From a virus: DNA of 47,030 nucleotides. The notes under the pieces were generated by a model. It was not told where the DNA came from. It made no database searches and saw only the letters and a program-made list of their open reading frames with translations. Of the stretch, positions 1-47,030 are shown one piece after another. The position numbers and the translations under genes are program-made. Every line of letters starts with the position of its first letter. Position 1 is the stretch's first letter. The stretch is from positions 1 to 47,030 of the IMG/VR virus record IMGVR_UViG_3300048839_001326; one strand, 5' to 3'.

Positions 1-1
1 C

Positions 2-361
2 GCAGAACCACATCATTCATCTGGAACATATTCTTTAATTAAAGACGAATGGCTTAGAAAACCAACAAAAAAAATTGTCAACATTGATACTGCAGACGTA
101 CAGTTGAAGGCAGCAGACTTAATGAATGCTATTGAAGATTTGGAAAGTCACATTACCCAAAAAGACTTTATAAAAAGGCATGAGGCATTAAAAAATAAAA
201 TAAAAAAATATAGACAAACCGGACTTGATACGGGTGGAGAATTTTCAACAGAAAATCTCGTATTTAAAATATTAAGGAATACCGGGTATCTTGGTAGAAT
301 GGTTGAAATCAAGAACGACTATTTAACCAAAGAATTGAGTTTAAATGAATTTTTAACATGA
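2..361 (+). CDS. Hypothetical protein, 5' end cut by window
   Basis: The reading frame is open from base 2 without a stop, and the residues upstream of the first possible internal start (a TTG at 104) look like ordinary coding sequence. The gene therefore probably begins before the window, and these are its last 119 residues. The visible part is lysine-rich and mostly helical, with a charged central segment and no catalytic motif I recognise. Its TGA stop overlaps the ATG of the next gene in an ATGA, which suggests translational coupling. Function unknown. Confidence 0.7.
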   Translation, partial: AEPHHSSGTYSLIKDEWLRKPTKKIVNIDTADVQLKAADLMNAIEDLESHITQKDFIKRHEALKNKIKKYRQTGLDTGGEFSTENLVFKILRNTGYLGRMVEIKNDYLTKELSLNEFLT

Positions 362-606
362 AGAGAATAATCGTTACACGCAAGCAATTAGATGAATTCG
401 TAGAAAAGAAGAAAGCGGAAAAGATTTTCTATTCTGTTATTGAAAGTCTTCATAAAAACGCTAAGTTTTTAAATGAGAACGTTTCAGAAAAAAAAGCGAA
501 CCAGTCGATAATTGACGATTTTCGTAGAAGGAATTTAATCACACCGAGAGTTCAAGAAATGCTTGTCAAACATAAAATTATCAATGAAAAATGGGAAATA
601 ATTTAA
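358..606 (+). CDS. Small basic hypothetical protein
   Basis: This 82-residue protein is highly charged (many Lys, Arg, Glu) and predicted all-helical, with no signal peptide or membrane segment. It starts at an ATG overlapping the upstream stop by four bases (ATGA), so it is co-translated with the truncated gene before it. It ends just before the late-type motif at 633. I do not recognise the family. The size and charge would fit a small virion or nucleic-acid-associated protein, but nothing in the sequence establishes this. Confidence 0.6.
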   Translation: MKRIIVTRKQLDEFVEKKKAEKIFYSVIESLHKNAKFLNENVSEKKANQSIIDDFRRRNLITPRVQEMLVKHKIINEKWEII

Positions 607-632
607 CATTTCCATTTTTTTGTTCTTAATTA

Positions 633-642
633 AGTATTTATA
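633..642 (+). promoter_or_regulatory. Late-type motif AGTATTTATA
   Basis: A perfect copy of the motif found before most virion genes here, 40 bases before the ATG at 683. It is read in the direction of the gene. No Shine-Dalgarno sequence is visible; the leader is A-rich. Confidence 0.6.
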
Positions 643-682
643 AAAAAATGTAACTAAATTATAGGCATAAAAAAATATAAAA

Positions 683-3088
683 ATGAAGAAACATAATTCA
701 CAAGAAGCGTTTTACCAAAGGCTTCAGCAATTAGCAGAAGTAAAGAAACCCACAATAAAAGAATCTACTCGTAATTTGGGTACTTTAATAGATTACAAAA
801 GAGCAGCAGATGGAGTTGCTTATGGAATTGTGAAAGAAAATCACCAATATTTTGTTAAAAAGGGTGGTTTAAAACAAGACCCAAACGTATCTGATTTCGC
901 ATATATAGGTGGTTTAGAAAACATTACAAAACACCAATACAAATCATTGGCTGAAGCTGATAAACAAAGAAACATGTTGTTTCAAGTTATTAATGAGGCA
1001 GTCACATTGAAACCAAGTAAAACTGGCAGTAAAAAACAAAAACTTCATGAAGACAAAGCTGGTGAAGAAATTGAAATGGCTGCAAGTAAAGTAGGTGACT
1101 TGGAAGCTGCAACTGCTGCAACTGAAGTTCCTGCCGAACCAGAACCTGATTTTAGTGGAGAACCAATGGGTGATGAAGAAATGCCAGCAGAAATGGGTGG
1201 CGAAGAAATGCCTGTTGATGAACCTGCACCCGAAGGTGGTGAAGAATTACCTGCCGACATGGGTAGCGAAGAAGGTGGAGAAGAAATGCCAGCAGAAATG
1301 GGTGGCGAAGAAGAACCAGAAGGTGGAGAAGAAATGCCAGCAGAAATGGGTGGCGAAGAAGAACCAGAAGGTGGAGAAGGCGATGCTGCACCCGCAGAAG
1401 AAAAAGACCTTACCACAACCGAAATTGAAAAGGGTCTCGGTAAATTAACAAATAAAATCAGAAAAACAGAATTAGAACCTGCACAGGTTAAATCATATGT
1501 AAATTCATTTCTTACTGCATTTAAAGACAAGTTTGATGAAGTAGAAATTGAAGACAGAAAAGCAATGGCAGATAAAATTTTAAAGGTTGTTCCTGATGAA
1601 GATATCGAAGATATTGAAGTTGGTGATGATATGTCTGTTGACGAACCTGAAGAAGTTGAAGAAGCAAAATGTTCAGAATGTGGTAGCTTTGGAATGTACG
1701 CAGAATCACGTGGCTATACCAGAGAATCAATTATGGAATGTGGTGAAGAAGAAATGGCTAACTTGGTTAGTGGCTATGCAAACGCACATGGTGAAGGTCA
1801 GAATGATGGCGATTTCAAAGCAGTTGCATTGTTTATCACACCGGAAATCATGGATAAATTAAAAGGTGATTATGGACATGACGAATACGCAAGTCAATTA
1901 GAACCAATGGTTAACTCATTAAGTGAAGCAAGTGAGGAAGATAAAGCTGCACAAATTGATGAACTTTGGGGCGGTATGAAACAAGCATTTGGAAAAGTAG
2001 GTGGTGATATTAAAGCAGGTGCTCAGAAGGCAGGACAGGCTGTTGCAGGTGCTGCACAAAAAGTAGGTGGTGCTGTTGCGGGTGCTGCACAAAAGGCAGG
2101 ACAAGCAGTAGGACAATACGCTACTGACGTAAAACAAGCATATCATACAGGTGAAGTACCGGGGGAAATAAAAAAACTTGAAACCGTTGCTGCAAGTTTG
2201 GGTAAACAAATTGCTGCATTAAATACAAGATTAGAAAAAGCCGGAAAACAACCAGTTAATGTTAGAAGTATTTTAGCAACTATTCAAAATCAACTTGGAA
2301 GTAAAGCTGGTACTGCTAATTTAAGTAAATTTGCTGCAGAAGGTGTTGACCCGGCAGGTGTTGAAGTTCAACCAAATGCATTAATGGAAGACGGTGCTGA
2401 AGAAATTGACGATGAAGGTACGCCTGAAATCGGTTTCGCCCCAGATTCACAAACACTTGGTGTAGATACAGTTAAACCTGCAGGTGCTCCAACAACAGGA
2501 GTTGATGTAAATGTCGATGCTCAGAATAAAACTGTTAATGTTACAATGAGTGAATCAGAAAAAAAGATTAGAAAATACATTCGTGAACGTCTTGAAGTTA
2601 AAGCTGGTTTGAAAAAAGCAAGTCTTAACGAAGATAAAAAATCTGATACACTTAAAAGACTCGATAAAATAATTGACGAACAGTTTGGTCTATATGAATC
2701 TGTTGTGTCTAAAAAAAAAGATGAAGTTGTAGATGAAGGTATTACCGATTGGATGGGTAAAGCATCTCAATGGGCAGAAGGTAGATTAAAAAAACAAAAA
2801 GACTTAAAAGCAGTTTTACCTTCACTATCTGTTGAAGAGCCACACGAATTAAATCATTGGCTTAATAAAACATTTAAAATTGATTTCGAAGGTGGTATTG
2901 AAAGATATCTCTCAAGAACACCAGCAGAAAATAAATTAGTAATTCTACAACAAGCAGCAGCAGACCCAAGTGGTTTGGGTAAATTAAAGATTGGAAAAAA
3001 CAATTTTGTGGAATACATTCCAGTAGACCATAGTGAGGTTGGAGGACCAAGTGATTTTGCGAGAGGCAGAAGTAGATTAGGTACTTAA
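683..3088 (+). CDS. Large acidic repeat protein, probable virion or head-associated protein
   Basis: This 801-residue protein has several distinct regions. Residues 1-115 are a compact, probably folded N-terminus. Residues about 150-235 are a Glu/Gly/Pro/Met-rich low-complexity stretch built from GGEEMPAEM-type units. A segment near residue 333 has a CSEC pair followed by an acidic region. Residues about 435-480 are Ala/Gly-rich repeats (AQKAGQAV, AQKVGGAV) that resemble amphipathic apolipoprotein- or LEA-like helices. The C-terminus is folded and basic. The late-type motif upstream and the position ahead of terminase and portal suggest a virion or assembly protein, but I recognise no family. 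A rho-independent terminator follows the stop. Reverse-strand open frames across the repeat are artefacts of its composition. Confidence 0.6.
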   Translation: MKKHNSQEAFYQRLQQLAEVKKPTIKESTRNLGTLIDYKRAADGVAYGIVKENHQYFVKKGGLKQDPNVSDFAYIGGLENITKHQYKSLAEADKQRNMLFQVINEAVTLKPSKTGSKKQKLHEDKAGEEIEMAASKVGDLEAATAATEVPAEPEPDFSGEPMGDEEMPAEMGGEEMPVDEPAPEGGEELPADMGSEEGGEEMPAEMGGEEEPEGGEEMPAEMGGEEEPEGGEGDAAPAEEKDLTTTEIEKGLGKLTNKIRKTELEPAQVKSYVNSFLTAFKDKFDEVEIEDRKAMADKILKVVPDEDIEDIEVGDDMSVDEPEEVEEAKCSECGSFGMYAESRGYTRESIMECGEEEMANLVSGYANAHGEGQNDGDFKAVALFITPEIMDKLKGDYGHDEYASQLEPMVNSLSEASEEDKAAQIDELWGGMKQAFGKVGGDIKAGAQKAGQAVAGAAQKVGGAVAGAAQKAGQAVGQYATDVKQAYHTGEVPGEIKKLETVAASLGKQIAALNTRLEKAGKQPVNVRSILATIQNQLGSKAGTANLSKFAAEGVDPAGVEVQPNALMEDGAEEIDDEGTPEIGFAPDSQTLGVDTVKPAGAPTTGVDVNVDAQNKTVNVTMSESEKKIRKYIRERLEVKAGLKKASLNEDKKSDTLKRLDKIIDEQFGLYESVVSKKKDEVVDEGITDWMGKASQWAEGRLKKQKDLKAVLPSLSVEEPHELNHWLNKTFKIDFEGGIERYLSRTPAENKLVILQQAAADPSGLGKLKIGKNNFVEYIPVDHSEVGGPSDFARGRSRLGT
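1274..1379 (+). repeat. Perfect 48-bp in-frame tandem repeat
   Basis: Two exact 48-bp copies (1274-1321 and 1322-1369) and the start of a third lie inside the acidic-repeat gene. Each encodes 16 residues around GGEEMPAEMGGEEEPE. Degenerate copies lie upstream from about 1174. Base-level identity implies recent duplication or ongoing homogenisation, and a copy number that could vary between isolates. Confidence 0.9.
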
Positions 3089-3094
3089 AAAAAT

Positions 3095-3124
3095 AAAAAC
3101 CGGGCAAAAAAGTCCGGTTTTTTT
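3095..3124 (+). terminator. Rho-independent terminator
   Basis: A stem AAAAACCGG/CCGGTTTTT closes a short A-rich loop and runs into a T-tract directly after the stop at 3088. The T-tract also abuts the ECF-like promoter element that starts at 3125, so termination and new initiation sit next to each other. Confidence 0.85.
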
Positions 3125-3150
3125 GTAACATTTTTTTTCTCTTTACGTAT
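3125..3150 (+). promoter_or_regulatory. ECF-sigma-like promoter element, copy 1
   Basis: GTAAC (3125-3129) and CGTAT (3146-3150) are separated by 16 bases. GTAACATTTTT and TTACGTATAAG are each identical to the element at 32415-32440. The layout resembles group-IV (ECF) promoters of Bacteroidota (TGTAAC...CGTC/A). The ATG at 3159 lies only 8 bases downstream, so the transcript would be nearly leaderless. Confidence 0.5.
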
Positions 3151-3158
3151 AAGTCTTT

Positions 3159-3545
3159 ATGAAAAATATTAATAGAACATACACAACACTGAGAATCTCA
3201 CGTGGTAAAAACCGAAATGCTGAACTGGTAAAACTTGCAGAGGCAAAAAGGGATTTTGAATACAGGAGACTTCTTATTGAAGAACGTGAAGCCGATTTAC
3301 ACGTCTTTTTTAGTAGAAAAAAGGTATCAGAAATAATATCTTGGATACTAATTATTTTTGCCCTCATTTTATATCAATTTCCGGTGTTTAGCATATCATT
3401 ATTCTCTACATCAATTCTCTTTCAATTCCTTAAAATTTATTGGGGAAAAAGACTTGCCAACAGGATTAAAATGTATTTGTTTTCACTCAAAATTGTTGAT
3501 ATTGTTATATTTGAGGATTATGGTATATTATTATCGAACCAATAA
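3159..3545 (+). CDS. Small two-helix membrane protein
   Basis: The 128-residue product has a basic, helical N-terminal half (about residues 1-55, many Arg/Lys/Glu). Two closely spaced hydrophobic segments follow at about 57-74 and 78-92, then a basic C-terminal stretch. Both ends are probably cytoplasmic (positive-inside rule). It has no late-type motif, but has an ECF-like element in common only with the lipoprotein gene at 32483. That makes it a possible host-expressed envelope accessory gene (moron), for example in superinfection exclusion. A holin is an alternative because of its size and two membrane segments, though the long charged N-terminus is unusual for one. No family recognised. 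Confidence 0.55.
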   Translation: MKNINRTYTTLRISRGKNRNAELVKLAEAKRDFEYRRLLIEEREADLHVFFSRKKVSEIISWILIIFALILYQFPVFSISLFSTSILFQFLKIYWGKRLANRIKMYLFSLKIVDIVIFEDYGILLSNQ

Positions 3546-3562
3546 AACGTTTCATTATTCTC

Positions 3563-3572
3563 AGTATTTATC
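3563..3572 (+). promoter_or_regulatory. Late-type motif AGTATTTATC
   Basis: A motif copy that ends 12 bases before the ATG at 3585, pointing with the gene. Confidence 0.5.
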
Positions 3573-3584
3573 AATAAAGATAAT

Positions 3585-4070
3585 ATGGAGAATGACGATA
3601 AAAAGTTAAAACTAATTTACGTAAATAAAATTGGTTATAACGCAAAAGGCGAAGGGTTGTTTGAATTTATTTTTTCATTTGACCCATCAAATATCGATAT
3701 TGAAGGTTGGTGTTGGGATATGTCTCCTGCTTGCGACAATGCAATGCCCCCAACAGAAGAATTCATCAATTCAATTTATAACTTAAAAACCAGCACATTT
3801 GATTTATTTTGTCTGCACGAAGCAGTAGATAGAGAATATATGCATGGTTATCACACAATTCATGCTTTAGCATACGAAATTCCACCACCAGAAGATGATA
3901 CTAATGGCTATAGTGATTATCAGAAAATGTTTGAAAATGAAGACGATGACACGCCATTATTAGTTTTCCACTACGGAATAACACTTGCAAAAATAAAAGA
4001 AATGTTGAACTCAAGAAAAATTATTGCAAAAGATAATGAATTTGTTGAGGTTTCTTCATTAAAAATATAG
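3585..4070 (+). CDS. Acidic hypothetical protein
   Basis: This 161-residue acidic protein has no signal or membrane segment. Its N-terminus has an alternating hydrophobic pattern (KLKLIYVNKIGYN, then GLFEFIFSFD) typical of beta strands. A cluster of Cys, Trp and Asp follows around residues 43-55, and an Asp/Glu-rich loop lies near 105-125. The late-type motif suggests late expression. Its TAG stop overlaps the next motif copy at 4069. No family recognised; placed directly before the packaging genes. Confidence 0.55.
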   Translation: MENDDKKLKLIYVNKIGYNAKGEGLFEFIFSFDPSNIDIEGWCWDMSPACDNAMPPTEEFINSIYNLKTSTFDLFCLHEAVDREYMHGYHTIHALAYEIPPPEDDTNGYSDYQKMFENEDDDTPLLVFHYGITLAKIKEMLNSRKIIAKDNEFVEVSSLKI

Positions 4071-4078
4071 TATTTATA
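4069..4078 (+). promoter_or_regulatory. Late-type motif AGTATTTATA before non-coding region
   Basis: A perfect motif copy overlapping the stop codon of the upstream gene. No gene follows until a second copy at 4247. It would drive the candidate non-coding RNA at about 4081-4240. Confidence 0.55.
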
Positions 4079-4080
4079 TT

Positions 4081-4240
4081 TTTAAGTTCATCTTTCCATT
4101 TGGAAGAAGGAAATCGGGAATCGTAAATCAAGACATTATACGTTTCCTGCAAATTTAAATTGCCTATCTCACCAGATTAGGGAGAAAAGGTTTCGGAGCA
4201 CGATATGACCAGATTCATACCGTGCTCTGCGGTTTTTATA
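4081..4240 (+). ncRNA. Candidate phage small structured RNA
   Basis: About 160 bases without a credible reading frame, bounded by a late-type motif (4069) and a strong terminator-like hairpin (4196-4237). Possible pairings are 4093-4097 with 4102-4106; AGGAAA (4108-4113) with TTTCCT (4143-4148); stacked CGTA/TACG (4122-4125, 4139-4142); and CCTA/TAGG (4163-4166, 4178-4181). The last competes with TCTC/GAGA (4167-4170, 4182-4185). The octamer ACCAGATT occurs twice, at 4171 and 4208, mostly in loops. It could be a free small RNA or a terminated leader of the terminase gene. No known RNA family recognised. Confidence 0.4.
4196..4237 (+). terminator. Hairpin terminator upstream of terminase gene
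   Basis: GAGCACG (4196-4202) pairs with CGTGCTC (4221-4227). After one mismatch an inner TATGA/TCATA helix extends the stem, and a T-run follows at 4233-4237. It ends a non-coding stretch rather than a gene. Confidence 0.65.
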
Positions 4241-4246
4241 CTGGAA

Positions 4247-4256
4247 AGTATTTATT
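4247..4256 (+). promoter_or_regulatory. Late-type motif before terminase gene
   Basis: AGTATTTATT, ending 15 bases before the ATG at 4272 and directly downstream of the hairpin terminator. This restarts transcription for the packaging genes. Confidence 0.55.
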
Positions 4257-4271
4257 TATAAAATATTATAA

Positions 4272-6323
4272 ATGAGTACTGATAAAGAAAAGGTTGAAAA
4301 GAAAGAAATCGAAGATATATTTCCAGAACACGTTCCAGTAATACCCATTGATGTTCAGAGGGAAAAAGAAAAGGAACAGATTAGGAAATTAGCTGCAGAA
4401 CTCAGAAAACAATCTGCTAAGATTGAACCAATTGTTGTTACTAAAGACGGTATTGCTAAGAGAGCCAGTGAATTAACAATCACAGAACAAAAGCAGGAAA
4501 TCATTAGGTGTGCAACAGACCCCGTATATTTTATTGAGACATATTTAACAATTTTTGACCAGACACAGGGTATGGCTGGTATGATTGTACCATTCAAACT
4601 TTTTGATTTTCAGAAAGAATTAATCCAAACATATCGAGATAATAGATTTGTGGTTGCCAACAAATATCGTCAGGCAGGTATATCCACGACAACTTGTGCA
4701 TATATAGCATGGTATGTGATGTTCAACCCGAACAGACAGGTTGCAATTGTTGCAGATAAACTTGAAACCGCACGTGATGAAATTATGAGTGATGTGGTTT
4801 TATTTATTGAAGGTTGCCCGGATTGGCTTAGACCAAAAACTGGTAGAGAAGCTGTTGGTAATTTCAAGGACACACAAAAATTAAAAATTTACGATAATAA
4901 TTCAAGATTAGGTGCTTTCTCTTCTAAAGGTCTTCGTGGTATGACACCAACACTTATTTTCTGGGACGAAACTGCATGGACAGAAAAGGGAGATAAATTC
5001 TGGACTGCAGCGAAACCAACACTTCAAACTGGTGGTGCTGCGATTATGGTTAGTACTCCTTCCGGTCTTGATGCAGTATTCTACAAAACATTTGATGGTG
5101 CACGAAGAAACGAAAATAACTTTAAAGCGGTTGAACTATGGTGGTATAATGACCCAAGATATAATAAAGATTTGTGCTGGTTGAAAAATAAAGGTAAAGA
5201 AAACGAAAAGAAATTAATTGACCAAAATTGGGATAAAAAAACCAGAATTCAAATGATGGAAGACGGTTGGGAAGCCAGCAGTCCTTGGTTTGAAGAACAA
5301 GTTAGAGATGCAAACGGAGATATGCGTAAAATTGCGCAAGAACTTTTATGTTCATTCTTGGGTTCTGGTGATAACTTTATCGCTGAAGAATATCTTAAAC
5401 GTATTCAGGAAAATGAAGTACGTACACCTATTCGTCAAGAATACACCGACTTAAATATGTGGATTTTTGAAGACCCATTACCGGGAGAAGATTACATTAT
5501 AGCACTCGATGCGTCTCCGGGACACGGTGATGACAATTCAACATTGAATATGTTGAAAACTGTTGAAGTAATTGAAGAAAAGGTTATTAAAAAGGGCGAT
5601 AAAATAAAAAAAGTTAAAATCAGAAGACATAAAGTTGAACAGGTTGCGGAATACTATGGAAAAGTAACACCACAAATGCTTGCAGAAATTGCATATCAAT
5701 ATGGAAAACGATATAATAATGCATATGCGGTTGTTGATATAACTGGTGGTTATGGTGTGCAAAGCGTGGAAAAATTACTTGAATTTGGGTACGATAGTGT
5801 TCACTTTGCAGAAGTTACACATAAACCTTCAAGAGATAGGTTACAAGGATATATTAAAAAGGGTCAGAAAACAATGGCAGATGGTTCTGTCGTAAATGTT
5901 GACCTGATTCCCGGATTCTTTATTGGAAATAACCGTGCTTCGGTGCTTCTTGAAATGCAAAGAGCAGTGCATTTGGAAGACGTGATTATTAGGTCAGTAA
6001 GATTATTGAATGAATTAAAAACATTCGTCACGATTCCCGGAAATCGTGTGGCTGACCATAAACGTAGTTTTCACGATGATAGTATAATGGGATTGTCAAT
6101 TGGATTATATGTTTTGAATTTTGATATGGCAAGATTTAAGCAAAGTAAGGGTGTTACTGAAAAAATGCTTAATGCCATCATTACCAATAACGATATTTCT
6201 GAAATAGGAAGAAAACAAGACATAAAAAATAAACCAATGATTTCCCCCAATAGTCCATCATCGATGAATCCATATCTTGCACATTCATGGTTATTTGATG
6301 GATTAGATAAGAAAAAGAAATAA
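4272..6323 (+). CDS. terL: Terminase large subunit (gp17-like)
   Basis: This is the ATP-driven motor and headful nuclease that packages DNA through the portal. At 683 residues it is somewhat longer than T4 gp17 (610). The ATPase domain shows a Walker A region at about 131-139 (KYRQAGIST), a Walker B strand TPTLIFWDE at about 225-233, and coupling motif MVSTPSG near 259-265. The RNase H-like nuclease domain starts near residue 405, with acidic residues at D413 (IIALDASPG), D489 (AVVDITGG) and D602/D603 (HDDSIMG). The Walker A lacks the usual GKT/S lysine, as in other deviant terminase motifs. The ATG is preceded by a late-type motif. The portal gene follows. No small terminase subunit was recognised nearby. 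Confidence 0.95.
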   Translation: MSTDKEKVEKKEIEDIFPEHVPVIPIDVQREKEKEQIRKLAAELRKQSAKIEPIVVTKDGIAKRASELTITEQKQEIIRCATDPVYFIETYLTIFDQTQGMAGMIVPFKLFDFQKELIQTYRDNRFVVANKYRQAGISTTTCAYIAWYVMFNPNRQVAIVADKLETARDEIMSDVVLFIEGCPDWLRPKTGREAVGNFKDTQKLKIYDNNSRLGAFSSKGLRGMTPTLIFWDETAWTEKGDKFWTAAKPTLQTGGAAIMVSTPSGLDAVFYKTFDGARRNENNFKAVELWWYNDPRYNKDLCWLKNKGKENEKKLIDQNWDKKTRIQMMEDGWEASSPWFEEQVRDANGDMRKIAQELLCSFLGSGDNFIAEEYLKRIQENEVRTPIRQEYTDLNMWIFEDPLPGEDYIIALDASPGHGDDNSTLNMLKTVEVIEEKVIKKGDKIKKVKIRRHKVEQVAEYYGKVTPQMLAEIAYQYGKRYNNAYAVVDITGGYGVQSVEKLLEFGYDSVHFAEVTHKPSRDRLQGYIKKGQKTMADGSVVNVDLIPGFFIGNNRASVLLEMQRAVHLEDVIIRSVRLLNELKTFVTIPGNRVADHKRSFHDDSIMGLSIGLYVLNFDMARFKQSKGVTEKMLNAIITNNDISEIGRKQDIKNKPMISPNSPSSMNPYLAHSWLFDGLDKKKK

Positions 6324-6328
6324 TCAAA

Positions 6329-6338
6329 TGTATTTATA
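6329..6338 (+). promoter_or_regulatory. Late-type motif, distal copy before portal
   Basis: TGTATTTATA immediately after the terminase stop, the first of two copies before the portal gene. The 28 bases between the copies hold an 8-codon ATG...TAG frame and a small self-complementary segment (CTTTTCAAGAAAAG). Confidence 0.4.
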
Positions 6339-6366
6339 TCTATGAACGACTTTTCAAGAAAAGTGT

Positions 6367-6376
6367 AGTATTTATA
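6367..6376 (+). promoter_or_regulatory. Late-type motif, proximal copy before portal
   Basis: A perfect AGTATTTATA, 23 bases before the ATG at 6400. Confidence 0.6.
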
Positions 6377-6399
6377 AAAAAGTATAAAAAATTATAAAA

Positions 6400-8406
6400 A
6401 TGGCTGAAAAGGAACAAAAAGGCACATTATATCAACAACTCAACAAAATGTTGAATTTGGATGGTTTTGGTTTTCAGGATTCACAACCTGCCGTATCACA
6501 ATCAACTCCAATAGCAAAACAACCAAAGGTTATTATAAAAGGTAATACTCCCGAAGAAATACATAGGAAGGGTTTGGAGTTAGAACAGAAGAAAGAACTT
6601 CAGAATAAATTCTTCAGGACAACCGATAGGGGTTTTCAAAAGGCATTACAATATGAAGCTGCCAGACTTCCAGCATATATCGACTATGAGGGTATGGAAT
6701 ATTACCCAATTATTTCTTCTGCATTGGATTTATTTATGGAAGAAGCAACCACCATTGGTTTAAATGGTAAAATGCTTAACATATATTCGAATAAGGAAAG
6801 GATTAAAACATTACTTGAAGAATTTTTCTTCGATACTGTTAACGTGAATGTAAACTTACCGTTCTGGGTAAGAAATCTTGTGAAATATGGTGATAATTTT
6901 GTATTACTCTATGGTGAACGTAAGAAAGGTATTACACACGTAAAACAATTGGTTAATTATGAAATTGAAAGACTCGAAAGAATACAAAACGGTAAACCAA
7001 TTGTGAAGTTTAAAGAAAGAATGACTGGTGACGAATTTAATACTTTCGAAATTGCTCACTTCAGACTTCTTGGAGATGATAAGTACTTGCCATATGGTTC
7101 ATCGGTTTTAAATAAAGTCAGAAGAGTTTTCCGTCAATTAGTAATGGCAGAAGACGCTATGCTTACCTACCGTATTATTCGTGCAGGTGAAAAGAAGGTT
7201 TTTAAAATTGACGTTGGAAACATAGATGAAGACGATATTGAGGATTATATTTACAAAGTTGCTACCAAGTTTAAAAAGATTGCACAGGTGTCTCCCACTG
7301 ATGGTCAAATTGATTACCGTTTCAATATATTGGGAAACGATGAAGATTATTTCCTACCCGTAAGAAACGCAAATACTCAAACAGGTATTGATACTTTAGC
7401 GGGTGCATCAAATCTCGACCAGATTCAAGATATTGAATATCTTAGAGATAATCTATTCATCGGACTTGGTATTCCAAAACCATTCTTGAGTTTTCAGGAT
7501 GCTGCAGGTGCTGGCAAAAACATGGCACAATATGATATCAGATTTGCAAAAAAGGTTAATCGTATTCAGCAAGCCATGATACAGGAACTCAATAAAATGG
7601 CAATGATACATTTATTCTTGTTGGGTTATAGTGGTGAGGACTTGAATAGTTTTACATTGACGCTTACAAATCCTTCTACACAACAGGAATTACTCAAATC
7701 AGAATTATTACGTGAGAAAGCACAAACATATACTGAATTAACACGTGCTGAAGGCGGTATTGCTGCAATGTCACATACAACTGCAAAACGTATGGTATTC
7801 AACATGAGTGACAGAGAAATTGTTGAAGACTTGAAACAACAGAAAATGGAAAAGGTTGTTATGCAAGAACTTGTTGATTCTCCAGTTACAATTAAGAAAT
7901 CCGGTTTATTTACCGACATTGATAAAAGATTCGGTGAGCCTGTTGAGGGTATGCCAGTTGCTGCAGATACGGGTGGAACAGAACAAGGTGGAATGCCACC
8001 TGAAGGTGGTGGAATGCCACCAGCACCACCAGCAGCAGGTGGAGAAATGCCACCTCCGGGAGCAGGAGCAGCACCATTAGGTGGTGGTGGAATGGGTGGT
8101 GGAGAAATGCCACCAGCATTAGCAGAAAGCAGTAAAATGACAGATGAAGAATATAGTAATCATGTAGAAAAAATGGTTTTTGGTTATAGTCAAGAACCAG
8201 AAAGAAAAAAGATTAGCAAACAGAAGAGAATTATCAATGAAAATAATCAAATCAACGATAAATTGAACCAAAATGCACAAAACATGATAAATGAAATCGA
8301 TGAATTACTAAAAAGTTCGGAAAGTATTAATGCAATTCAAAGAACAAACGAAGCAGAAGATATTGATTTCGAAACACTTGAATCCATTGATTTAGATGAA
8401 AACTAA
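6400..8406 (+). CDS. Portal protein (gp20-like)
   Basis: This forms the dodecameric ring at the unique head vertex, through which DNA is packaged and the tail attaches. At 668 residues it is longer than T4 gp20 (524). Its core matches the T4 portal pattern: an N-terminal segment with AARLPAYIDYEGMEYYPIIS, then a region with LPYGSSVLNKVRR and DAMLTYRIIRAGEKKVFKIDVGN, then LGIPKPFLSF. Residues about 522-577 are a Gly/Pro/Met-rich linker with GGEMPP-type units, followed by an acidic helical tail. That extra C-terminus accounts for most of the added length and echoes the GGEEMP repeats of the 683-3088 protein. It lies directly after terminase, a common packaging-module order. Confidence 0.92.
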   Translation: MAEKEQKGTLYQQLNKMLNLDGFGFQDSQPAVSQSTPIAKQPKVIIKGNTPEEIHRKGLELEQKKELQNKFFRTTDRGFQKALQYEAARLPAYIDYEGMEYYPIISSALDLFMEEATTIGLNGKMLNIYSNKERIKTLLEEFFFDTVNVNVNLPFWVRNLVKYGDNFVLLYGERKKGITHVKQLVNYEIERLERIQNGKPIVKFKERMTGDEFNTFEIAHFRLLGDDKYLPYGSSVLNKVRRVFRQLVMAEDAMLTYRIIRAGEKKVFKIDVGNIDEDDIEDYIYKVATKFKKIAQVSPTDGQIDYRFNILGNDEDYFLPVRNANTQTGIDTLAGASNLDQIQDIEYLRDNLFIGLGIPKPFLSFQDAAGAGKNMAQYDIRFAKKVNRIQQAMIQELNKMAMIHLFLLGYSGEDLNSFTLTLTNPSTQQELLKSELLREKAQTYTELTRAEGGIAAMSHTTAKRMVFNMSDREIVEDLKQQKMEKVVMQELVDSPVTIKKSGLFTDIDKRFGEPVEGMPVAADTGGTEQGGMPPEGGGMPPAPPAAGGEMPPPGAGAAPLGGGGMGGGEMPPALAESSKMTDEEYSNHVEKMVFGYSQEPERKKISKQKRIINENNQINDKLNQNAQNMINEIDELLKSSESINAIQRTNEAEDIDFETLESIDLDEN

Positions 8407-8407
8407 A

Positions 8408-8417
8408 AGTATTTAAT
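8408..8417 (+). promoter_or_regulatory. Degenerate late-type motif
   Basis: AGTATTTAAT just after the portal stop, an imperfect copy upstream of a perfect one at 8454. Confidence 0.3.
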
Positions 8418-8453
8418 AAAATTGATGTTAAATAAACGTTTATAATTAATTAG

Positions 8454-8463
8454 AGTATTTATA
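8454..8463 (+). promoter_or_regulatory. Late-type motif AGTATTTATA
   Basis: A perfect motif ending 19 bases before the ATG at 8483. Confidence 0.6.
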
Positions 8464-8482
8464 ATAAATCGAATTAAACCGT

Positions 8483-9262
8483 ATGAAAAATTTCAACATA
8501 GGAATTGCTAATTTGATAATTTCAAACAAATTAAAAGATTCTTATTTTAATAGTAGTTTAATTGAGGAATCGAAAAAGTTAACTGTTGATTTTTTCGATG
8601 TAGTAAAGGAATCTCCAATTCTACAGTTAGAGTTTAAGGTTTTTAACAACATCGAAAACAAACACATAGATAACGAATTGGTTGCTACCAGATATATTGA
8701 TAATAATATCAAGTTATTTGAAGTGTACACCATTGAAGAAATCGATGCTGAACGTGAGAAGTTAAATGCGTTTATTAGTGAGGAAAATCTTCCGGTTGAG
8801 GATAATAGGGTTCAATTATACACTGCAATTGACAGATTAATTACAGAATCATTAAATGACTACGATAAAATCGATGTTGATGCAATTCACGAATCATTTA
8901 GTTTTGTTCTAAATCATGTAAGAACTGCTAAGAAAAATTTAATCGAGAACGTTGATGTTGAACCAATAAATGAAGACGTTATTGAGATAGCGATTGATAA
9001 ATTTAACGAAAAATATAATTCATTAAATGAAGATGACAAAAATCTACTTCACACTTTAATTAAATCAAACAATAAAGAAAAAGAGGAATTACTTGAAGCA
9101 TATAAGAACGAGAGCCTCAGTATTTTAGAAGGATTAAATAAAGAAAGTGTTAAAGACAGTATAACGAAAGCAATTGAGAAGATTAAGGAAATGGTGTATA
9201 AAGAAGATAAAGTAGACGAGGACATAATCTCACTACATGAACTGAAAAAAGAATTACTTTAA
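8483..9262 (+). CDS. Acidic helical protein, possible prohead core or virion protein
   Basis: This 259-residue protein is acidic, Lys/Glu/Asn-rich and predicted mostly helical, with coiled-coil-like charge patterning after residue 165. It lacks signal and membrane segments. In T4 the genes between portal and prohead protease encode small prohead core proteins (gp67, gp68). This gene holds the equivalent position right after the portal, although the baseplate block at 9284-14763 now separates it from the protease. Sequence alone does not show homology to those proteins. It has its own late-type motif and shares a bidirectional terminator with the convergent hydrolase gene. Confidence 0.55.
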   Translation: MKNFNIGIANLIISNKLKDSYFNSSLIEESKKLTVDFFDVVKESPILQLEFKVFNNIENKHIDNELVATRYIDNNIKLFEVYTIEEIDAEREKLNAFISEENLPVEDNRVQLYTAIDRLITESLNDYDKIDVDAIHESFSFVLNHVRTAKKNLIENVDVEPINEDVIEIAIDKFNEKYNSLNEDDKNLLHTLIKSNNKEKEELLEAYKNESLSILEGLNKESVKDSITKAIEKIKEMVYKEDKVDEDIISLHELKKELL

Positions 9263-9285
9263 AATGCCACAATGTGGCATTTTTT
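9261..9285. terminator. Bidirectional terminator between convergent genes
   Basis: AAAATGCCAC and GTGGCATTTT form a perfect stem around a three-base loop, with A- and T-tracts on either side. It overlaps the stop codons of both convergent genes, so it can serve both strands. Confidence 0.85.
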
Positions 9286-10234
9286 ATTGGTATCTCACGT
9301 TAGAATCAATAGCCAATGCGGTTTGAGCATCAAAAACAACACCACTTCTCATTTTCAAATCCAGTGTTCCCTTATCATAACCAAAATAATAACCTTGGGG
9401 TTTTGAACTTGTAAGTTCGTTATTTTTATCGCCTAATAAAGCAAAGATTTTAAAAACGTAGTCAATACCTTCTTTTTCATATTCATCCATTTCTTTTTTT
9501 ACTCCATAATTAATTACTTTATTTATGGATTCAGCATATGATTTAGTTGCAAGACCGTCCCCCCTACTATAACCCAATAATGTTGAACTTGCCAATCCAT
9601 CGCATTTGTTTGCAATGTACTTCATGTATCTAAATTGTGCTTTAATCATTATTTCTGGGTTATCGATAACATTTTGATGTATTATTGCCCTATTTTTTCT
9701 ACCATTACTATCACTTTTAACAGTATATGAATTTTTATCAAATTTATTGTCTGTGATGTTATTTGCTATTGCATTAATTTCATCGTCAGTAAATAAAGGT
9801 GTAATATTTGGATGATTATTATTTATAATAATTCCCCAAAGTGTATCGGCAGTAAATTGACTAATACCGGAAGCCGTGCTTGTTAATGCATAATTCCAAA
9901 TATAATAGCCAGATTCCTGAAATGCTTGCGCTGCTAAAACATTAGCATCCATTTCATATATTTTTCCGTATTTGTCATACCACTTAATAAGTGCTTCACC
10001 CAGAGCAGCATTTGTTGTAATTAAACTACCTTCATACTTAGCATTTGATGTCCAGATTTTTGTTGCAGGTGTTTCTGGGGTACAATAGGGTAAAACTCCA
10101 TTAGGGTTGTACAATTTGTTGGTGGGGTCTTTGATTTTAAATCGACTCTTTCCAGAAAGTAAGCTATTACCATTACCTTCACAAATTTTTCTAATGAAAC
10201 TTTTACCCTCTTCTGTTAATTGTCTATATGCCAT
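9284..10234 (-). CDS. SLT-type lytic transglycosylase/lysozyme, probable tail-associated
   Basis: This probably cuts peptidoglycan during tail penetration. Residues about 90-135 carry a lysozyme-superfamily signature: NVLAAQAFQESGY with the likely catalytic Glu at 107, followed by ASGISQFTADTLW (121-133). That is the transglycosylase pattern of a Glu-Ser pair followed by a Gly-x-x-Gln-Phe motif. No signal peptide is present, which fits virion incorporation rather than secretion. The gene starts two bases after the stop of the hub candidate, so the two are co-transcribed from the late-type motif at 14779. In T4 the tail lysozyme is a domain of gp5; here the gp5-like OB protein (40007-40894) lacks it, so this separate enzyme may supply that role. 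An endolysin is a weaker alternative. Confidence 0.75.
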   Translation of the reverse strand: MAYRQLTEEGKSFIRKICEGNGNSLLSGKSRFKIKDPTNKLYNPNGVLPYCTPETPATKIWTSNAKYEGSLITTNAALGEALIKWYDKYGKIYEMDANVLAAQAFQESGYYIWNYALTSTASGISQFTADTLWGIIINNNHPNITPLFTDDEINAIANNITDNKFDKNSYTVKSDSNGRKNRAIIHQNVIDNPEIMIKAQFRYMKYIANKCDGLASSTLLGYSRGDGLATKSYAESINKVINYGVKKEMDEYEKEGIDYVFKIFALLGDKNNELTSSKPQGYYFGYDKGTLDLKMRSGVVFDAQTALAIDSNVRYQ

Positions 10235-10236
10235 GA

Positions 10237-13200
10237 TTATTGAATTTTGAATTCATACATTGAGTTAAATTGTGCCTTTTGTTCTGTATTAATTGCATTT
10301 GCAGCCTGTGTAAGTTCTCCCGGAGTTAATTCGCTTAAATCCAACTCACCATCAAAACCTGCAAAAGCAAATGGTGATGTTACTCTTGGCATCGGATATT
10401 TCATAATTTTAGTGCCAGTAAAACTCGTAGTCATTTTATTCGCAGTAATTGAATGCTCAACACTTAATATAAGATACGCTCCGTTAAATATAGGAATGTT
10501 TTCTAATTGAAAATATTGTGTTGGTTGAATCATAGCATTTCCCAGACCAGTAATTGTTGCGCTATACGCCCTATTTTCGTACAGATTATATAAATTTTGT
10601 CCTTTAGGTATGGGTGCTTGCTCTCTATTATCACCAGCCAATCTTGATAAAATTTGAATGCTTTCGTTTGTTTCTGGATATTCCTTACTATCGATTTTCA
10701 TGTTAATAAACATCGATTGATTTTGTTCTCCAAATCTAACACGAAATGCTCTGACTTTTCTATAAGGAAAATCTTCGTTAGATGCTACTTGATTATCAAA
10801 ATCTGGAAATTGTTCACAATTTTCTTCAGTAGTGCTGAAATCTTTGGCATCAGTATTTCCTAAATCAACTATTCCATCATTAATAAAATCATTACTACCT
10901 GTTGAGGGATAACTTGATGTGCCACCTATATACATACACACAAATGCGGTTCTTTGACCAGCATCACCACTTGTATCAATTCTGAAAGAATCTTCCCACG
11001 AGTCATTAGTATATGACATAAAATTTTGTAGTGGAAAAAACTCAAATCCATTAAGCGATAAAAGTTGTGATAAAACACTGAATAAACTTACGTTAGGGTC
11101 TTCAAATAAATCAATAAGTATTTCAGCATTGAGTATAGTGTCACCGATAGGATTCATTGCTCTATCAACAAATACAAACGAATCAATTAGTCTTGCTCTG
11201 TTAGTTCTATTAAACGGATATCCATAGGTATTGCTTTGAGTAGGACCTGTTAACCACTTATCATTAATATTTTTAAATGAATAGTATGTTTGGGTTATAA
11301 TGTCCTTATCGCTTTTCTTTTTTTCTTCTTCAACTTCCTGCTCCTTTAATTCTTCATCCTTTTTAAGAATTTCATCATTTAGTTTGGTCAAGAAGACCTT
11401 AAAATAATTTATATTTGTTTCACTTTCTGTTTTACCTGTCATATTTTTTATCGACCTGTATGTGGCAGGATATGTGGTTACTCTCCTGAATGTTCTTTCA
11501 CTAAAAATTGCAAGATTTGTTCTTTCAATCATTGGTAATATGACACCATCATAATAATCACCTGTAGTATTTAAATATTCCTCATATGTATCTTTTTTAT
11601 CTTTATTGCCACTATTAACACTGTCATATAAATTTTTTAGTCTTGATGCATATCTATAATACTCTCCACGTTCTGCACCATTCGAATAATAATCGAGAAA
11701 CTCTTGCCTAAAAATTTCTTTGTCTTTTTTAGAAATATATTTATTCACGTCAACATAATCTGCAATTATTAAGCAGCCATTATTGTAGAATTTCGAACCC
11801 GTTCCGGCAGTAAAAAAATCAATAATTTCATTATCCCACCCATCTTCTTTAGCATCAATAAGTGCACCAATATATGCAGGTAAAAATCTTGGAACTTCAA
11901 CTACTGCGGGTGTGGTAAATATAAGTTCATTTAAAGCACTTGGTTTTACATTGAATGTTGCGAGTGCATGTCCAAAATTCGAAAGAATAAACATTGCACT
12001 TAATTTTGAACGAGTATTAATTATTTCATCATGTATTAAATTATCAAAAAATTGACCACCATATTTACTGGATAATTGGTCAACCCATATGTCGATAATA
12101 TTTTCAAATCGATTAATGTTTTGTTTAGCTGCACTTGTACCCAAATATCCCCAAACAGCATTACCGCTATTTAATAATTGTTGAACAGTTGGATAGTCAT
12201 CAGTTTCGTTGATATTTTCAACTTTCATTTCCACATCAGTCAAAAATCTGGTAATAATGTTATTACCCTTCCCATCGTCCTTATTTTGTCTTTTATCTTC
12301 ACCACTTTTATTTCTTCTTTTATCTGCAATGAATTGAACGTTTTCCTCTGTGAAGGTATAATATTCTTCTTTTTTTGTTGTGGTGAAAAAAGTTTTTTGT
12401 ACCCCCGCTTTGAATTTATCTATTGGTCTATTTGAGTTTTTATCTACTTGTTGTTCGCTTATATCATTTCTGTATATTATAACTCCCTCAAAATTTGGAT
12501 TATTTTTATCCACATACACATCATTAGTATCTGTAATATTGATAGAGGTCACCACATCATTATCGAACCCATAAAAATCTGGAACGGTATTCTGTAATAG
12601 CGTATAAAAACCATTTATACCATTAATATTATCCTTATAAATTGCAGCGTTTGATTTTAAAAGATTTCCATATTCAGAATTTGTTGCAGATGTTGCAAGG
12701 TTTACTGCTTCAGATTCAGCATATAATTTAACATAAGCATCATTTACACGACCATTATATGTATTATAAAAAGCATTTGGTATAATACCCTGAGATAATG
12801 CGTAGTATCGCTTTAAAACAATCTTTAATATTTGTGACAACCTATTATCTTCAGATAAATTAGGTATACCCGTTGTGGTATCAACACCAGCATAAGGACT
12901 CTTGGTATCTTTTGAGCCAATGGTTGAATCTGCTGGTGATACTGGTAACCACTCGTTAACACCTTCAGCATTTTTTTTCTCACGCATTGTATTTAAAATC
13001 TCCAATTTCTGTTGGTCAAAAAATGTTTTAATAAATTTATTTACTAAATCCATTTCAGGAAATGTGGTTTTTTTACTTAATTCTATTGGTGCTATTCTTT
13101 CTTCTTTATTTCCACCACAAACAACTTTTTGTGTATCAACAATTAACGGAAATGCAAATATTTTATCTTGATTGTCCTTATAACTATCACCAATAATAAT

Positions 13201-14763
13201 GTTTCTGCTTGAAGATTCATTATGTTTGACTTCTGCTTCCTTCGAAGTATCTCTTAATTTTTCAAAAAATGTATCAACATCATCCAATATTATTTTAAAA
13301 ACATTATAAATTGTTGGCATCATACCCAGATTTTGGGATATCATGTTATTTATTTTTGTTGCGATATTTTTTGAAAGCGTGGCTTTATCCTTATTTAACG
13401 AAAAATTTGTTTTATATAGTTTCAAATAATAGTCAGTGATATCAATACCTATATATTTTGTTGTTTCTTTTTGTAATTTATTGGTTGAAACATTTTTATA
13501 GTTATCAAATATAATATCAGATATTTGCGATTGGGTTACAGATTCTGTGCTTCCAAGTATTTCTGTTGTTCTTTTAACAAGTTTATTTTTAAATGAATCA
13601 AAAGCCAATCTCTCACTATTAATTTTACCGGGAAGTAGTTCGGGAAAACTTTTTATTGGATTATCGCCTGTGGCGAAAGGATTGTATTTTTCTTCGGGAC
13701 TTGTATTATATTGTGTAGGTGTCACAATATACAATCTATTTGTCATTGTTGTGGGAATACTATCGGTTGCAAGACTTTTTATAATATCATCATATTGAGA
13801 TAACGATTCTAATATAATAATATTGTCATCGTCTTCAACAACAGGTGTTACTTCAACCTGAACAAAATTTTTTGGGTCGTTTTGTTTGGCAATTAAAAAT
13901 GTATTGCCAAGTTTTTCCAAGGCAGGGTCTGCTTTAAAATTTCGAATTATAGAAACCAATGTTTCAATACCCTTTATATCGGCATTTGCATTATCATATT
14001 CTTTAACCTCAACATCTGTTTTTACAAATTCTGGAAGTGGAGTATATAAATTTTTTAATTTGGTTATTAATTCAAATGTATTATTTGGTGGAGTTCCGGG
14101 TTCGGGTGATAATGAAACATTTCTATCTATTAATGCACCATTTACAACATATCTAAATAATACATCGCTTAGTGGCGCAAATGTAACTGCCACAAATTGT
14201 GCATCAATAACAAAGTTTCCGGTATCAGATTGAAATTCTGTGGTATATTTTACGAGATGTAGTTGATATGTAAGTGTTTTACCATAATATCCCTTAATTG
14301 ATAATTCAAAAACTGGTGGTGGAAAATCAAAAAGCATTCTATATGGAGAACCTTCTTGATTGAAGAAAGATAAACCCCTTATATCAACAAATTGTACGTT
14401 TACTTGTGGAACAAACGATGAATTGATAATTACCTTAATATTATTAATACCAAAACTTTCATATTGTGTATAATTTCCAGTACTACCATCATAATAATTC
14501 GTGGTAAAATTAAGATAGTTTGGGTCATCTTCTATTTGATTCACACCTAATAGATTAACGTTTCTTGGTTTTTCTAAACCTGTTTTAAATGTTCCTTTAC
14601 TTATATTCCCATCGTTTGTGGTTATAACAACAGTCCTACCTCTACTCTTTGCAGTTAGTTCGGCAAAAATATACATGTCCTGATATTGTGGTATACCGTT
14701 AACATGTGGATTTCCTTTTGTCGCAACCACATTCGGGTCAATAAGTTCTACATTACTTGCCAT
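10237..14763 (-). CDS. Large baseplate hub candidate (gp27/gpD-like)
   Basis: At 1508 residues this is the longest gene in the window. The N-terminal 210 residues contain strand-rich segments (NNIKVIINSSFVPQVNVQFVD, then PPPVFELSIKGYYG and YQLHLVKYTTEF) like the first barrel of hub proteins. The last 120 residues contain TGLGNAMIQPTQYFQLEN, then FNGAYLILSVEHSITAN, then MTTSFTGTKI. This matches the end of gp27/late-control-D hubs, where the protein binds the OB-fold spike. A very long middle region, with a charged coiled-coil stretch near residues 1125-1160, is additional. T4 gp27 has only 391 residues, so this is an expanded hub or a fusion with another baseplate part. It heads a two-gene late unit with the SLT hydrolase. 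Large wedge or tape-measure-like proteins are alternatives, but the terminal motifs favour a hub. Confidence 0.55.
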   Translation of the reverse strand: MASNVELIDPNVVATKGNPHVNGIPQYQDMYIFAELTAKSRGRTVVITTNDGNISKGTFKTGLEKPRNVNLLGVNQIEDDPNYLNFTTNYYDGSTGNYTQYESFGINNIKVIINSSFVPQVNVQFVDIRGLSFFNQEGSPYRMLFDFPPPVFELSIKGYYGKTLTYQLHLVKYTTEFQSDTGNFVIDAQFVAVTFAPLSDVLFRYVVNGALIDRNVSLSPEPGTPPNNTFELITKLKNLYTPLPEFVKTDVEVKEYDNANADIKGIETLVSIIRNFKADPALEKLGNTFLIAKQNDPKNFVQVEVTPVVEDDDNIIILESLSQYDDIIKSLATDSIPTTMTNRLYIVTPTQYNTSPEEKYNPFATGDNPIKSFPELLPGKINSERLAFDSFKNKLVKRTTEILGSTESVTQSQISDIIFDNYKNVSTNKLQKETTKYIGIDITDYYLKLYKTNFSLNKDKATLSKNIATKINNMISQNLGMMPTIYNVFKIILDDVDTFFEKLRDTSKEAEVKHNESSSRNIIIGDSYKDNQDKIFAFPLIVDTQKVVCGGNKEERIAPIELSKKTTFPEMDLVNKFIKTFFDQQKLEILNTMREKKNAEGVNEWLPVSPADSTIGSKDTKSPYAGVDTTTGIPNLSEDNRLSQILKIVLKRYYALSQGIIPNAFYNTYNGRVNDAYVKLYAESEAVNLATSATNSEYGNLLKSNAAIYKDNINGINGFYTLLQNTVPDFYGFDNDVVTSINITDTNDVYVDKNNPNFEGVIIYRNDISEQQVDKNSNRPIDKFKAGVQKTFFTTTKKEEYYTFTEENVQFIADKRRNKSGEDKRQNKDDGKGNNIITRFLTDVEMKVENINETDDYPTVQQLLNSGNAVWGYLGTSAAKQNINRFENIIDIWVDQLSSKYGGQFFDNLIHDEIINTRSKLSAMFILSNFGHALATFNVKPSALNELIFTTPAVVEVPRFLPAYIGALIDAKEDGWDNEIIDFFTAGTGSKFYNNGCLIIADYVDVNKYISKKDKEIFRQEFLDYYSNGAERGEYYRYASRLKNLYDSVNSGNKDKKDTYEEYLNTTGDYYDGVILPMIERTNLAIFSERTFRRVTTYPATYRSIKNMTGKTESETNINYFKVFLTKLNDEILKKDEELKEQEVEEEKKKSDKDIITQTYYSFKNINDKWLTGPTQSNTYGYPFNRTNRARLIDSFVFVDRAMNPIGDTILNAEILIDLFEDPNVSLFSVLSQLLSLNGFEFFPLQNFMSYTNDSWEDSFRIDTSGDAGQRTAFVCMYIGGTSSYPSTGSNDFINDGIVDLGNTDAKDFSTTEENCEQFPDFDNQVASNEDFPYRKVRAFRVRFGEQNQSMFINMKIDSKEYPETNESIQILSRLAGDNREQAPIPKGQNLYNLYENRAYSATITGLGNAMIQPTQYFQLENIPIFNGAYLILSVEHSITANKMTTSFTGTKIMKYPMPRVTSPFAFAGFDGELDLSELTPGELTQAANAINTEQKAQFNSMYEFKIQ

Positions 14764-14778
14764 TCTTTTGATTTTAAA

Positions 14779-14788
14779 TATAAATACC
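14779..14788 (-). promoter_or_regulatory. Late-type motif GGTATTTATA, minus strand
   Basis: Read on the minus strand, it ends 15 bases before the hub candidate's ATG at 14763. It is divergent from the plus-strand variant at 14835. Confidence 0.55.
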
Positions 14789-14834
14789 TCACAGTAAAAA
14801 ATATAAAAATAGACAAAACATTTGAACTATTTAA

Positions 14835-14844
14835 ACTATTTATT
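14835..14844 (+). promoter_or_regulatory. Late-type motif variant ACTATTTATT
   Basis: The G at motif position 2 is replaced by C, as it is before the prohead protease gene. It ends 14 bases before the ATG at 14859. Confidence 0.4.
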
Positions 14845-14858
14845 ATTAAAACGAAAAA

Positions 14859-15338
14859 ATGAGTTCAATCCTACAAACGATATTAGTTGTTCACCATCCG
14901 ATTTGGTACTATAACGCTTTCTTTTACCTGTTTATCTTATCCACCATAGTCACTATGATTTCGTGGATATATTACATACGTGTCTTTAGAAAGAAAAGCG
15001 CAGATTTTAAATTAATGCAAGACCAACAAATTGCAAAAGTAGACAATATCAGAAAAGAACATAATGAAACACTGGAGAAAATTAGATTGGAAATGCTTAA
15101 ACGTGAAGAAGAAAGAACACGACAGTGGATGGAAAGTGAAAAAGAAACCCTGTATGTATTAAATGGTGTATCTGTTCTTCTTGATTTAAGTGAGAAAATT
15201 GGGAAAGTTGAATCCGAAAAAATTATGAAACTTCTTGGAGATATTCAAGGAAAGATAGAGAGTTTTCAAACCAACGAAATTTTAACAAAACTTGATGAGA
15301 TTCAAGGAAAGTTAGAAAAGTTAACGAAAACAGAATAA
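14859..15338 (+). CDS. N-terminal membrane anchor with coiled coil
   Basis: This 159-residue protein has one hydrophobic segment at about 17-41, followed by a basic patch (FRKKS). A long charged coiled-coil helix then runs to about residue 95. It ends with two similar helical units around GDIQGKIESF and DEIQGKLEKL. Basic residues directly after the membrane segment predict a cytoplasmic coiled coil, which argues against a classical inner-membrane spanin. It heads the head-morphogenesis block. Possible roles are anchoring the growing prohead to the membrane (a function of T4 gp31/gp40-like factors) or lysis; neither is shown. The gene at 19681 has the same architecture. Confidence 0.55.
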   Translation: MSSILQTILVVHHPIWYYNAFFYLFILSTIVTMISWIYYIRVFRKKSADFKLMQDQQIAKVDNIRKEHNETLEKIRLEMLKREEERTRQWMESEKETLYVLNGVSVLLDLSEKIGKVESEKIMKLLGDIQGKIESFQTNEILTKLDEIQGKLEKLTKTE

Positions 15339-15351
15339 TATTTTTATCGAC

Positions 15352-15507
15352 ATGCCGGAAAAAATTAAAAAACTCAAGGAAATTAATTTAGTTCTTGAAG
15401 AAGCTATTGCAAAATTAGAAACCCGTGCTTTTTTATTAAACATTAATAATGCGGGAAAAATTGTGAGTTTATCGACATCAAAAAACGGTGACAATAAAAA
15501 ACGATAA
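15352..15507 (+). CDS. 51-residue protein before prohead protease
   Basis: An ATG at 15352 opens a 51-codon frame (starting MPEKIKKLKEINLVLEEAIA) that ends with TAA at 15505-15507. It lies 13 bases after the preceding gene and 29 before the protease gene. The product is basic and helical at the N-terminus with a Lys/Asn-rich tail. It fills an otherwise 198-base gap in a tightly packed gene run, which supports it being real. T4 places small prohead core genes (67, 68) just ahead of gene 21, so a core component is a positional guess only. Confidence 0.55.
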   Translation: MPEKIKKLKEINLVLEEAIAKLETRAFLLNINNAGKIVSLSTSKNGDNKKR

Positions 15508-15512
15508 ACAAA

Positions 15513-15522
15513 ACTATTTATA
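15513..15522 (+). promoter_or_regulatory. Late-type motif variant ACTATTTATA
   Basis: The C-variant of the motif, ending 14 bases before the protease ATG at 15537. Confidence 0.45.
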
Positions 15523-15536
15523 TTAAAGAAATTATT

Positions 15537-16238
15537 ATGAGCAAGATATTACAAGCAGGTGATGTTGGATTCGGAATTCTGATTGAACATGATGCTGGAT
15601 ATATTAATAGTGAAATCAACAAGGATATTTTAACCGAAAGTTTTGAGTTAAAACCCGGACAACCTGTATTAGTTAACTGTATTTTACAAAAATGGGGCGT
15701 TAAAAACAAAAACGGTCGTATCTACCCCAAAGACGTTTTAATACCACAAGTTGACGTTTATCAGGAATTGGTTAAAACAAACAGTGCTGTTTCAGAAGCC
15801 GACCACCCAGATAGTAGTATCATATCGCTTCAAAATATCTCTCACATGATTACAAAGATGTGGTGGGGAAGTAATGAGCAAGAAAATGTTTTATATGGTC
15901 AGTTGAAATTAATTGTTTCTCCGGGATACATAAAATATGGTGTTGTTTCAGTAGTTGGTGATAAGATTGTATTGTACCTACAAAATAAAATTAAGTTAGG
16001 TATTTCCAGTCGTGGTGTTGGTACACTCAAAGAAGTTAATGGTGAAAACATGGTTCAGAATGATTTTGAATTAATCGGTTTCGACCTTGTAGCTACGCCA
16101 AGTACTCCCGGTGCATATTTATTTCCAGAAAAACAAAATAGCGTTGGATTCGGTGAGAACTATGTGAACAAGAACGGTATTTATTTAAAAGAAGAGGACA
16201 GTAAAATAATAACAGCCGTAAATCGATTCTTATTATAA
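15537..16238 (+). CDS. Prohead maturation protease (gp21-like)
   Basis: This serine protease of the T4 gp21/herpesvirus-assemblin fold cleaves scaffold and capsid proteins during head maturation. At 233 residues it is close to T4 gp21 (212). Visible signatures are KNKNGRIYPKDVL (57-69), SEADHPD with the probable catalytic His at 90, LGISSRGVGTL with the probable nucleophile Ser at 157 or 158, and FELIGFDLVATPS with a conserved Asp at 183. It is followed by the scaffold and major capsid genes, matching T4 order 21-22-23. The ATG is preceded by the C-variant late motif and no Shine-Dalgarno sequence. Confidence 0.93.
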   Translation: MSKILQAGDVGFGILIEHDAGYINSEINKDILTESFELKPGQPVLVNCILQKWGVKNKNGRIYPKDVLIPQVDVYQELVKTNSAVSEADHPDSSIISLQNISHMITKMWWGSNEQENVLYGQLKLIVSPGYIKYGVVSVVGDKIVLYLQNKIKLGISSRGVGTLKEVNGENMVQNDFELIGFDLVATPSTPGAYLFPEKQNSVGFGENYVNKNGIYLKEEDSKIITAVNRFLL

Positions 16239-16319
16239 GAAAAAATGGTGGCAAAAATAATGATAAAATTCGGAAACATCAAGAATTTTATAAAAAAACA
16301 TACTTTTTCGCAATGAGAA

Positions 16320-16329
16320 TGTATTTATA
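16320..16329 (+). promoter_or_regulatory. Late-type motif TGTATTTATA
   Basis: Ends 36 bases before the scaffold ATG at 16366. No motif occurs before the capsid gene, so scaffold and capsid probably share this start. Confidence 0.5.
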
Positions 16330-16365
16330 TAAAAATTATAGTATTAGATACGACTTATTAACAAC

Positions 16366-17922
16366 ATGAAAGACGATAAAAAATCATCGATTATTAAAGA
16401 AGCCTTAACTGATTACAATGCAATCAAGGAGGCTGCGGAAACTAATGCTAAAAAGAAATTAGCCGAAGAATTTCCTGAAAAGTTTAGTAGCTTATTAAAG
16501 GAAGAAATAAATAAAAATAAATCAAAAAAAGAATCCTATAAAAAATTGGATGTAAAGAAAGAATCTGAGGAATCAGATGATGTTGAAACAAATAAAGAAT
16601 CTGTTATGAAGAATCAAACTAAAGAGACCAAAAAGGTTGTAAAAGAAAATGCTGGAGAAGGAAAACCCTTTGATGAAAAAGCAAAAGGACTTGAAACCGT
16701 TAAAGAAGAACGTGAGAAAGAATTTATGGCTGATATCGAAAGCGATACGCCAAATCAGGGAAAAGGTGAAACCGAGAAAGGTAACATCTTCACCGATAAA
16801 GTAAATCCAAGTTCAGGAAAACCGATTTCAAACATTTCTGAAGAATTTGATGTAACAGAACTCGATGTTGATAGTGTCGGTTCTGCTTTGGAAAATGCTG
16901 ATGATGAAGACGAAGTTCTAACAATGGAAGAAATTGAAAGCGAAATTGCAAGCATGGAAAACCTTAACGGGATGAATGCTATGGAAGAAGCTAAAGATAG
17001 TGACCCATATTCAGAACTTGTTAACATGAGAAACAAACTCGATGAAATGATTAAAGGGTTTGGCGTTGAAGAGCAGAAAAATCAAGGTGGAAAACAGAGT
17101 ATTCCGGGTCGTGAAAATGGTGGTCCGACCACTCAAATGATTGACGAAGAATTACCTGTAGAAGAACAGAAGAACCAAGGTGGAAAACAAAGTATCCCCG
17201 GTCGTGAAAATGGTGGTCCTACCACTCAGATGATTGATGAAGAACCAATTACTGATGCTGATATTGAAGCAGTATTGGGTGCACCTGCAGAGCAATCTGT
17301 TGATGAAGCATCTGGTATGGCTCACAGTACAAGCAAACATGTAGCTGGTGACCATTTACCGGGAAAAGATTTCGCACCACAGCGTCACAAACGTTATGGT
17401 AGTGTAAACAATCCACAAAACGAAAGTACTGAGAAAAAGTTTGAAAGTTTACTTGAGGAAAACAAGAAGTTGACCAAGAAAATGAACGAAACAAAGAAGT
17501 ACAAGGAATCCGTTGGAACTTTAGTTGAAAGCTATAAGACCGCACTTGACAAGTATCGTAATCAATTGAAGGAGATGGCAGTTTTTAATACCAATTTGGC
17601 ACATGTAAATAACCTTTTGGTAAATGAAGAATTGGCATTGACTCAGGAAGATAAAATTAAAATTATCAACGAATTTAAAAAAGTTGATAGCATTACTGAA
17701 TCACAGAAGAAGTATAAAGCAGTTCTTACAGAAATGAAAGAAAGCAAAAAAACTTTAACTGAAAGTATTGAAGAAAAGGTGAACGCCTCAATTCAACCGT
17801 CTTCAAAACAAAAACTTGACGAAGTAGTGGAAAAAACAGCCTACGAAAACGATAAACATATTCAGAAAATGAAAAAACTTATTGAATACGTAGAACATAG
17901 AGGCAAAAAAAATAATCTTTAA
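16366..17922 (+). CDS. Prohead scaffold/core protein (gp22-like)
   Basis: This 518-residue protein is extremely charged (Lys/Glu-rich) and mostly helical, lying between prohead protease and major capsid protein, the place of the T4 scaffold gp22 (269 residues). Residues 1-120 are a basic-acidic helical region. Residues about 155-225 are acidic. Residues 234-295 hold two copies of a 31-residue repeat. The C-terminal 170 residues form long coiled-coil helices. Numerous L-x-E/I-x-E sites would suit cleavage by the gp21-like protease. It is roughly twice the T4 length. Identification rests mainly on position, composition and coiled-coil character. Confidence 0.75.
   Translation: MKDDKKSSIIKEALTDYNAIKEAAETNAKKKLAEEFPEKFSSLLKEEINKNKSKKESYKKLDVKKESEESDDVETNKESVMKNQTKETKKVVKENAGEGKPFDEKAKGLETVKEEREKEFMADIESDTPNQGKGETEKGNIFTDKVNPSSGKPISNISEEFDVTELDVDSVGSALENADDEDEVLTMEEIESEIASMENLNGMNAMEEAKDSDPYSELVNMRNKLDEMIKGFGVEEQKNQGGKQSIPGRENGGPTTQMIDEELPVEEQKNQGGKQSIPGRENGGPTTQMIDEEPITDADIEAVLGAPAEQSVDEASGMAHSTSKHVAGDHLPGKDFAPQRHKRYGSVNNPQNESTEKKFESLLEENKKLTKKMNETKKYKESVGTLVESYKTALDKYRNQLKEMAVFNTNLAHVNNLLVNEELALTQEDKIKIINEFKKVDSITESQKKYKAVLTEMKESKKTLTESIEEKVNASIQPSSKQKLDEVVEKTAYENDKHIQKMKKLIEYVEHRGKKNNL
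17065..17250 (+). repeat. 93-bp in-frame tandem repeat in scaffold gene
   Basis: Two adjacent copies (17065-17157 and 17158-17250) encode nearly identical 31-residue units containing VEEQKNQGGKQSIPGRENGG. The DNA copies differ mainly at third positions, so the duplication is older than the 48-bp repeat at 1274. Confidence 0.85.
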
Positions 17923-17943
17923 AAAATTTAAAACATTCATACA

Positions 17944-19599
17944 ATGGGATTTTTAATGGAAAGCGCAGAAGTTGGTAATATTGGATTAAAACAACTTCGT
18001 GAGCAAAGAGAAATAACCACCAACAGGTGGGAAAAGATTGGTCTTCTTGAAGGACTTGAAGGTAATGTTAAAGAAAACTGTGCGCAGTTATTCGAAAACC
18101 AGCTTTCACACATGATTAACGAATCTACTGATTCTGCAGCGTCAGGTCAGTTTGAAACTGTTGCATTCCCTGTTATTCGTAGGGTATTTGCTAAACTTTT
18201 AGCAAACGACATCGTTTCTGTACAGGCTCTCAATTTACCTATTGGTAAATTATACTACATCAACCCTAAAGCAAGCGTTAGAGTAACTGATGCTGAAACT
18301 GGAATTCATACATCACCAAATGGTGCATACCAGAACGCAGCAACTAACACTAACAGAACCGGATTTGAAGAACGTTCATTATACGATGCATTCTATGCAA
18401 CTGAATATGGTGAAGAAGGTACTTCATTGTTCGACCGTTCAAGGGGTCAGATTGACGTAATCACAGGTGCTACTACAGCAGCTACATTTGTACTTGGTAC
18501 TGATAAATTCGTTACCTTAACAGTTGGTGGTTTCGCTACCGATTCACAGGGTAAATTAATCGGTCCTGCTGGTGTTCCTATGGATACTGAAACTTTCCTT
18601 GCTGGATTGAAAGTATTTGCAGATGTTGCATTAACTGCACCTGCTGGTTTTGAAGGTATCGCTGCTGGTGATGCTATTCCTTTCAACGTAAAAGTTCAGA
18701 AATACGGACAGCCAATTGTTAACTCAGATGGTCAAATCGTTCTTATCGCTGACTTACAGTACGCTGGAACTGATGGTTATCAAGCAATGAGTGCTGCAAG
18801 CACACCTACTTTCTCTGTAACTTACAGAGTATACTCTGACCTTGAAGAAGATTCAAGAATGGCTGAAGTAACTTTCGTACTTGACCAAGTAACAGTATCT
18901 GTTGAAACACGTAAAATGCGTGCTATGTGGACACCAGAACTTGCACAGGACGTTAGTGCATTCCACAACATTGACGCTGAAGCTGAGTTAACTGCTCTTC
19001 TTTCAGAACAAATGGCTGCTGAAATCGACCGTGAAATTCTTCGTGACCTTCGTAGAGGTGCTGCATGGACTGCTCGTTGGGACTATAATGGTCTTCGTAG
19101 ACAATCTACTGCATACTACGGTACACAGAAAGACTGGAATCAGACATTGGTTACAAAAATCAACCAGATTTCAGCACAGATTCACAAAGCAACTCTTCGT
19201 GGTGGTGCATCATGGGTAGTTGTATCTCCTGAAGTTAGTGCAGTATTCGATGACCTTGAGTACTTCCACGTAAGTAATGCAAGTCCTGAACAGGATAAGT
19301 ATAACATGGGTATTGAAAAAATTGGTACTCTTAGTGGACGTTACATCGTTTATCGTGACCCATACGCACCTGCTAACACCGTACTTATTGGACATAAAGG
19401 TACATCAATCCTTGAGACTGGTTACATTTACGCTCCTTACGTACCGATGCAGTTGACTCCGGTTATGTACAACCCATTCGATTTCACTCCGATTCGTGGT
19501 ATCATGACTCGTTATGCAAAGAAAATGGTTCTTAACCGTTACTACGGTAGAATTTTCTGCGATGGTCTTCAGACTTTCGGAATTGGTGACTTACAGTAA
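17944..19599 (+). CDS. Major capsid protein (gp23-like)
   Basis: This 551-residue protein (T4 gp23: 521) forms the head shell. The N-terminus is a helical propeptide with a candidate gp21-type cleavage site L-L-E/G at residues 34-37, matching the (I/L)-x-E rule. The HK97-fold region includes ENQLSHMINES, FPVIRRVFAKLLANDIVSVQ near residues 77-96, and the C-terminal run around PFDFTPIRGIMTRYAKKMVLNR. It follows the scaffold gene with a 21-base gap and ends before a strong terminator. Arginine is mostly CGT in the second half, unlike the AGA-rich neighbours, suggesting codon optimisation for high expression. Confidence 0.95.
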   Translation: MGFLMESAEVGNIGLKQLREQREITTNRWEKIGLLEGLEGNVKENCAQLFENQLSHMINESTDSAASGQFETVAFPVIRRVFAKLLANDIVSVQALNLPIGKLYYINPKASVRVTDAETGIHTSPNGAYQNAATNTNRTGFEERSLYDAFYATEYGEEGTSLFDRSRGQIDVITGATTAATFVLGTDKFVTLTVGGFATDSQGKLIGPAGVPMDTETFLAGLKVFADVALTAPAGFEGIAAGDAIPFNVKVQKYGQPIVNSDGQIVLIADLQYAGTDGYQAMSAASTPTFSVTYRVYSDLEEDSRMAEVTFVLDQVTVSVETRKMRAMWTPELAQDVSAFHNIDAEAELTALLSEQMAAEIDREILRDLRRGAAWTARWDYNGLRRQSTAYYGTQKDWNQTLVTKINQISAQIHKATLRGGASWVVVSPEVSAVFDDLEYFHVSNASPEQDKYNMGIEKIGTLSGRYIVYRDPYAPANTVLIGHKGTSILETGYIYAPYVPMQLTPVMYNPFDFTPIRGIMTRYAKKMVLNRYYGRIFCDGLQTFGIGDLQ

Positions 19600-19614
19600 T
19601 CACTGGATATAGAA

Positions 19615-19647
19615 TAAAAAAGGTGGTCAATTTGACCACCTTTTTTT
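19615..19647 (+). terminator. Rho-independent terminator after capsid gene
   Basis: GGTGGTCAA pairs with TTGACCACC around a minimal loop, flanked by A- and T-tracts. It is the strongest-looking terminator in the window and suits the most highly expressed gene. Confidence 0.9.
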
Positions 19648-19654
19648 ATTATAT

Positions 19655-19664
19655 AGTATTTATT
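19655..19664 (+). promoter_or_regulatory. Late-type motif AGTATTTATT
   Basis: Lies right after the capsid terminator and ends 16 bases before the ATG at 19681. Confidence 0.5.
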
Positions 19665-19680
19665 CTAAAATTTGGTTTAT

Positions 19681-20004
19681 ATGGTTAAGGCAACAAGCAC
19701 AGTAACTGCGAGAAACGTCACAGCAACATCAATTGGTGGCAACACACAAATTATATTTACAATTAAAAGTTTTTTTGCATTAATCGGCAGTATGATTGGA
19801 ATCTTTTTTGGTTTTTATATGCTTGTTATTATGCCGAGAATGGAAAACATGGAAAAAAACTATGAAAAAATGTATCAAGAACAGAAAGAACTAAATAAAA
19901 CTTTCACAAAGGAAATTACTGAATTAAAAATTAATATAGGTTCTTCAGAAAAACAACCAATAGTTAAAGACAACTCTAATCTTGCTTCGGTAAAAGGTGA
20001 TTAA
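19681..20004 (+). CDS. Small single-span membrane protein with coiled coil
   Basis: I place the start at the ATG at 19681 rather than the TTG at 19672, because ATG is used throughout and the late motif spacing then fits. The 107-residue protein has a polar Thr/Ser-rich N-terminus and one hydrophobic segment at about 31-57 (FFALIGSMIGIFFGFYMLVIM). A charged coiled coil and a short polar tail follow. The architecture resembles the 14859 protein; the two flank the head-assembly genes. A lysis-related or head-membrane anchoring role is possible. Its end overlaps the convergent gene's stop by four bases. Confidence 0.6.
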   Translation: MVKATSTVTARNVTATSIGGNTQIIFTIKSFFALIGSMIGIFFGFYMLVIMPRMENMEKNYEKMYQEQKELNKTFTKEITELKINIGSSEKQPIVKDNSNLASVKGD

Positions 20005-20279
20005 TCTTCACTGATTTCAATTACTTTAATTACATCAAAACCCTCTGAAAGATTTTCATATGCTTTAAGTCTTTCCTTCAATTTCTCATAGGTTTTTAAT
20101 AAAAGAGTTTGAATTGTCTCCAAATCAATTTCCATTGAACTTGTTTCTTCGCTAAAATCCACCCATTCTTTATTTTTAGGTTTATATTGTCCATAAAAAT
20201 AAATTTCTTCATTTTTGGGATTGAACCTAACCATAATTCTTTGATTTGGTTGTTCTTCTATTTTAACTATCCATTCCAT
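20001..20279 (-). CDS. Acidic hypothetical protein
   Basis: This 92-residue acidic protein has a strand-rich first half (WIVKIEEQPNQRIMVRFNP, then EEIYFYGQYKP) and a helical second half with regularly spaced leucines. It has no membrane or metal-binding motif. It is the last gene of the minus-strand helicase unit, five bases after the small Cys-rich gene. Unknown function. Confidence 0.6.
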   Translation of the reverse strand: MEWIVKIEEQPNQRIMVRFNPKNEEIYFYGQYKPKNKEWVDFSEETSSMEIDLETIQTLLLKTYEKLKERLKAYENLSEGFDVIKVIEISED

Positions 20280-20283
20280 AATA

Positions 20284-20424
20284 TCAGCGTTTACATTTAC
20301 AATATTTTTTAAAACCTATGGGTTCATAAGGACTTGCCCTTCTATCAATTTCAAGTCCACATTTAGGACATGGTTGATTAAATCCCATTCCCAATTGTCC
20401 CAAATCGTATGGGTTTGAATTCAT
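20284..20424 (-). CDS. 46-residue zinc-ribbon-like protein
   Basis: An ATG at 20424 (read on the minus strand) opens a 46-codon frame ending at TGA 20284-20286. The ATG overlaps the helicase stop in an ATGA, strong evidence for a translationally coupled gene. The product has CPKCG near residue 19 and a C-terminal CKC, together a plausible four-cysteine metal site in a very small protein. It could be a nucleic-acid-binding accessory to the helicase, but that is inference from adjacency. Confidence 0.6.
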   Translation of the reverse strand: MNSNPYDLGQLGMGFNQPCPKCGLEIDRRASPYEPIGFKKYCKCKR

Positions 20425-21908
20425 TCTTCTTCGTCTGTCCATGTTCTATCAAAAATTAATTCCAGTTTTGCCCTTGTGTATGCAACATATTCAAGGTTTT
20501 TCTCCTGTATGTGTTGCCAAGATTTTTGTGCCTTCATTGGCAATAAATCCGGTCTGATAATAAATACTCGGTTTGCTTCCAAACCTTTGATTTTATGAAC
20601 GGTACTTAATACAATTCCCTGAATTTCATCAGTGAAAATGCTTCTTATTTTATTTTTTAAGTCCTCAATGCTATCAGCAAGTTTAGCCAAAAACAATAGT
20701 GTAGTCACCTTATCTTCTAATGCAACATAAGCTGTATGTTCGTTTGGGTTTAAAACACCACTTTTCTTTAATTCGGTTCTAAAATTCGACAACTCTTGTT
20801 CCCAGAACTGGTTTAGTTTTGGTATGTTGTTAATTTTACCAATTAATTCAATTAAGTGTATTCCAATATCGCTACCTTTTATTATTGCCTTTTTATGTTG
20901 CACCAAAAATTCGAAAAATAGTTTAACCAATGGCATTGTTGTTCTACATAGAATGAAATCACCGCTTTGTGCCTCCTTTAAAACATCACCATCCCTAACA
21001 CAACCCTCTGGTGCATCTGGAAGTGCTTTGATATCCGGCACAATTTCCTGTGCTTTTCTTATTACTGCCTGTGAGCATCTGAACGATACTGATAATGGAA
21101 GAACTTTAGTGTTTTGAAACTTCTCAAACCATTCAAACGATTTTTCATCGGCAGCATTGAAACCATAGATTCCCTGAAAGAAATCGCCAACACATATTAA
21201 TCGACCAGTTAGTTTACCAGATAATTTATCTTTTTTAAGTACCTTTTCAATTATTCTGATTTGACAACGGTTTAGGTCTTGAACCTCATCAACAAAAACA
21301 TAATCCTGTGGAAACATCCAGATACCATTATCAACAGCAGGAAGATAAATCATATCAGTATAATCAAAACTGGTTCTATCTGTTGTGACCTCATCCAATA
21401 CTTTAAGTACTCTCTTTATGTCCTTGGGTTTGTTGATACTTATATCGTATCTTTCGGTGATATATGGAATGTATTCCGGCTTTAAAGTTAATGTCAAACG
21501 ACACAAATCAACTAACTTCTTTATACTTGTAAGATAATTTGTAATTGCTTCATCATTTTTAAACTCATCATCTAATCCCCAAGATTTGGCTTTTTTTTGT
21601 ATGATTTTATCAACCTTGAATTCATCAAACCTGATTTTATCGCCATATTTTCTTTTGATTGCTGCAGTACCAAGACCATAAGTGGTATAACAACGAACGT
21701 GTTCCGGGAGTCTTGTTTTTAATTCTTCCTGAATGTGTTTATTAAATGCCAAAAACATAATTGATTTGTCTTTAGGCAATAATTTTACGGCTTCAACGAT
21801 TGTTGAAGTTTTTCCTGCACCAGCATATGCCTTGATTAAAATATTTTCCGGTCTTTTCTTTGTGAATAAGAATATTCTTTCTTGTTCTGGGGTTGGTTTA
21901 AAATTCAT
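20421..21908 (-). CDS. UvrD-like superfamily 1A DNA helicase
   Basis: This 495-residue ATP-dependent 3'-5' helicase candidate probably acts in phage replication or recombination. Motifs in order are Q-motif TPEQE (6-10), Walker A AYAGAGKTST (27-36), Ia FLAFNK (52-57), II VFVDEVQD (204-211), III VGDFFQGIYGF (240-250), IV SFRCS, V LSTVHKIKGLEANRVF and VI EYVAYTRAK near the C-terminus. All core catalytic residues are present. T4 encodes Dda (SF1B) and UvsW; this one is closer to the compact UvrD/PcrA type. It overlaps the upstream gene (21905-21908) and the downstream small gene, so four genes form one unit from the TATATTTG promoter near 22375. Confidence 0.9.
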   Translation of the reverse strand: MNFKPTPEQERIFLFTKKRPENILIKAYAGAGKTSTIVEAVKLLPKDKSIMFLAFNKHIQEELKTRLPEHVRCYTTYGLGTAAIKRKYGDKIRFDEFKVDKIIQKKAKSWGLDDEFKNDEAITNYLTSIKKLVDLCRLTLTLKPEYIPYITERYDISINKPKDIKRVLKVLDEVTTDRTSFDYTDMIYLPAVDNGIWMFPQDYVFVDEVQDLNRCQIRIIEKVLKKDKLSGKLTGRLICVGDFFQGIYGFNAADEKSFEWFEKFQNTKVLPLSVSFRCSQAVIRKAQEIVPDIKALPDAPEGCVRDGDVLKEAQSGDFILCRTTMPLVKLFFEFLVQHKKAIIKGSDIGIHLIELIGKINNIPKLNQFWEQELSNFRTELKKSGVLNPNEHTAYVALEDKVTTLLFLAKLADSIEDLKNKIRSIFTDEIQGIVLSTVHKIKGLEANRVFIIRPDLLPMKAQKSWQHIQEKNLEYVAYTRAKLELIFDRTWTDEEE

Positions 21909-22354
21909 ATTATTTCGTTCCAGTTTTCGTCTTTAAATTCATATATTTTCATTTCTTCAGTAACAAGTACTTTGAATCCGTCTACTTTTTCATATATTTT
22001 TCCGTTTGAGGAAACATATTTACCCAGATTATCTCTGTTTTCGAGTGATGTTACCATGATATTATAATTTTTATTAATCATAAGGTCTACATCTCCTAAC
22101 ATCTTCATGTTTTCCCACAATAAAGCTGCAATTTCATCACCAATTTGTCCAAGCATATTCAGACATTCATTTAGTTTTTCACTTGTTTCTTGGTCAAATT
22201 CTGCGCTTCTTCGAGACAAAACATCATGTATAATGTATCTGGATATTTCAATTGCAAAAAACTTGTCTTCCGGTTTATCTTCGTAATTATCTGATAATTG
22301 AATACAGGGTCTACCTTCATCATTTAAATCTAAATCATACTCTATTTTATGCAT
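21905..22354 (-). CDS. Conserved-looking hypothetical protein, first gene of helicase unit
   Basis: This 149-residue acidic protein starts MHKIEYDLDLNDEGRPC, with an EDKPEDKFFAIEISRYI segment and a helical middle (LNMLGQIGDEIAALLWENMK). A beta-rich end contains NGKIYEKVDGFKVLVTEEMK. It has no membrane segment or catalytic motif. Its stop overlaps the helicase ATG by four bases (ATGA). The upstream region carries a Bacteroidota-type -7 element and no late motif in this direction, suggesting early expression. Function unknown. Confidence 0.65.
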   Translation of the reverse strand: MHKIEYDLDLNDEGRPCIQLSDNYEDKPEDKFFAIEISRYIIHDVLSRRSAEFDQETSEKLNECLNMLGQIGDEIAALLWENMKMLGDVDLMINKNYNIMVTSLENRDNLGKYVSSNGKIYEKVDGFKVLVTEEMKIYEFKDENWNEII

Positions 22355-22374
22355 ATCTTAAATATTGATAACCA

Positions 22375-22407
22375 CAAATATATCAAAAAAATTCTAAATC
22401 ATAGCAA
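22375..22407 (-). promoter_or_regulatory. Bacteroidota-type early promoter candidate
   Basis: On the minus strand TATATTTG (22375-22382) matches the -7 consensus TAnnTTTG. A TTG lies at 22405-22407, 22 bases upstream, somewhat far for a -33 element. The -7 box ends 20 bases before the ATG at 22354. Confidence 0.45.
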
Positions 22408-22426
22408 TTATTTAAAAAAACTTTTT

Positions 22427-22436
22427 AGTATTTATA
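22427..22436 (+). promoter_or_regulatory. Late-type motif AGTATTTATA
   Basis: A perfect motif ending 18 bases before the ATG at 22455, divergent from the early promoter candidate at 22375. Confidence 0.6.
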
Positions 22437-22454
22437 TTAAAATAAAGCAATATC

Positions 22455-23573
22455 ATGGCACTAATAACAGTAGCAGATAAAAACAAACTATTTCTTCATG
22501 TTAAACATGAATTAGGACATCCGTTGAGACCATTTGAAATTAAAGATGAAATGATGGATTCTTATTTGGAGATGGTGGTGGAAGACTATTCATCGCTTGT
22601 TAATCAATGGTTAATACAACAGCAATGGATTAGTTTAGAGGGTTTAAGTAAAGAAAATAGTGATTTTCTCGCAGCATTTACAACTAAATCAAATGCATAT
22701 ATGGAAAGTTTCACATATGCTTATTCAAGACAGGTTGGTTTGGGTACAAATGCACCCGCAGCAACTGGTTGGGAATTAAAACGTGACTATATTGTTACAT
22801 CTGCACACACACAGCACTATATAATCCCCGCAGGGAGAGAAGTAAATGAAGTATTATGGGAAACACCACCACAGATAGATAGTGGCTTAGTTGACCCCTT
22901 TGCATTAAATGCGTGGACTCCCGGTATGGTTGGTTGGTCGTATATGGGTCGTCCAGCAATGTATGTGCAGCCAACATTCTCAACACTTTTATCTGCACAG
23001 GATAGAAGAATGAAACAAAGAGTTTTACAATCTGTGCTTACATATCGTATTACGGGTTTGGCAAGTGGTGAAAAAATATTACATCTATATCCAGTTCCCG
23101 GAGACCGATATGAAATAAGTAGTTCGTGGGGTAAACATTATGCCGGAAGAAAAGTTTGGTATTGGTATTACGACACAAATGATGTTGGTAGAGATAAGTG
23201 TTTGGAAGAAAATAGTGATATTATTAAATTACCTTCAGATTCCCCAACAAAAGTATTGAGATGGGACAACATGAATGATGTTGCTCGTCAGCAAATAAGA
23301 AATTTACTTATAGCCAAAGTAAAAATAGTAATTGGTGGAATTAGAGGTTTTTATAGTGGTGAACTCGGTGTTGCAGACAAGCAATTAACTATGGACTATC
23401 GTCACCTATTGGATGAAGGCACAAAATTAAAAGAGGACATGGAAAAATTAATTCTTGACCAATTAGATAAATTGAGTCAGGAAAACATGACTAAGATTCG
23501 TGCAGAAATTGCAGAAAACGTTAATAAAGAACGTGGCTATCAACCACCTATGTTCCCAATAATTGCGATTTAA
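22455..23573 (+). CDS. Neck/head-completion protein (gp13-like)
   Basis: This 372-residue protein (T4 gp13: 309) probably binds the portal vertex after packaging and forms the neck with gp14. Support comes from an N-terminal helical region, a Trp/Tyr-rich beta region (KVWYWYYDTNDVG near 235), and a C-terminal helix-hairpin-helix area. The last runs IRNLLIAKVKIVIGGIRGFY, then LTMDYRHLLDEGTKLKEDME, similar in layout to the end of T4-type gp13 (helix, Gly-rich turn, helix with Glu-rich tail). The gene pair 22455/23575 mirrors the T4 order 13-14. Homology is by pattern, not high identity. Confidence 0.6.
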   Translation: MALITVADKNKLFLHVKHELGHPLRPFEIKDEMMDSYLEMVVEDYSSLVNQWLIQQQWISLEGLSKENSDFLAAFTTKSNAYMESFTYAYSRQVGLGTNAPAATGWELKRDYIVTSAHTQHYIIPAGREVNEVLWETPPQIDSGLVDPFALNAWTPGMVGWSYMGRPAMYVQPTFSTLLSAQDRRMKQRVLQSVLTYRITGLASGEKILHLYPVPGDRYEISSSWGKHYAGRKVWYWYYDTNDVGRDKCLEENSDIIKLPSDSPTKVLRWDNMNDVARQQIRNLLIAKVKIVIGGIRGFYSGELGVADKQLTMDYRHLLDEGTKLKEDMEKLILDQLDKLSQENMTKIRAEIAENVNKERGYQPPMFPIIAI

Positions 23574-23574
23574 T

Positions 23575-24126
23575 ATGAAGAAGAAAAAACAAATAATTGA
23601 CCTTGAAGAACAAAGAATGGGTTTGTTTATGACAGACAATTCTTTCGATTTGGATGTTATGTACGGCAGAAACTTCTTACAAACAGATAATGCACAGGAA
23701 GTTATAATACACAAAATCAATATAATTGAAACCAAATCACATAATTTATATGGTCAAGCCAAGACAAAAGATAAAAAGTTCATGCCACCAGTTCGAATTT
23801 CGGTAATGGTGAGTATTGAAGAAGGGAAACAAGACTTTTATGGTGGTAATCCCGGTGGTATTGTTAGGGATGATACCGGAAATATTAGTTTTGGTGTTTA
23901 TCTTAAAGAATTAGAAGAAAAACAAATCGAAATTGATAGGGGTGACATTATTGAATATAACATGAGTGGTGAAAAAAGTAGATATTATGAAGTTGAATCC
24001 GCAAATAATGTTACAGATGAAACTAAAAAAACAATTGGTGGTTTTAAACCGTATTGGAAACGAATAACTGGAGTTCCGGTGAAAGAAGATGTTGTTCCGT
24101 TTTTATCAGAAACAAAAGGGAGTTAA
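23575..24126 (+). CDS. Neck protein (gp14-like)
   Basis: I place the start at the ATG at 23575, two bases after the gp13-like stop, rather than at the TTG at 23563. The 183-residue product matches the T4 gp14 layout. It has an N-terminal DLDVMYGRNF segment, a central LYGQAKTKD followed by strand PPVRISVMVSIEE, RGDIIEYNMSG, then YEVESANNV, and a C-terminal GGFKPYWKRITGVPV. T4 gp14 has 256 residues, so this is shorter. With gp13 it should make the collar joining head and tail. A terminator follows the stop. Confidence 0.6.
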   Translation: MKKKKQIIDLEEQRMGLFMTDNSFDLDVMYGRNFLQTDNAQEVIIHKINIIETKSHNLYGQAKTKDKKFMPPVRISVMVSIEEGKQDFYGGNPGGIVRDDTGNISFGVYLKELEEKQIEIDRGDIIEYNMSGEKSRYYEVESANNVTDETKKTIGGFKPYWKRITGVPVKEDVVPFLSETKGS

Positions 24127-24139
24127 CACTCCCTTTTTT
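24114..24139. terminator. Terminator between convergent genes
   Basis: AAAAGGGAGT and ACTCCCTTTT form a perfect stem around TAAC. A- and T-tracts on both sides allow use on both strands. Confidence 0.85.
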
Positions 24140-24413
24140 ATTCACAATAAAACATAAAATCATCAACAAATATTGGTGTTTTTTCACCCATATATGCACC
24201 CTCAACATTAAAGTCAAAGAATTCCTCTGCTTCTTCCTTACTCATTTTGTCTCTGGTAATCAGGACTTCAATACATTTAGATGTGGAGTACACAAGTTTA
24301 TACACAGCAGTAGACTTATCAAGGGTCACACCGATTACACAGTCTTCAAATCCATCAGCAGAAAGTAATTCTTCATCTGGATACCATTCTACAATTTGTT
24401 CAAGTTTTGTCAT
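24138..24413 (-). CDS. Conserved phage hypothetical protein
   Basis: This 91-residue acidic protein contains SADGFEDCVIGV near 18-29, SKCIEVLITRD near 45-55, MSKEEAEEFFDFNVEGAYMG, and FVDDF near the end. I recall this pattern (a DGF-x-x-x-I-G-V start, a Cys-Ile strand, and a SKEEAEEFF helix before a G-A-Y-x-G turn) from small unannotated proteins in many unrelated phages. No catalytic function is known to me. It overlaps the upstream membrane protein by 14 bases and is last in the minus-strand run. Confidence 0.7.
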   Translation of the reverse strand: MTKLEQIVEWYPDEELLSADGFEDCVIGVTLDKSTAVYKLVYSTSKCIEVLITRDKMSKEEAEEFFDFNVEGAYMGEKTPIFVDDFMFYCE

Positions 24414-24642
24414 TTATTTTCTTTTTTATTTTTTCAAGTTCTTCAACCAATTTTTTATGCTGTTCTTTGGATTGAATACCTAAGTCATCACCATATTCCT
24501 TAAATATGTCAATCACGAAGACAATGAATTCCTTTTCTTTGTCAGAAAAATAGGTGGTTTTCCTGACAAGAAAATATAGTGATATTACAAGTAGTAATAC
24601 TATTACCACTAATATTAATATCACTATATACAGTATAAACAT
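24400..24642 (-). CDS. Small N-terminal membrane-anchored protein
   Basis: The 80-residue product begins with a strongly hydrophobic segment (residues 2-25, Ile/Val/Leu-rich), then a basic residue pair (VRK). A charged helix follows, ending in a Lys-rich tail. It is probably anchored in the inner membrane with the C-terminal helix in the cytoplasm. It is four bases downstream of the zinc-ribbon gene and overlaps the following gene. Function unknown; the membrane anchor and short length would also fit a lysis or exclusion factor. Confidence 0.6.
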   Translation of the reverse strand: MFILYIVILILVVIVLLLVISLYFLVRKTTYFSDKEKEFIVFVIDIFKEYGDDLGIQSKEQHKKLVEELEKIKKKINDKT

Positions 24643-24646
24643 TCAA

Positions 24647-25180
24647 TTATTTAAGTTTCTTTTCTCTTACTTTGGCAATATGTGCTTCACCAATAACCTT
24701 ATCCCAAGGAATTGGTGTGCCATTATCCATAAAATCTTGGAAATAGTCTTGCATTTTGTAAAACCAACGTGTTTCCTGATTCATTCCATTATAAACCAAA
24801 CCACGTTCTTTCCACGTATCACCCCAACGTTTCTCATCTTCGAAAAGTTGAATTTCAACGTCTTCCATTGTTTCTCTTAATTCATCTAAGAGGTTAACAT
24901 CTTTTAATCTTTCATCCATTATAATTTGTCGTTTATTAAAATCAAAGACTCTGGCGATATTTTCATCAAAATTATCAGTAAGACCTTCTAATAATCCCGA
25001 TGATTTCCATTTTTTTATGATTTTTTCTTTTTCATCTTCTGAAATATCACCAACATGTATTTTGAACACCTTATTTATTTCATTATTTCCAACAATATTC
25101 CAGTAATCTTTCATACAAGTACATCCTGAAGTTGCATGTAAGCACGTGGGGCAATAGCCACCTGTTTTAAAATCGTTCAT
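24647..25180 (-). CDS. Hypothetical protein with N-terminal zinc-ribbon-like motif
   Basis: This 177-residue protein begins with CPTC at residues 9-12, followed by CTC at 20-22, a plausible four-cysteine zinc site. A segment KVFKIHVGDISEDEKEKII follows, then an acidic helical stretch. The C-terminus is Trp-rich (RWGDTWKERG, then WFYKMQDYFQDF and IPWDKVIGEAHIAKVRE). I do not recognise the family. It starts two bases after the stop of the GIY-YIG endonuclease and probably shares its late-type start or readthrough from the thyA unit. Confidence 0.6.
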   Translation of the reverse strand: MNDFKTGGYCPTCLHATSGCTCMKDYWNIVGNNEINKVFKIHVGDISEDEKEKIIKKWKSSGLLEGLTDNFDENIARVFDFNKRQIIMDERLKDVNLLDELRETMEDVEIQLFEDEKRWGDTWKERGLVYNGMNQETRWFYKMQDYFQDFMDNGTPIPWDKVIGEAHIAKVREKKLK

Positions 25181-25182
25181 TA

Positions 25183-25914
25183 TTACAAATATTTATAATT
25201 TTCAAATTTCTTATTTTTTGATTTTAATCTCCATAATATTGTTGCTATAGGTGTACCTAATTTAATATGAGCATCACCGAGAGAAAAGTATTCGACATCA
25301 TCAATCATAAATTTAATATTTTGTGTACCATTATACTTTCCTTTTCGTAGTTCAGATAGTTCTCTTTTAGTTTTTTCGGTATGATGTTTATTATAAAATG
25401 GATTATTTTCACCATTTCTTGGTAGACATTCAATACAATATTTATGTTCGGACGCAATTTGTTTACCACAGACACAATATTTGATTGAAACACCTCCACT
25501 CCATTTTCCATTATTTTCTTTAGGTCTTGACCATATTCTCTTTCTATCATTATCAGACATTTCATCAATTCTTCTTCTATTACTAACTTTTCTTTCACAA
25601 ATAATGTCATTTCGATTTGGGTGATTAGTTAAATTATCACCACCAGATGCTTGTCTACCAATATTATATTCTGGTTTTAAATCTAAATAATTTTGTTCAG
25701 TAATTAATAAATTATTTTCATCACATATCTCAACTACTACAAATTCAAAATTTTCTTCACCATATTTATTCCATGCCCTCTGCAAGACAATATTCTCATG
25801 TCTGTTATGTTTTAGTTGAGATTTATGTCTCGCCCATCGTCTTTTAATGTTTTTTGCTGAACCATAATAACATTTATTGTTTATTTTATTTCTGATTTTA
25901 TATATTCCAGTCAT
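25183..25914 (-). CDS. GIY-YIG homing endonuclease (Seg/I-TevI-like)
   Basis: This 243-residue site-specific DNA endonuclease promotes its own spread. The GIY-YIG catalytic domain spans residues 1-90, with GIY at 3-5, YYG at 16-18, the catalytic Arg in IKRRWARH (about 23-30) and Glu in TEQNYL near 73. A Cys pair motif (YCVCG...YCIEC, about 139-158) may bind zinc. A NUMOD3-like DNA-binding segment follows (GENNPFYNKHHTEKTKREL). The C-terminus resembles the small helix-turn-helix of intron-encoded nucleases (YFSLGDAHIKLG, then IATILWRLKSKN). It lies between thyA and the next gene with no intron visible, so it appears free-standing. It carries its own late-type motif, as T4 seg genes often carry their own promoters. 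Confidence 0.92.
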   Translation of the reverse strand: MTGIYKIRNKINNKCYYGSAKNIKRRWARHKSQLKHNRHENIVLQRAWNKYGEENFEFVVVEICDENNLLITEQNYLDLKPEYNIGRQASGGDNLTNHPNRNDIICERKVSNRRRIDEMSDNDRKRIWSRPKENNGKWSGGVSIKYCVCGKQIASEHKYCIECLPRNGENNPFYNKHHTEKTKRELSELRKGKYNGTQNIKFMIDDVEYFSLGDAHIKLGTPIATILWRLKSKNKKFENYKYL

Positions 25915-25928
25915 AACATTTCTTTCAT

Positions 25929-25938
25929 CATAAATACT
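25929..25938 (-). promoter_or_regulatory. Late-type motif AGTATTTATG, minus strand
   Basis: Ends 14 bases before the GIY-YIG ATG at 25914. It separates the endonuclease from the early-type nucleotide-metabolism unit upstream. Confidence 0.5.
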
Positions 25939-25965
25939 CCAATAATGAAAAATTGAATGGTAGTC

Positions 25966-27024
25966 CTACACCTTTTTTAAACCCACAGATAATTCGAATT
26001 TAATTGTTGGGTGCGAGACATAATCAACTAACTCAAAATCATCAATAGTTAATAATAAAATATCTTCAAGTGAATTTAACTCCTTATTTATTACCATTTG
26101 AGGTAACTTATATGGTTCTCTTTTTAATTGTTCATTAACTCCATCGAGTTGATTAACATAAATATGTGTATCACCACCAATCCAAGTAGCAACACCCGCA
26201 ATCATATTACTTGCTTTCGCAAATATCATTAATAGTAATGACATTGACGCTAAATTATATGGACAACCAAGCGGTGTATCTACCGACCTTTGATACATGT
26301 TCAAGTCGAGATAGAATTTCGGAACATTAGTATTATTTAATACCATATCAACATCTTTTTTAATAAGAGGTAATAATGGCTTAAATTCATTGAAATACCA
26401 TTCAACTCTTTCTTTTTGACTCAAAGGTCTTACAATAAACTGATAAAGAAGGTGACATGGTGGAAGTGCCATTTCCTTAAAATCTGATTTCTGCCACGCA
26501 TCAATTATATGATACCTGCTATAAGGATTTGACTTCAAACCTTCGATAACCTCTTTTATTTGGTCAACACCATTCTGATTACGCCATTGATAACCATAGA
26601 CTTTACCTAAATCACCTATCATATATTCTCCATGTCCTTTCCACGGAAATGGGTAAAGGGCACGATTTTGTTTAACTTCTGTGATAAATTCTTCAATTGA
26701 ATCGCATTTTCTATTGCCGATAACATCTTTACCTTCTTCTTCCCACCATTTCAAATACCAGCGATAAGCATCACCATTCCAGATGTTCACGTTGTTATCA
26801 ACAAGATATTTAATGTTTGTATCACCTCTGAGAAACCAAAGAAGTTCATGTACAATGCCTTTCCAGTACATTTTCTTTGTGGTTAGCAGTGGAAATCCTT
26901 CTTGTAAATCCATTTTAATCACACCGTGTGATATACCTATGGTATTTGGCATATTTGCTCTACCACTTTCCTTTTCCACACCGTTATCAACGATGTTTTG
27001 TAATAAGTCCAGATATTGTTTCAT
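25966..27024 (-). CDS. thyA: Thymidylate synthase ThyA
   Basis: This enzyme converts dUMP to dTMP using methylenetetrahydrofolate, supplying phage DNA synthesis. The catalytic Cys is C190 in LPPCHLLYQF. Other family motifs are FPLLTTKKMYWKGIVHELLW (44-63), GDLGKVYGYQWRN (137-149), YQRSVDTPLGCPYNLAS and GDTHIYVNQ. At 352 residues it is longer than E. coli ThyA (264). Extra length lies after residue 88 and again between 200 and 240, just after the catalytic loop. The phosphate-binding loop reads GRANMPNT instead of the common DRTGTG, keeping an Arg but losing the Gly pair. The gene overlaps the upstream small gene as TAATG and belongs to the dUTPase/MazG operon. Confidence 0.95.
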   Translation of the reverse strand: MKQYLDLLQNIVDNGVEKESGRANMPNTIGISHGVIKMDLQEGFPLLTTKKMYWKGIVHELLWFLRGDTNIKYLVDNNVNIWNGDAYRWYLKWWEEEGKDVIGNRKCDSIEEFITEVKQNRALYPFPWKGHGEYMIGDLGKVYGYQWRNQNGVDQIKEVIEGLKSNPYSRYHIIDAWQKSDFKEMALPPCHLLYQFIVRPLSQKERVEWYFNEFKPLLPLIKKDVDMVLNNTNVPKFYLDLNMYQRSVDTPLGCPYNLASMSLLLMIFAKASNMIAGVATWIGGDTHIYVNQLDGVNEQLKREPYKLPQMVINKELNSLEDILLLTIDDFELVDYVSHPTIKFELSVGLKKV

Positions 27025-27233
27025 TACGTCAATACAGTTTTATTCTTTGACTTACTCAATGTCTCGATTTCACGTTCAATACGTTTTTTATCACCATCTG
27101 TAAGTGCGACCATGTTACTGGTAGTCTTACCATTTATTTTTTCTGGCTTTGTGCCACGCACCAATTGTGCTTCAAGTGCTTTTCTTGCACTTTCTCTTCT
27201 AATTCTGATTCCAGTTGTACCCTTCATAATCAA
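27024..27233 (-). CDS. Small basic hypothetical protein
   Basis: This 69-residue protein is very basic (many Lys/Arg) with a helical start (RIRRESARKALEAQLVRG) and end (KKRIEREIETLSKSK). Its TAA overlaps the thyA ATG (TAATG), indicating coupling. An ATG two codons later is an alternative start. Possibly nucleic-acid binding by charge; function unknown. Confidence 0.55.
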   Translation of the reverse strand: MIMKGTTGIRIRRESARKALEAQLVRGTKPEKINGKTTSNMVALTDGDKKRIEREIETLSKSKNKTVLT

Positions 27234-27255
27234 GATTTATTAATATTATTATTAT

Positions 27256-27732
27256 TTATTTACTACCAGTTGACCCGAAGCCACCATCACCACGTTCAGT
27301 ATCTGATAGTTCTTGTGCTTCAACTAATGTTATTTTTGGAATTTCCATGAATACTATTTGTGCCACACGGTCACCAATATTGTAGCGTTTATTTTCATCA
27401 AACATGAAATCAAAACCACGTTCGTCAATCACAATGTCCTTGATATTATTATTGATAATTGGTGTGAATCTACACATTATTTCTCCCCGATATGATGCAT
27501 CAATTACACCAACACCGTTTTTAAGCATCAAATCATATTTGGTGACTGAACTTCTGGGAAACACTAATCCAACATACCCTTCAGGTATTTCAACGGCAAT
27601 TCCAGTTCCGTATTGAATGAAATTCTCATTTTCATCAATTGTTGTCGCAAATAAATCAAAACCAGCGTCAATATCAATGGCTTTGTATGGTGTTTTTGCT
27701 TCCGGTATTAATTTTTTAAATCTGATTTCCAT
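27256..27732 (-). CDS. dut: dUTP pyrophosphatase
   Basis: This trimeric enzyme hydrolyses dUTP to dUMP, keeping uracil out of DNA and feeding thymidylate synthase encoded two genes downstream. All five motifs are visible: I DIDAGFDL (19-26), II PRSS (59-62), III GVIDASYRGEI (75-85) with the catalytic Asp, IV GDRVAQIVF (120-128) and V RGDGGFGSTG (147-156). At 158 residues it has the standard length, plus a short loop near 105-115. It overlaps the end of the upstream gene by 17 bases. Confidence 0.95.
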   Translation of the reverse strand: MEIRFKKLIPEAKTPYKAIDIDAGFDLFATTIDENENFIQYGTGIAVEIPEGYVGLVFPRSSVTKYDLMLKNGVGVIDASYRGEIMCRFTPIINNNIKDIVIDERGFDFMFDENKRYNIGDRVAQIVFMEIPKITLVEAQELSDTERGDGGFGSTGSK

Positions 27733-28108
27733 TATTTTTCTTTTTACTTGCTAATGCCTCAACATTTGAAGCATATATTATGCTTTTACTTAATTGTTTA
27801 ATATCAAGATGATGTCTATTATACATTTTACCGTCTTTCCATCTTTCAACCATTACACCATGATTGGGTTGATACGGGATGATTCTGATTTCATCAAATT
27901 GTAAATCTTCATATCCACTTTCGTGTTTAATCTGGATAATATCGCCTTTTCGATAAACCGAAACATATTTCCCCTTTCCAGTATCTGGCAACATTGTACC
28001 ATCAAATGCACCCATTTTCCATCCATACAGGATTTTATAAAAAAGTTTTTTATAATCTTGTTTTAACCAAGACCACCAAAATCTTCTTAATGACCAATTA
28101 TATCTCAT
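27716..28108 (-). CDS. Hypothetical protein with Trp-rich N-terminus
   Basis: The 130-residue protein starts with an aromatic and basic segment (RRFWWSWLKQDYKKLFYK). A beta-rich central part (GKYVSVYRKGDIIQIKH, DEIRIIPYQ) and a Lys-rich tail follow. The aromatic-basic start could associate peripherally with membranes but is not a clear transmembrane helix. It lies two bases after the MazG-like gene and overlaps dut. Function unknown. Confidence 0.6.
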   Translation of the reverse strand: MRYNWSLRRFWWSWLKQDYKKLFYKILYGWKMGAFDGTMLPDTGKGKYVSVYRKGDIIQIKHESGYEDLQFDEIRIIPYQPNHGVMVERWKDGKMYNRHHLDIKQLSKSIIYASNVEALASKKKNNGNQI

Positions 28109-28110
28109 GA

Positions 28111-28491
28111 TTATCGATTATCTCCACTTCCATGTAATGTACCTCTGTCACGTCTACCCTTTAATTTCTCAATATTTCCGGTGGCAACGTCTTCCAAACT
28201 AATTTCAAGATTATCGCACATTGATGCTACATACCAAAGTATATCACCCAATTCTTTTTTTATTTCAATGACGTGTTCACGTGTAATTTTACCGCCATTA
28301 TCACGTATAATTTTCTTTATTTTACCCTGAACTTCACCCGCTTCACCCAATCCCAAACCATCATAAGCCACCGCAAGTAGTAATTTTACATCTTTTGGGG
28401 TATCTGGATGTTCTTCGATAAATTTATCTAAAGATATTTTAAGAAAATTTGCTTCTTTCTGATATTCGTTAAACGTTGTTATCATTCTCAC
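28111..28491 (-). CDS. MazG-like nucleotide pyrophosphohydrolase
   Basis: This 126-residue single-domain MazG-type enzyme would hydrolyse (d)NTPs or an alarmone to the monophosphate. The metal site fits the family pattern ExxE...ExxD: E50-A-G-E53 and E80-L-G-D83, with LGDILWYVASMCD following. It sits in an operon with dUTPase and thymidylate synthase, consistent with nucleotide-pool control. Phage MazG proteins have also been proposed to lower ppGpp; the sequence does not distinguish these substrates. It overlaps the upstream gene by 23 bases. Confidence 0.88.
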   Translation of the reverse strand: MRMITTFNEYQKEANFLKISLDKFIEEHPDTPKDVKLLLAVAYDGLGLGEAGEVQGKIKKIIRDNGGKITREHVIEIKKELGDILWYVASMCDNLEISLEDVATGNIEKLKGRRDRGTLHGSGDNR

Positions 28492-28783
28492 TTAAATTTT
28501 TAAACTCTTCAATCATTTTTTGAATATTTTCAACGCTTTCTCCGGTTTCAATCGCATTGGTCATGTTTTTTACAAACACTTCTTCCATGTTTTTATTTAA
28601 ATTTTCTAAATCTCTGAGTTTATTTAGTGCGAAATTTGCCTGAGAACCACTATCCATTTCAATATATGAAAACAATTCGTGATTTATTGGGTGTTTCTGT
28701 CTATAATTATCAGGATTTGCATAAAAAGATAATGCTTGTTTAAGCATTTCAATTATGTTTTGATAGTCTTCCATACTATTCAT
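28469..28783 (-). CDS. Small acidic helical hypothetical protein
   Basis: The 104-residue product is helical and acidic with no recognised domain. Two Met/Glu/Asn-rich helices at about 65-100 suggest a helical bundle or coiled coil. It overlaps its upstream neighbour by 8 bases and the MazG-like gene by 23, so it is embedded in the nucleotide operon. Function unknown. Confidence 0.55.
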   Translation of the reverse strand: MNSMEDYQNIIEMLKQALSFYANPDNYRQKHPINHELFSYIEMDSGSQANFALNKLRDLENLNKNMEEVFVKNMTNAIETGESVENIQKMIEEFKNLSENDNNV

Positions 28784-29111
28784 TATCTTCGGCTTTATTT
28801 TCTTCGATTATTTGTCTAACTTCGTTTATTTCCGTAGGATATAGTGTAAATTCCTTACGATAAGGATATTTTGTCTTGTTATTTATGTACTGGTGAAAGA
28901 ATTTTCCATGAGATTCGGCTTCCTCAAATTCTTCATAAAAATCCGGTGATATGTTTCCATATGAATACGTATGACCCCTGCTAAAAGCAATATAAAGTCT
29001 CTGCATTGCAGGAAAATATGTGGTTTTTAGTATGTTATCTGATTTAAAAATTGATTCTATGTATCCAATACTATCATCTTCATTTTTAACTTCTTTGCGT
29101 TCTACAAGCAT
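28776..29111 (-). CDS. KTSC-domain protein
   Basis: This 111-residue protein contains a segment that fits the KTSC domain. A strand (LYIAFSRGHTYSYG, about 38-51) is followed by ISPDFYEEFEEAESHGKFFHQYI, with the typical Tyr, Phe and Ser-x-Gly positions. KTSC is a small domain of uncertain, possibly nucleic-acid-related function found in phages and bacteria. This is the first gene of the minus-strand operon and begins 20 bases after a Bacteroidota-type TATATTTG element, suggesting early expression. Confidence 0.7.
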   Translation of the reverse strand: MLVERKEVKNEDDSIGYIESIFKSDNILKTTYFPAMQRLYIAFSRGHTYSYGNISPDFYEEFEEAESHGKFFHQYINNKTKYPYRKEFTLYPTEINEVRQIIEENKAEDNE

Positions 29112-29131
29112 AATGACATATTTTTAGAAAA

Positions 29132-29162
29132 CAAATATAGTGCATTAAGAATTAAAGTGCAA
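29132..29162 (-). promoter_or_regulatory. Bacteroidota-type early promoter candidate for nucleotide operon
   Basis: On the minus strand TTG (29160-29162), 20 bases, then TATATTTG (29132-29139) match the -33/-7 layout of the Bacteroidota primary sigma. The -7 box ends 20 bases before the ATG at 29111. It is the best of three such elements here. Confidence 0.6.
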
Positions 29163-29163
29163 G

Positions 29164-29173
29164 AGTATTTATA
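29164..29173 (+). promoter_or_regulatory. Late-type motif AGTATTTATA
   Basis: Ends 14 bases before the ATG at 29188 and lies one base from the divergent early promoter, so the two cannot easily be occupied at once. Confidence 0.6.
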
Positions 29174-29187
29174 ATAAAAAAGAATAA

Positions 29188-29952
29188 ATGTCACTTCCAA
29201 AAAAAGTAAAACTTACTCTGGACACTAATCCACCAAGTGTTGGTACAGAATACCTTAAATATGGTATGGATAGAATTGAAGAACTTATGCGTCAGACCGA
29301 CACAAAAACTAAATTCTTACCAAGAACCATTGCATTTGAAGATTTAGACCAAGCTGTTTTTGATTATGTCAATCAGGACAACATGAAATGTGTGATTGAC
29401 AACAAAATCGTCCCGACATTTTATCTTGATAATGACCGTTGGGGAGAATTTAGTAAGACATGGAAGTTCATGGATAATGATAATAACGTACCAACCCCAT
29501 ATATTACGGTGAGACGTATTGATAAACAACCCGGAACTCGTATTGGTGGTAAGTATCGTGTTCCACAGGCACGCAAGTTCAGATATATGAACGTTCCTAT
29601 ACTGGATAATGGTGAAGTTATTTACTTGCAATTCAGAATGCCAGAACCCGTGAATGTTGACTTAATCTATGAAGCAGCATTATTCACCAAATACAGGGTT
29701 GATGTGAACCAGTACGATGAACAGGTTTTAAGAAATTTTGCCAGTCGTCAAGACTATTTGTTTGTAAAAGGAAATCCACTTCCATTACATTTTGAGGGAT
29801 TTGCAGAGAGCAACCCGATTGAAAACATTGACGGTGATAGATTCTTCGTATCTAAGTACGCACTTAAAGTTCTTGGTTTTATTCAGGACGAAAAAGAATT
29901 TGAGATAGTTAAAACGACCAGAAAACCAAAAATTGGTTACGTTATATCATAA
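29188..29952 (+). CDS. Tail sheath stabiliser / tail-completion protein (gp15-like candidate)
   Basis: This 254-residue protein is close to the length of T4 gp15 (272), which caps the tail and joins it to the neck. A central strand-rich region (RKFRYMNVPILDNGEVIYLQFRMP in two blocks) is followed by VNVDLIYEAALFTKYRVDVNQYDEQVLRNFA. That resembles the gp15-family pattern in which a strand with a Thr-Lys-Tyr turn leads to a helix ending EQ-x-L-x-x-F. The late-type motif supports a virion role. Identification is by pattern and by the absence of another gp15 candidate in the window. Confidence 0.5.
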   Translation: MSLPKKVKLTLDTNPPSVGTEYLKYGMDRIEELMRQTDTKTKFLPRTIAFEDLDQAVFDYVNQDNMKCVIDNKIVPTFYLDNDRWGEFSKTWKFMDNDNNVPTPYITVRRIDKQPGTRIGGKYRVPQARKFRYMNVPILDNGEVIYLQFRMPEPVNVDLIYEAALFTKYRVDVNQYDEQVLRNFASRQDYLFVKGNPLPLHFEGFAESNPIENIDGDRFFVSKYALKVLGFIQDEKEFEIVKTTRKPKIGYVIS

Positions 29953-30737
29953 GTTCCGTCTTCAAAGTTAAACGTATTGCCACTTGGGTAATCTTGTGCT
30001 TTACTATTGAATTTATCAAAAGTGTTATTTACCTTATCACTATATTCTGTGTTGGTTGTGTAAGGTATTTCTTTTGCAATCATGTTTGGAGATGAGGAAG
30101 TGATAAATCTCCATGTCTTTGCAGTTAAATTTAATTCAGTTTTATAATATAGTTTTTCTGGTGATAAGAGCATACTACTATTATCATTATTAAAAAATAA
30201 CTGAATTTTTCCGGTTTTAGCATTATAAAAACTGAATTTACTATATCCAATCACCGTTGTTCCTGTGAAAGAATTAATATAATTAATGGGAACATAAAAA
30301 TTATAAAATTGTGAGGTGATGATTTTATAATTGGCTGTCTTACTTGTACCAGTTACCAATTTGGTTTGGTACGTTGAAAATATTTTATTTTGATTATATG
30401 GGTCGAACGAATCATAAAAATCCAGAATAAAAAAACTATTGGTTATTTTTCCATTACTTGGATTTATTTCTGCTGAAGCAAATCCGGCATATGTAAAATT
30501 TGTACTATAATTCGAGCCATTATAAAACTGAAACTGCATTGTTGAGTTTGTTGTGGTGTAATATTTAAACCTTCTCACCTCAATATCGTTCTCCGGGTTA
30601 ACCAAATTTGTTGCAGAAAATGATGTAAGTTTTTCAATTTCCTGCTGATATCCCGAAAATCCATCAGTTATTCCAATAGGTATTTTGATATTAATATCGG
30701 TTTGATTATATTTTACAACTTCTCTGATTATAGACAT
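29937..30737 (-). CDS. Probable tail/fibre structural protein
   Basis: The 266-residue product is Asn/Ser/Thr/Tyr-rich and predicted almost entirely beta, with many aromatic strands (MQFQFYNGSNY, FTYAGFASAEI, QFYNFYVPINYI). This composition is common in tail fibre or baseplate appendage proteins. It has no signal peptide. It starts within the end of the 30728-32377 gene (10-base overlap), so the two are co-transcribed. Its end overlaps the convergent gp15-like gene by 16 bases. No family assigned. Confidence 0.55.
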   Translation of the reverse strand: MSIIREVVKYNQTDINIKIPIGITDGFSGYQQEIEKLTSFSATNLVNPENDIEVRRFKYYTTTNSTMQFQFYNGSNYSTNFTYAGFASAEINPSNGKITNSFFILDFYDSFDPYNQNKIFSTYQTKLVTGTSKTANYKIITSQFYNFYVPINYINSFTGTTVIGYSKFSFYNAKTGKIQLFFNNDNSSMLLSPEKLYYKTELNLTAKTWRFITSSSPNMIAKEIPYTTNTEYSDKVNNTFDKFNSKAQDYPSGNTFNFEDGTYDIT

Positions 30738-32377
30738 GGCTTTCCGATATTATTCAAATCACTCATAGGTGTAATGTTTAAATTCGTTGGTGTTCCAAAT
30801 TTTATGTCTTTAAATGCGGTATATGTTAAAGCATCAGTTAAGTCTGGAACTACATCAAGTATAATTGTTGAAAATAAATACCTTTTTTTATTTACAAAGG
30901 GATAATCTACCCCTATACCAGTTAATGGGTCAACATAGCCTTGAGGTAATATGGTTCTCCAGACATAATTACCACTATCCAATGCTGTTGCATAATAAGG
31001 TATTGACATTACCTGTTCATATGATGAGTTATTAATGTTTGTTTTATATATTTCATTACTAAAATATCTTAATCTAAATGGAATAAATGGATTGTATTTC
31101 CAGATAAGTGCCTTACTTGTAAAGCCATCAACATATGGTGTTCTTATGTAAAATGTTTGCGGTGTTAATTGTGCCTGATAAAAATCTGGTTTGGAATATT
31201 CTACAACATCCCCGATTTTTTCACCCGTAGTGGTTTTAACATAATCACCAATATTTAAAGAAGTTGTTGAAAACGCAACTTTTGTTGCAGTACCGCCTGT
31301 AGAAAACCTTGTAAATGAAAGGGTTTCTGCTGGTGAATTCCATTTTTTATATGCTGCATATAAAAACAACTCAGTTAATGGAAAACCAAAATTATCAACA
31401 TAATTACTAACATCAAAATCCGTATTAAAACTGAATCCATATGTTTGTTCGTTATAAATGTTGTTTGCAAAACCGACAGGAAATAATTCAAATTCATTCG
31501 GTGTTGCCACTACTTGAAAGTATCTTATGAATCCTGTATTACTTGCGCCACCAAATGTTCCGGTATACATTTTAAAATAATCCATGAAAATACTTTTATT
31601 TGTACTGTTTGCAATAATAGTGACTTTAGTTACTGGTGTACCGATAGGAACATTAACTTGATATGTTTTCAATCCAGTACTACCTGAAAGAGTATTGAAA
31701 CTATGTAATATGTTACTTCCGTTGAATAAGATTATTGTAAATAAATCTGTCCCCGGAATTAAATTCGGTAAGATGTCAACAACTGTTTCAATTGTGATAT
31801 CACCATATGCAGGAGTAGTTAATTCTTTTGATAATGTAATTAAATTAATAAAAGGATTGTTTCCAAGAACAAATTTAGCTTGATTTGTTACAGTTTGTTC
31901 AACATAACTACCAACACCAACACTGACAGTCCAACCAGCAGGATAGTCACTTGGGGTGCTTGTTATCCAATCATCAAAGTCTTCATTTACATAATAAAAT
32001 GTTGTGCTTGTACCAGTATTTCCACCAAAAGTCGTATATCCGCTAACTGCTGGTCTAACGAGATAAAAATCAAAAGAATTCAATAGGTTTTTTGAAGTTG
32101 TTAAATTCTGTAAAGGTAAAAAGAAATGTTCAAGTTTACTATATCCTGTTCTTAAACCATTTAAAAGCGACATGTATTCGATTTTACCGTAAATCCTGTA
32201 AATCTCATTTGTTTCTCTTTCAATATCAAATATTTCCGTTGCACTTAATACATTTCTGATGTCATATTCAAGAATAGGTAAACGTTTGTTTTGCAGTTCT
32301 ATTTTATTGTAACTATTCACGTTTACCGAATCAATGTTCTGATTACTATTAAGCAATATTTTGATGTTTTCATCCAT
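30728..32377 (-). CDS. Baseplate/fibre protein with inserted beta-sandwich
   Basis: This 549-residue protein has an N-terminal helical region (1-110, with LPILEYDIRNVLSATEIFD). A Gly/Thr/Ser-rich region at about 115-290 reads like a carbohydrate-binding jelly roll (EDFDDWITSTPSDYPAGW, then AYGDITIETVVDI, then GLKTYQVNVPIG, then IFMDYFKMY). A beta-rich C-terminal part follows. Such modules occur in phage receptor-binding or appendage proteins. It shares a late-type unit with the 29937 gene. The motif ends just four bases before its ATG. No named family; the sugar-binding role is inferred. Confidence 0.5.
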   Translation of the reverse strand: MDENIKILLNSNQNIDSVNVNSYNKIELQNKRLPILEYDIRNVLSATEIFDIERETNEIYRIYGKIEYMSLLNGLRTGYSKLEHFFLPLQNLTTSKNLLNSFDFYLVRPAVSGYTTFGGNTGTSTTFYYVNEDFDDWITSTPSDYPAGWTVSVGVGSYVEQTVTNQAKFVLGNNPFINLITLSKELTTPAYGDITIETVVDILPNLIPGTDLFTIILFNGSNILHSFNTLSGSTGLKTYQVNVPIGTPVTKVTIIANSTNKSIFMDYFKMYTGTFGGASNTGFIRYFQVVATPNEFELFPVGFANNIYNEQTYGFSFNTDFDVSNYVDNFGFPLTELFLYAAYKKWNSPAETLSFTRFSTGGTATKVAFSTTSLNIGDYVKTTTGEKIGDVVEYSKPDFYQAQLTPQTFYIRTPYVDGFTSKALIWKYNPFIPFRLRYFSNEIYKTNINNSSYEQVMSIPYYATALDSGNYVWRTILPQGYVDPLTGIGVDYPFVNKKRYLFSTIILDVVPDLTDALTYTAFKDIKFGTPTNLNITPMSDLNNIGKPCL

Positions 32378-32381
32378 ATCA

Positions 32382-32391
32382 TATAAATACC
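32382..32391 (-). promoter_or_regulatory. Late-type motif GGTATTTATA, minus strand
   Basis: Read on the minus strand, only four bases before the ATG at 32377, the closest spacing in the window. A conventional -10 box here would imply a leaderless transcript. Confidence 0.45.
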
Positions 32392-32414
32392 TTCAAAAAT
32401 TTTTATGATTTTTT

Positions 32415-32440
32415 GTAACATTTTTAAATACATTACGTAT
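32415..32440 (+). promoter_or_regulatory. ECF-sigma-like promoter element, copy 2
   Basis: GTAAC (32415-32419), 16 bases, CGTAT (32436-32440). It shares GTAACATTTTT and TTACGTATAAG with the element at 3125-3150, with divergent sequence between. It precedes the lipoprotein ATG by 42 bases. Confidence 0.55.
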
Positions 32441-32482
32441 AAGCGTGTAGCAAACAAAAATGTTTAACTAAAATTTGAAATT

Positions 32483-32938
32483 ATGAAAAAATTTGCTTAT
32501 TTACTGACTGTTGTTCTCGCAATTACTCTGATGAGTTTTAGCTGCGAAAAAGAAGACCCTATTGTTGAAGACCAGATTACCGTTCAGGATTTGCTTGGTG
32601 ACTGGAATTTCGTTTCTCTGGAATTTAACGGAACTGTCTATGACACAGAAGCTGAACTCTGGACACTAAATGAAACCTACGACCTTGTTGGTCTAAGTCT
32701 TTTGGATGTTACCACAGCCACCGCAACCCTTAATGACCCATATTTTGATAATAATGATGGTGTCTGGGAAGCAGAATATAACTATACTCTTAATGATTTG
32801 GTGATTAATTTTGAAGACCAAATTGAACTTCAAATTCTTAATGCCGAAACCTTTAACGGTACTGTACTTAAATTGAAACTCATTGATTGTGTGAAGAGTG
32901 ATACCCCCATTAATGGTATTTATACCCTTGAACGTTAA
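32483..32938 (+). CDS. Phage-encoded lipoprotein, lipocalin-like
   Basis: This 151-residue protein has a lipoprotein signal peptide: MKK, a hydrophobic core (5-17), then a lipobox-like SFSC with the lipid-bearing Cys at 21. The residues after it, C-E-K-E-D-P, fit the Lys-acidic-acidic surface-export signal described for Bacteroidota, so the mature protein may face outward. From about residue 37, LLGDWNFVSLEFNG is a lipocalin-like start (Gly-x-Trp). The rest alternates strands and turns. It is the only plus-strand gene between minus-strand tail genes, has no late-type motif, and shares an ECF-like element with the 3159 membrane protein. This fits a moron acting at the host surface, for example blocking receptors against other phages. 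Confidence 0.75.
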   Translation: MKKFAYLLTVVLAITLMSFSCEKEDPIVEDQITVQDLLGDWNFVSLEFNGTVYDTEAELWTLNETYDLVGLSLLDVTTATATLNDPYFDNNDGVWEAEYNYTLNDLVINFEDQIELQILNAETFNGTVLKLKLIDCVKSDTPINGIYTLER

Positions 32939-32950
32939 TAATATACAATT

Positions 32951-32980
32951 AAAAACCCCTCAATATCGAGGGGTTTTTTG
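32951..32980. terminator. Bidirectional terminator
   Basis: AAAAACCCCTC pairs with GAGGGGTTTTTT around a six-base loop between the convergent lipoprotein and 702-residue tail gene. Confidence 0.88.
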
Positions 32981-32982
32981 TT

Positions 32983-35091
32983 TTAAACAAGTCCTAATAA
33001 ATATAAATAATCAATACAATCCGCAGTATCAAAACCTTTGTAAAAGTAGGTATTTGGGTCTTGTGTACTAACATCGGCATCACCATTTAATCTTCCACCC
33101 TTTAAAGGACAGGCTGCAGTCCAACCCGATGGTATATATTTACCATTACGATATTTACCTTTAAGTGTATAACCCGGTATAGAATTTCCATTTGTTCCTG
33201 TACCTTTAAACCCTTTTGGCATATTCTTTAATTCAGGAAGGTCTTCTTTTGGCACATGAATAAAGTCAGTCCAGTGCAAGTCGGAACGTGCCATGAATTT
33301 AGTGTTGAAGTCATTACCTGCAATTATCTGACTATTATCCCCAAAGAAATGTGTGCTTTTAAAATCATGAGTGAAATTGGTATTTGAACGCCAATTTTCT
33401 ACATATGAATATCCGTTCGATAAAAATGCTACCTGTGGTAAATGTATTGCAAAATTTAACCAGTTTGCACCAAAAAGTTGTTGTGTTGAATATGTTGTAT
33501 TATAAACCATTCCATACTGTGTGTTACCAGTAACATCAACATCATTGGTTTGAATAATTCCAACATCCCAATTTGTATCTCTATCCTTTGGGTCATTTAT
33601 TGCGTCCCTGTTTGAAAACGCATTATTTGTGTGGTCATCAAAATCATTATTTTCGTTTTCATTATTATGCGCATTATATACAACACCATGAAATCTTGAA
33701 ACACTATAAAAACCACCGCCAGAAAATGTATAGTGTTGTTTTCTCCATGTTTGAACATCTGCTTGTGATTGTGAGTCACGGTTGTCTCTTCTGAGTCCTC
33801 GACCTTCAGAAGCAAATTGTGGAAATTTAAATTTATATCTAATTGGTCTTAATGTGGTACTACTACCTAAATCTCCGGTGAAATTCATGGGTATATCATC
33901 AACAGTTGCTTCTAATGTCATAAAACCTTTAAACTTAGTATAAACACCTGTGGAAGAATTTTCATCTACAGGTGTTTCATTACCAAATTCATCAGTAATA
34001 ACCCTACCTCTATTACAATTAATAATAAAAACAAAATCACCATCTCTTTTATATGCAGAATATTGCGTTGGGTCTAAAAGTAACATATCTGTTTTAGGGT
34101 CGGCAGTACTTATTTCACTATCATTTATGGAAGCGGGATAGTAATAAATTTTTTCTGTAACAATTCCGATTCTTTTCGATACCATTCCTTTATTTTCACT
34201 GGTATTACTTCTAAGTTTATATAACTCTCTAATTGTTCTACCATCTTCATTATTAGCACCCCACATTGAATTATCACCATCTGTGAAAATACTACCAAAA
34301 ATTGTAAATGTATTTGATAATACTGACCTAATTCTGAAATCCTGACGAGTAATACCTATTTCAAAATTTTCAACATCACCCCAAAACGGTATGATATCAA
34401 CACTAATTTCTTGTGTTTCAATGTGTGGTAGGTCACCTAAGTCATTACTTGGTTTAATTTTACTGCCACCATCAGTAAATAGGTTTGGTGAATAGCCTAA
34501 GTTTGTTACCATAGCTGCTGGTGTCATGCTATATTTACCAATATCGGTAATATCAACACTAAGGTGAACAGTTTGTGTACCAATTGGAACACCGAATATC
34601 ATGTAATCACCAGCATCATTTGTGGTAGCAGTATATTTATAGTATTTTTTATAAACATTTAAAAACGGTTCATTTGTTACAATTTCTTCTTTGATTGGAA
34701 AACTGCCAAATGGTTGTTTAGGTTTTACTTCTTGTGTGGCAGGATTTTTTTTACCTACCCTTGGTAATAAATTATATCGTTTTCCCTCTATATTCTTGTC
34801 TCTGGGAGTCTTATAGGGGTATATACTGTATATCTCACCATTCTCAGCATCATCGTCTGTAAGGGGCATAAAAATGCTTATTTTGGCATTTGGGATACCT
34901 ATACCACCATTTGCTATAACTCTACCCACCAAAACACCATAATCAGCATTAAAATCCTGATAAACATCTTTGGTATCGATGCTCATGCTTAAAAATTCAA
35001 GACTGTCTGTTTCTTGTTCGAGTTTTATTTTAATGTGATTATCTACATCAAGAGAATTAACATCCAAATAAATTCGTTGTGACCTATTCAT
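32983..35091 (-). CDS. Tail/baseplate structural protein with carboxypeptidase-regulatory-like Ig domain
   Basis: This 702-residue protein contains a CarboxypepD_reg-like beta-sandwich at about residues 50-185. It starts VLVGRVIANGGIGIPNAKISIFMP (two blocks) and ends TTNDAGDYMIFGVPIGTQTVHLSV. The gap between is filled by a longer insert with Pro/Lys-rich sequence. The remaining 500 residues are Asn/Asp/Thr-rich and mainly beta. Such Ig-like domains are common in phage tail and surface proteins of Bacteroidota phages. No enzyme motif is seen. The late-type motif 14 bases before its ATG supports a virion role. Exact position in the tail is unknown. Confidence 0.6.
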   Translation of the reverse strand: MNRSQRIYLDVNSLDVDNHIKIKLEQETDSLEFLSMSIDTKDVYQDFNADYGVLVGRVIANGGIGIPNAKISIFMPLTDDDAENGEIYSIYPYKTPRDKNIEGKRYNLLPRVGKKNPATQEVKPKQPFGSFPIKEEIVTNEPFLNVYKKYYKYTATTNDAGDYMIFGVPIGTQTVHLSVDITDIGKYSMTPAAMVTNLGYSPNLFTDGGSKIKPSNDLGDLPHIETQEISVDIIPFWGDVENFEIGITRQDFRIRSVLSNTFTIFGSIFTDGDNSMWGANNEDGRTIRELYKLRSNTSENKGMVSKRIGIVTEKIYYYPASINDSEISTADPKTDMLLLDPTQYSAYKRDGDFVFIINCNRGRVITDEFGNETPVDENSSTGVYTKFKGFMTLEATVDDIPMNFTGDLGSSTTLRPIRYKFKFPQFASEGRGLRRDNRDSQSQADVQTWRKQHYTFSGGGFYSVSRFHGVVYNAHNNENENNDFDDHTNNAFSNRDAINDPKDRDTNWDVGIIQTNDVDVTGNTQYGMVYNTTYSTQQLFGANWLNFAIHLPQVAFLSNGYSYVENWRSNTNFTHDFKSTHFFGDNSQIIAGNDFNTKFMARSDLHWTDFIHVPKEDLPELKNMPKGFKGTGTNGNSIPGYTLKGKYRNGKYIPSGWTAACPLKGGRLNGDADVSTQDPNTYFYKGFDTADCIDYLYLLGLV

Positions 35092-35105
35092 ATATAATGC
35101 TTTTC

Positions 35106-35115
35106 CATAAATACT
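35106..35115 (-). promoter_or_regulatory. Late-type motif AGTATTTATG, minus strand
   Basis: Ends 14 bases before the ATG at 35091, divergent from the sheath gene's motif at 35320. Confidence 0.55.
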
Positions 35116-35319
35116 AATTTAAGAAAAACCATACCGGAAGAAAAAAAATCAAAAATTTTTAAATTTTTTTTTAAAGAAATCCACAGAAATTTAAACCAAA
35201 AAAATCGTTTTTTTTTAAAATATAGAGTAAAAAATTTAAAATCGATAAAAATTGGGGTTTATGGTCGTCTGTGGCAATACTATAATAATTAGCACAAAAC
35301 ACCTTTTCGATAATTTTTC
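35116..35319. other. Very AT-rich divergent intergenic region
   Basis: The largest gap in the window (35092-35390) separates divergent tail genes. It holds long A and T runs (35140-35230), no credible reading frame, and one less AT-rich block near 35255-35275. The sheath motif lies in it at 35320, in the loop of a TTTTTCA/TGAAAAA inverted repeat. An UP-like or bent-DNA regulatory role or an origin is possible; nothing specific is shown. Confidence 0.4.
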
Positions 35320-35329
35320 AGTATTTATT
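35320..35329 (+). promoter_or_regulatory. Late-type motif before tail sheath gene
   Basis: AGTATTTATT, 61 bases before the ATG at 35391, the longest leader of the set. GTATTTAT is flanked by TTTTTCA and TGAAAAA, so it sits in the loop of a 7-bp inverted repeat. Confidence 0.5.
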
Positions 35330-35390
35330 GAAAAAGATTAAGCATTGCTTAGAATGAAAAATAAATATAAAAATTAAATAACTAATTAAC

Positions 35391-38114
35391 ATGGCAGAAT
35401 TCGTATTTACCTCTCCGGGAGTAAAATTTAGAGAACGTGACTTGACATTTGTAACACGTAATGTTGGTGTAACCACTTTAGGTCTTGTAGGCGAGACATT
35501 AAAAGGTCCGGCATTCGAACCCGTTTTTATTCAAGATAAAACACAGTTCGCTCAAAGGTTTGGTGCACAGAACACAAAAAGATTTTCAAATGGAAATCTA
35601 CAATATCAATTACCATATGTAGCAAATGCATACTTAGAAGAATCAAATCAATTATGGGTAACCAGAGTATTGGGTTTGAGCGGATATGATGCAGGAACTG
35701 CATGGGCGATTACCTTAAACGCTGGCGTTGACCCAGAAACCACAGGTGCAACTACTACTGTAATTACAAATACTGGAGTACCTTTTACTGATGGTTACTA
35801 TTTAGGTGTTGCGTTAAATGCAACCGGGGACACTGGCTCTTATTTCAGTGGATTCACAAAAGTAAGTGCAACAGAATTTGAAGGTTATTTACATGAGTTC
35901 ACTGCAACAACCAAAACTACAACTGGTGGAACAGTAACTGATAAAGTAACTTTATTGTCTGGTACATCATATACAGAATATGAAGGTATGGTACTTGCAG
36001 TTTTAAGAAGTAGAGGTTATGTTCAAGACCAAGTGAATGCAACTCCAAAGACTGTTTTTGAAACCACAAGTCTTACAATGACTGGTAATACAACTAATAT
36101 AAGTACTGGTGATTTGTTTGGTCAATTTACATTAATTGCATCAAGTACTGCAAGCACTGAAACATATGTTGCTACATTGAATCCGAATTCAAGTAGCTTC
36201 TTACCAAATGTTGTGGGTTATGAACCAAAAGACAAAAATACAAAAATTTGGGTTGAAGCTATTTATGCCGATTTAATTAAAAAATTGGATGCTGATGGTA
36301 TTGCATATGGAATAAACACAACAATACTTAACTGTACTGATGATGTATTTACCAACTACAGACCTGCTGGTGGTAGTGCTGCATTCAGAACACCTGAAAC
36401 TCCTTGGATTGTATCACAATTAAAAGGTAGCAGTGTTGACAGATTATTCAAATTCATCAGCATTTCTGATGGTGATGCTGCAAACCAAGAAATTAAAATC
36501 AGTATTGTAAATATTAACCCAATTACATTGGAATTTGATGTTGTTGTTCGTGACTTTAACGATACTGACGACAGCGTAAGAATTCTTGAAACATTCTCAA
36601 GATGTAATTTAACAGTTGGTACTACTGGTTACATTGCACAGCGTATCGGTACTTCTGATGGCGAATATGACCTTCAGAGCAGATATATTATGGTTGAATT
36701 GGCTGGTGAGATTGAACCCGGTGTATTCCCTGCAGGTTTTGAGGGTTACAATTTTAAAGACTTCTCAGATTTTAGTGGTGTAACACCAAAAATCTACTAC
36801 AAAACCAAATATGATGATGATGAAAGAGCAAGAAAAATTTATCTTGGTATTTCTGAACATGGTTATGATGCAGACGACAATAGTTTACTTGGTTCAGGAG
36901 TAAACCAGAACTTCTTTAACTTCAATGGTTATGGTGGTTTTGTTAACAGCAAAGGATTCCACATGGATAGCGGTGCTACCGGAACATATAATGACTTCGA
37001 ATTTGAAGTAGGTGCTGGTAGATTTAGAACAGTCGAAGATGTTGTTGACCCAGAAAATCCATATTTTGAAACGGTAACAAGAAAATTCACTTTTGTACCT
37101 GCTGGTGGTTTTGATGGTTGGGATGTTCACAGAACAAGTCGTTCTTATGGTGACCTTTATCGTCTAAATGGAATTTATGATGGTGTTGTTCCTAACGGAA
37201 ACCCAAGAAATGACTTCCAAGCATGGGAAACAGGTATTAATACTTTCGCAAACCCAGAAGAAGTTACAATCAACTTATTTGCAACTCCCGGTATTAACTG
37301 GAGTGACCAGAATATCTTGGTTCAGAACACAATTGAAATGCTTGAACAGGAAAGAACCGATACTTTATATATAATCGATTCTCCTGATAGTAATATTCAG
37401 CAAATCATTGGTGAAACCAAATCTGATGTTGTTGCTGCACAGGATATCGTAGAATTGCTTGACACAGCAGAAATCGATAGTAGCTACGCATGTACTTACT
37501 TCCCTTGGATTCAAATGCGTGACACCCAGAATAACGTTAATGTTTATCTTCCACCAACAGGTGAGGTAGTGAAAGCGATGGCGTTTACTGATAACACAAA
37601 ATTCCCTTGGTTTGCACCTGCTGGTTTAACTCGTGGTGTAACTGCTGCAAGAAAATCTAAATATAAATTAAGTCTTGACGCTCGTGATATTCTTTACTCA
37701 GGTAGAATTAATCCATTGGCTGACTTTGCAGATGCAGGAACAGCAATTTTCGGACAAAAAACTTTACAGGTTAAAGAAAGTGCGCTTAACAGAATTAACG
37801 TTCGTAGACTTTTACTTCAAATTAAAGTTCTTATCGCTAATATCGCAATCAGACTTGTGTTTGAACAAAATGACCAAGCAACTATTGACCAATTCTTACA
37901 AAAAGCAACTCCGGTTCTCGACACAATTAAAAGAGAAAGAGGTTTACAGGAGTTCAGAATCAAAATGGACGATAGTAACAATTCACCAGAAAGTCGTGAC
38001 AGAAACGAATTATACGGTGAAATATTCTTGAAGCCAACACGTGCTCTCGAATTTATTGGAATCACGTTTACAATTACACCTTCTGGAGCAAGTTTCGCAG
38101 ACGTAGGTGCATAA
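35391..38114 (+). CDS. Tail sheath protein (gp18-like)
   Basis: This is the contractile sheath subunit. The N-terminus FTSPGVKFRERDLT and VTTLGLVGETLKGPAFEPVFI (two blocks, to residue 50) are typical of gp18/sheath proteins. The C-terminal third contains the conserved core: NVYLPPTGEVVKAMA, then KFPWFAPAGLTRG, DARDILYSGRINPLADF, GTAIFGQKTLQ, INVRRLLLQIKVLI and a terminal LEFIGITFTITPSG. At 907 residues it exceeds T4 gp18 (659). The extra length lies in variable beta-rich surface domains at about 110-560. It is followed by a terminator and then the tube gene, the T4 order 18-19 with one small gene inserted. Confidence 0.95.
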   Translation: MAEFVFTSPGVKFRERDLTFVTRNVGVTTLGLVGETLKGPAFEPVFIQDKTQFAQRFGAQNTKRFSNGNLQYQLPYVANAYLEESNQLWVTRVLGLSGYDAGTAWAITLNAGVDPETTGATTTVITNTGVPFTDGYYLGVALNATGDTGSYFSGFTKVSATEFEGYLHEFTATTKTTTGGTVTDKVTLLSGTSYTEYEGMVLAVLRSRGYVQDQVNATPKTVFETTSLTMTGNTTNISTGDLFGQFTLIASSTASTETYVATLNPNSSSFLPNVVGYEPKDKNTKIWVEAIYADLIKKLDADGIAYGINTTILNCTDDVFTNYRPAGGSAAFRTPETPWIVSQLKGSSVDRLFKFISISDGDAANQEIKISIVNINPITLEFDVVVRDFNDTDDSVRILETFSRCNLTVGTTGYIAQRIGTSDGEYDLQSRYIMVELAGEIEPGVFPAGFEGYNFKDFSDFSGVTPKIYYKTKYDDDERARKIYLGISEHGYDADDNSLLGSGVNQNFFNFNGYGGFVNSKGFHMDSGATGTYNDFEFEVGAGRFRTVEDVVDPENPYFETVTRKFTFVPAGGFDGWDVHRTSRSYGDLYRLNGIYDGVVPNGNPRNDFQAWETGINTFANPEEVTINLFATPGINWSDQNILVQNTIEMLEQERTDTLYIIDSPDSNIQQIIGETKSDVVAAQDIVELLDTAEIDSSYACTYFPWIQMRDTQNNVNVYLPPTGEVVKAMAFTDNTKFPWFAPAGLTRGVTAARKSKYKLSLDARDILYSGRINPLADFADAGTAIFGQKTLQVKESALNRINVRRLLLQIKVLIANIAIRLVFEQNDQATIDQFLQKATPVLDTIKRERGLQEFRIKMDDSNNSPESRDRNELYGEIFLKPTRALEFIGITFTITPSGASFADVGA

Positions 38115-38131
38115 TTAATACACTAATTACT

Positions 38132-38160
38132 AAAGACCCACATATTTGTGGGTCTTTTTT
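38132..38160 (+). terminator. Rho-independent terminator after sheath gene
   Basis: AAAGACCCACA pairs with TGTGGGTCTTT around TATT, followed by a T-run. Confidence 0.9.
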
Positions 38161-38168
38161 TATTTATG

Positions 38169-38178
38169 AGTATTTATG
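38169..38178 (+). promoter_or_regulatory. Late-type motif AGTATTTATG
   Basis: Ends 32 bases before the ATG at 38211; the upstream TTTATTTATG at 38159 is a weaker look-alike. Confidence 0.5.
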
Positions 38179-38210
38179 TAAAAATAATTGTTAAATTTTA
38201 TATAAAAATT

Positions 38211-38585
38211 ATGGCAAAAAGAAATAGAAAGGCTGTTCTGAACCAAAACGTGAAAGAACAACCAGAAATAAAAAAAGAAGAGGTTGTTGAATGTGAACCA
38301 ATTAGCATTAATCTAAAAGCAGAAATGCCAGAAGTTGATGAAGAAATAGAATCTCCAGTTTATGAAGATGACGGTGAAGAAGATGGTGAAATCGAAGTAC
38401 CTTCAATTAAAATAACATTTCTTGAAGAAGATGTGAAAGACCTTGATGAAAAATTTGGTGTTGACCTTAAAAAAGAAATTGAAGAAATTATTCAGGAAGA
38501 AATAACAGTAAGAAAAAAAACTATTGCTGAATTAAGTGTTGCAGAATTGAGACATTATAGAAGAACTGGTAAATTACCGGAATAA
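38211..38585 (+). CDS. Small acidic protein between sheath and tube genes
   Basis: I choose the ATG at 38211 because the earlier in-frame ATG at 38148 lies inside the terminator and upstream of the late-type motif. The 124-residue product has a basic start (MAKRNRKAV), a strongly acidic middle (Glu/Asp-rich, about 30-70) and a helical end (RKKTIAELSVAELRHYRRTG). No family recognised. The gene lies between sheath and tube genes, so a small tail assembly factor is plausible. Confidence 0.6.
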   Translation: MAKRNRKAVLNQNVKEQPEIKKEEVVECEPISINLKAEMPEVDEEIESPVYEDDGEEDGEIEVPSIKITFLEEDVKDLDEKFGVDLKKEIEEIIQEEITVRKKTIAELSVAELRHYRRTGKLPE

Positions 38586-38610
38586 TTAATGAATTGTTTT
38601 CAACATCATA

Positions 38611-38620
38611 AGTATTTATT
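38611..38620 (+). promoter_or_regulatory. Late-type motif AGTATTTATT
   Basis: Ends 36 bases before the tail tube ATG at 38657. Confidence 0.55.
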
Positions 38621-38656
38621 ATAAAATAAAAAGCATATACAAAAACAGATAATAAA

Positions 38657-39148
38657 ATGGCAGGAGAAATGATTAGGGGTATCCCATTCGAATACGAACC
38701 AAAACGTGCAAACAGATTCTTCGCAGAATTTGCAGATGAATTAGGCGTTGAAGTCTGGAAAGTTCAGAAATTCAAAAGACCTTCAATGAAAATTAATAAG
38801 GTTGAAATTGACTACATGAACGAGAAAAACTATGTCGCAGGTAGATATACTTGGGATTCGATGTCAATTACATTCCTTGACCCAATCGGTCCTTCAACAT
38901 CACAACAACTCATGGAATGGGTTCGTTTACATGCTGAATCACTTACAGGTCGTATGGGTTACGCAGCAGGATACAAGAAAAATATTCTGTTGAAATCGTT
39001 AGACCCAACGGGAGTTGAAGTTGAAAAATGGTTCTTGGAGCAATGTATGATTACATCAATTGACTTTGGAGAAAATGATTATGGTAATGATGAATTAACA
39101 AACATCACACTTGAAATCCAGCCTTGGAGATGTATTCTCAATCTTTAA
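38657..39148 (+). CDS. Tail tube protein (gp19-like)
   Basis: This forms the stacked hexameric rings of the inner tail tube. At 163 residues it equals T4 gp19 in length. Family features are an N-terminal basic segment (EYEPKRANRFFAEF), VQKFKRPSMKINKVEIDYMN in the middle, TWDSMSITFLDPIGPS, and a C-terminal beta pair (CMITSIDFGENDY, then TNITLEIQPWRC). It lies downstream of the sheath gene as expected and is followed by a terminator. Confidence 0.93.
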   Translation: MAGEMIRGIPFEYEPKRANRFFAEFADELGVEVWKVQKFKRPSMKINKVEIDYMNEKNYVAGRYTWDSMSITFLDPIGPSTSQQLMEWVRLHAESLTGRMGYAAGYKKNILLKSLDPTGVEVEKWFLEQCMITSIDFGENDYGNDELTNITLEIQPWRCILNL

Positions 39149-39169
39149 GAAACGCAAAGAGATTTACGA

Positions 39170-39195
39170 AAAGTCACATTATTGTGGCTTTTTTG
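39170..39195. terminator. Terminator between tube gene and convergent nuclease gene
   Basis: AAGTCACA pairs with TGTGGCTT (one G-U pair) around TTAT, followed by a T-tract. Confidence 0.75.
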
Positions 39196-39197
39196 TT

Positions 39198-39986
39198 TTA
39201 TGCTGCTAATTCCTGAATTCTGTTATTAACAATCATTTTAACATAAACAGACCTGTCCTTTGCTTCAATAATCTGATAATTTGGATTGTTATGTGAAAAC
39301 CACACCAGATATGATTTACCGAGTTTTATTCCAGTATTTTTCTCAATAATATATTTGTATAATCCAAGCTGAAGCGAATAAATTTCCAAATCACAATCCT
39401 CAATCACACATAAATCATCAAGTAAATGTCTACTTTTCATTTCAAACGTAAAATCTTTATTTGTTTTCCAATCAAATAATTGAAAAACTTTATATTTTAC
39501 ATTATAAAATAACATATCAAGCATTCCCGCAATTAATGATTCTTTATCATAAATAACCAATTCGGTTTTAATTGGAATTAATTTACCCTTAACATCATCA
39601 TAAAATTTATTTACGTGTTTTTTGGTTATATCATATTCCCTGTGAACCGGGTCAAAACCAAATTCATTTAAAATAATGTCTTTGGGGTATTCGTATTTTT
39701 TATTTAAAAATAGATTTTCGGCATAATCATGAATTGCAGAACCTTTAATAGTTCCCTTTTTATTAATGAAGTTCCATCCACGTAAAATTTCTCTTTGTGT
39801 TAAAAAAAATTGGTCGGCTTTATAGTTTGACCAATAGTCTTCATTAAATTCTTCTTGATACTTGTGAATTAATGTAGTAACAGAAATAAGTTCCTGATTT
39901 TCAAGAAAATATTTGTGTGGTTCATCGTAAAACGTAATATCGTTAAAAGCGGTAAATAATTCGCTTGGTATTATCGTGTTATTCAT
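39198..39986 (-). CDS. PD-(D/E)XK nuclease (Cas4/RecB-like exonuclease fold)
   Basis: This 262-residue protein carries a full RecB-family signature: GTIKGSAIHDYAE with His 86, a helix-strand region with Glu 142, GMLDMLFY with Asp 157, FDWKTNKDF with Asp 172 and Lys 174, and YSLQLGLYKYII with Gln 206. These residues fit the H...E...D...DxK...QxxxY arrangement of metal-dependent exonucleases. It probably processes DNA ends in replication or recombination. It is not a structural protein although it lies beside the baseplate cluster. It has its own Bacteroidota-type promoter and a very short leader. Confidence 0.85.
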   Translation of the reverse strand: MNNTIIPSELFTAFNDITFYDEPHKYFLENQELISVTTLIHKYQEEFNEDYWSNYKADQFFLTQREILRGWNFINKKGTIKGSAIHDYAENLFLNKKYEYPKDIILNEFGFDPVHREYDITKKHVNKFYDDVKGKLIPIKTELVIYDKESLIAGMLDMLFYNVKYKVFQLFDWKTNKDFTFEMKSRHLLDDLCVIEDCDLEIYSLQLGLYKYIIEKNTGIKLGKSYLVWFSHNNPNYQIIEAKDRSVYVKMIVNNRIQELAA

Positions 39987-39991
39987 GTGAG

Positions 39992-40020
39992 CAAATATAC
40001 AAAATTTTAGTTAGTTACAA
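39992..40020 (-). promoter_or_regulatory. Bacteroidota-type promoter candidate for nuclease gene
   Basis: On the minus strand TTG (40018-40020), 18 bases, then TATATTTG (39992-39999). The -7 box ends five bases before the ATG at 39986, implying an almost leaderless message. Confidence 0.5.
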
Positions 40021-40894
40021 TATTTTTTTGTAAAATTGCTTCGAAATTAATGTTTTCTAAATCATTAATGACAGAATTTTTATCTGCTGGAAGATTTGAA
40101 TAACCATGAATGTGGTTTACAAGTGCTTTTCTAAGAATATTCAATGCTTCAACAAGAACATCACCCCTTGCAATTGGGTGTCCTTCATCAAAAATTCTTT
40201 CTCTGTCTTCGAGATTAAGGTCTGCTGCCTTAAATTGTGGTTCTCCGGTATGTGAAATCAAAGCAATTTTATCTCCCATAATAATCGAACTGCTTTTATA
40301 TTCCCCACTTTTATTTTCCTGTTCAAAAACCAAGCTAATTTGTGCCGGATTTTTTCTATTAAGTTTTAAAATATCATCGTTTTCATGTTTGCCAGCACGA
40401 ATATGAACCTCATTGATGCGCAGTATAACATCGGTATTAACCTTACCAACAATAGCTACATCAGTTTTAAGCGGAAATACACCAGTGGCTTCAGGATATG
40501 TTGAAGGTGCTGGTTCTGGGATGGTTAGTCCCATGTTTGTTGTAGATAATGCGGTGTATATGTTATCAAATCCAATTTTTTGTGGTTGTGAGATAACACT
40601 ACCAAGCCAAAATCTACTTCTTTGCGGATAATGAATGTCTTCAATAAAAACTCTTACCATTTCACCAACCTGCGGAAACACATGAAAAAATTTAGGCATT
40701 AACGGATAACACCAAGGTACGTCTTCAGTTGCAGCCTTATTATCTAAATCCGGGATTTTAACCTTAATTCTTCCACCATCGGTTTCATCTTCAATAGAAA
40801 CGACCTGCCCGTAGTAAATAGTTCTACTAACCTTAAACACACCATCTTTTTTAAATGGATTAGTTGTTTGTATGATTGGTTTATTATATGACAT
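40007..40894 (-). CDS. Baseplate hub/spike protein with OB fold (gp5-like)
   Basis: This 295-residue protein has an N-terminal OB-fold of the gp5/VgrG type: IYYGQVVSIEDETDGGRIKVKIP (two blocks), VPWCYPLMPKFFHVFPQVGEMVRVF, then RSRFWLGSVISQP. The C-terminal half lacks the T4 gp5 lysozyme and triple-helix repeats but has helical and beta elements (EVHIRAGKHENDDIL, VEALNILRKALVNHIHGYS). T4 gp5 has 575 residues, so this is a reduced version. The separate SLT enzyme at 9284 probably supplies peptidoglycan cleavage. It is the last gene of the minus-strand baseplate run. Confidence 0.75.
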   Translation of the reverse strand: MSYNKPIIQTTNPFKKDGVFKVSRTIYYGQVVSIEDETDGGRIKVKIPDLDNKAATEDVPWCYPLMPKFFHVFPQVGEMVRVFIEDIHYPQRSRFWLGSVISQPQKIGFDNIYTALSTTNMGLTIPEPAPSTYPEATGVFPLKTDVAIVGKVNTDVILRINEVHIRAGKHENDDILKLNRKNPAQISLVFEQENKSGEYKSSSIIMGDKIALISHTGEPQFKAADLNLEDRERIFDEGHPIARGDVLVEALNILRKALVNHIHGYSNLPADKNSVINDLENINFEAILQKNIVTN

Positions 40895-41100
40895 TATCTT
40901 TTATTTAATTCATCAACCAATTCCACATAATATTTTTCTTCTTCGGTTAATTCTAAAATTTTTTTATTTATCTCAATCTCAATTTTATCAATTTCAGTAA
41001 GATGATTAAAAATTTCCTGTTTTAACCTATCATGCTTTACTTTGGTATCATTAATTATTTTAAGCAACTCTGTTGGACTATATTTTGTTAAATCTTCCAT
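40894..41100 (-). CDS. Small coiled-coil protein
   Basis: The 68-residue product is predicted as one or two long charged helices with heptad-like Leu/Ile spacing (KIEIEINKKILELTEEEKYYVEL). Its TAA overlaps the gp5-like ATG (TAATG), and its ATG touches the end of the preceding gene. It is probably a baseplate assembly or structural component by context; no family recognised. Confidence 0.6.
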   Translation of the reverse strand: MEDLTKYSPTELLKIINDTKVKHDRLKQEIFNHLTEIDKIEIEINKKILELTEEEKYYVELVDELNKR

Positions 41101-41507
41101 TATTGTATAACTCCATATCCTTTAGAAAAAGTAATTGTTGAACCGAAAACAGAAACCGGTCCTGTTGGTGAAATACCTGCTGCTGTTAGTGTTATTCCCG
41201 GTGGAATTGCAACACTAATAATTGCATCTTGTTGTAATGCTTTTACGATTTCTTCAATCCTGATTCTTTCCATAATTTCATCAGGACTAACGCTACCGGA
41301 AGGCAAAACACCAACAGGCAAACCTGCTTCAGATTTTCTGGCAATAATACGTGACGCTATCTTTGTCGGTGATAAACCGGGTCGTCTTGGTGCACCAATT
41401 AATATAAGTGGTGTAGGAACAGGTGGCGGACCACCTATTGAACTAAGTTTTAATATTTTATCAAAACCACCAATAATAGCATCTATATTACTAAAATCTA
41501 TTGCCAT
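41100..41507 (-). CDS. Gly/Pro-rich protein of baseplate cluster
   Basis: This 135-residue protein has a Pro-rich segment (GGPPPVPTPLILIGAPRRPG, about 25-44). A helical Arg/Glu region follows, then a strand-rich Gly/Thr C-terminus (AIPPGITLTAAGISPTGPVS). The last part recalls short beta-helix or spike-tip sequences but lacks a PAAR motif. Found only in the context of baseplate genes. Function unknown. Confidence 0.55.
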   Translation of the reverse strand: MAIDFSNIDAIIGGFDKILKLSSIGGPPPVPTPLILIGAPRRPGLSPTKIASRIIARKSEAGLPVGVLPSGSVSPDEIMERIRIEEIVKALQQDAIISVAIPPGITLTAAGISPTGPVSVFGSTITFSKGYGVIQ

Positions 41508-41508
41508 A

Positions 41509-41850
41509 TTATTTCCAAAATTTCATTTTGTCTAATATCTTATTGATACGAGTTTTTAGGTTTTCAATTACACTTAAAAACCATGCTTTAAGACTTTCGA
41601 TGCTTTCAAAAAACCATGTTTTGATGCTTTCGATACTTTCATCGAACCATGCTTTAACTCTTTCCTTGAATGTTGTTGGAGTTGCTTTTAATTTTTTAAT
41701 GCTAATCCATCTCCAACCCAAGAATAATCTGGTTGTGATTCTTCTAAACCAATTTGGTTTATTTGTTGTTGCGAGTTGAGTGCCATCGATTTTACCATCG
41801 ATAAGGTATACTCCAACAAACTGCTTGTTTAATTTCTGGTCTACTATCAT
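41509..41850 (-). CDS. Protein with 11-residue amphipathic Trp repeats
   Basis: The 113-residue product has an N-terminal folded part (VGVYLIDGKIDGTQLA). The second half contains three similar 11-residue helical units (VKAWFDESIES, IKTWFFESIES, LKAWFLSVIEN), then degenerate continuation to MKFWK. An 11-residue period forms a hendecad amphipathic helix, suited to membrane binding or a right-handed coiled coil. It is encoded by 33-bp DNA repeats. In this baseplate setting it may contact membranes during infection, but that is speculative. Confidence 0.6.
   Translation of the reverse strand: MIVDQKLNKQFVGVYLIDGKIDGTQLATTNKPNWFRRITTRLFLGWRWISIKKLKATPTTFKERVKAWFDESIESIKTWFFESIESLKAWFLSVIENLKTRINKILDKMKFWK
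41581..41679 (-). repeat. Three 33-bp repeats encoding hendecad units
   Basis: CCATG recurs at 41581, 41614 and 41647 with exactly 33-base spacing. The three units share most bases and keep the 11-residue period in frame. Confidence 0.8.
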
Positions 41851-41853
41851 AAT

Positions 41854-43158
41854 TTACGTTATTAAACTTTTTAAAATACTTACGTATTGATTTATTTTTT
41901 CTCTTATTATTTTTTTAATAATTGGTGAAAGCAATGCAATTAAAAACGAAACAACAATATTAAATATAAATTCGTTTATCATTTTAATTGCTTCCTTAAT
42001 TATACATTTTAAAAACACCTTGAATTTTTTCAAATCATCTTTGGGGTTACCAATCTGAACCACGTTATTGTTTTTAAATGCACTGCTTATAGCAAGAAGT
42101 GCTCTTATTTGCGGAGATGTGGTTAGAATTTGAGCCAACATCTGTTGGATAATTCTGATTAGTCTTTGAAAAAATCCGTCTTTTATTGTTTCTTTATTTT
42201 CGTTGGCAATATCCGAATTATCAACTAAACTACTATCAATTGTTGATTCGACTGCATTTCCAACAGCAAAACTATCGGTTGAACCAGATATTTGTTGAAT
42301 TAGTGCTGTCATTCCACTCAGTGGAAGTGTTGCACCCACAACTCTACAACCCATATCATAATAAACTACACCTTCTTGTAATTCTTTTGCCTTTTGTAAT
42401 AAGACATCAAATTCGTCCTGTGTTATTTCGAAAGTATCGTTGTCTTCGATTAAATTTTCAATTAATTTTTTTATTTGAAGTTCCTGATATAATTCTTCTG
42501 TGGTTTTATTTTGATTTGATGCTACACTACCATATATACCATCCATTACGTTGGTTAAAAACTCCTTTTTATCAATAAGAACAGTATCATCAATAAATGA
42601 CCCCATCCAATCACCAACAGACGGGTTTGGAGTTACATCAAGTTTGGGTTTAAAAGTGAAACTATCGGTTACAGAATTATACTTAATATACATGTTATTA
42701 TAAGGCGTTTCCGTTCCATTATTCACAATTGCTTGATAGGCAACACTATCGAAGCTATTGGTTACGCCATATAATAAACTACCAGTATTCGAATTTGGAT
42801 TGGTTTTTAGTTTTCCGTAAATATCAATATCTTTAACCGGAACAGTGTAGCCGTTTGTTTTAAATTCGTCAGGGAGTAAATTACCTGCATCAAATTGAAT
42901 CATTTGATTTTTTAATGCATCTTTCATTTTAGGCTCTACTCCATCAACGAACTTAGTAAATAATTCACCAGTCAAATCTTTTAATGCTGTGCTACCAACA
43001 ACGGTTTTTAAAACATCAAGTAAAAAAGGTATTGCATCCTTTTTATTGTTGACTGACGGGTATAGGTTTGTTGCATCCGGTAAATTTCTTTCTTGTTTTA
43101 AGGAAGTATATGCACCGATTGTAGTAAAAACATTTTTTTTATCATCAATCAAACCCAT
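41854..43158 (-). CDS. Baseplate-cluster structural protein
   Basis: This 434-residue protein has an Asn/Asp/Thr-rich beta middle (about 120-240), a helical acidic stretch (TEELYQELQIKKLIENLIED) and a hydrophobic, basic C-terminus. The last includes FIFNIVVSFLIALLSPII (about 397-414), which may be membrane-interacting or buried in an oligomer. It lies four bases downstream of the first gene of the late unit that starts at 43574. No family recognised. A baseplate wedge or tail structural role is inferred from operon context only. Confidence 0.5.
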   Translation of the reverse strand: MGLIDDKKNVFTTIGAYTSLKQERNLPDATNLYPSVNNKKDAIPFLLDVLKTVVGSTALKDLTGELFTKFVDGVEPKMKDALKNQMIQFDAGNLLPDEFKTNGYTVPVKDIDIYGKLKTNPNSNTGSLLYGVTNSFDSVAYQAIVNNGTETPYNNMYIKYNSVTDSFTFKPKLDVTPNPSVGDWMGSFIDDTVLIDKKEFLTNVMDGIYGSVASNQNKTTEELYQELQIKKLIENLIEDNDTFEITQDEFDVLLQKAKELQEGVVYYDMGCRVVGATLPLSGMTALIQQISGSTDSFAVGNAVESTIDSSLVDNSDIANENKETIKDGFFQRLIRIIQQMLAQILTTSPQIRALLAISSAFKNNNVVQIGNPKDDLKKFKVFLKCIIKEAIKMINEFIFNIVVSFLIALLSPIIKKIIREKINQYVSILKSLIT

Positions 43159-43161
43159 ATT

Positions 43162-43551
43162 TTATTGGTTTTTTTCTTTGTTCTTTTTTTCGAGTTCTTT
43201 TTGTACAAAATCAAGAAGTTCATTTCTATCATCAGACGAAACCTGTCCTTCCTCTTCTTTTTTCTGTTGAAAACCACCGCCCGTATTTGCTTTGTTCTCA
43301 AATACCACTTCTTTCAGATATTTAAGTAACATGATTTTCTGGTCTTGGTTCTTGGCTTCAGCAGCAATAAGTTTTACTATCTGGTCGCCAATCGCTGCAA
43401 TCTCACCACCTTCTTTAACCTTTTGTTCCCATTTGGTAAATAGTCTGGTAATTTTTGCTTTTTGATTATGACTTTCATCATAAATTTCCTGAAGAAGTTT
43501 ATTTACACTTTCTTCATCGAACTTTAATTTTTTTCTCTGAGGTCTTGGCAT
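43162..43551 (-). CDS. Charged helical protein, first gene of baseplate unit
   Basis: This 129-residue protein is very rich in Lys, Glu and Gln and predicted helical throughout, with a Gly-rich turn near 93-97 and a Lys/Glu tail. It begins MPRPQRKKLKFDEESVNK. A late-type motif lies 22 bases before its ATG and drives the following five genes. Assembly chaperone or small structural component are both possible; no family recognised. Confidence 0.55.
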   Translation of the reverse strand: MPRPQRKKLKFDEESVNKLLQEIYDESHNQKAKITRLFTKWEQKVKEGGEIAAIGDQIVKLIAAEAKNQDQKIMLLKYLKEVVFENKANTGGGFQQKKEEEGQVSSDDRNELLDFVQKELEKKNKEKNQ

Positions 43552-43573
43552 AATAATTTATAGTTTTAGTACA

Positions 43574-43583
43574 TATAAATACT
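43574..43583 (-). promoter_or_regulatory. Late-type motif AGTATTTATA, minus strand
   Basis: A perfect motif heading the 43551-40007 baseplate unit. Confidence 0.6.
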
Positions 43584-43598
43584 AATTATTAAATTTCT

Positions 43599-44354
43599 TT
43601 AATCATCCAGATATCCAATTTTTTCAACAAAATATATTTCTTTAAATGGTTTGATTGCCATTCTGATTTCTTTGGTATTTAATCCGGTTTGTTCTTTTAG
43701 AAACAACAGTATTTTATTTTTAGCGAACTTATTTGTGATTCTTTTATTATATCTACCATCTGGTGTATCTTCCTGAAATAAAAGATGCCAATTTTTTAAG
43801 ACATTTGCAATTGCATCACCAACAATTATTTCATTTTTTTTCATCGTTGGGTCGTTGTCTATTTTATCTTCGATTTTTGCCACTACAGTATTAATTAATA
43901 ATTCGAGTTGGTGTTGTGTTTCTGTCTCAATTTCATATGAATACTCAACGTTTTCGTTTATCTCATCGATATAATCATCATATGGCAAATTAATCTTTTT
44001 TTCGGTATAGCTTTTTTTACTGTGGTCTTTATAATAGTTTCTAATAATGGTTTGACAATAACTATATGCTTTGGTTTTAACACCGGATTTTGTAATTTTA
44101 TCAGGATTAAACTTCACCATATGTTCAATAAGGTGAGTTAGTGCATTTTCCTCAACCTCTTCCATATCATAATTTCCAATATGTATCGGATATCGTCTTA
44201 AAATAGATTGAATCATTTTACGGAAGGGTTCAAGCAGTATTTCATTATATATTTGATTCTTAACTTCTACCGAATCAGAATTAATATAATCAATTACTGC
44301 TTGTTCTTCACGTTCCGCAAAATACGGAATATTAATATCATTATCTTCTTTCAT
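43599..44354 (-). CDS. Late-transcription sigma factor candidate (gp55-like)
   Basis: This 251-residue protein has a sigma region-2-like helical block at about 35-120: LLEPFRKMIQSILRRYP, then MEEVEENALTHLIEHMVKFNP, then KTKAYSYCQTIIRNYYKDH and a basic run. This fits the gp55 layout, in which an acidic helix, a hydrophobic-Lys-Phe-x-Pro turn and an aromatic helix precede basic residues. T4 gp55 is 185 residues; this has an extra C-terminal part where FLKEQTGLNTKEIRMAIKPF (about 218-237) resembles a region-4 helix-turn-helix. If correct, it would read the late-type motif seen throughout the window. It lies downstream of glycosyltransferase genes and itself lacks a late motif. Other sigma-70-related or DNA-binding proteins remain possible. 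Confidence 0.6.
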   Translation of the reverse strand: MKEDNDINIPYFAEREEQAVIDYINSDSVEVKNQIYNEILLEPFRKMIQSILRRYPIHIGNYDMEEVEENALTHLIEHMVKFNPDKITKSGVKTKAYSYCQTIIRNYYKDHSKKSYTEKKINLPYDDYIDEINENVEYSYEIETETQHQLELLINTVVAKIEDKIDNDPTMKKNEIIVGDAIANVLKNWHLLFQEDTPDGRYNKRITNKFAKNKILLFLKEQTGLNTKEIRMAIKPFKEIYFVEKIGYLDD

Positions 44355-44384
44355 GTATCATAAAATTAACACATTAGATTATTT

Positions 44385-45209
44385 TTATGACTGTTGAAGT
44401 CTTGACATATCTATTACTCTGTCATTTGTGAAATTTGCTTCTTTTGTTGCGGTTTCGAACCAAAACTTTCTTTCATTAACAGGCATTGTTTTTAAATATG
44501 TATTAAACAAACTACCTTCACGAGTCGCAAGATGTTTATAACCAATTTTTGGAATGGTCATTATCTTACATGCATTATTTAATGCCCTGAGTAAGAACTC
44601 ATACATGAATGTTAGCTTGATGTTTGATTTATATCCACCAAGATTTTCAAACTCGCTTTTCTTTATCACAGCACCACTTAATTTAAAATCAGTATACTGT
44701 TTTAGTGCATTCACATTCAAAAATCCCATTTCACCGTTTTCGCCAACAAACTGTTGTGCCCAGACAGTCTCATTTGTTAGTTTTATACCTTGGTTTTGTT
44801 CGTTTACTTCAATCATCATAGTTAAGAAGACATCGACTTCCGGGTAACTTTCAACATATTTACTGGCATTCTTAAAATAGGCATTACTATATTCATCATC
44901 AAATTCAAGTACCGAGAAATAATCGGTTGTTACTGATTTAACAGCAAGGTTTACTTGTGATTGATAATCACATTTTCCTTCATTTTTCACAAGAGTAAAT
45001 TTTGTGTAAGGAAATTTATCCTGATATTTACGAATTGTAGCATCCTTAAATCCTTCAATTGCTGCTTCAAGTTCCGGTGAAAATACCAAAACTAATTGTG
45101 GCAACTCATCGACATTTTCTTGTTTTGCGATTGATTCAACTGCTTTATCTAAATATAATGATAACTCATCATTATGTTCATGAACTGGAATTATTACTGA
45201 TATATTCAT
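44385..45209 (-). CDS. Family 2-type glycosyltransferase (GT-A fold)
   Basis: This 274-residue enzyme is likely to transfer a sugar from a nucleotide donor. It starts MNISVIIPVHEHNDELSLYL, the donor-binding strand of GT2. It has SVLEFDDEYSNAYF near residues 98-111, where the acidic cluster replaces the usual DxD, and later AVIKKSEFENLGGY, a typical GT2 segment. Substrate is unknown: phage DNA bases, virion protein or host surface glycan are all possible. It lies between a GT-B gene and the sigma candidate, and no nucleotide-sugar synthesis genes are visible in the window. Confidence 0.85.
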   Translation of the reverse strand: MNISVIIPVHEHNDELSLYLDKAVESIAKQENVDELPQLVLVFSPELEAAIEGFKDATIRKYQDKFPYTKFTLVKNEGKCDYQSQVNLAVKSVTTDYFSVLEFDDEYSNAYFKNASKYVESYPEVDVFLTMMIEVNEQNQGIKLTNETVWAQQFVGENGEMGFLNVNALKQYTDFKLSGAVIKKSEFENLGGYKSNIKLTFMYEFLLRALNNACKIMTIPKIGYKHLATREGSLFNTYLKTMPVNERKFWFETATKEANFTNDRVIDMSRLQQS

Positions 45210-45229
45210 TTCTTTTTTAATTAAAATTC

Positions 45230-46378
45230 TTATAATTTTTCTTCAACCTTTGGTTCAATTGCACCTTCAAGAAGGCTGACTCTCTGGTTAATATACTCTG
45301 TGTATATTTCAATTAGTTTTGCTTCGCTGGCTTCTTGTGTGTATTTCGAAGCAACGTTATCCATTGTTTCATATAATGCTGGCTGAATTGCATCATCAAG
45401 AAATTTAACCAAAACCTCTCCAATTAAAATAGGAAGGTCATAGTAGTTTTCAGTCCATACACCTGCACCTTCAACAGCTTTAACCGGAATGCCATTTTCA
45501 TCTCTTTCAATCATGTATTCCGGCATTACATCTGGTTTTAAACAGATTGGAATTACACCTGATTTCATGCATTCAAGAGGGAACGTACCTAAACTTGCAA
45601 TTCTATCAATCCAGACTGCAGCAAAATTGCCTTGCAATCTCTTTGCAAAGTCAATTCTACGCATTTGCTGTGGCGGTTTGCTCTTGGTAAGCATGGGGTC
45701 AAAAGTTACCCAGCTATATTGAGGATATTTTGCGAAAAATAATTTAACAATTTTTGCAACCTCATTTGCATTTCTACCAACAACTGAAATAATTGGTTTT
45801 TGTGGTAAGTCCGACTTCTGAAAATATGAAGGAATTCCAACATTATATGTTTTGATATTGAACTTATTACCGTAATATGTCTCAACCCATTCTTTAAGTG
45901 TGGGGGATGTGGTAATGATATCATTTATACCAAACGATTTCCAGTCGCTTCCCGGAATTAAACCATTTAACATGTAGTCAACTGATTGTAATAAACCAAT
46001 TCTCAAACATGGAAGATTTTTTGTTTGTTCCATAATGTTTGAATACACTTCAGGAATTACCATGATGTCTTCCGGTCCGACAGTGAGTTTTGGGTCACTC
46101 ATTGACATGTGTTTATGATTGGTGAGTTCTTTTTCTACCCATGTAGGTACAATATAATCACCCTTTTCTACCATAATAACCACTTCATAACCCATTTTTT
46201 TAACAACTGTTGCATGAAAATAAATTTCATATATACTTGCTGCAGGATTCTGTGATTCAGGTATACAGAAAAGAAACTTAGATTTCTTATCATATATTTT
46301 ACTTAGAGAAACCCTAATCTTTTCAATCTTTTCTAACTCAGCTTTCTGTGCTTCATTATTTAATACTTGTTCTTCCAT
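45230..46378 (-). CDS. GT-B-fold glycosyltransferase
   Basis: The 382-residue protein begins with a charged helix (1-33), then Rossmann-like blocks (SKFLFCIPESQNPA, MGYEVVIMVEKGDYI). The C-terminal domain opens with KPIISVVGRNANEVAKIVKLF. RIASLGTFPLECMKSGVIPICLKP, like the donor-binding loop of GT4/GT1-type enzymes (G-x-x-P-L-E-x-M-x-x-G-x-I-P), lies near 262-285. It is four bases downstream of the truncated gene at the window end and 20 bases upstream of the GT2 gene, so they form one unit, suggesting sequential sugar additions. Confidence 0.8.
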   Translation of the reverse strand: MEEQVLNNEAQKAELEKIEKIRVSLSKIYDKKSKFLFCIPESQNPAASIYEIYFHATVVKKMGYEVVIMVEKGDYIVPTWVEKELTNHKHMSMSDPKLTVGPEDIMVIPEVYSNIMEQTKNLPCLRIGLLQSVDYMLNGLIPGSDWKSFGINDIITTSPTLKEWVETYYGNKFNIKTYNVGIPSYFQKSDLPQKPIISVVGRNANEVAKIVKLFFAKYPQYSWVTFDPMLTKSKPPQQMRRIDFAKRLQGNFAAVWIDRIASLGTFPLECMKSGVIPICLKPDVMPEYMIERDENGIPVKAVEGAGVWTENYYDLPILIGEVLVKFLDDAIQPALYETMDNVASKYTQEASEAKLIEIYTEYINQRVSLLEGAIEPKVEEKL

Positions 46379-46382
46379 TTGT

Positions 46383-47030
46383 TTATTTGTTTTTATATTT
46401 AATTATTTTTTCAAATTCCTTATTATCGATTAAATCCGCTACTTGAAGTACTTCTAATGAGCCGGATTTAATGTTTTCATTATAAGGTCTGGTCAACTTT
46501 ATTAATTTCTTACCCCAAGGAGCACCTAATTGTAGTATTTCGGGGTCTGTTGTAATAAGAACATCAACGTGTTTCCACATATCAATTCCCTTTTCTACAA
46601 ATCGATAGTTTTCAAATCTACACGTCATCTTACTTAAAAAGAAAAGTGTAGGTGGAATACTAAATTGATTTTCAACCGATAAAATGCTGAAGTCCACAGC
46701 ATTTTGATATTTTAAATAAAAATTCTTTACGTGTAAATCCATGCCTTTATACATCATTGGTGAACTTGCATGAATTTCAAAAACATAATCCTCATACATG
46801 AAACGATTATAGGCTTCACGTGCGCTAATATTAACGGTTTCATTCTTTTTAAATAAAAACACATCAGCATTAGCTTCTCCGGTTTTTTCATCAATTTGAT
46901 AATCCAGAGGATTAATGTCTTCTGGCATTTCATCCGGTTCTTTTAATTCTTTAATGGTTTCAACACTATCTTTCCAAGGATACCCCTTAAATAAATCAAA
47001 GACATATGGTTGGTCTTTAGGTACACTTTC
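46383..47030 (-). CDS. HAD-like or sugar-modification protein, cut by window end
   Basis: The frame stays open on the minus strand from the ATG at 46928 to the last base of the window. The upstream residues (PYVFDLFKGYPWKDSVET and others) look like real protein, so I treat it as 5'-truncated; starting at 46928 is the alternative. The C-terminal part (MWKHVDVLITTDPEILQLG, then GKKLIKLTRPYNE) resembles the end of HAD-superfamily phosphatases, where a DVLIDD-type strand and a GK-x-x-I strand occur. The nucleophile DxD would lie outside or early in the window and is not visible. It is first in the visible glycosyltransferase unit. Confidence 0.45.
   Translation of the reverse strand, partial: ESVPKDQPYVFDLFKGYPWKDSVETIKELKEPDEMPEDINPLDYQIDEKTGEANADVFLFKKNETVNISAREAYNRFMYEDYVFEIHASSPMMYKGMDLHVKNFYLKYQNAVDFSILSVENQFSIPPTLFFLSKMTCRFENYRFVEKGIDMWKHVDVLITTDPEILQLGAPWGKKLIKLTRPYNENIKSGSLEVLQVADLIDNKEFEKIIKYKNK

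Follow-up and report, generated by a model that had tools for sequence, protein, structure and literature searches.

The locus raises the question of what a short directional motif, repeated in front of genes across a stretch of viral DNA of 47,030 nt (the window; GC 30-39% in 2-kb steps), is for, and which protein reads it. A sequence-only reading had offered two answers, namely a phage-specific late promoter unlike that of T4, or a T4-like box in an unexpected orientation. Judged from its sequence context, the motif (hereafter the box) is very probably a start signal by which capsid and tail genes are turned on at a late stage of infection, and its reader, a phage protein, is probably encoded in the same window. 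More specifically, a probability of about 0.72 is given to the box being a late promoter of a T4-like jumbo phage clade that is read by a phage sigma factor together with the host RNA polymerase.

The pattern [N][GC]TATTTAT occurs 26 times in the window, with 21 copies between genes and five within them. Intergenic DNA, as defined by a 49-gene list drawn up from the ORF table of the window, amounts to 2,765 of 47,030 bp (5.9%), and every one of the 21 copies it holds is co-oriented with the next gene; the five intragenic copies (16176+, 32915+, 36258+, 30874-, 20560-) are likewise in gene sense. The earlier list, which lacked these five, is borne out at all 21 positions (Table 1), as is its claim that the motif points with the gene. 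A same-strand start follows within 120 nt for 20 of the 21 intergenic copies (the exception, at 4069, has its next start 203 nt off), and the distance from the 10-mer to these starts ranges from 4 to 61 nt, and the spacing of 12-19 nt once proposed as frequent holds for 10 of the 20 copies. Genes with an upstream gap of at least 40 nt carry a box in 18 of 27 cases, compared with 1 of 22 where the gap is smaller (Fisher p 6e-6). The motif also stands well above shuffled sequence: ASTATTTAT is present 18 times (14 plus, 4 minus) against a mean of 2.66 and a maximum of 7 in 100 dinucleotide shuffles, and AGTATTTATA with at most one mismatch is present 31 times against 10.1 (maximum 18).

Table 1. 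Box copies and candidate sigma genes (positions in the window unless a relative is named)
Feature	Position	Strand	Context
Late box AGTATTTATA	633..642	+	upstream of 683-3088
Late box AGTATTTATC	3563..3572	+	upstream of 3585-4070
Box AGTATTTATA	4069..4078	+	nearest called start (4272) more than 120 nt away
Late box AGTATTTATT	4247..4256	+	upstream of large terminase gene 4272-6323
Box TGTATTTATA	6329..6338	+	outer of two before portal gene (71 and 33 nt)
Late box AGTATTTATA	6367..6376	+	upstream of portal gene 6400-8406
Late box	8454..8463	+	upstream of 8483-9262
Late box GGTATTTATA	14779..14788	-	upstream of 10237-14763(-); divergent from 14835(+)
Late box ACTATTTATT	14835..14844	+	upstream of 14859-15338
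Late box ACTATTTATA	15513..15522	+	upstream of head protease gene 15537-16238
Box TGTATTTATA	16320..16329	+	upstream of 16366-17922, gene preceding major head protein gene
Late box AGTATTTATT	19655..19664	+	directly 3' of terminator-like hairpin (by eye); upstream of 19672/19681
Late box	22427..22436	+	upstream of 22455-23573
Box AGTATTTATG	25929..25938	-	upstream of GIY-YIG homing endonuclease gene 25183-25914(-)
Late box	29164..29173	+	before 29188-29952, a gene homologous to immuto 133684 and preceded by a box in 4/4 phages
Box GGTATTTATA	32382..32391	-	upstream of 30728-32377(-)
Box AGTATTTATG	35106..35115	-	upstream of 32983-35091(-); divergent from 35320(+)
Late box AGTATTTATT	35320..35329	+	upstream of tail sheath gene 35391-38114
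Late box AGTATTTATG	38169..38178	+	between terminator-like hairpin (by eye) and ATG 38199
Late box AGTATTTATT	38611..38620	+	upstream of tail tube gene 38657-39148
Late box AGTATTTATA	43574..43583	-	upstream of 43162-43551(-), gene following sigma-like gene
Predicted late sigma factor, 251 aa	43599..44354	-	model residues 13-120 predicted to fold as sigma region 2; C-terminal half helical
Short gp55-like ORFs	G007 98362; G003 23376; G001 279585		first candidates for late sigma

The same signal emerges from related phages. Unseeded counting of 8-mers upstream of genes in three whole relatives (299-365 kb) ranks GTATTTAT first, with 206 copies against 33 reversed, and ASTATTTATNNNAAA is found in 13-45 copies in each of 17 relatives (0-10 for the reversed-pattern control) and not at all in T4. 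Across 79 relative loci, which are homologous and whose counts are hence not independent, ASTATTTAT lies upstream along the gene 159 times and opposite to it 19 times, with 138 copies flanked by starts on both sides, 35 elsewhere in intergenic DNA and 90 in genes. Beyond the core, sequence logos give A in 87% of sites at position 13 and in 79% at position 14 (counting the G of GTATTTAT as 1) and no second element of comparable strength beside the box. An upstream C/T element, striking in the homologous loci, is weak in whole relatives, and therefore no weight is placed on it; position -17 is a C in 49 of 239 sites (p 4e-7) and in 6 of 19 in the window. The late pattern precedes 0 of 56 genes of LR756508 and 1 of 66 of LR756511 (41-kb stretches), although LR756508 does have the sigma family described below. 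In a Microcystis phage with that same family, TATTTAT precedes 12 of 71 genes of the late region, delimited after some of the sites had already been seen, versus 9 of 162 elsewhere. Among the literature matches listed, in a search whose coverage excludes most subscription journals, no title or abstract opening describes the box in such phages.

The box heads virion units, and named replication genes almost never have it. Specifically, it precedes the genes for tail sheath (4/4 phages), tail tube (4/4), portal (3/3), terminase (3/3) and gp25-like protein (3/3), as well as protease (3/4) and hub (2/3 plus one variant), and a pair similar to that before the portal gene of the window recurs, at 69 and 33 nt, in relatives G001 and G003. 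It was sought in vain before the replication genes for DnaB, RecA, exonuclease and primase (0/3 each) and ThyA (0/4). In samples of the 20 longest proteins each with and without a box in relative G007, five virion and no DNA/RNA metabolism proteins have it, compared with four and seven without (Fisher p 0.034). Two downstream genes have no box, that for the major head protein (0/4) and that for the baseplate wedge (0/3); the wedge ORF of G003 has a TGTAACATT-type site, and the protease gene of G001 has an early-type site instead of a box. Exceptions to the class rule that do carry it are NrdA of G003, an HNH gene of G001, one of three metallophosphoesterases, two transposase genes and one glycosyltransferase gene. 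The notion that nearly every virion transcription unit is marked is a fair one; the non-virion GIY-YIG endonuclease gene at 25183-25914 is marked too.

Three promoter-like classes, nearly exclusive of one another, are present in the clade. The late box and a TGTAACATT-type motif occur together in 1 of 1355 upstream regions (~11 expected if independent), and the late box and TAnATTTG in 5 of 1355 (~15 expected). TAnnTTTG in these phages belongs to the early-like class. The TGTAACATT and TATATTTG motifs rest on counts; expectation-maximisation (EM) runs seeded with them absorbed all sequences and found no subset, and a run on immuto (immuto_2-6A, a relative whose known host is a Flavobacterium) drifted to the early promoter TATATTTAGGTAT. 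The strict form TTG-N17-20-TAHHTTTG is found in immuto at 0 forward and 3 reverse of 215. At the mRNA level, Shine-Dalgarno sites are nearly absent (window 2/52, G003 9/449, G007 17/397, G001 16/509). Recoding of TAG was examined because tRNAs with anticodon CUA are present, and was rejected, TAG terminating 3 of 52 ORFs in the window and 18/459, 34/409 and 29/512 in relatives.

As to the reader of the box, a sigma region 2 fold is predicted in the N-terminal half of the 251-aa protein, which is likely to be remote kin of T4 gp55. The 50 structural matches listed for the model by VIA-align are without exception sigma entries or sigma-containing holoenzymes, including 4lup_A (Z 8.9, rmsd 2.5 over 91/91) and T4 gp55 itself (7d7c_F; Z 9.0, rmsd 5.4 over 121/137). 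These matches call for caution, as the fold is helical, the model has a pLDDT of 71.6 and pTM of 0.40, and Foldseek alone gives E 0.47. The C-terminal half was compared with a view to a region 4 helix-turn-helix, as in two-domain sigma factors of the ECF type; its model (pLDDT 84.3, pTM 0.76) has unrelated structures as its best matches (Z at most 5.0) and one sigma70 entry at Z 4.1. At the sequence level, the protein matches phrog_1740 at E 0.0017, and phrog_234 (the gp55 family) is not among the matches listed for it. Pfam Sigma70_r2 matches 14 of 37 family members (best 0.0034), and the unrelated family ZW10_C2 matches 29 of 37 (best 2.4e-5). Direct profile comparison with gp55 by hhalign gave nothing (probability 0.4% and 1.2%), a gp55 profile run against the sigma family listed no clade member and LR756511 only at E 1.3, and the sigma alignment, when searched against PDB sequences, brought up an unrelated envelope protein three times by chance (E at least 0.41), hits that were discarded. 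Intermediate sequences may connect the two families: a protein of LR756511 matches phrog_234 at 7.4e-8 and the profile of the window sigma family at 8e-6, and a family profile that includes it, run against 17 gp55 proteins, gives E 0.035 to 200 (T4 0.12), with reversed controls at 290 or above. The C-terminal ends, where gp55 family members have a clamp-binding epitope, read LDFLYE in the gp55 consensus and IGYLDD in the window protein.

The family has a gene in 16 of 17 relatives, four of which contributed to the profile. Short gp55-like proteins of G001, G003 and G007 match phrog_234 better (5.6e-9, 7.5e-6 and 0.0027), and their joint profile finds T4 gp55 at E 0.016 and, in four relatives, the gene of the 251-aa family at 2e-4 to 0.006. 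They may have a role in these three phages; found in 3 of 17 relatives (partly fragments, which may hide genes) and not in the window, they were set aside as the main late sigma, and the conserved 251-aa family is therefore preferred.

Put together, the box would be the -10-type element of late promoters in a T4-related jumbo phage clade that probably infects Bacteroidota. The full promoter would comprise a weak C/T-rich stretch some 17 to 11 nt upstream, followed by [A/C][G/C]TATTTATA and, after two bases that are free to vary, by a start region rich in A. Most often, 22-30 nt separate the motif from the start codon. Early genes would be served by host-type promoters (TTG ... TAnnTTTG) and a further gene set by TGTAACATT ... 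CGTATAA; once the phage sigma, most likely the product of 43599-44354(-), has been made, it would direct the host RNA polymerase core to the late boxes, and the virion genes would be transcribed. No RNA polymerase beta' domain (PF04997) was found in 13 records (12 relatives and immuto), a search that was positive in 14 of 14 control genomes and might miss divergent phage enzymes. The first answer of the sequence-only reading, a phage-specific late promoter unlike T4's, finds good support in where the box stands and which way it points, in the class of the genes it precedes, in its conservation in relatives and in a candidate sigma factor.

It is unlikely, though conceivable, that the promoter is read by another factor, such as a host alternative sigma, sigma A with a phage co-factor, or the short gp55-like protein. 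Its register, T-12 A-11 with AT-rich DNA near -18 and -28, is that of Flavobacterium johnsoniae host promoters (PMC6847099, accessible part), sequence comparison gives the window sigma weak direct support, and gp55 is matched better by the short protein that G001, G003 and G007 have. However, positions -7 and -5 set the box apart from TAHHTTTG, and it is also unlike F. psychrophilum motifs SM1-3, SM5 and SM6 in the account of PMC9723704, accessible part; the short protein was found in 3 of 17 relatives, the 251-aa family in 16 and the box in all 17; and TATTTAT is over-represented before late-region genes of the Microcystis phage with the same sigma family. That a regulator of the phage uses the box as its operator, the true promoter lying somewhere else, is compatible with sequence alone and quite improbable: the fixed A-rich stretch and the start-proximal position suit a -10 element, and the logos contain no equally strong second element.

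An element acting in RNA, with AGUAUUUAUA in the leader aiding translation start or marking processing in mRNAs that lack Shine-Dalgarno sites, would suit the near absence of such sites and the closeness of the box to start codons. It has little to recommend it, since the box is almost restricted to long upstream gaps, lies 14-71 nt from the start, is missing from named replication genes that are translated too, is nearly exclusive with another promoter-like motif, and is found 3' of terminator-like hairpins and in divergent gaps. A chance or compositional artefact of AT-rich DNA, to which a GC content as low as 30-39% might give rise, is refuted by the shuffles and by the reversed-pattern and reverse-complement controls, and its probability is close to nil.

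With a late promoter read by a phage sigma, the box and the candidate factor would give an uncultured jumbo phage clade a readable transcription plan, in which late and early genes could be told apart by sequence in metagenomes and the candidate late sigma gene adjoins genes it would control. In Bacteroidota phages, and more weakly in the Microcystis phage, TATTTATA seems to accompany this sigma family; because it seems tied to this family and TATAAATA to gp55, the system could be used to test how sigma factors of the gp55 type have evolved jointly with the boxes they read.

Comparison with known systems, as far as the accessible portions of the cited papers go, begins with T4, whose late promoters depend on gp55, with activation by gp33 and the sliding clamp gp45; there the host core polymerase with a phage sigma uses a short AT-rich box that precedes the start by about one turn of the helix (PMC2988020, PMC7892883). 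Shared with T4 are the single short AT-rich box, late genes in either direction and AT-rich DNA downstream (PMC2988020, PMC7892883), and here too the box stands before late virion genes, along the gene. Unlike T4, the box is [AC][GC]TATTTATA and departs from the consensus TATAAATA; there may be a weak C/T-rich upstream element, whereas T4 is without -35 conservation (PMC2988020, PMC7892883); and the window sigma is ~110 residues longer than gp55 at its C-terminal end and only remotely similar to it. TATTTATA is upstream of 11 of 52 window genes and TATAAATA in T4 orientation of 1 of 52, the corresponding figures in G003 being 63 and 19 of 449. In a search of 16 records for the T4-type clamp phrog_223, T4 matched; 11 of 12 relatives, immuto, LR756508 and Mel-JY01 gave no match, and that of G012 was partial and weak (E 0.0013). 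The annotation of Mel-JY01 does include a clamp loader, and a miss is therefore not the absence of a clamp. The late promoter of Aeromonas phage Aeh1 (a/gC at -13/-12) has a purine, C, then TA, reminiscent of A[GC]TA here, but departs from the T4 consensus at -13/-12 only, while here TTTATA follows (PMC2988020). Bacteroidota sigma A promoters (-33 TTTG / -7 TAnnTTTG; PMC6847099) share T-12 A-11 and AT-rich DNA near -18 and -28, but the logo of the box has A at -7 and -5, not T and G. AR9 is likewise a jumbo phage with a late promoter, which its non-virion RNA polymerase recognises through the template strand (PMC9209446), whereas PF04997 was not detected in 12 relatives and immuto; by analogy, the clade sigma might read a T4-type TATAAATAC box on the template strand with the host core polymerase, an AR9-like strand switch that would make the late promoter a T4 box turned round and to which we give a very low probability. 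Jumbo phage group 2 (PMC7824862) resembles the clade in its gp23-type head protein, a phage sigma factor (predicted here) and no RNA polymerase (none found here with PF04997), and has further traits such as a family B DNA polymerase; the accessible part of that paper does not describe this box and sigma family. The other answer of the sequence-only reading, a T4 box in reverse, is mostly an illusion and was set aside: it is unneeded because TATAAATA reads almost the same on either strand, and because TATTTATA agrees with it at 6 of 8 positions in the same orientation. The system would be a variant of a well-known phage strategy, rather than a T4 signal reversed.

The window virus is a T4-superfamily myovirus whose major head protein shares about 33% identity with those of Microcystis phage Mel-JY01 and Flavobacterium phage immuto_2-6A (immuto), and 70-100% with those of 80 IMG/VR loci (80 kept of 151), several of which sit on records of 299-365 kb; the window itself is a virus record of 47,030 bases. 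ASTATTTAT (S, G or C), the late box, has 18 copies in it where 2.66 would be expected. Relaxed to [ACGT][GC]TATTTAT, the motif has 26 copies, five within genes and 21 in the 2,765 bases of intergenic DNA; these 21 are exactly the copies listed by the sequence-only reading, and its claim that the motif points with the gene holds for all 21, each running along the following gene. A start lies within 120 nt of 20 of them, the exception being the copy at 4069 (next start 203 nt off). Among 49 window genes, a list that we made from mechanical ORFs, the box stands before 18 of 27 with an upstream gap of at least 40 nt and before 1 of 22 with a smaller gap (p 6e-6); it marks the heads of units. Copies 19655 and 38169 come directly after hairpins judged by eye to be terminator-like, and back-to-back pairs (14779/14835 and 35106/35320) occupy divergent gaps.

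Features of the window and of three whole relatives (G001, G003, G007)
Feature	Coordinates	Strand	Basis or remark
Large terminase	4272-6323		PHROG scan
Portal	6400-8406		PHROG scan
Head protease	15537-16238		PHROG scan
Major head protein, gp23-type	17944-19599		PHROG scan
DNA helicase	20421-21908	minus	PHROG scan
Homing endonuclease, GIY-YIG	25183-25914	minus	PHROG scan
Thymidylate synthase	25966-27024	minus	PHROG scan
Tail sheath	35391-38114		PHROG scan
Tail tube	38657-39148		named via immuto homologue
Candidate late sigma	43599-44354	minus	251 aa, homologue of immuto gp118
Short gp55-like proteins, 108-114 aa	G007:C1:98362-98703; G003:C1:23376-23702; G001:C1:279585-279923		match phrog_234 (T4 gp55 family)

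The same signal is found in relatives. In 79 loci (1.39 Mb, the identical L009 excluded), which are homologous, so that the counts are not independent, 159 copies of ASTATTTAT stand upstream in gene direction and 19 in the opposite one, with 138 having starts on both sides, 35 elsewhere in intergenic DNA (10.5% of these loci) and 90 within genes. ASTATTTATNNNAAA has 13-45 copies per relative in 17 of 17 (reversed control 0-10), one copy in Mel-JY01 (control two) and four in immuto; searches of T4 and of the comparison phages LR756508 and LR756511 gave zero copies in each. Three relatives were scanned whole, giving 1,355 upstream regions from simple ORF calls. Within 60 nt upstream, [ATG][GC]TATTTAT and its reverse complement number 78 and 11 of 449 regions in G003, 56 and 8 of 397 in G007, 71 and 12 of 509 in G001, and 17 and 0 of 52 in the window. 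An unseeded count of upstream 8-mers in the three puts GTATTTAT on top (206 vs 33 reversed). An EM logo seeded with GTATTTAT converged on [AC]GTATTTATANNAAA, with about 399 expected sites (350 confident) and T-rich stretches upstream. The box is real and conserved, and its role is probably that of a late promoter.

Gene content points the same way. Genes were named via the annotated immuto genome (matches of at least 24 bits to genes that we labelled), and the box was sought within 110 nt upstream. It precedes tail sheath, tail tube and the immuto-133684 homologue (4/4 each), portal (3/3), terminase (3/3 phages; in G003, one of two terminase ORFs), a gp25-like baseplate gene (3/3), protease (3/4; that of G001 has an early-type site in its place) and baseplate hub (2/3, plus one variant). 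Structural genes without it are the baseplate wedge (0/3; the G003 ORF has a TGTAACATT-type site), the major head protein (0/4) and an unlabelled structural-region gene (0/1). No box was found in this interval before DnaB, RecA, 5'-3' exonuclease (0/3 each), ThyA (0/4), primase (0/3, all with an early-type site), PhoH (0/2), WecE (0/1), NadR (0/3; one variant, one early-type) or the sigma-like gene (0/4); exceptions carrying it are NrdA of G003, an HNH gene of G001 and one of three metallophosphoesterases. In G007, the 20 longest proteins with a box within 80 nt (of 77) comprise 5 virion, no DNA/RNA metabolism, 2 transposase, 1 glycosyltransferase and 12 unnamed proteins, and the 20 longest without one within 110 nt (of 328) comprise 4 virion, 7 metabolism (for one of them the best match is to a family of DNA methyltransferases), 1 RIIA and 8 unnamed (virion vs metabolism, Fisher p 0.034 on our own grouping).

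Several side observations concern these genes. The two G007 transposase genes (phrog_506; L133:1022-2359 and L126:4428-5720) have much alike upstream DNA including ACTATTTATAAAAG, so the mobile element may bring a late box with it. The window's homing endonuclease gene, which adjoins thymidylate synthase, also has a late box, in this resembling the homing endonucleases that T4 expresses late. Some virion genes of relatives may contain inteins or inserts, as suggested by protease ORFs of 639-642 aa (vs 233-239) and by a terminase divided between two ORFs (G003 216 and 226-229 kb, G007 297 kb). Two relatives have tRNAs with anticodon CUA, called Pyl (L114:8386-8463, L119:1380-1453), despite TAG being an ordinary stop.

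Two further motif sets accompany the box. TGTAACAT occurs in 51 upstream regions of the relatives (11 reversed), with CGTA exactly 22 nt after in 44 of the 51; the bipartite form, TGTAACATT plus CGTATAA at a fixed 22-nt step, lies at window 3124-3152 and 32414-32442 and also in G003, G007 and G001. It stands before other genes, hardly ever sharing a region with the late box (1 of 1,355; about 11 expected if independent, by our arithmetic), and looks like a middle promoter class. Sites of the host-like form TTG-N17-20-TAHHTTTG (H, A, C or T), counted forward/reverse, come to 23/3, 19/5 and 30/6 for the three relatives, while the window has 2/1 and immuto 0/3; TAnATTTG shares a region with the late box in 5 of 1,355, all G003 (about 15 expected on the same arithmetic). 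We read the three sets as late, middle and early classes, with timing taken from gene content. Many small genes of immuto (NC_055915.1, mainly 60-76 kb) are preceded by copies of a long, conserved promoter of early type, AGTTG ... TATATTTAGGTATCAATAATTAAAA.

The host is likely a member of the Bacteroidota, because Shine-Dalgarno sites are nearly absent (2/52 window genes; 14/38 in a T4 piece), the early-type class carries the consensus of Bacteroidota sigma A and Flavobacterium is the host of immuto. The F. johnsoniae -7 element is described as T-12 A-11 H H T-8 T-7 T-6 G-5, with AT-rich DNA near -18 and -28 (PMC6847099). With the TA of the box placed at -12/-11, its T-rich stretches would fall near -17 and -27 and an A-rich stretch at the start site; in that register the late box would place TATTTATA where the host element described there has TAHHTTTG (PMC6847099).

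A candidate reader of the box is the 251-aa protein. Its sequence matches are weak: immuto gp118 to phrog_234 (E 0.008 in one genome, 0.5 against the library), the window protein to phrog_1740, RNA polymerase sigma factor (E 0.0017), and Pfam Sigma70_r2 to 14 of 37 relatives (best 0.0034), with the unrelated ZW10_C2 matching 29 of 37 (best 2.4e-5). A model built from the 37 relatives (pLDDT 71.6, pTM 0.40) gave weak Foldseek matches, with sigma32 on top (E 0.47). When 627 Foldseek-ranked chains were realigned, all of the 50 matches listed were sigma entries or RNAP holoenzymes with sigma, the sigma chain in the latter being taken from title and chain letter. The model aligns with sigmaE region 2 (4lup_A) at Z 8.9 and 2.5 A over 91/91 residues and with T4 gp55 (7d7c_F) at Z 9.0 and 5.4 A over 121/137, scores to be read knowing that helical folds yield middling Z by chance. 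Owing to the uniformity of the matches listed and the full coverage of region 2, the predicted sigma region 2 fold persuades us. For the C-terminal half (pLDDT 84.3 when modelled alone), a search for structure matches gave none that was clear.

Two bridges lead towards gp55. One is a protein of LR756511, with E 7.4e-8 to phrog_234 and 8e-6 (for 40,000 sequences) to the 251-aa family profile, which includes immuto, Mel-JY01 and LR756508; the other is a profile of the three short proteins, which matches the 251-aa gene in G013, G005, G007 and G001 (E 2e-4 to 0.006) and T4 gp55 at 0.016. The direct route is faint: hhalign gave 0.4% and 1.2% for the family against gp55, and a gp55 profile reached LR756511 at 1.3, immuto at 14 and LR756508 at 30, with no member of the window's phage clade among the matches listed. 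Sixteen of the 17 relatives carry the gene, as do immuto, Mel-JY01 and LR756508 (E 1.5e-25 or lower), immuto and four of the 16 being members of the search profile. Length differences were seen among L171, L174, L175, L176, L190, L193, L199, L208, L211 and similar loci: in some the match spans 1,019-1,114 nt vs about 750, which suggests an insert, and in others some 40 residues are inserted behind the KFNP stretch.

The box might instead be read by another factor, such as the short gp55-like proteins, whose matches to phrog_234 are clearer (G001 0.0027, G003 7.5e-6, G007 5.6e-9); found in 3 of 17 relatives and not in the window, they are the less likely readers. That the 251-aa protein is the cognate sigma of the late box is plausible, and the phage sigma, rather than the host, may set the box. 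Immuto has mainly an [AG]CTATTTAT form (13 forward vs 1 reverse of 215) before portal, tape measure and other genes, some not late by annotation. Mel-JY01 infects Microcystis, which lies outside the Bacteroidota, and has Shine-Dalgarno sites in 17/42 genes of one piece; it carries TATTTAT upstream of 12/71 late-region genes (4 reversed) vs 9/162 others (12 reversed; p 0.011), only a hint, since we drew this late region from annotation after some of the sites were seen.

RNAP beta' was sought with PF04997 in 13 records and not found (14/14 controls positive). Jumbo phage group 2 is described as combining a capsid of gp23 type with sigma factors and as lacking an RNAP (PMC7824862), and the gp23-type capsid and candidate sigma here, with no RNAP found, fit that description. 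Late promoters of T4 are described as consisting of an 8-bp TATA box, which lies roughly one turn ahead of the start, and as showing no conservation at -35 (PMC2988020). The sequence-only reading took the box for the reverse complement of the T4 one; TATAAATA does reverse-complement to TATTTATA, but in the same orientation the two are identical in six of their eight bases. Upstream counts of TATTTATA against TATAAATA are 11 vs 1 in the window, 63 vs 19, 47 vs 10 and 59 vs 17 in relatives, and 24 vs 6 in immuto. Together, the late box and its candidate sigma would be a variation on the late strategy known from T4.
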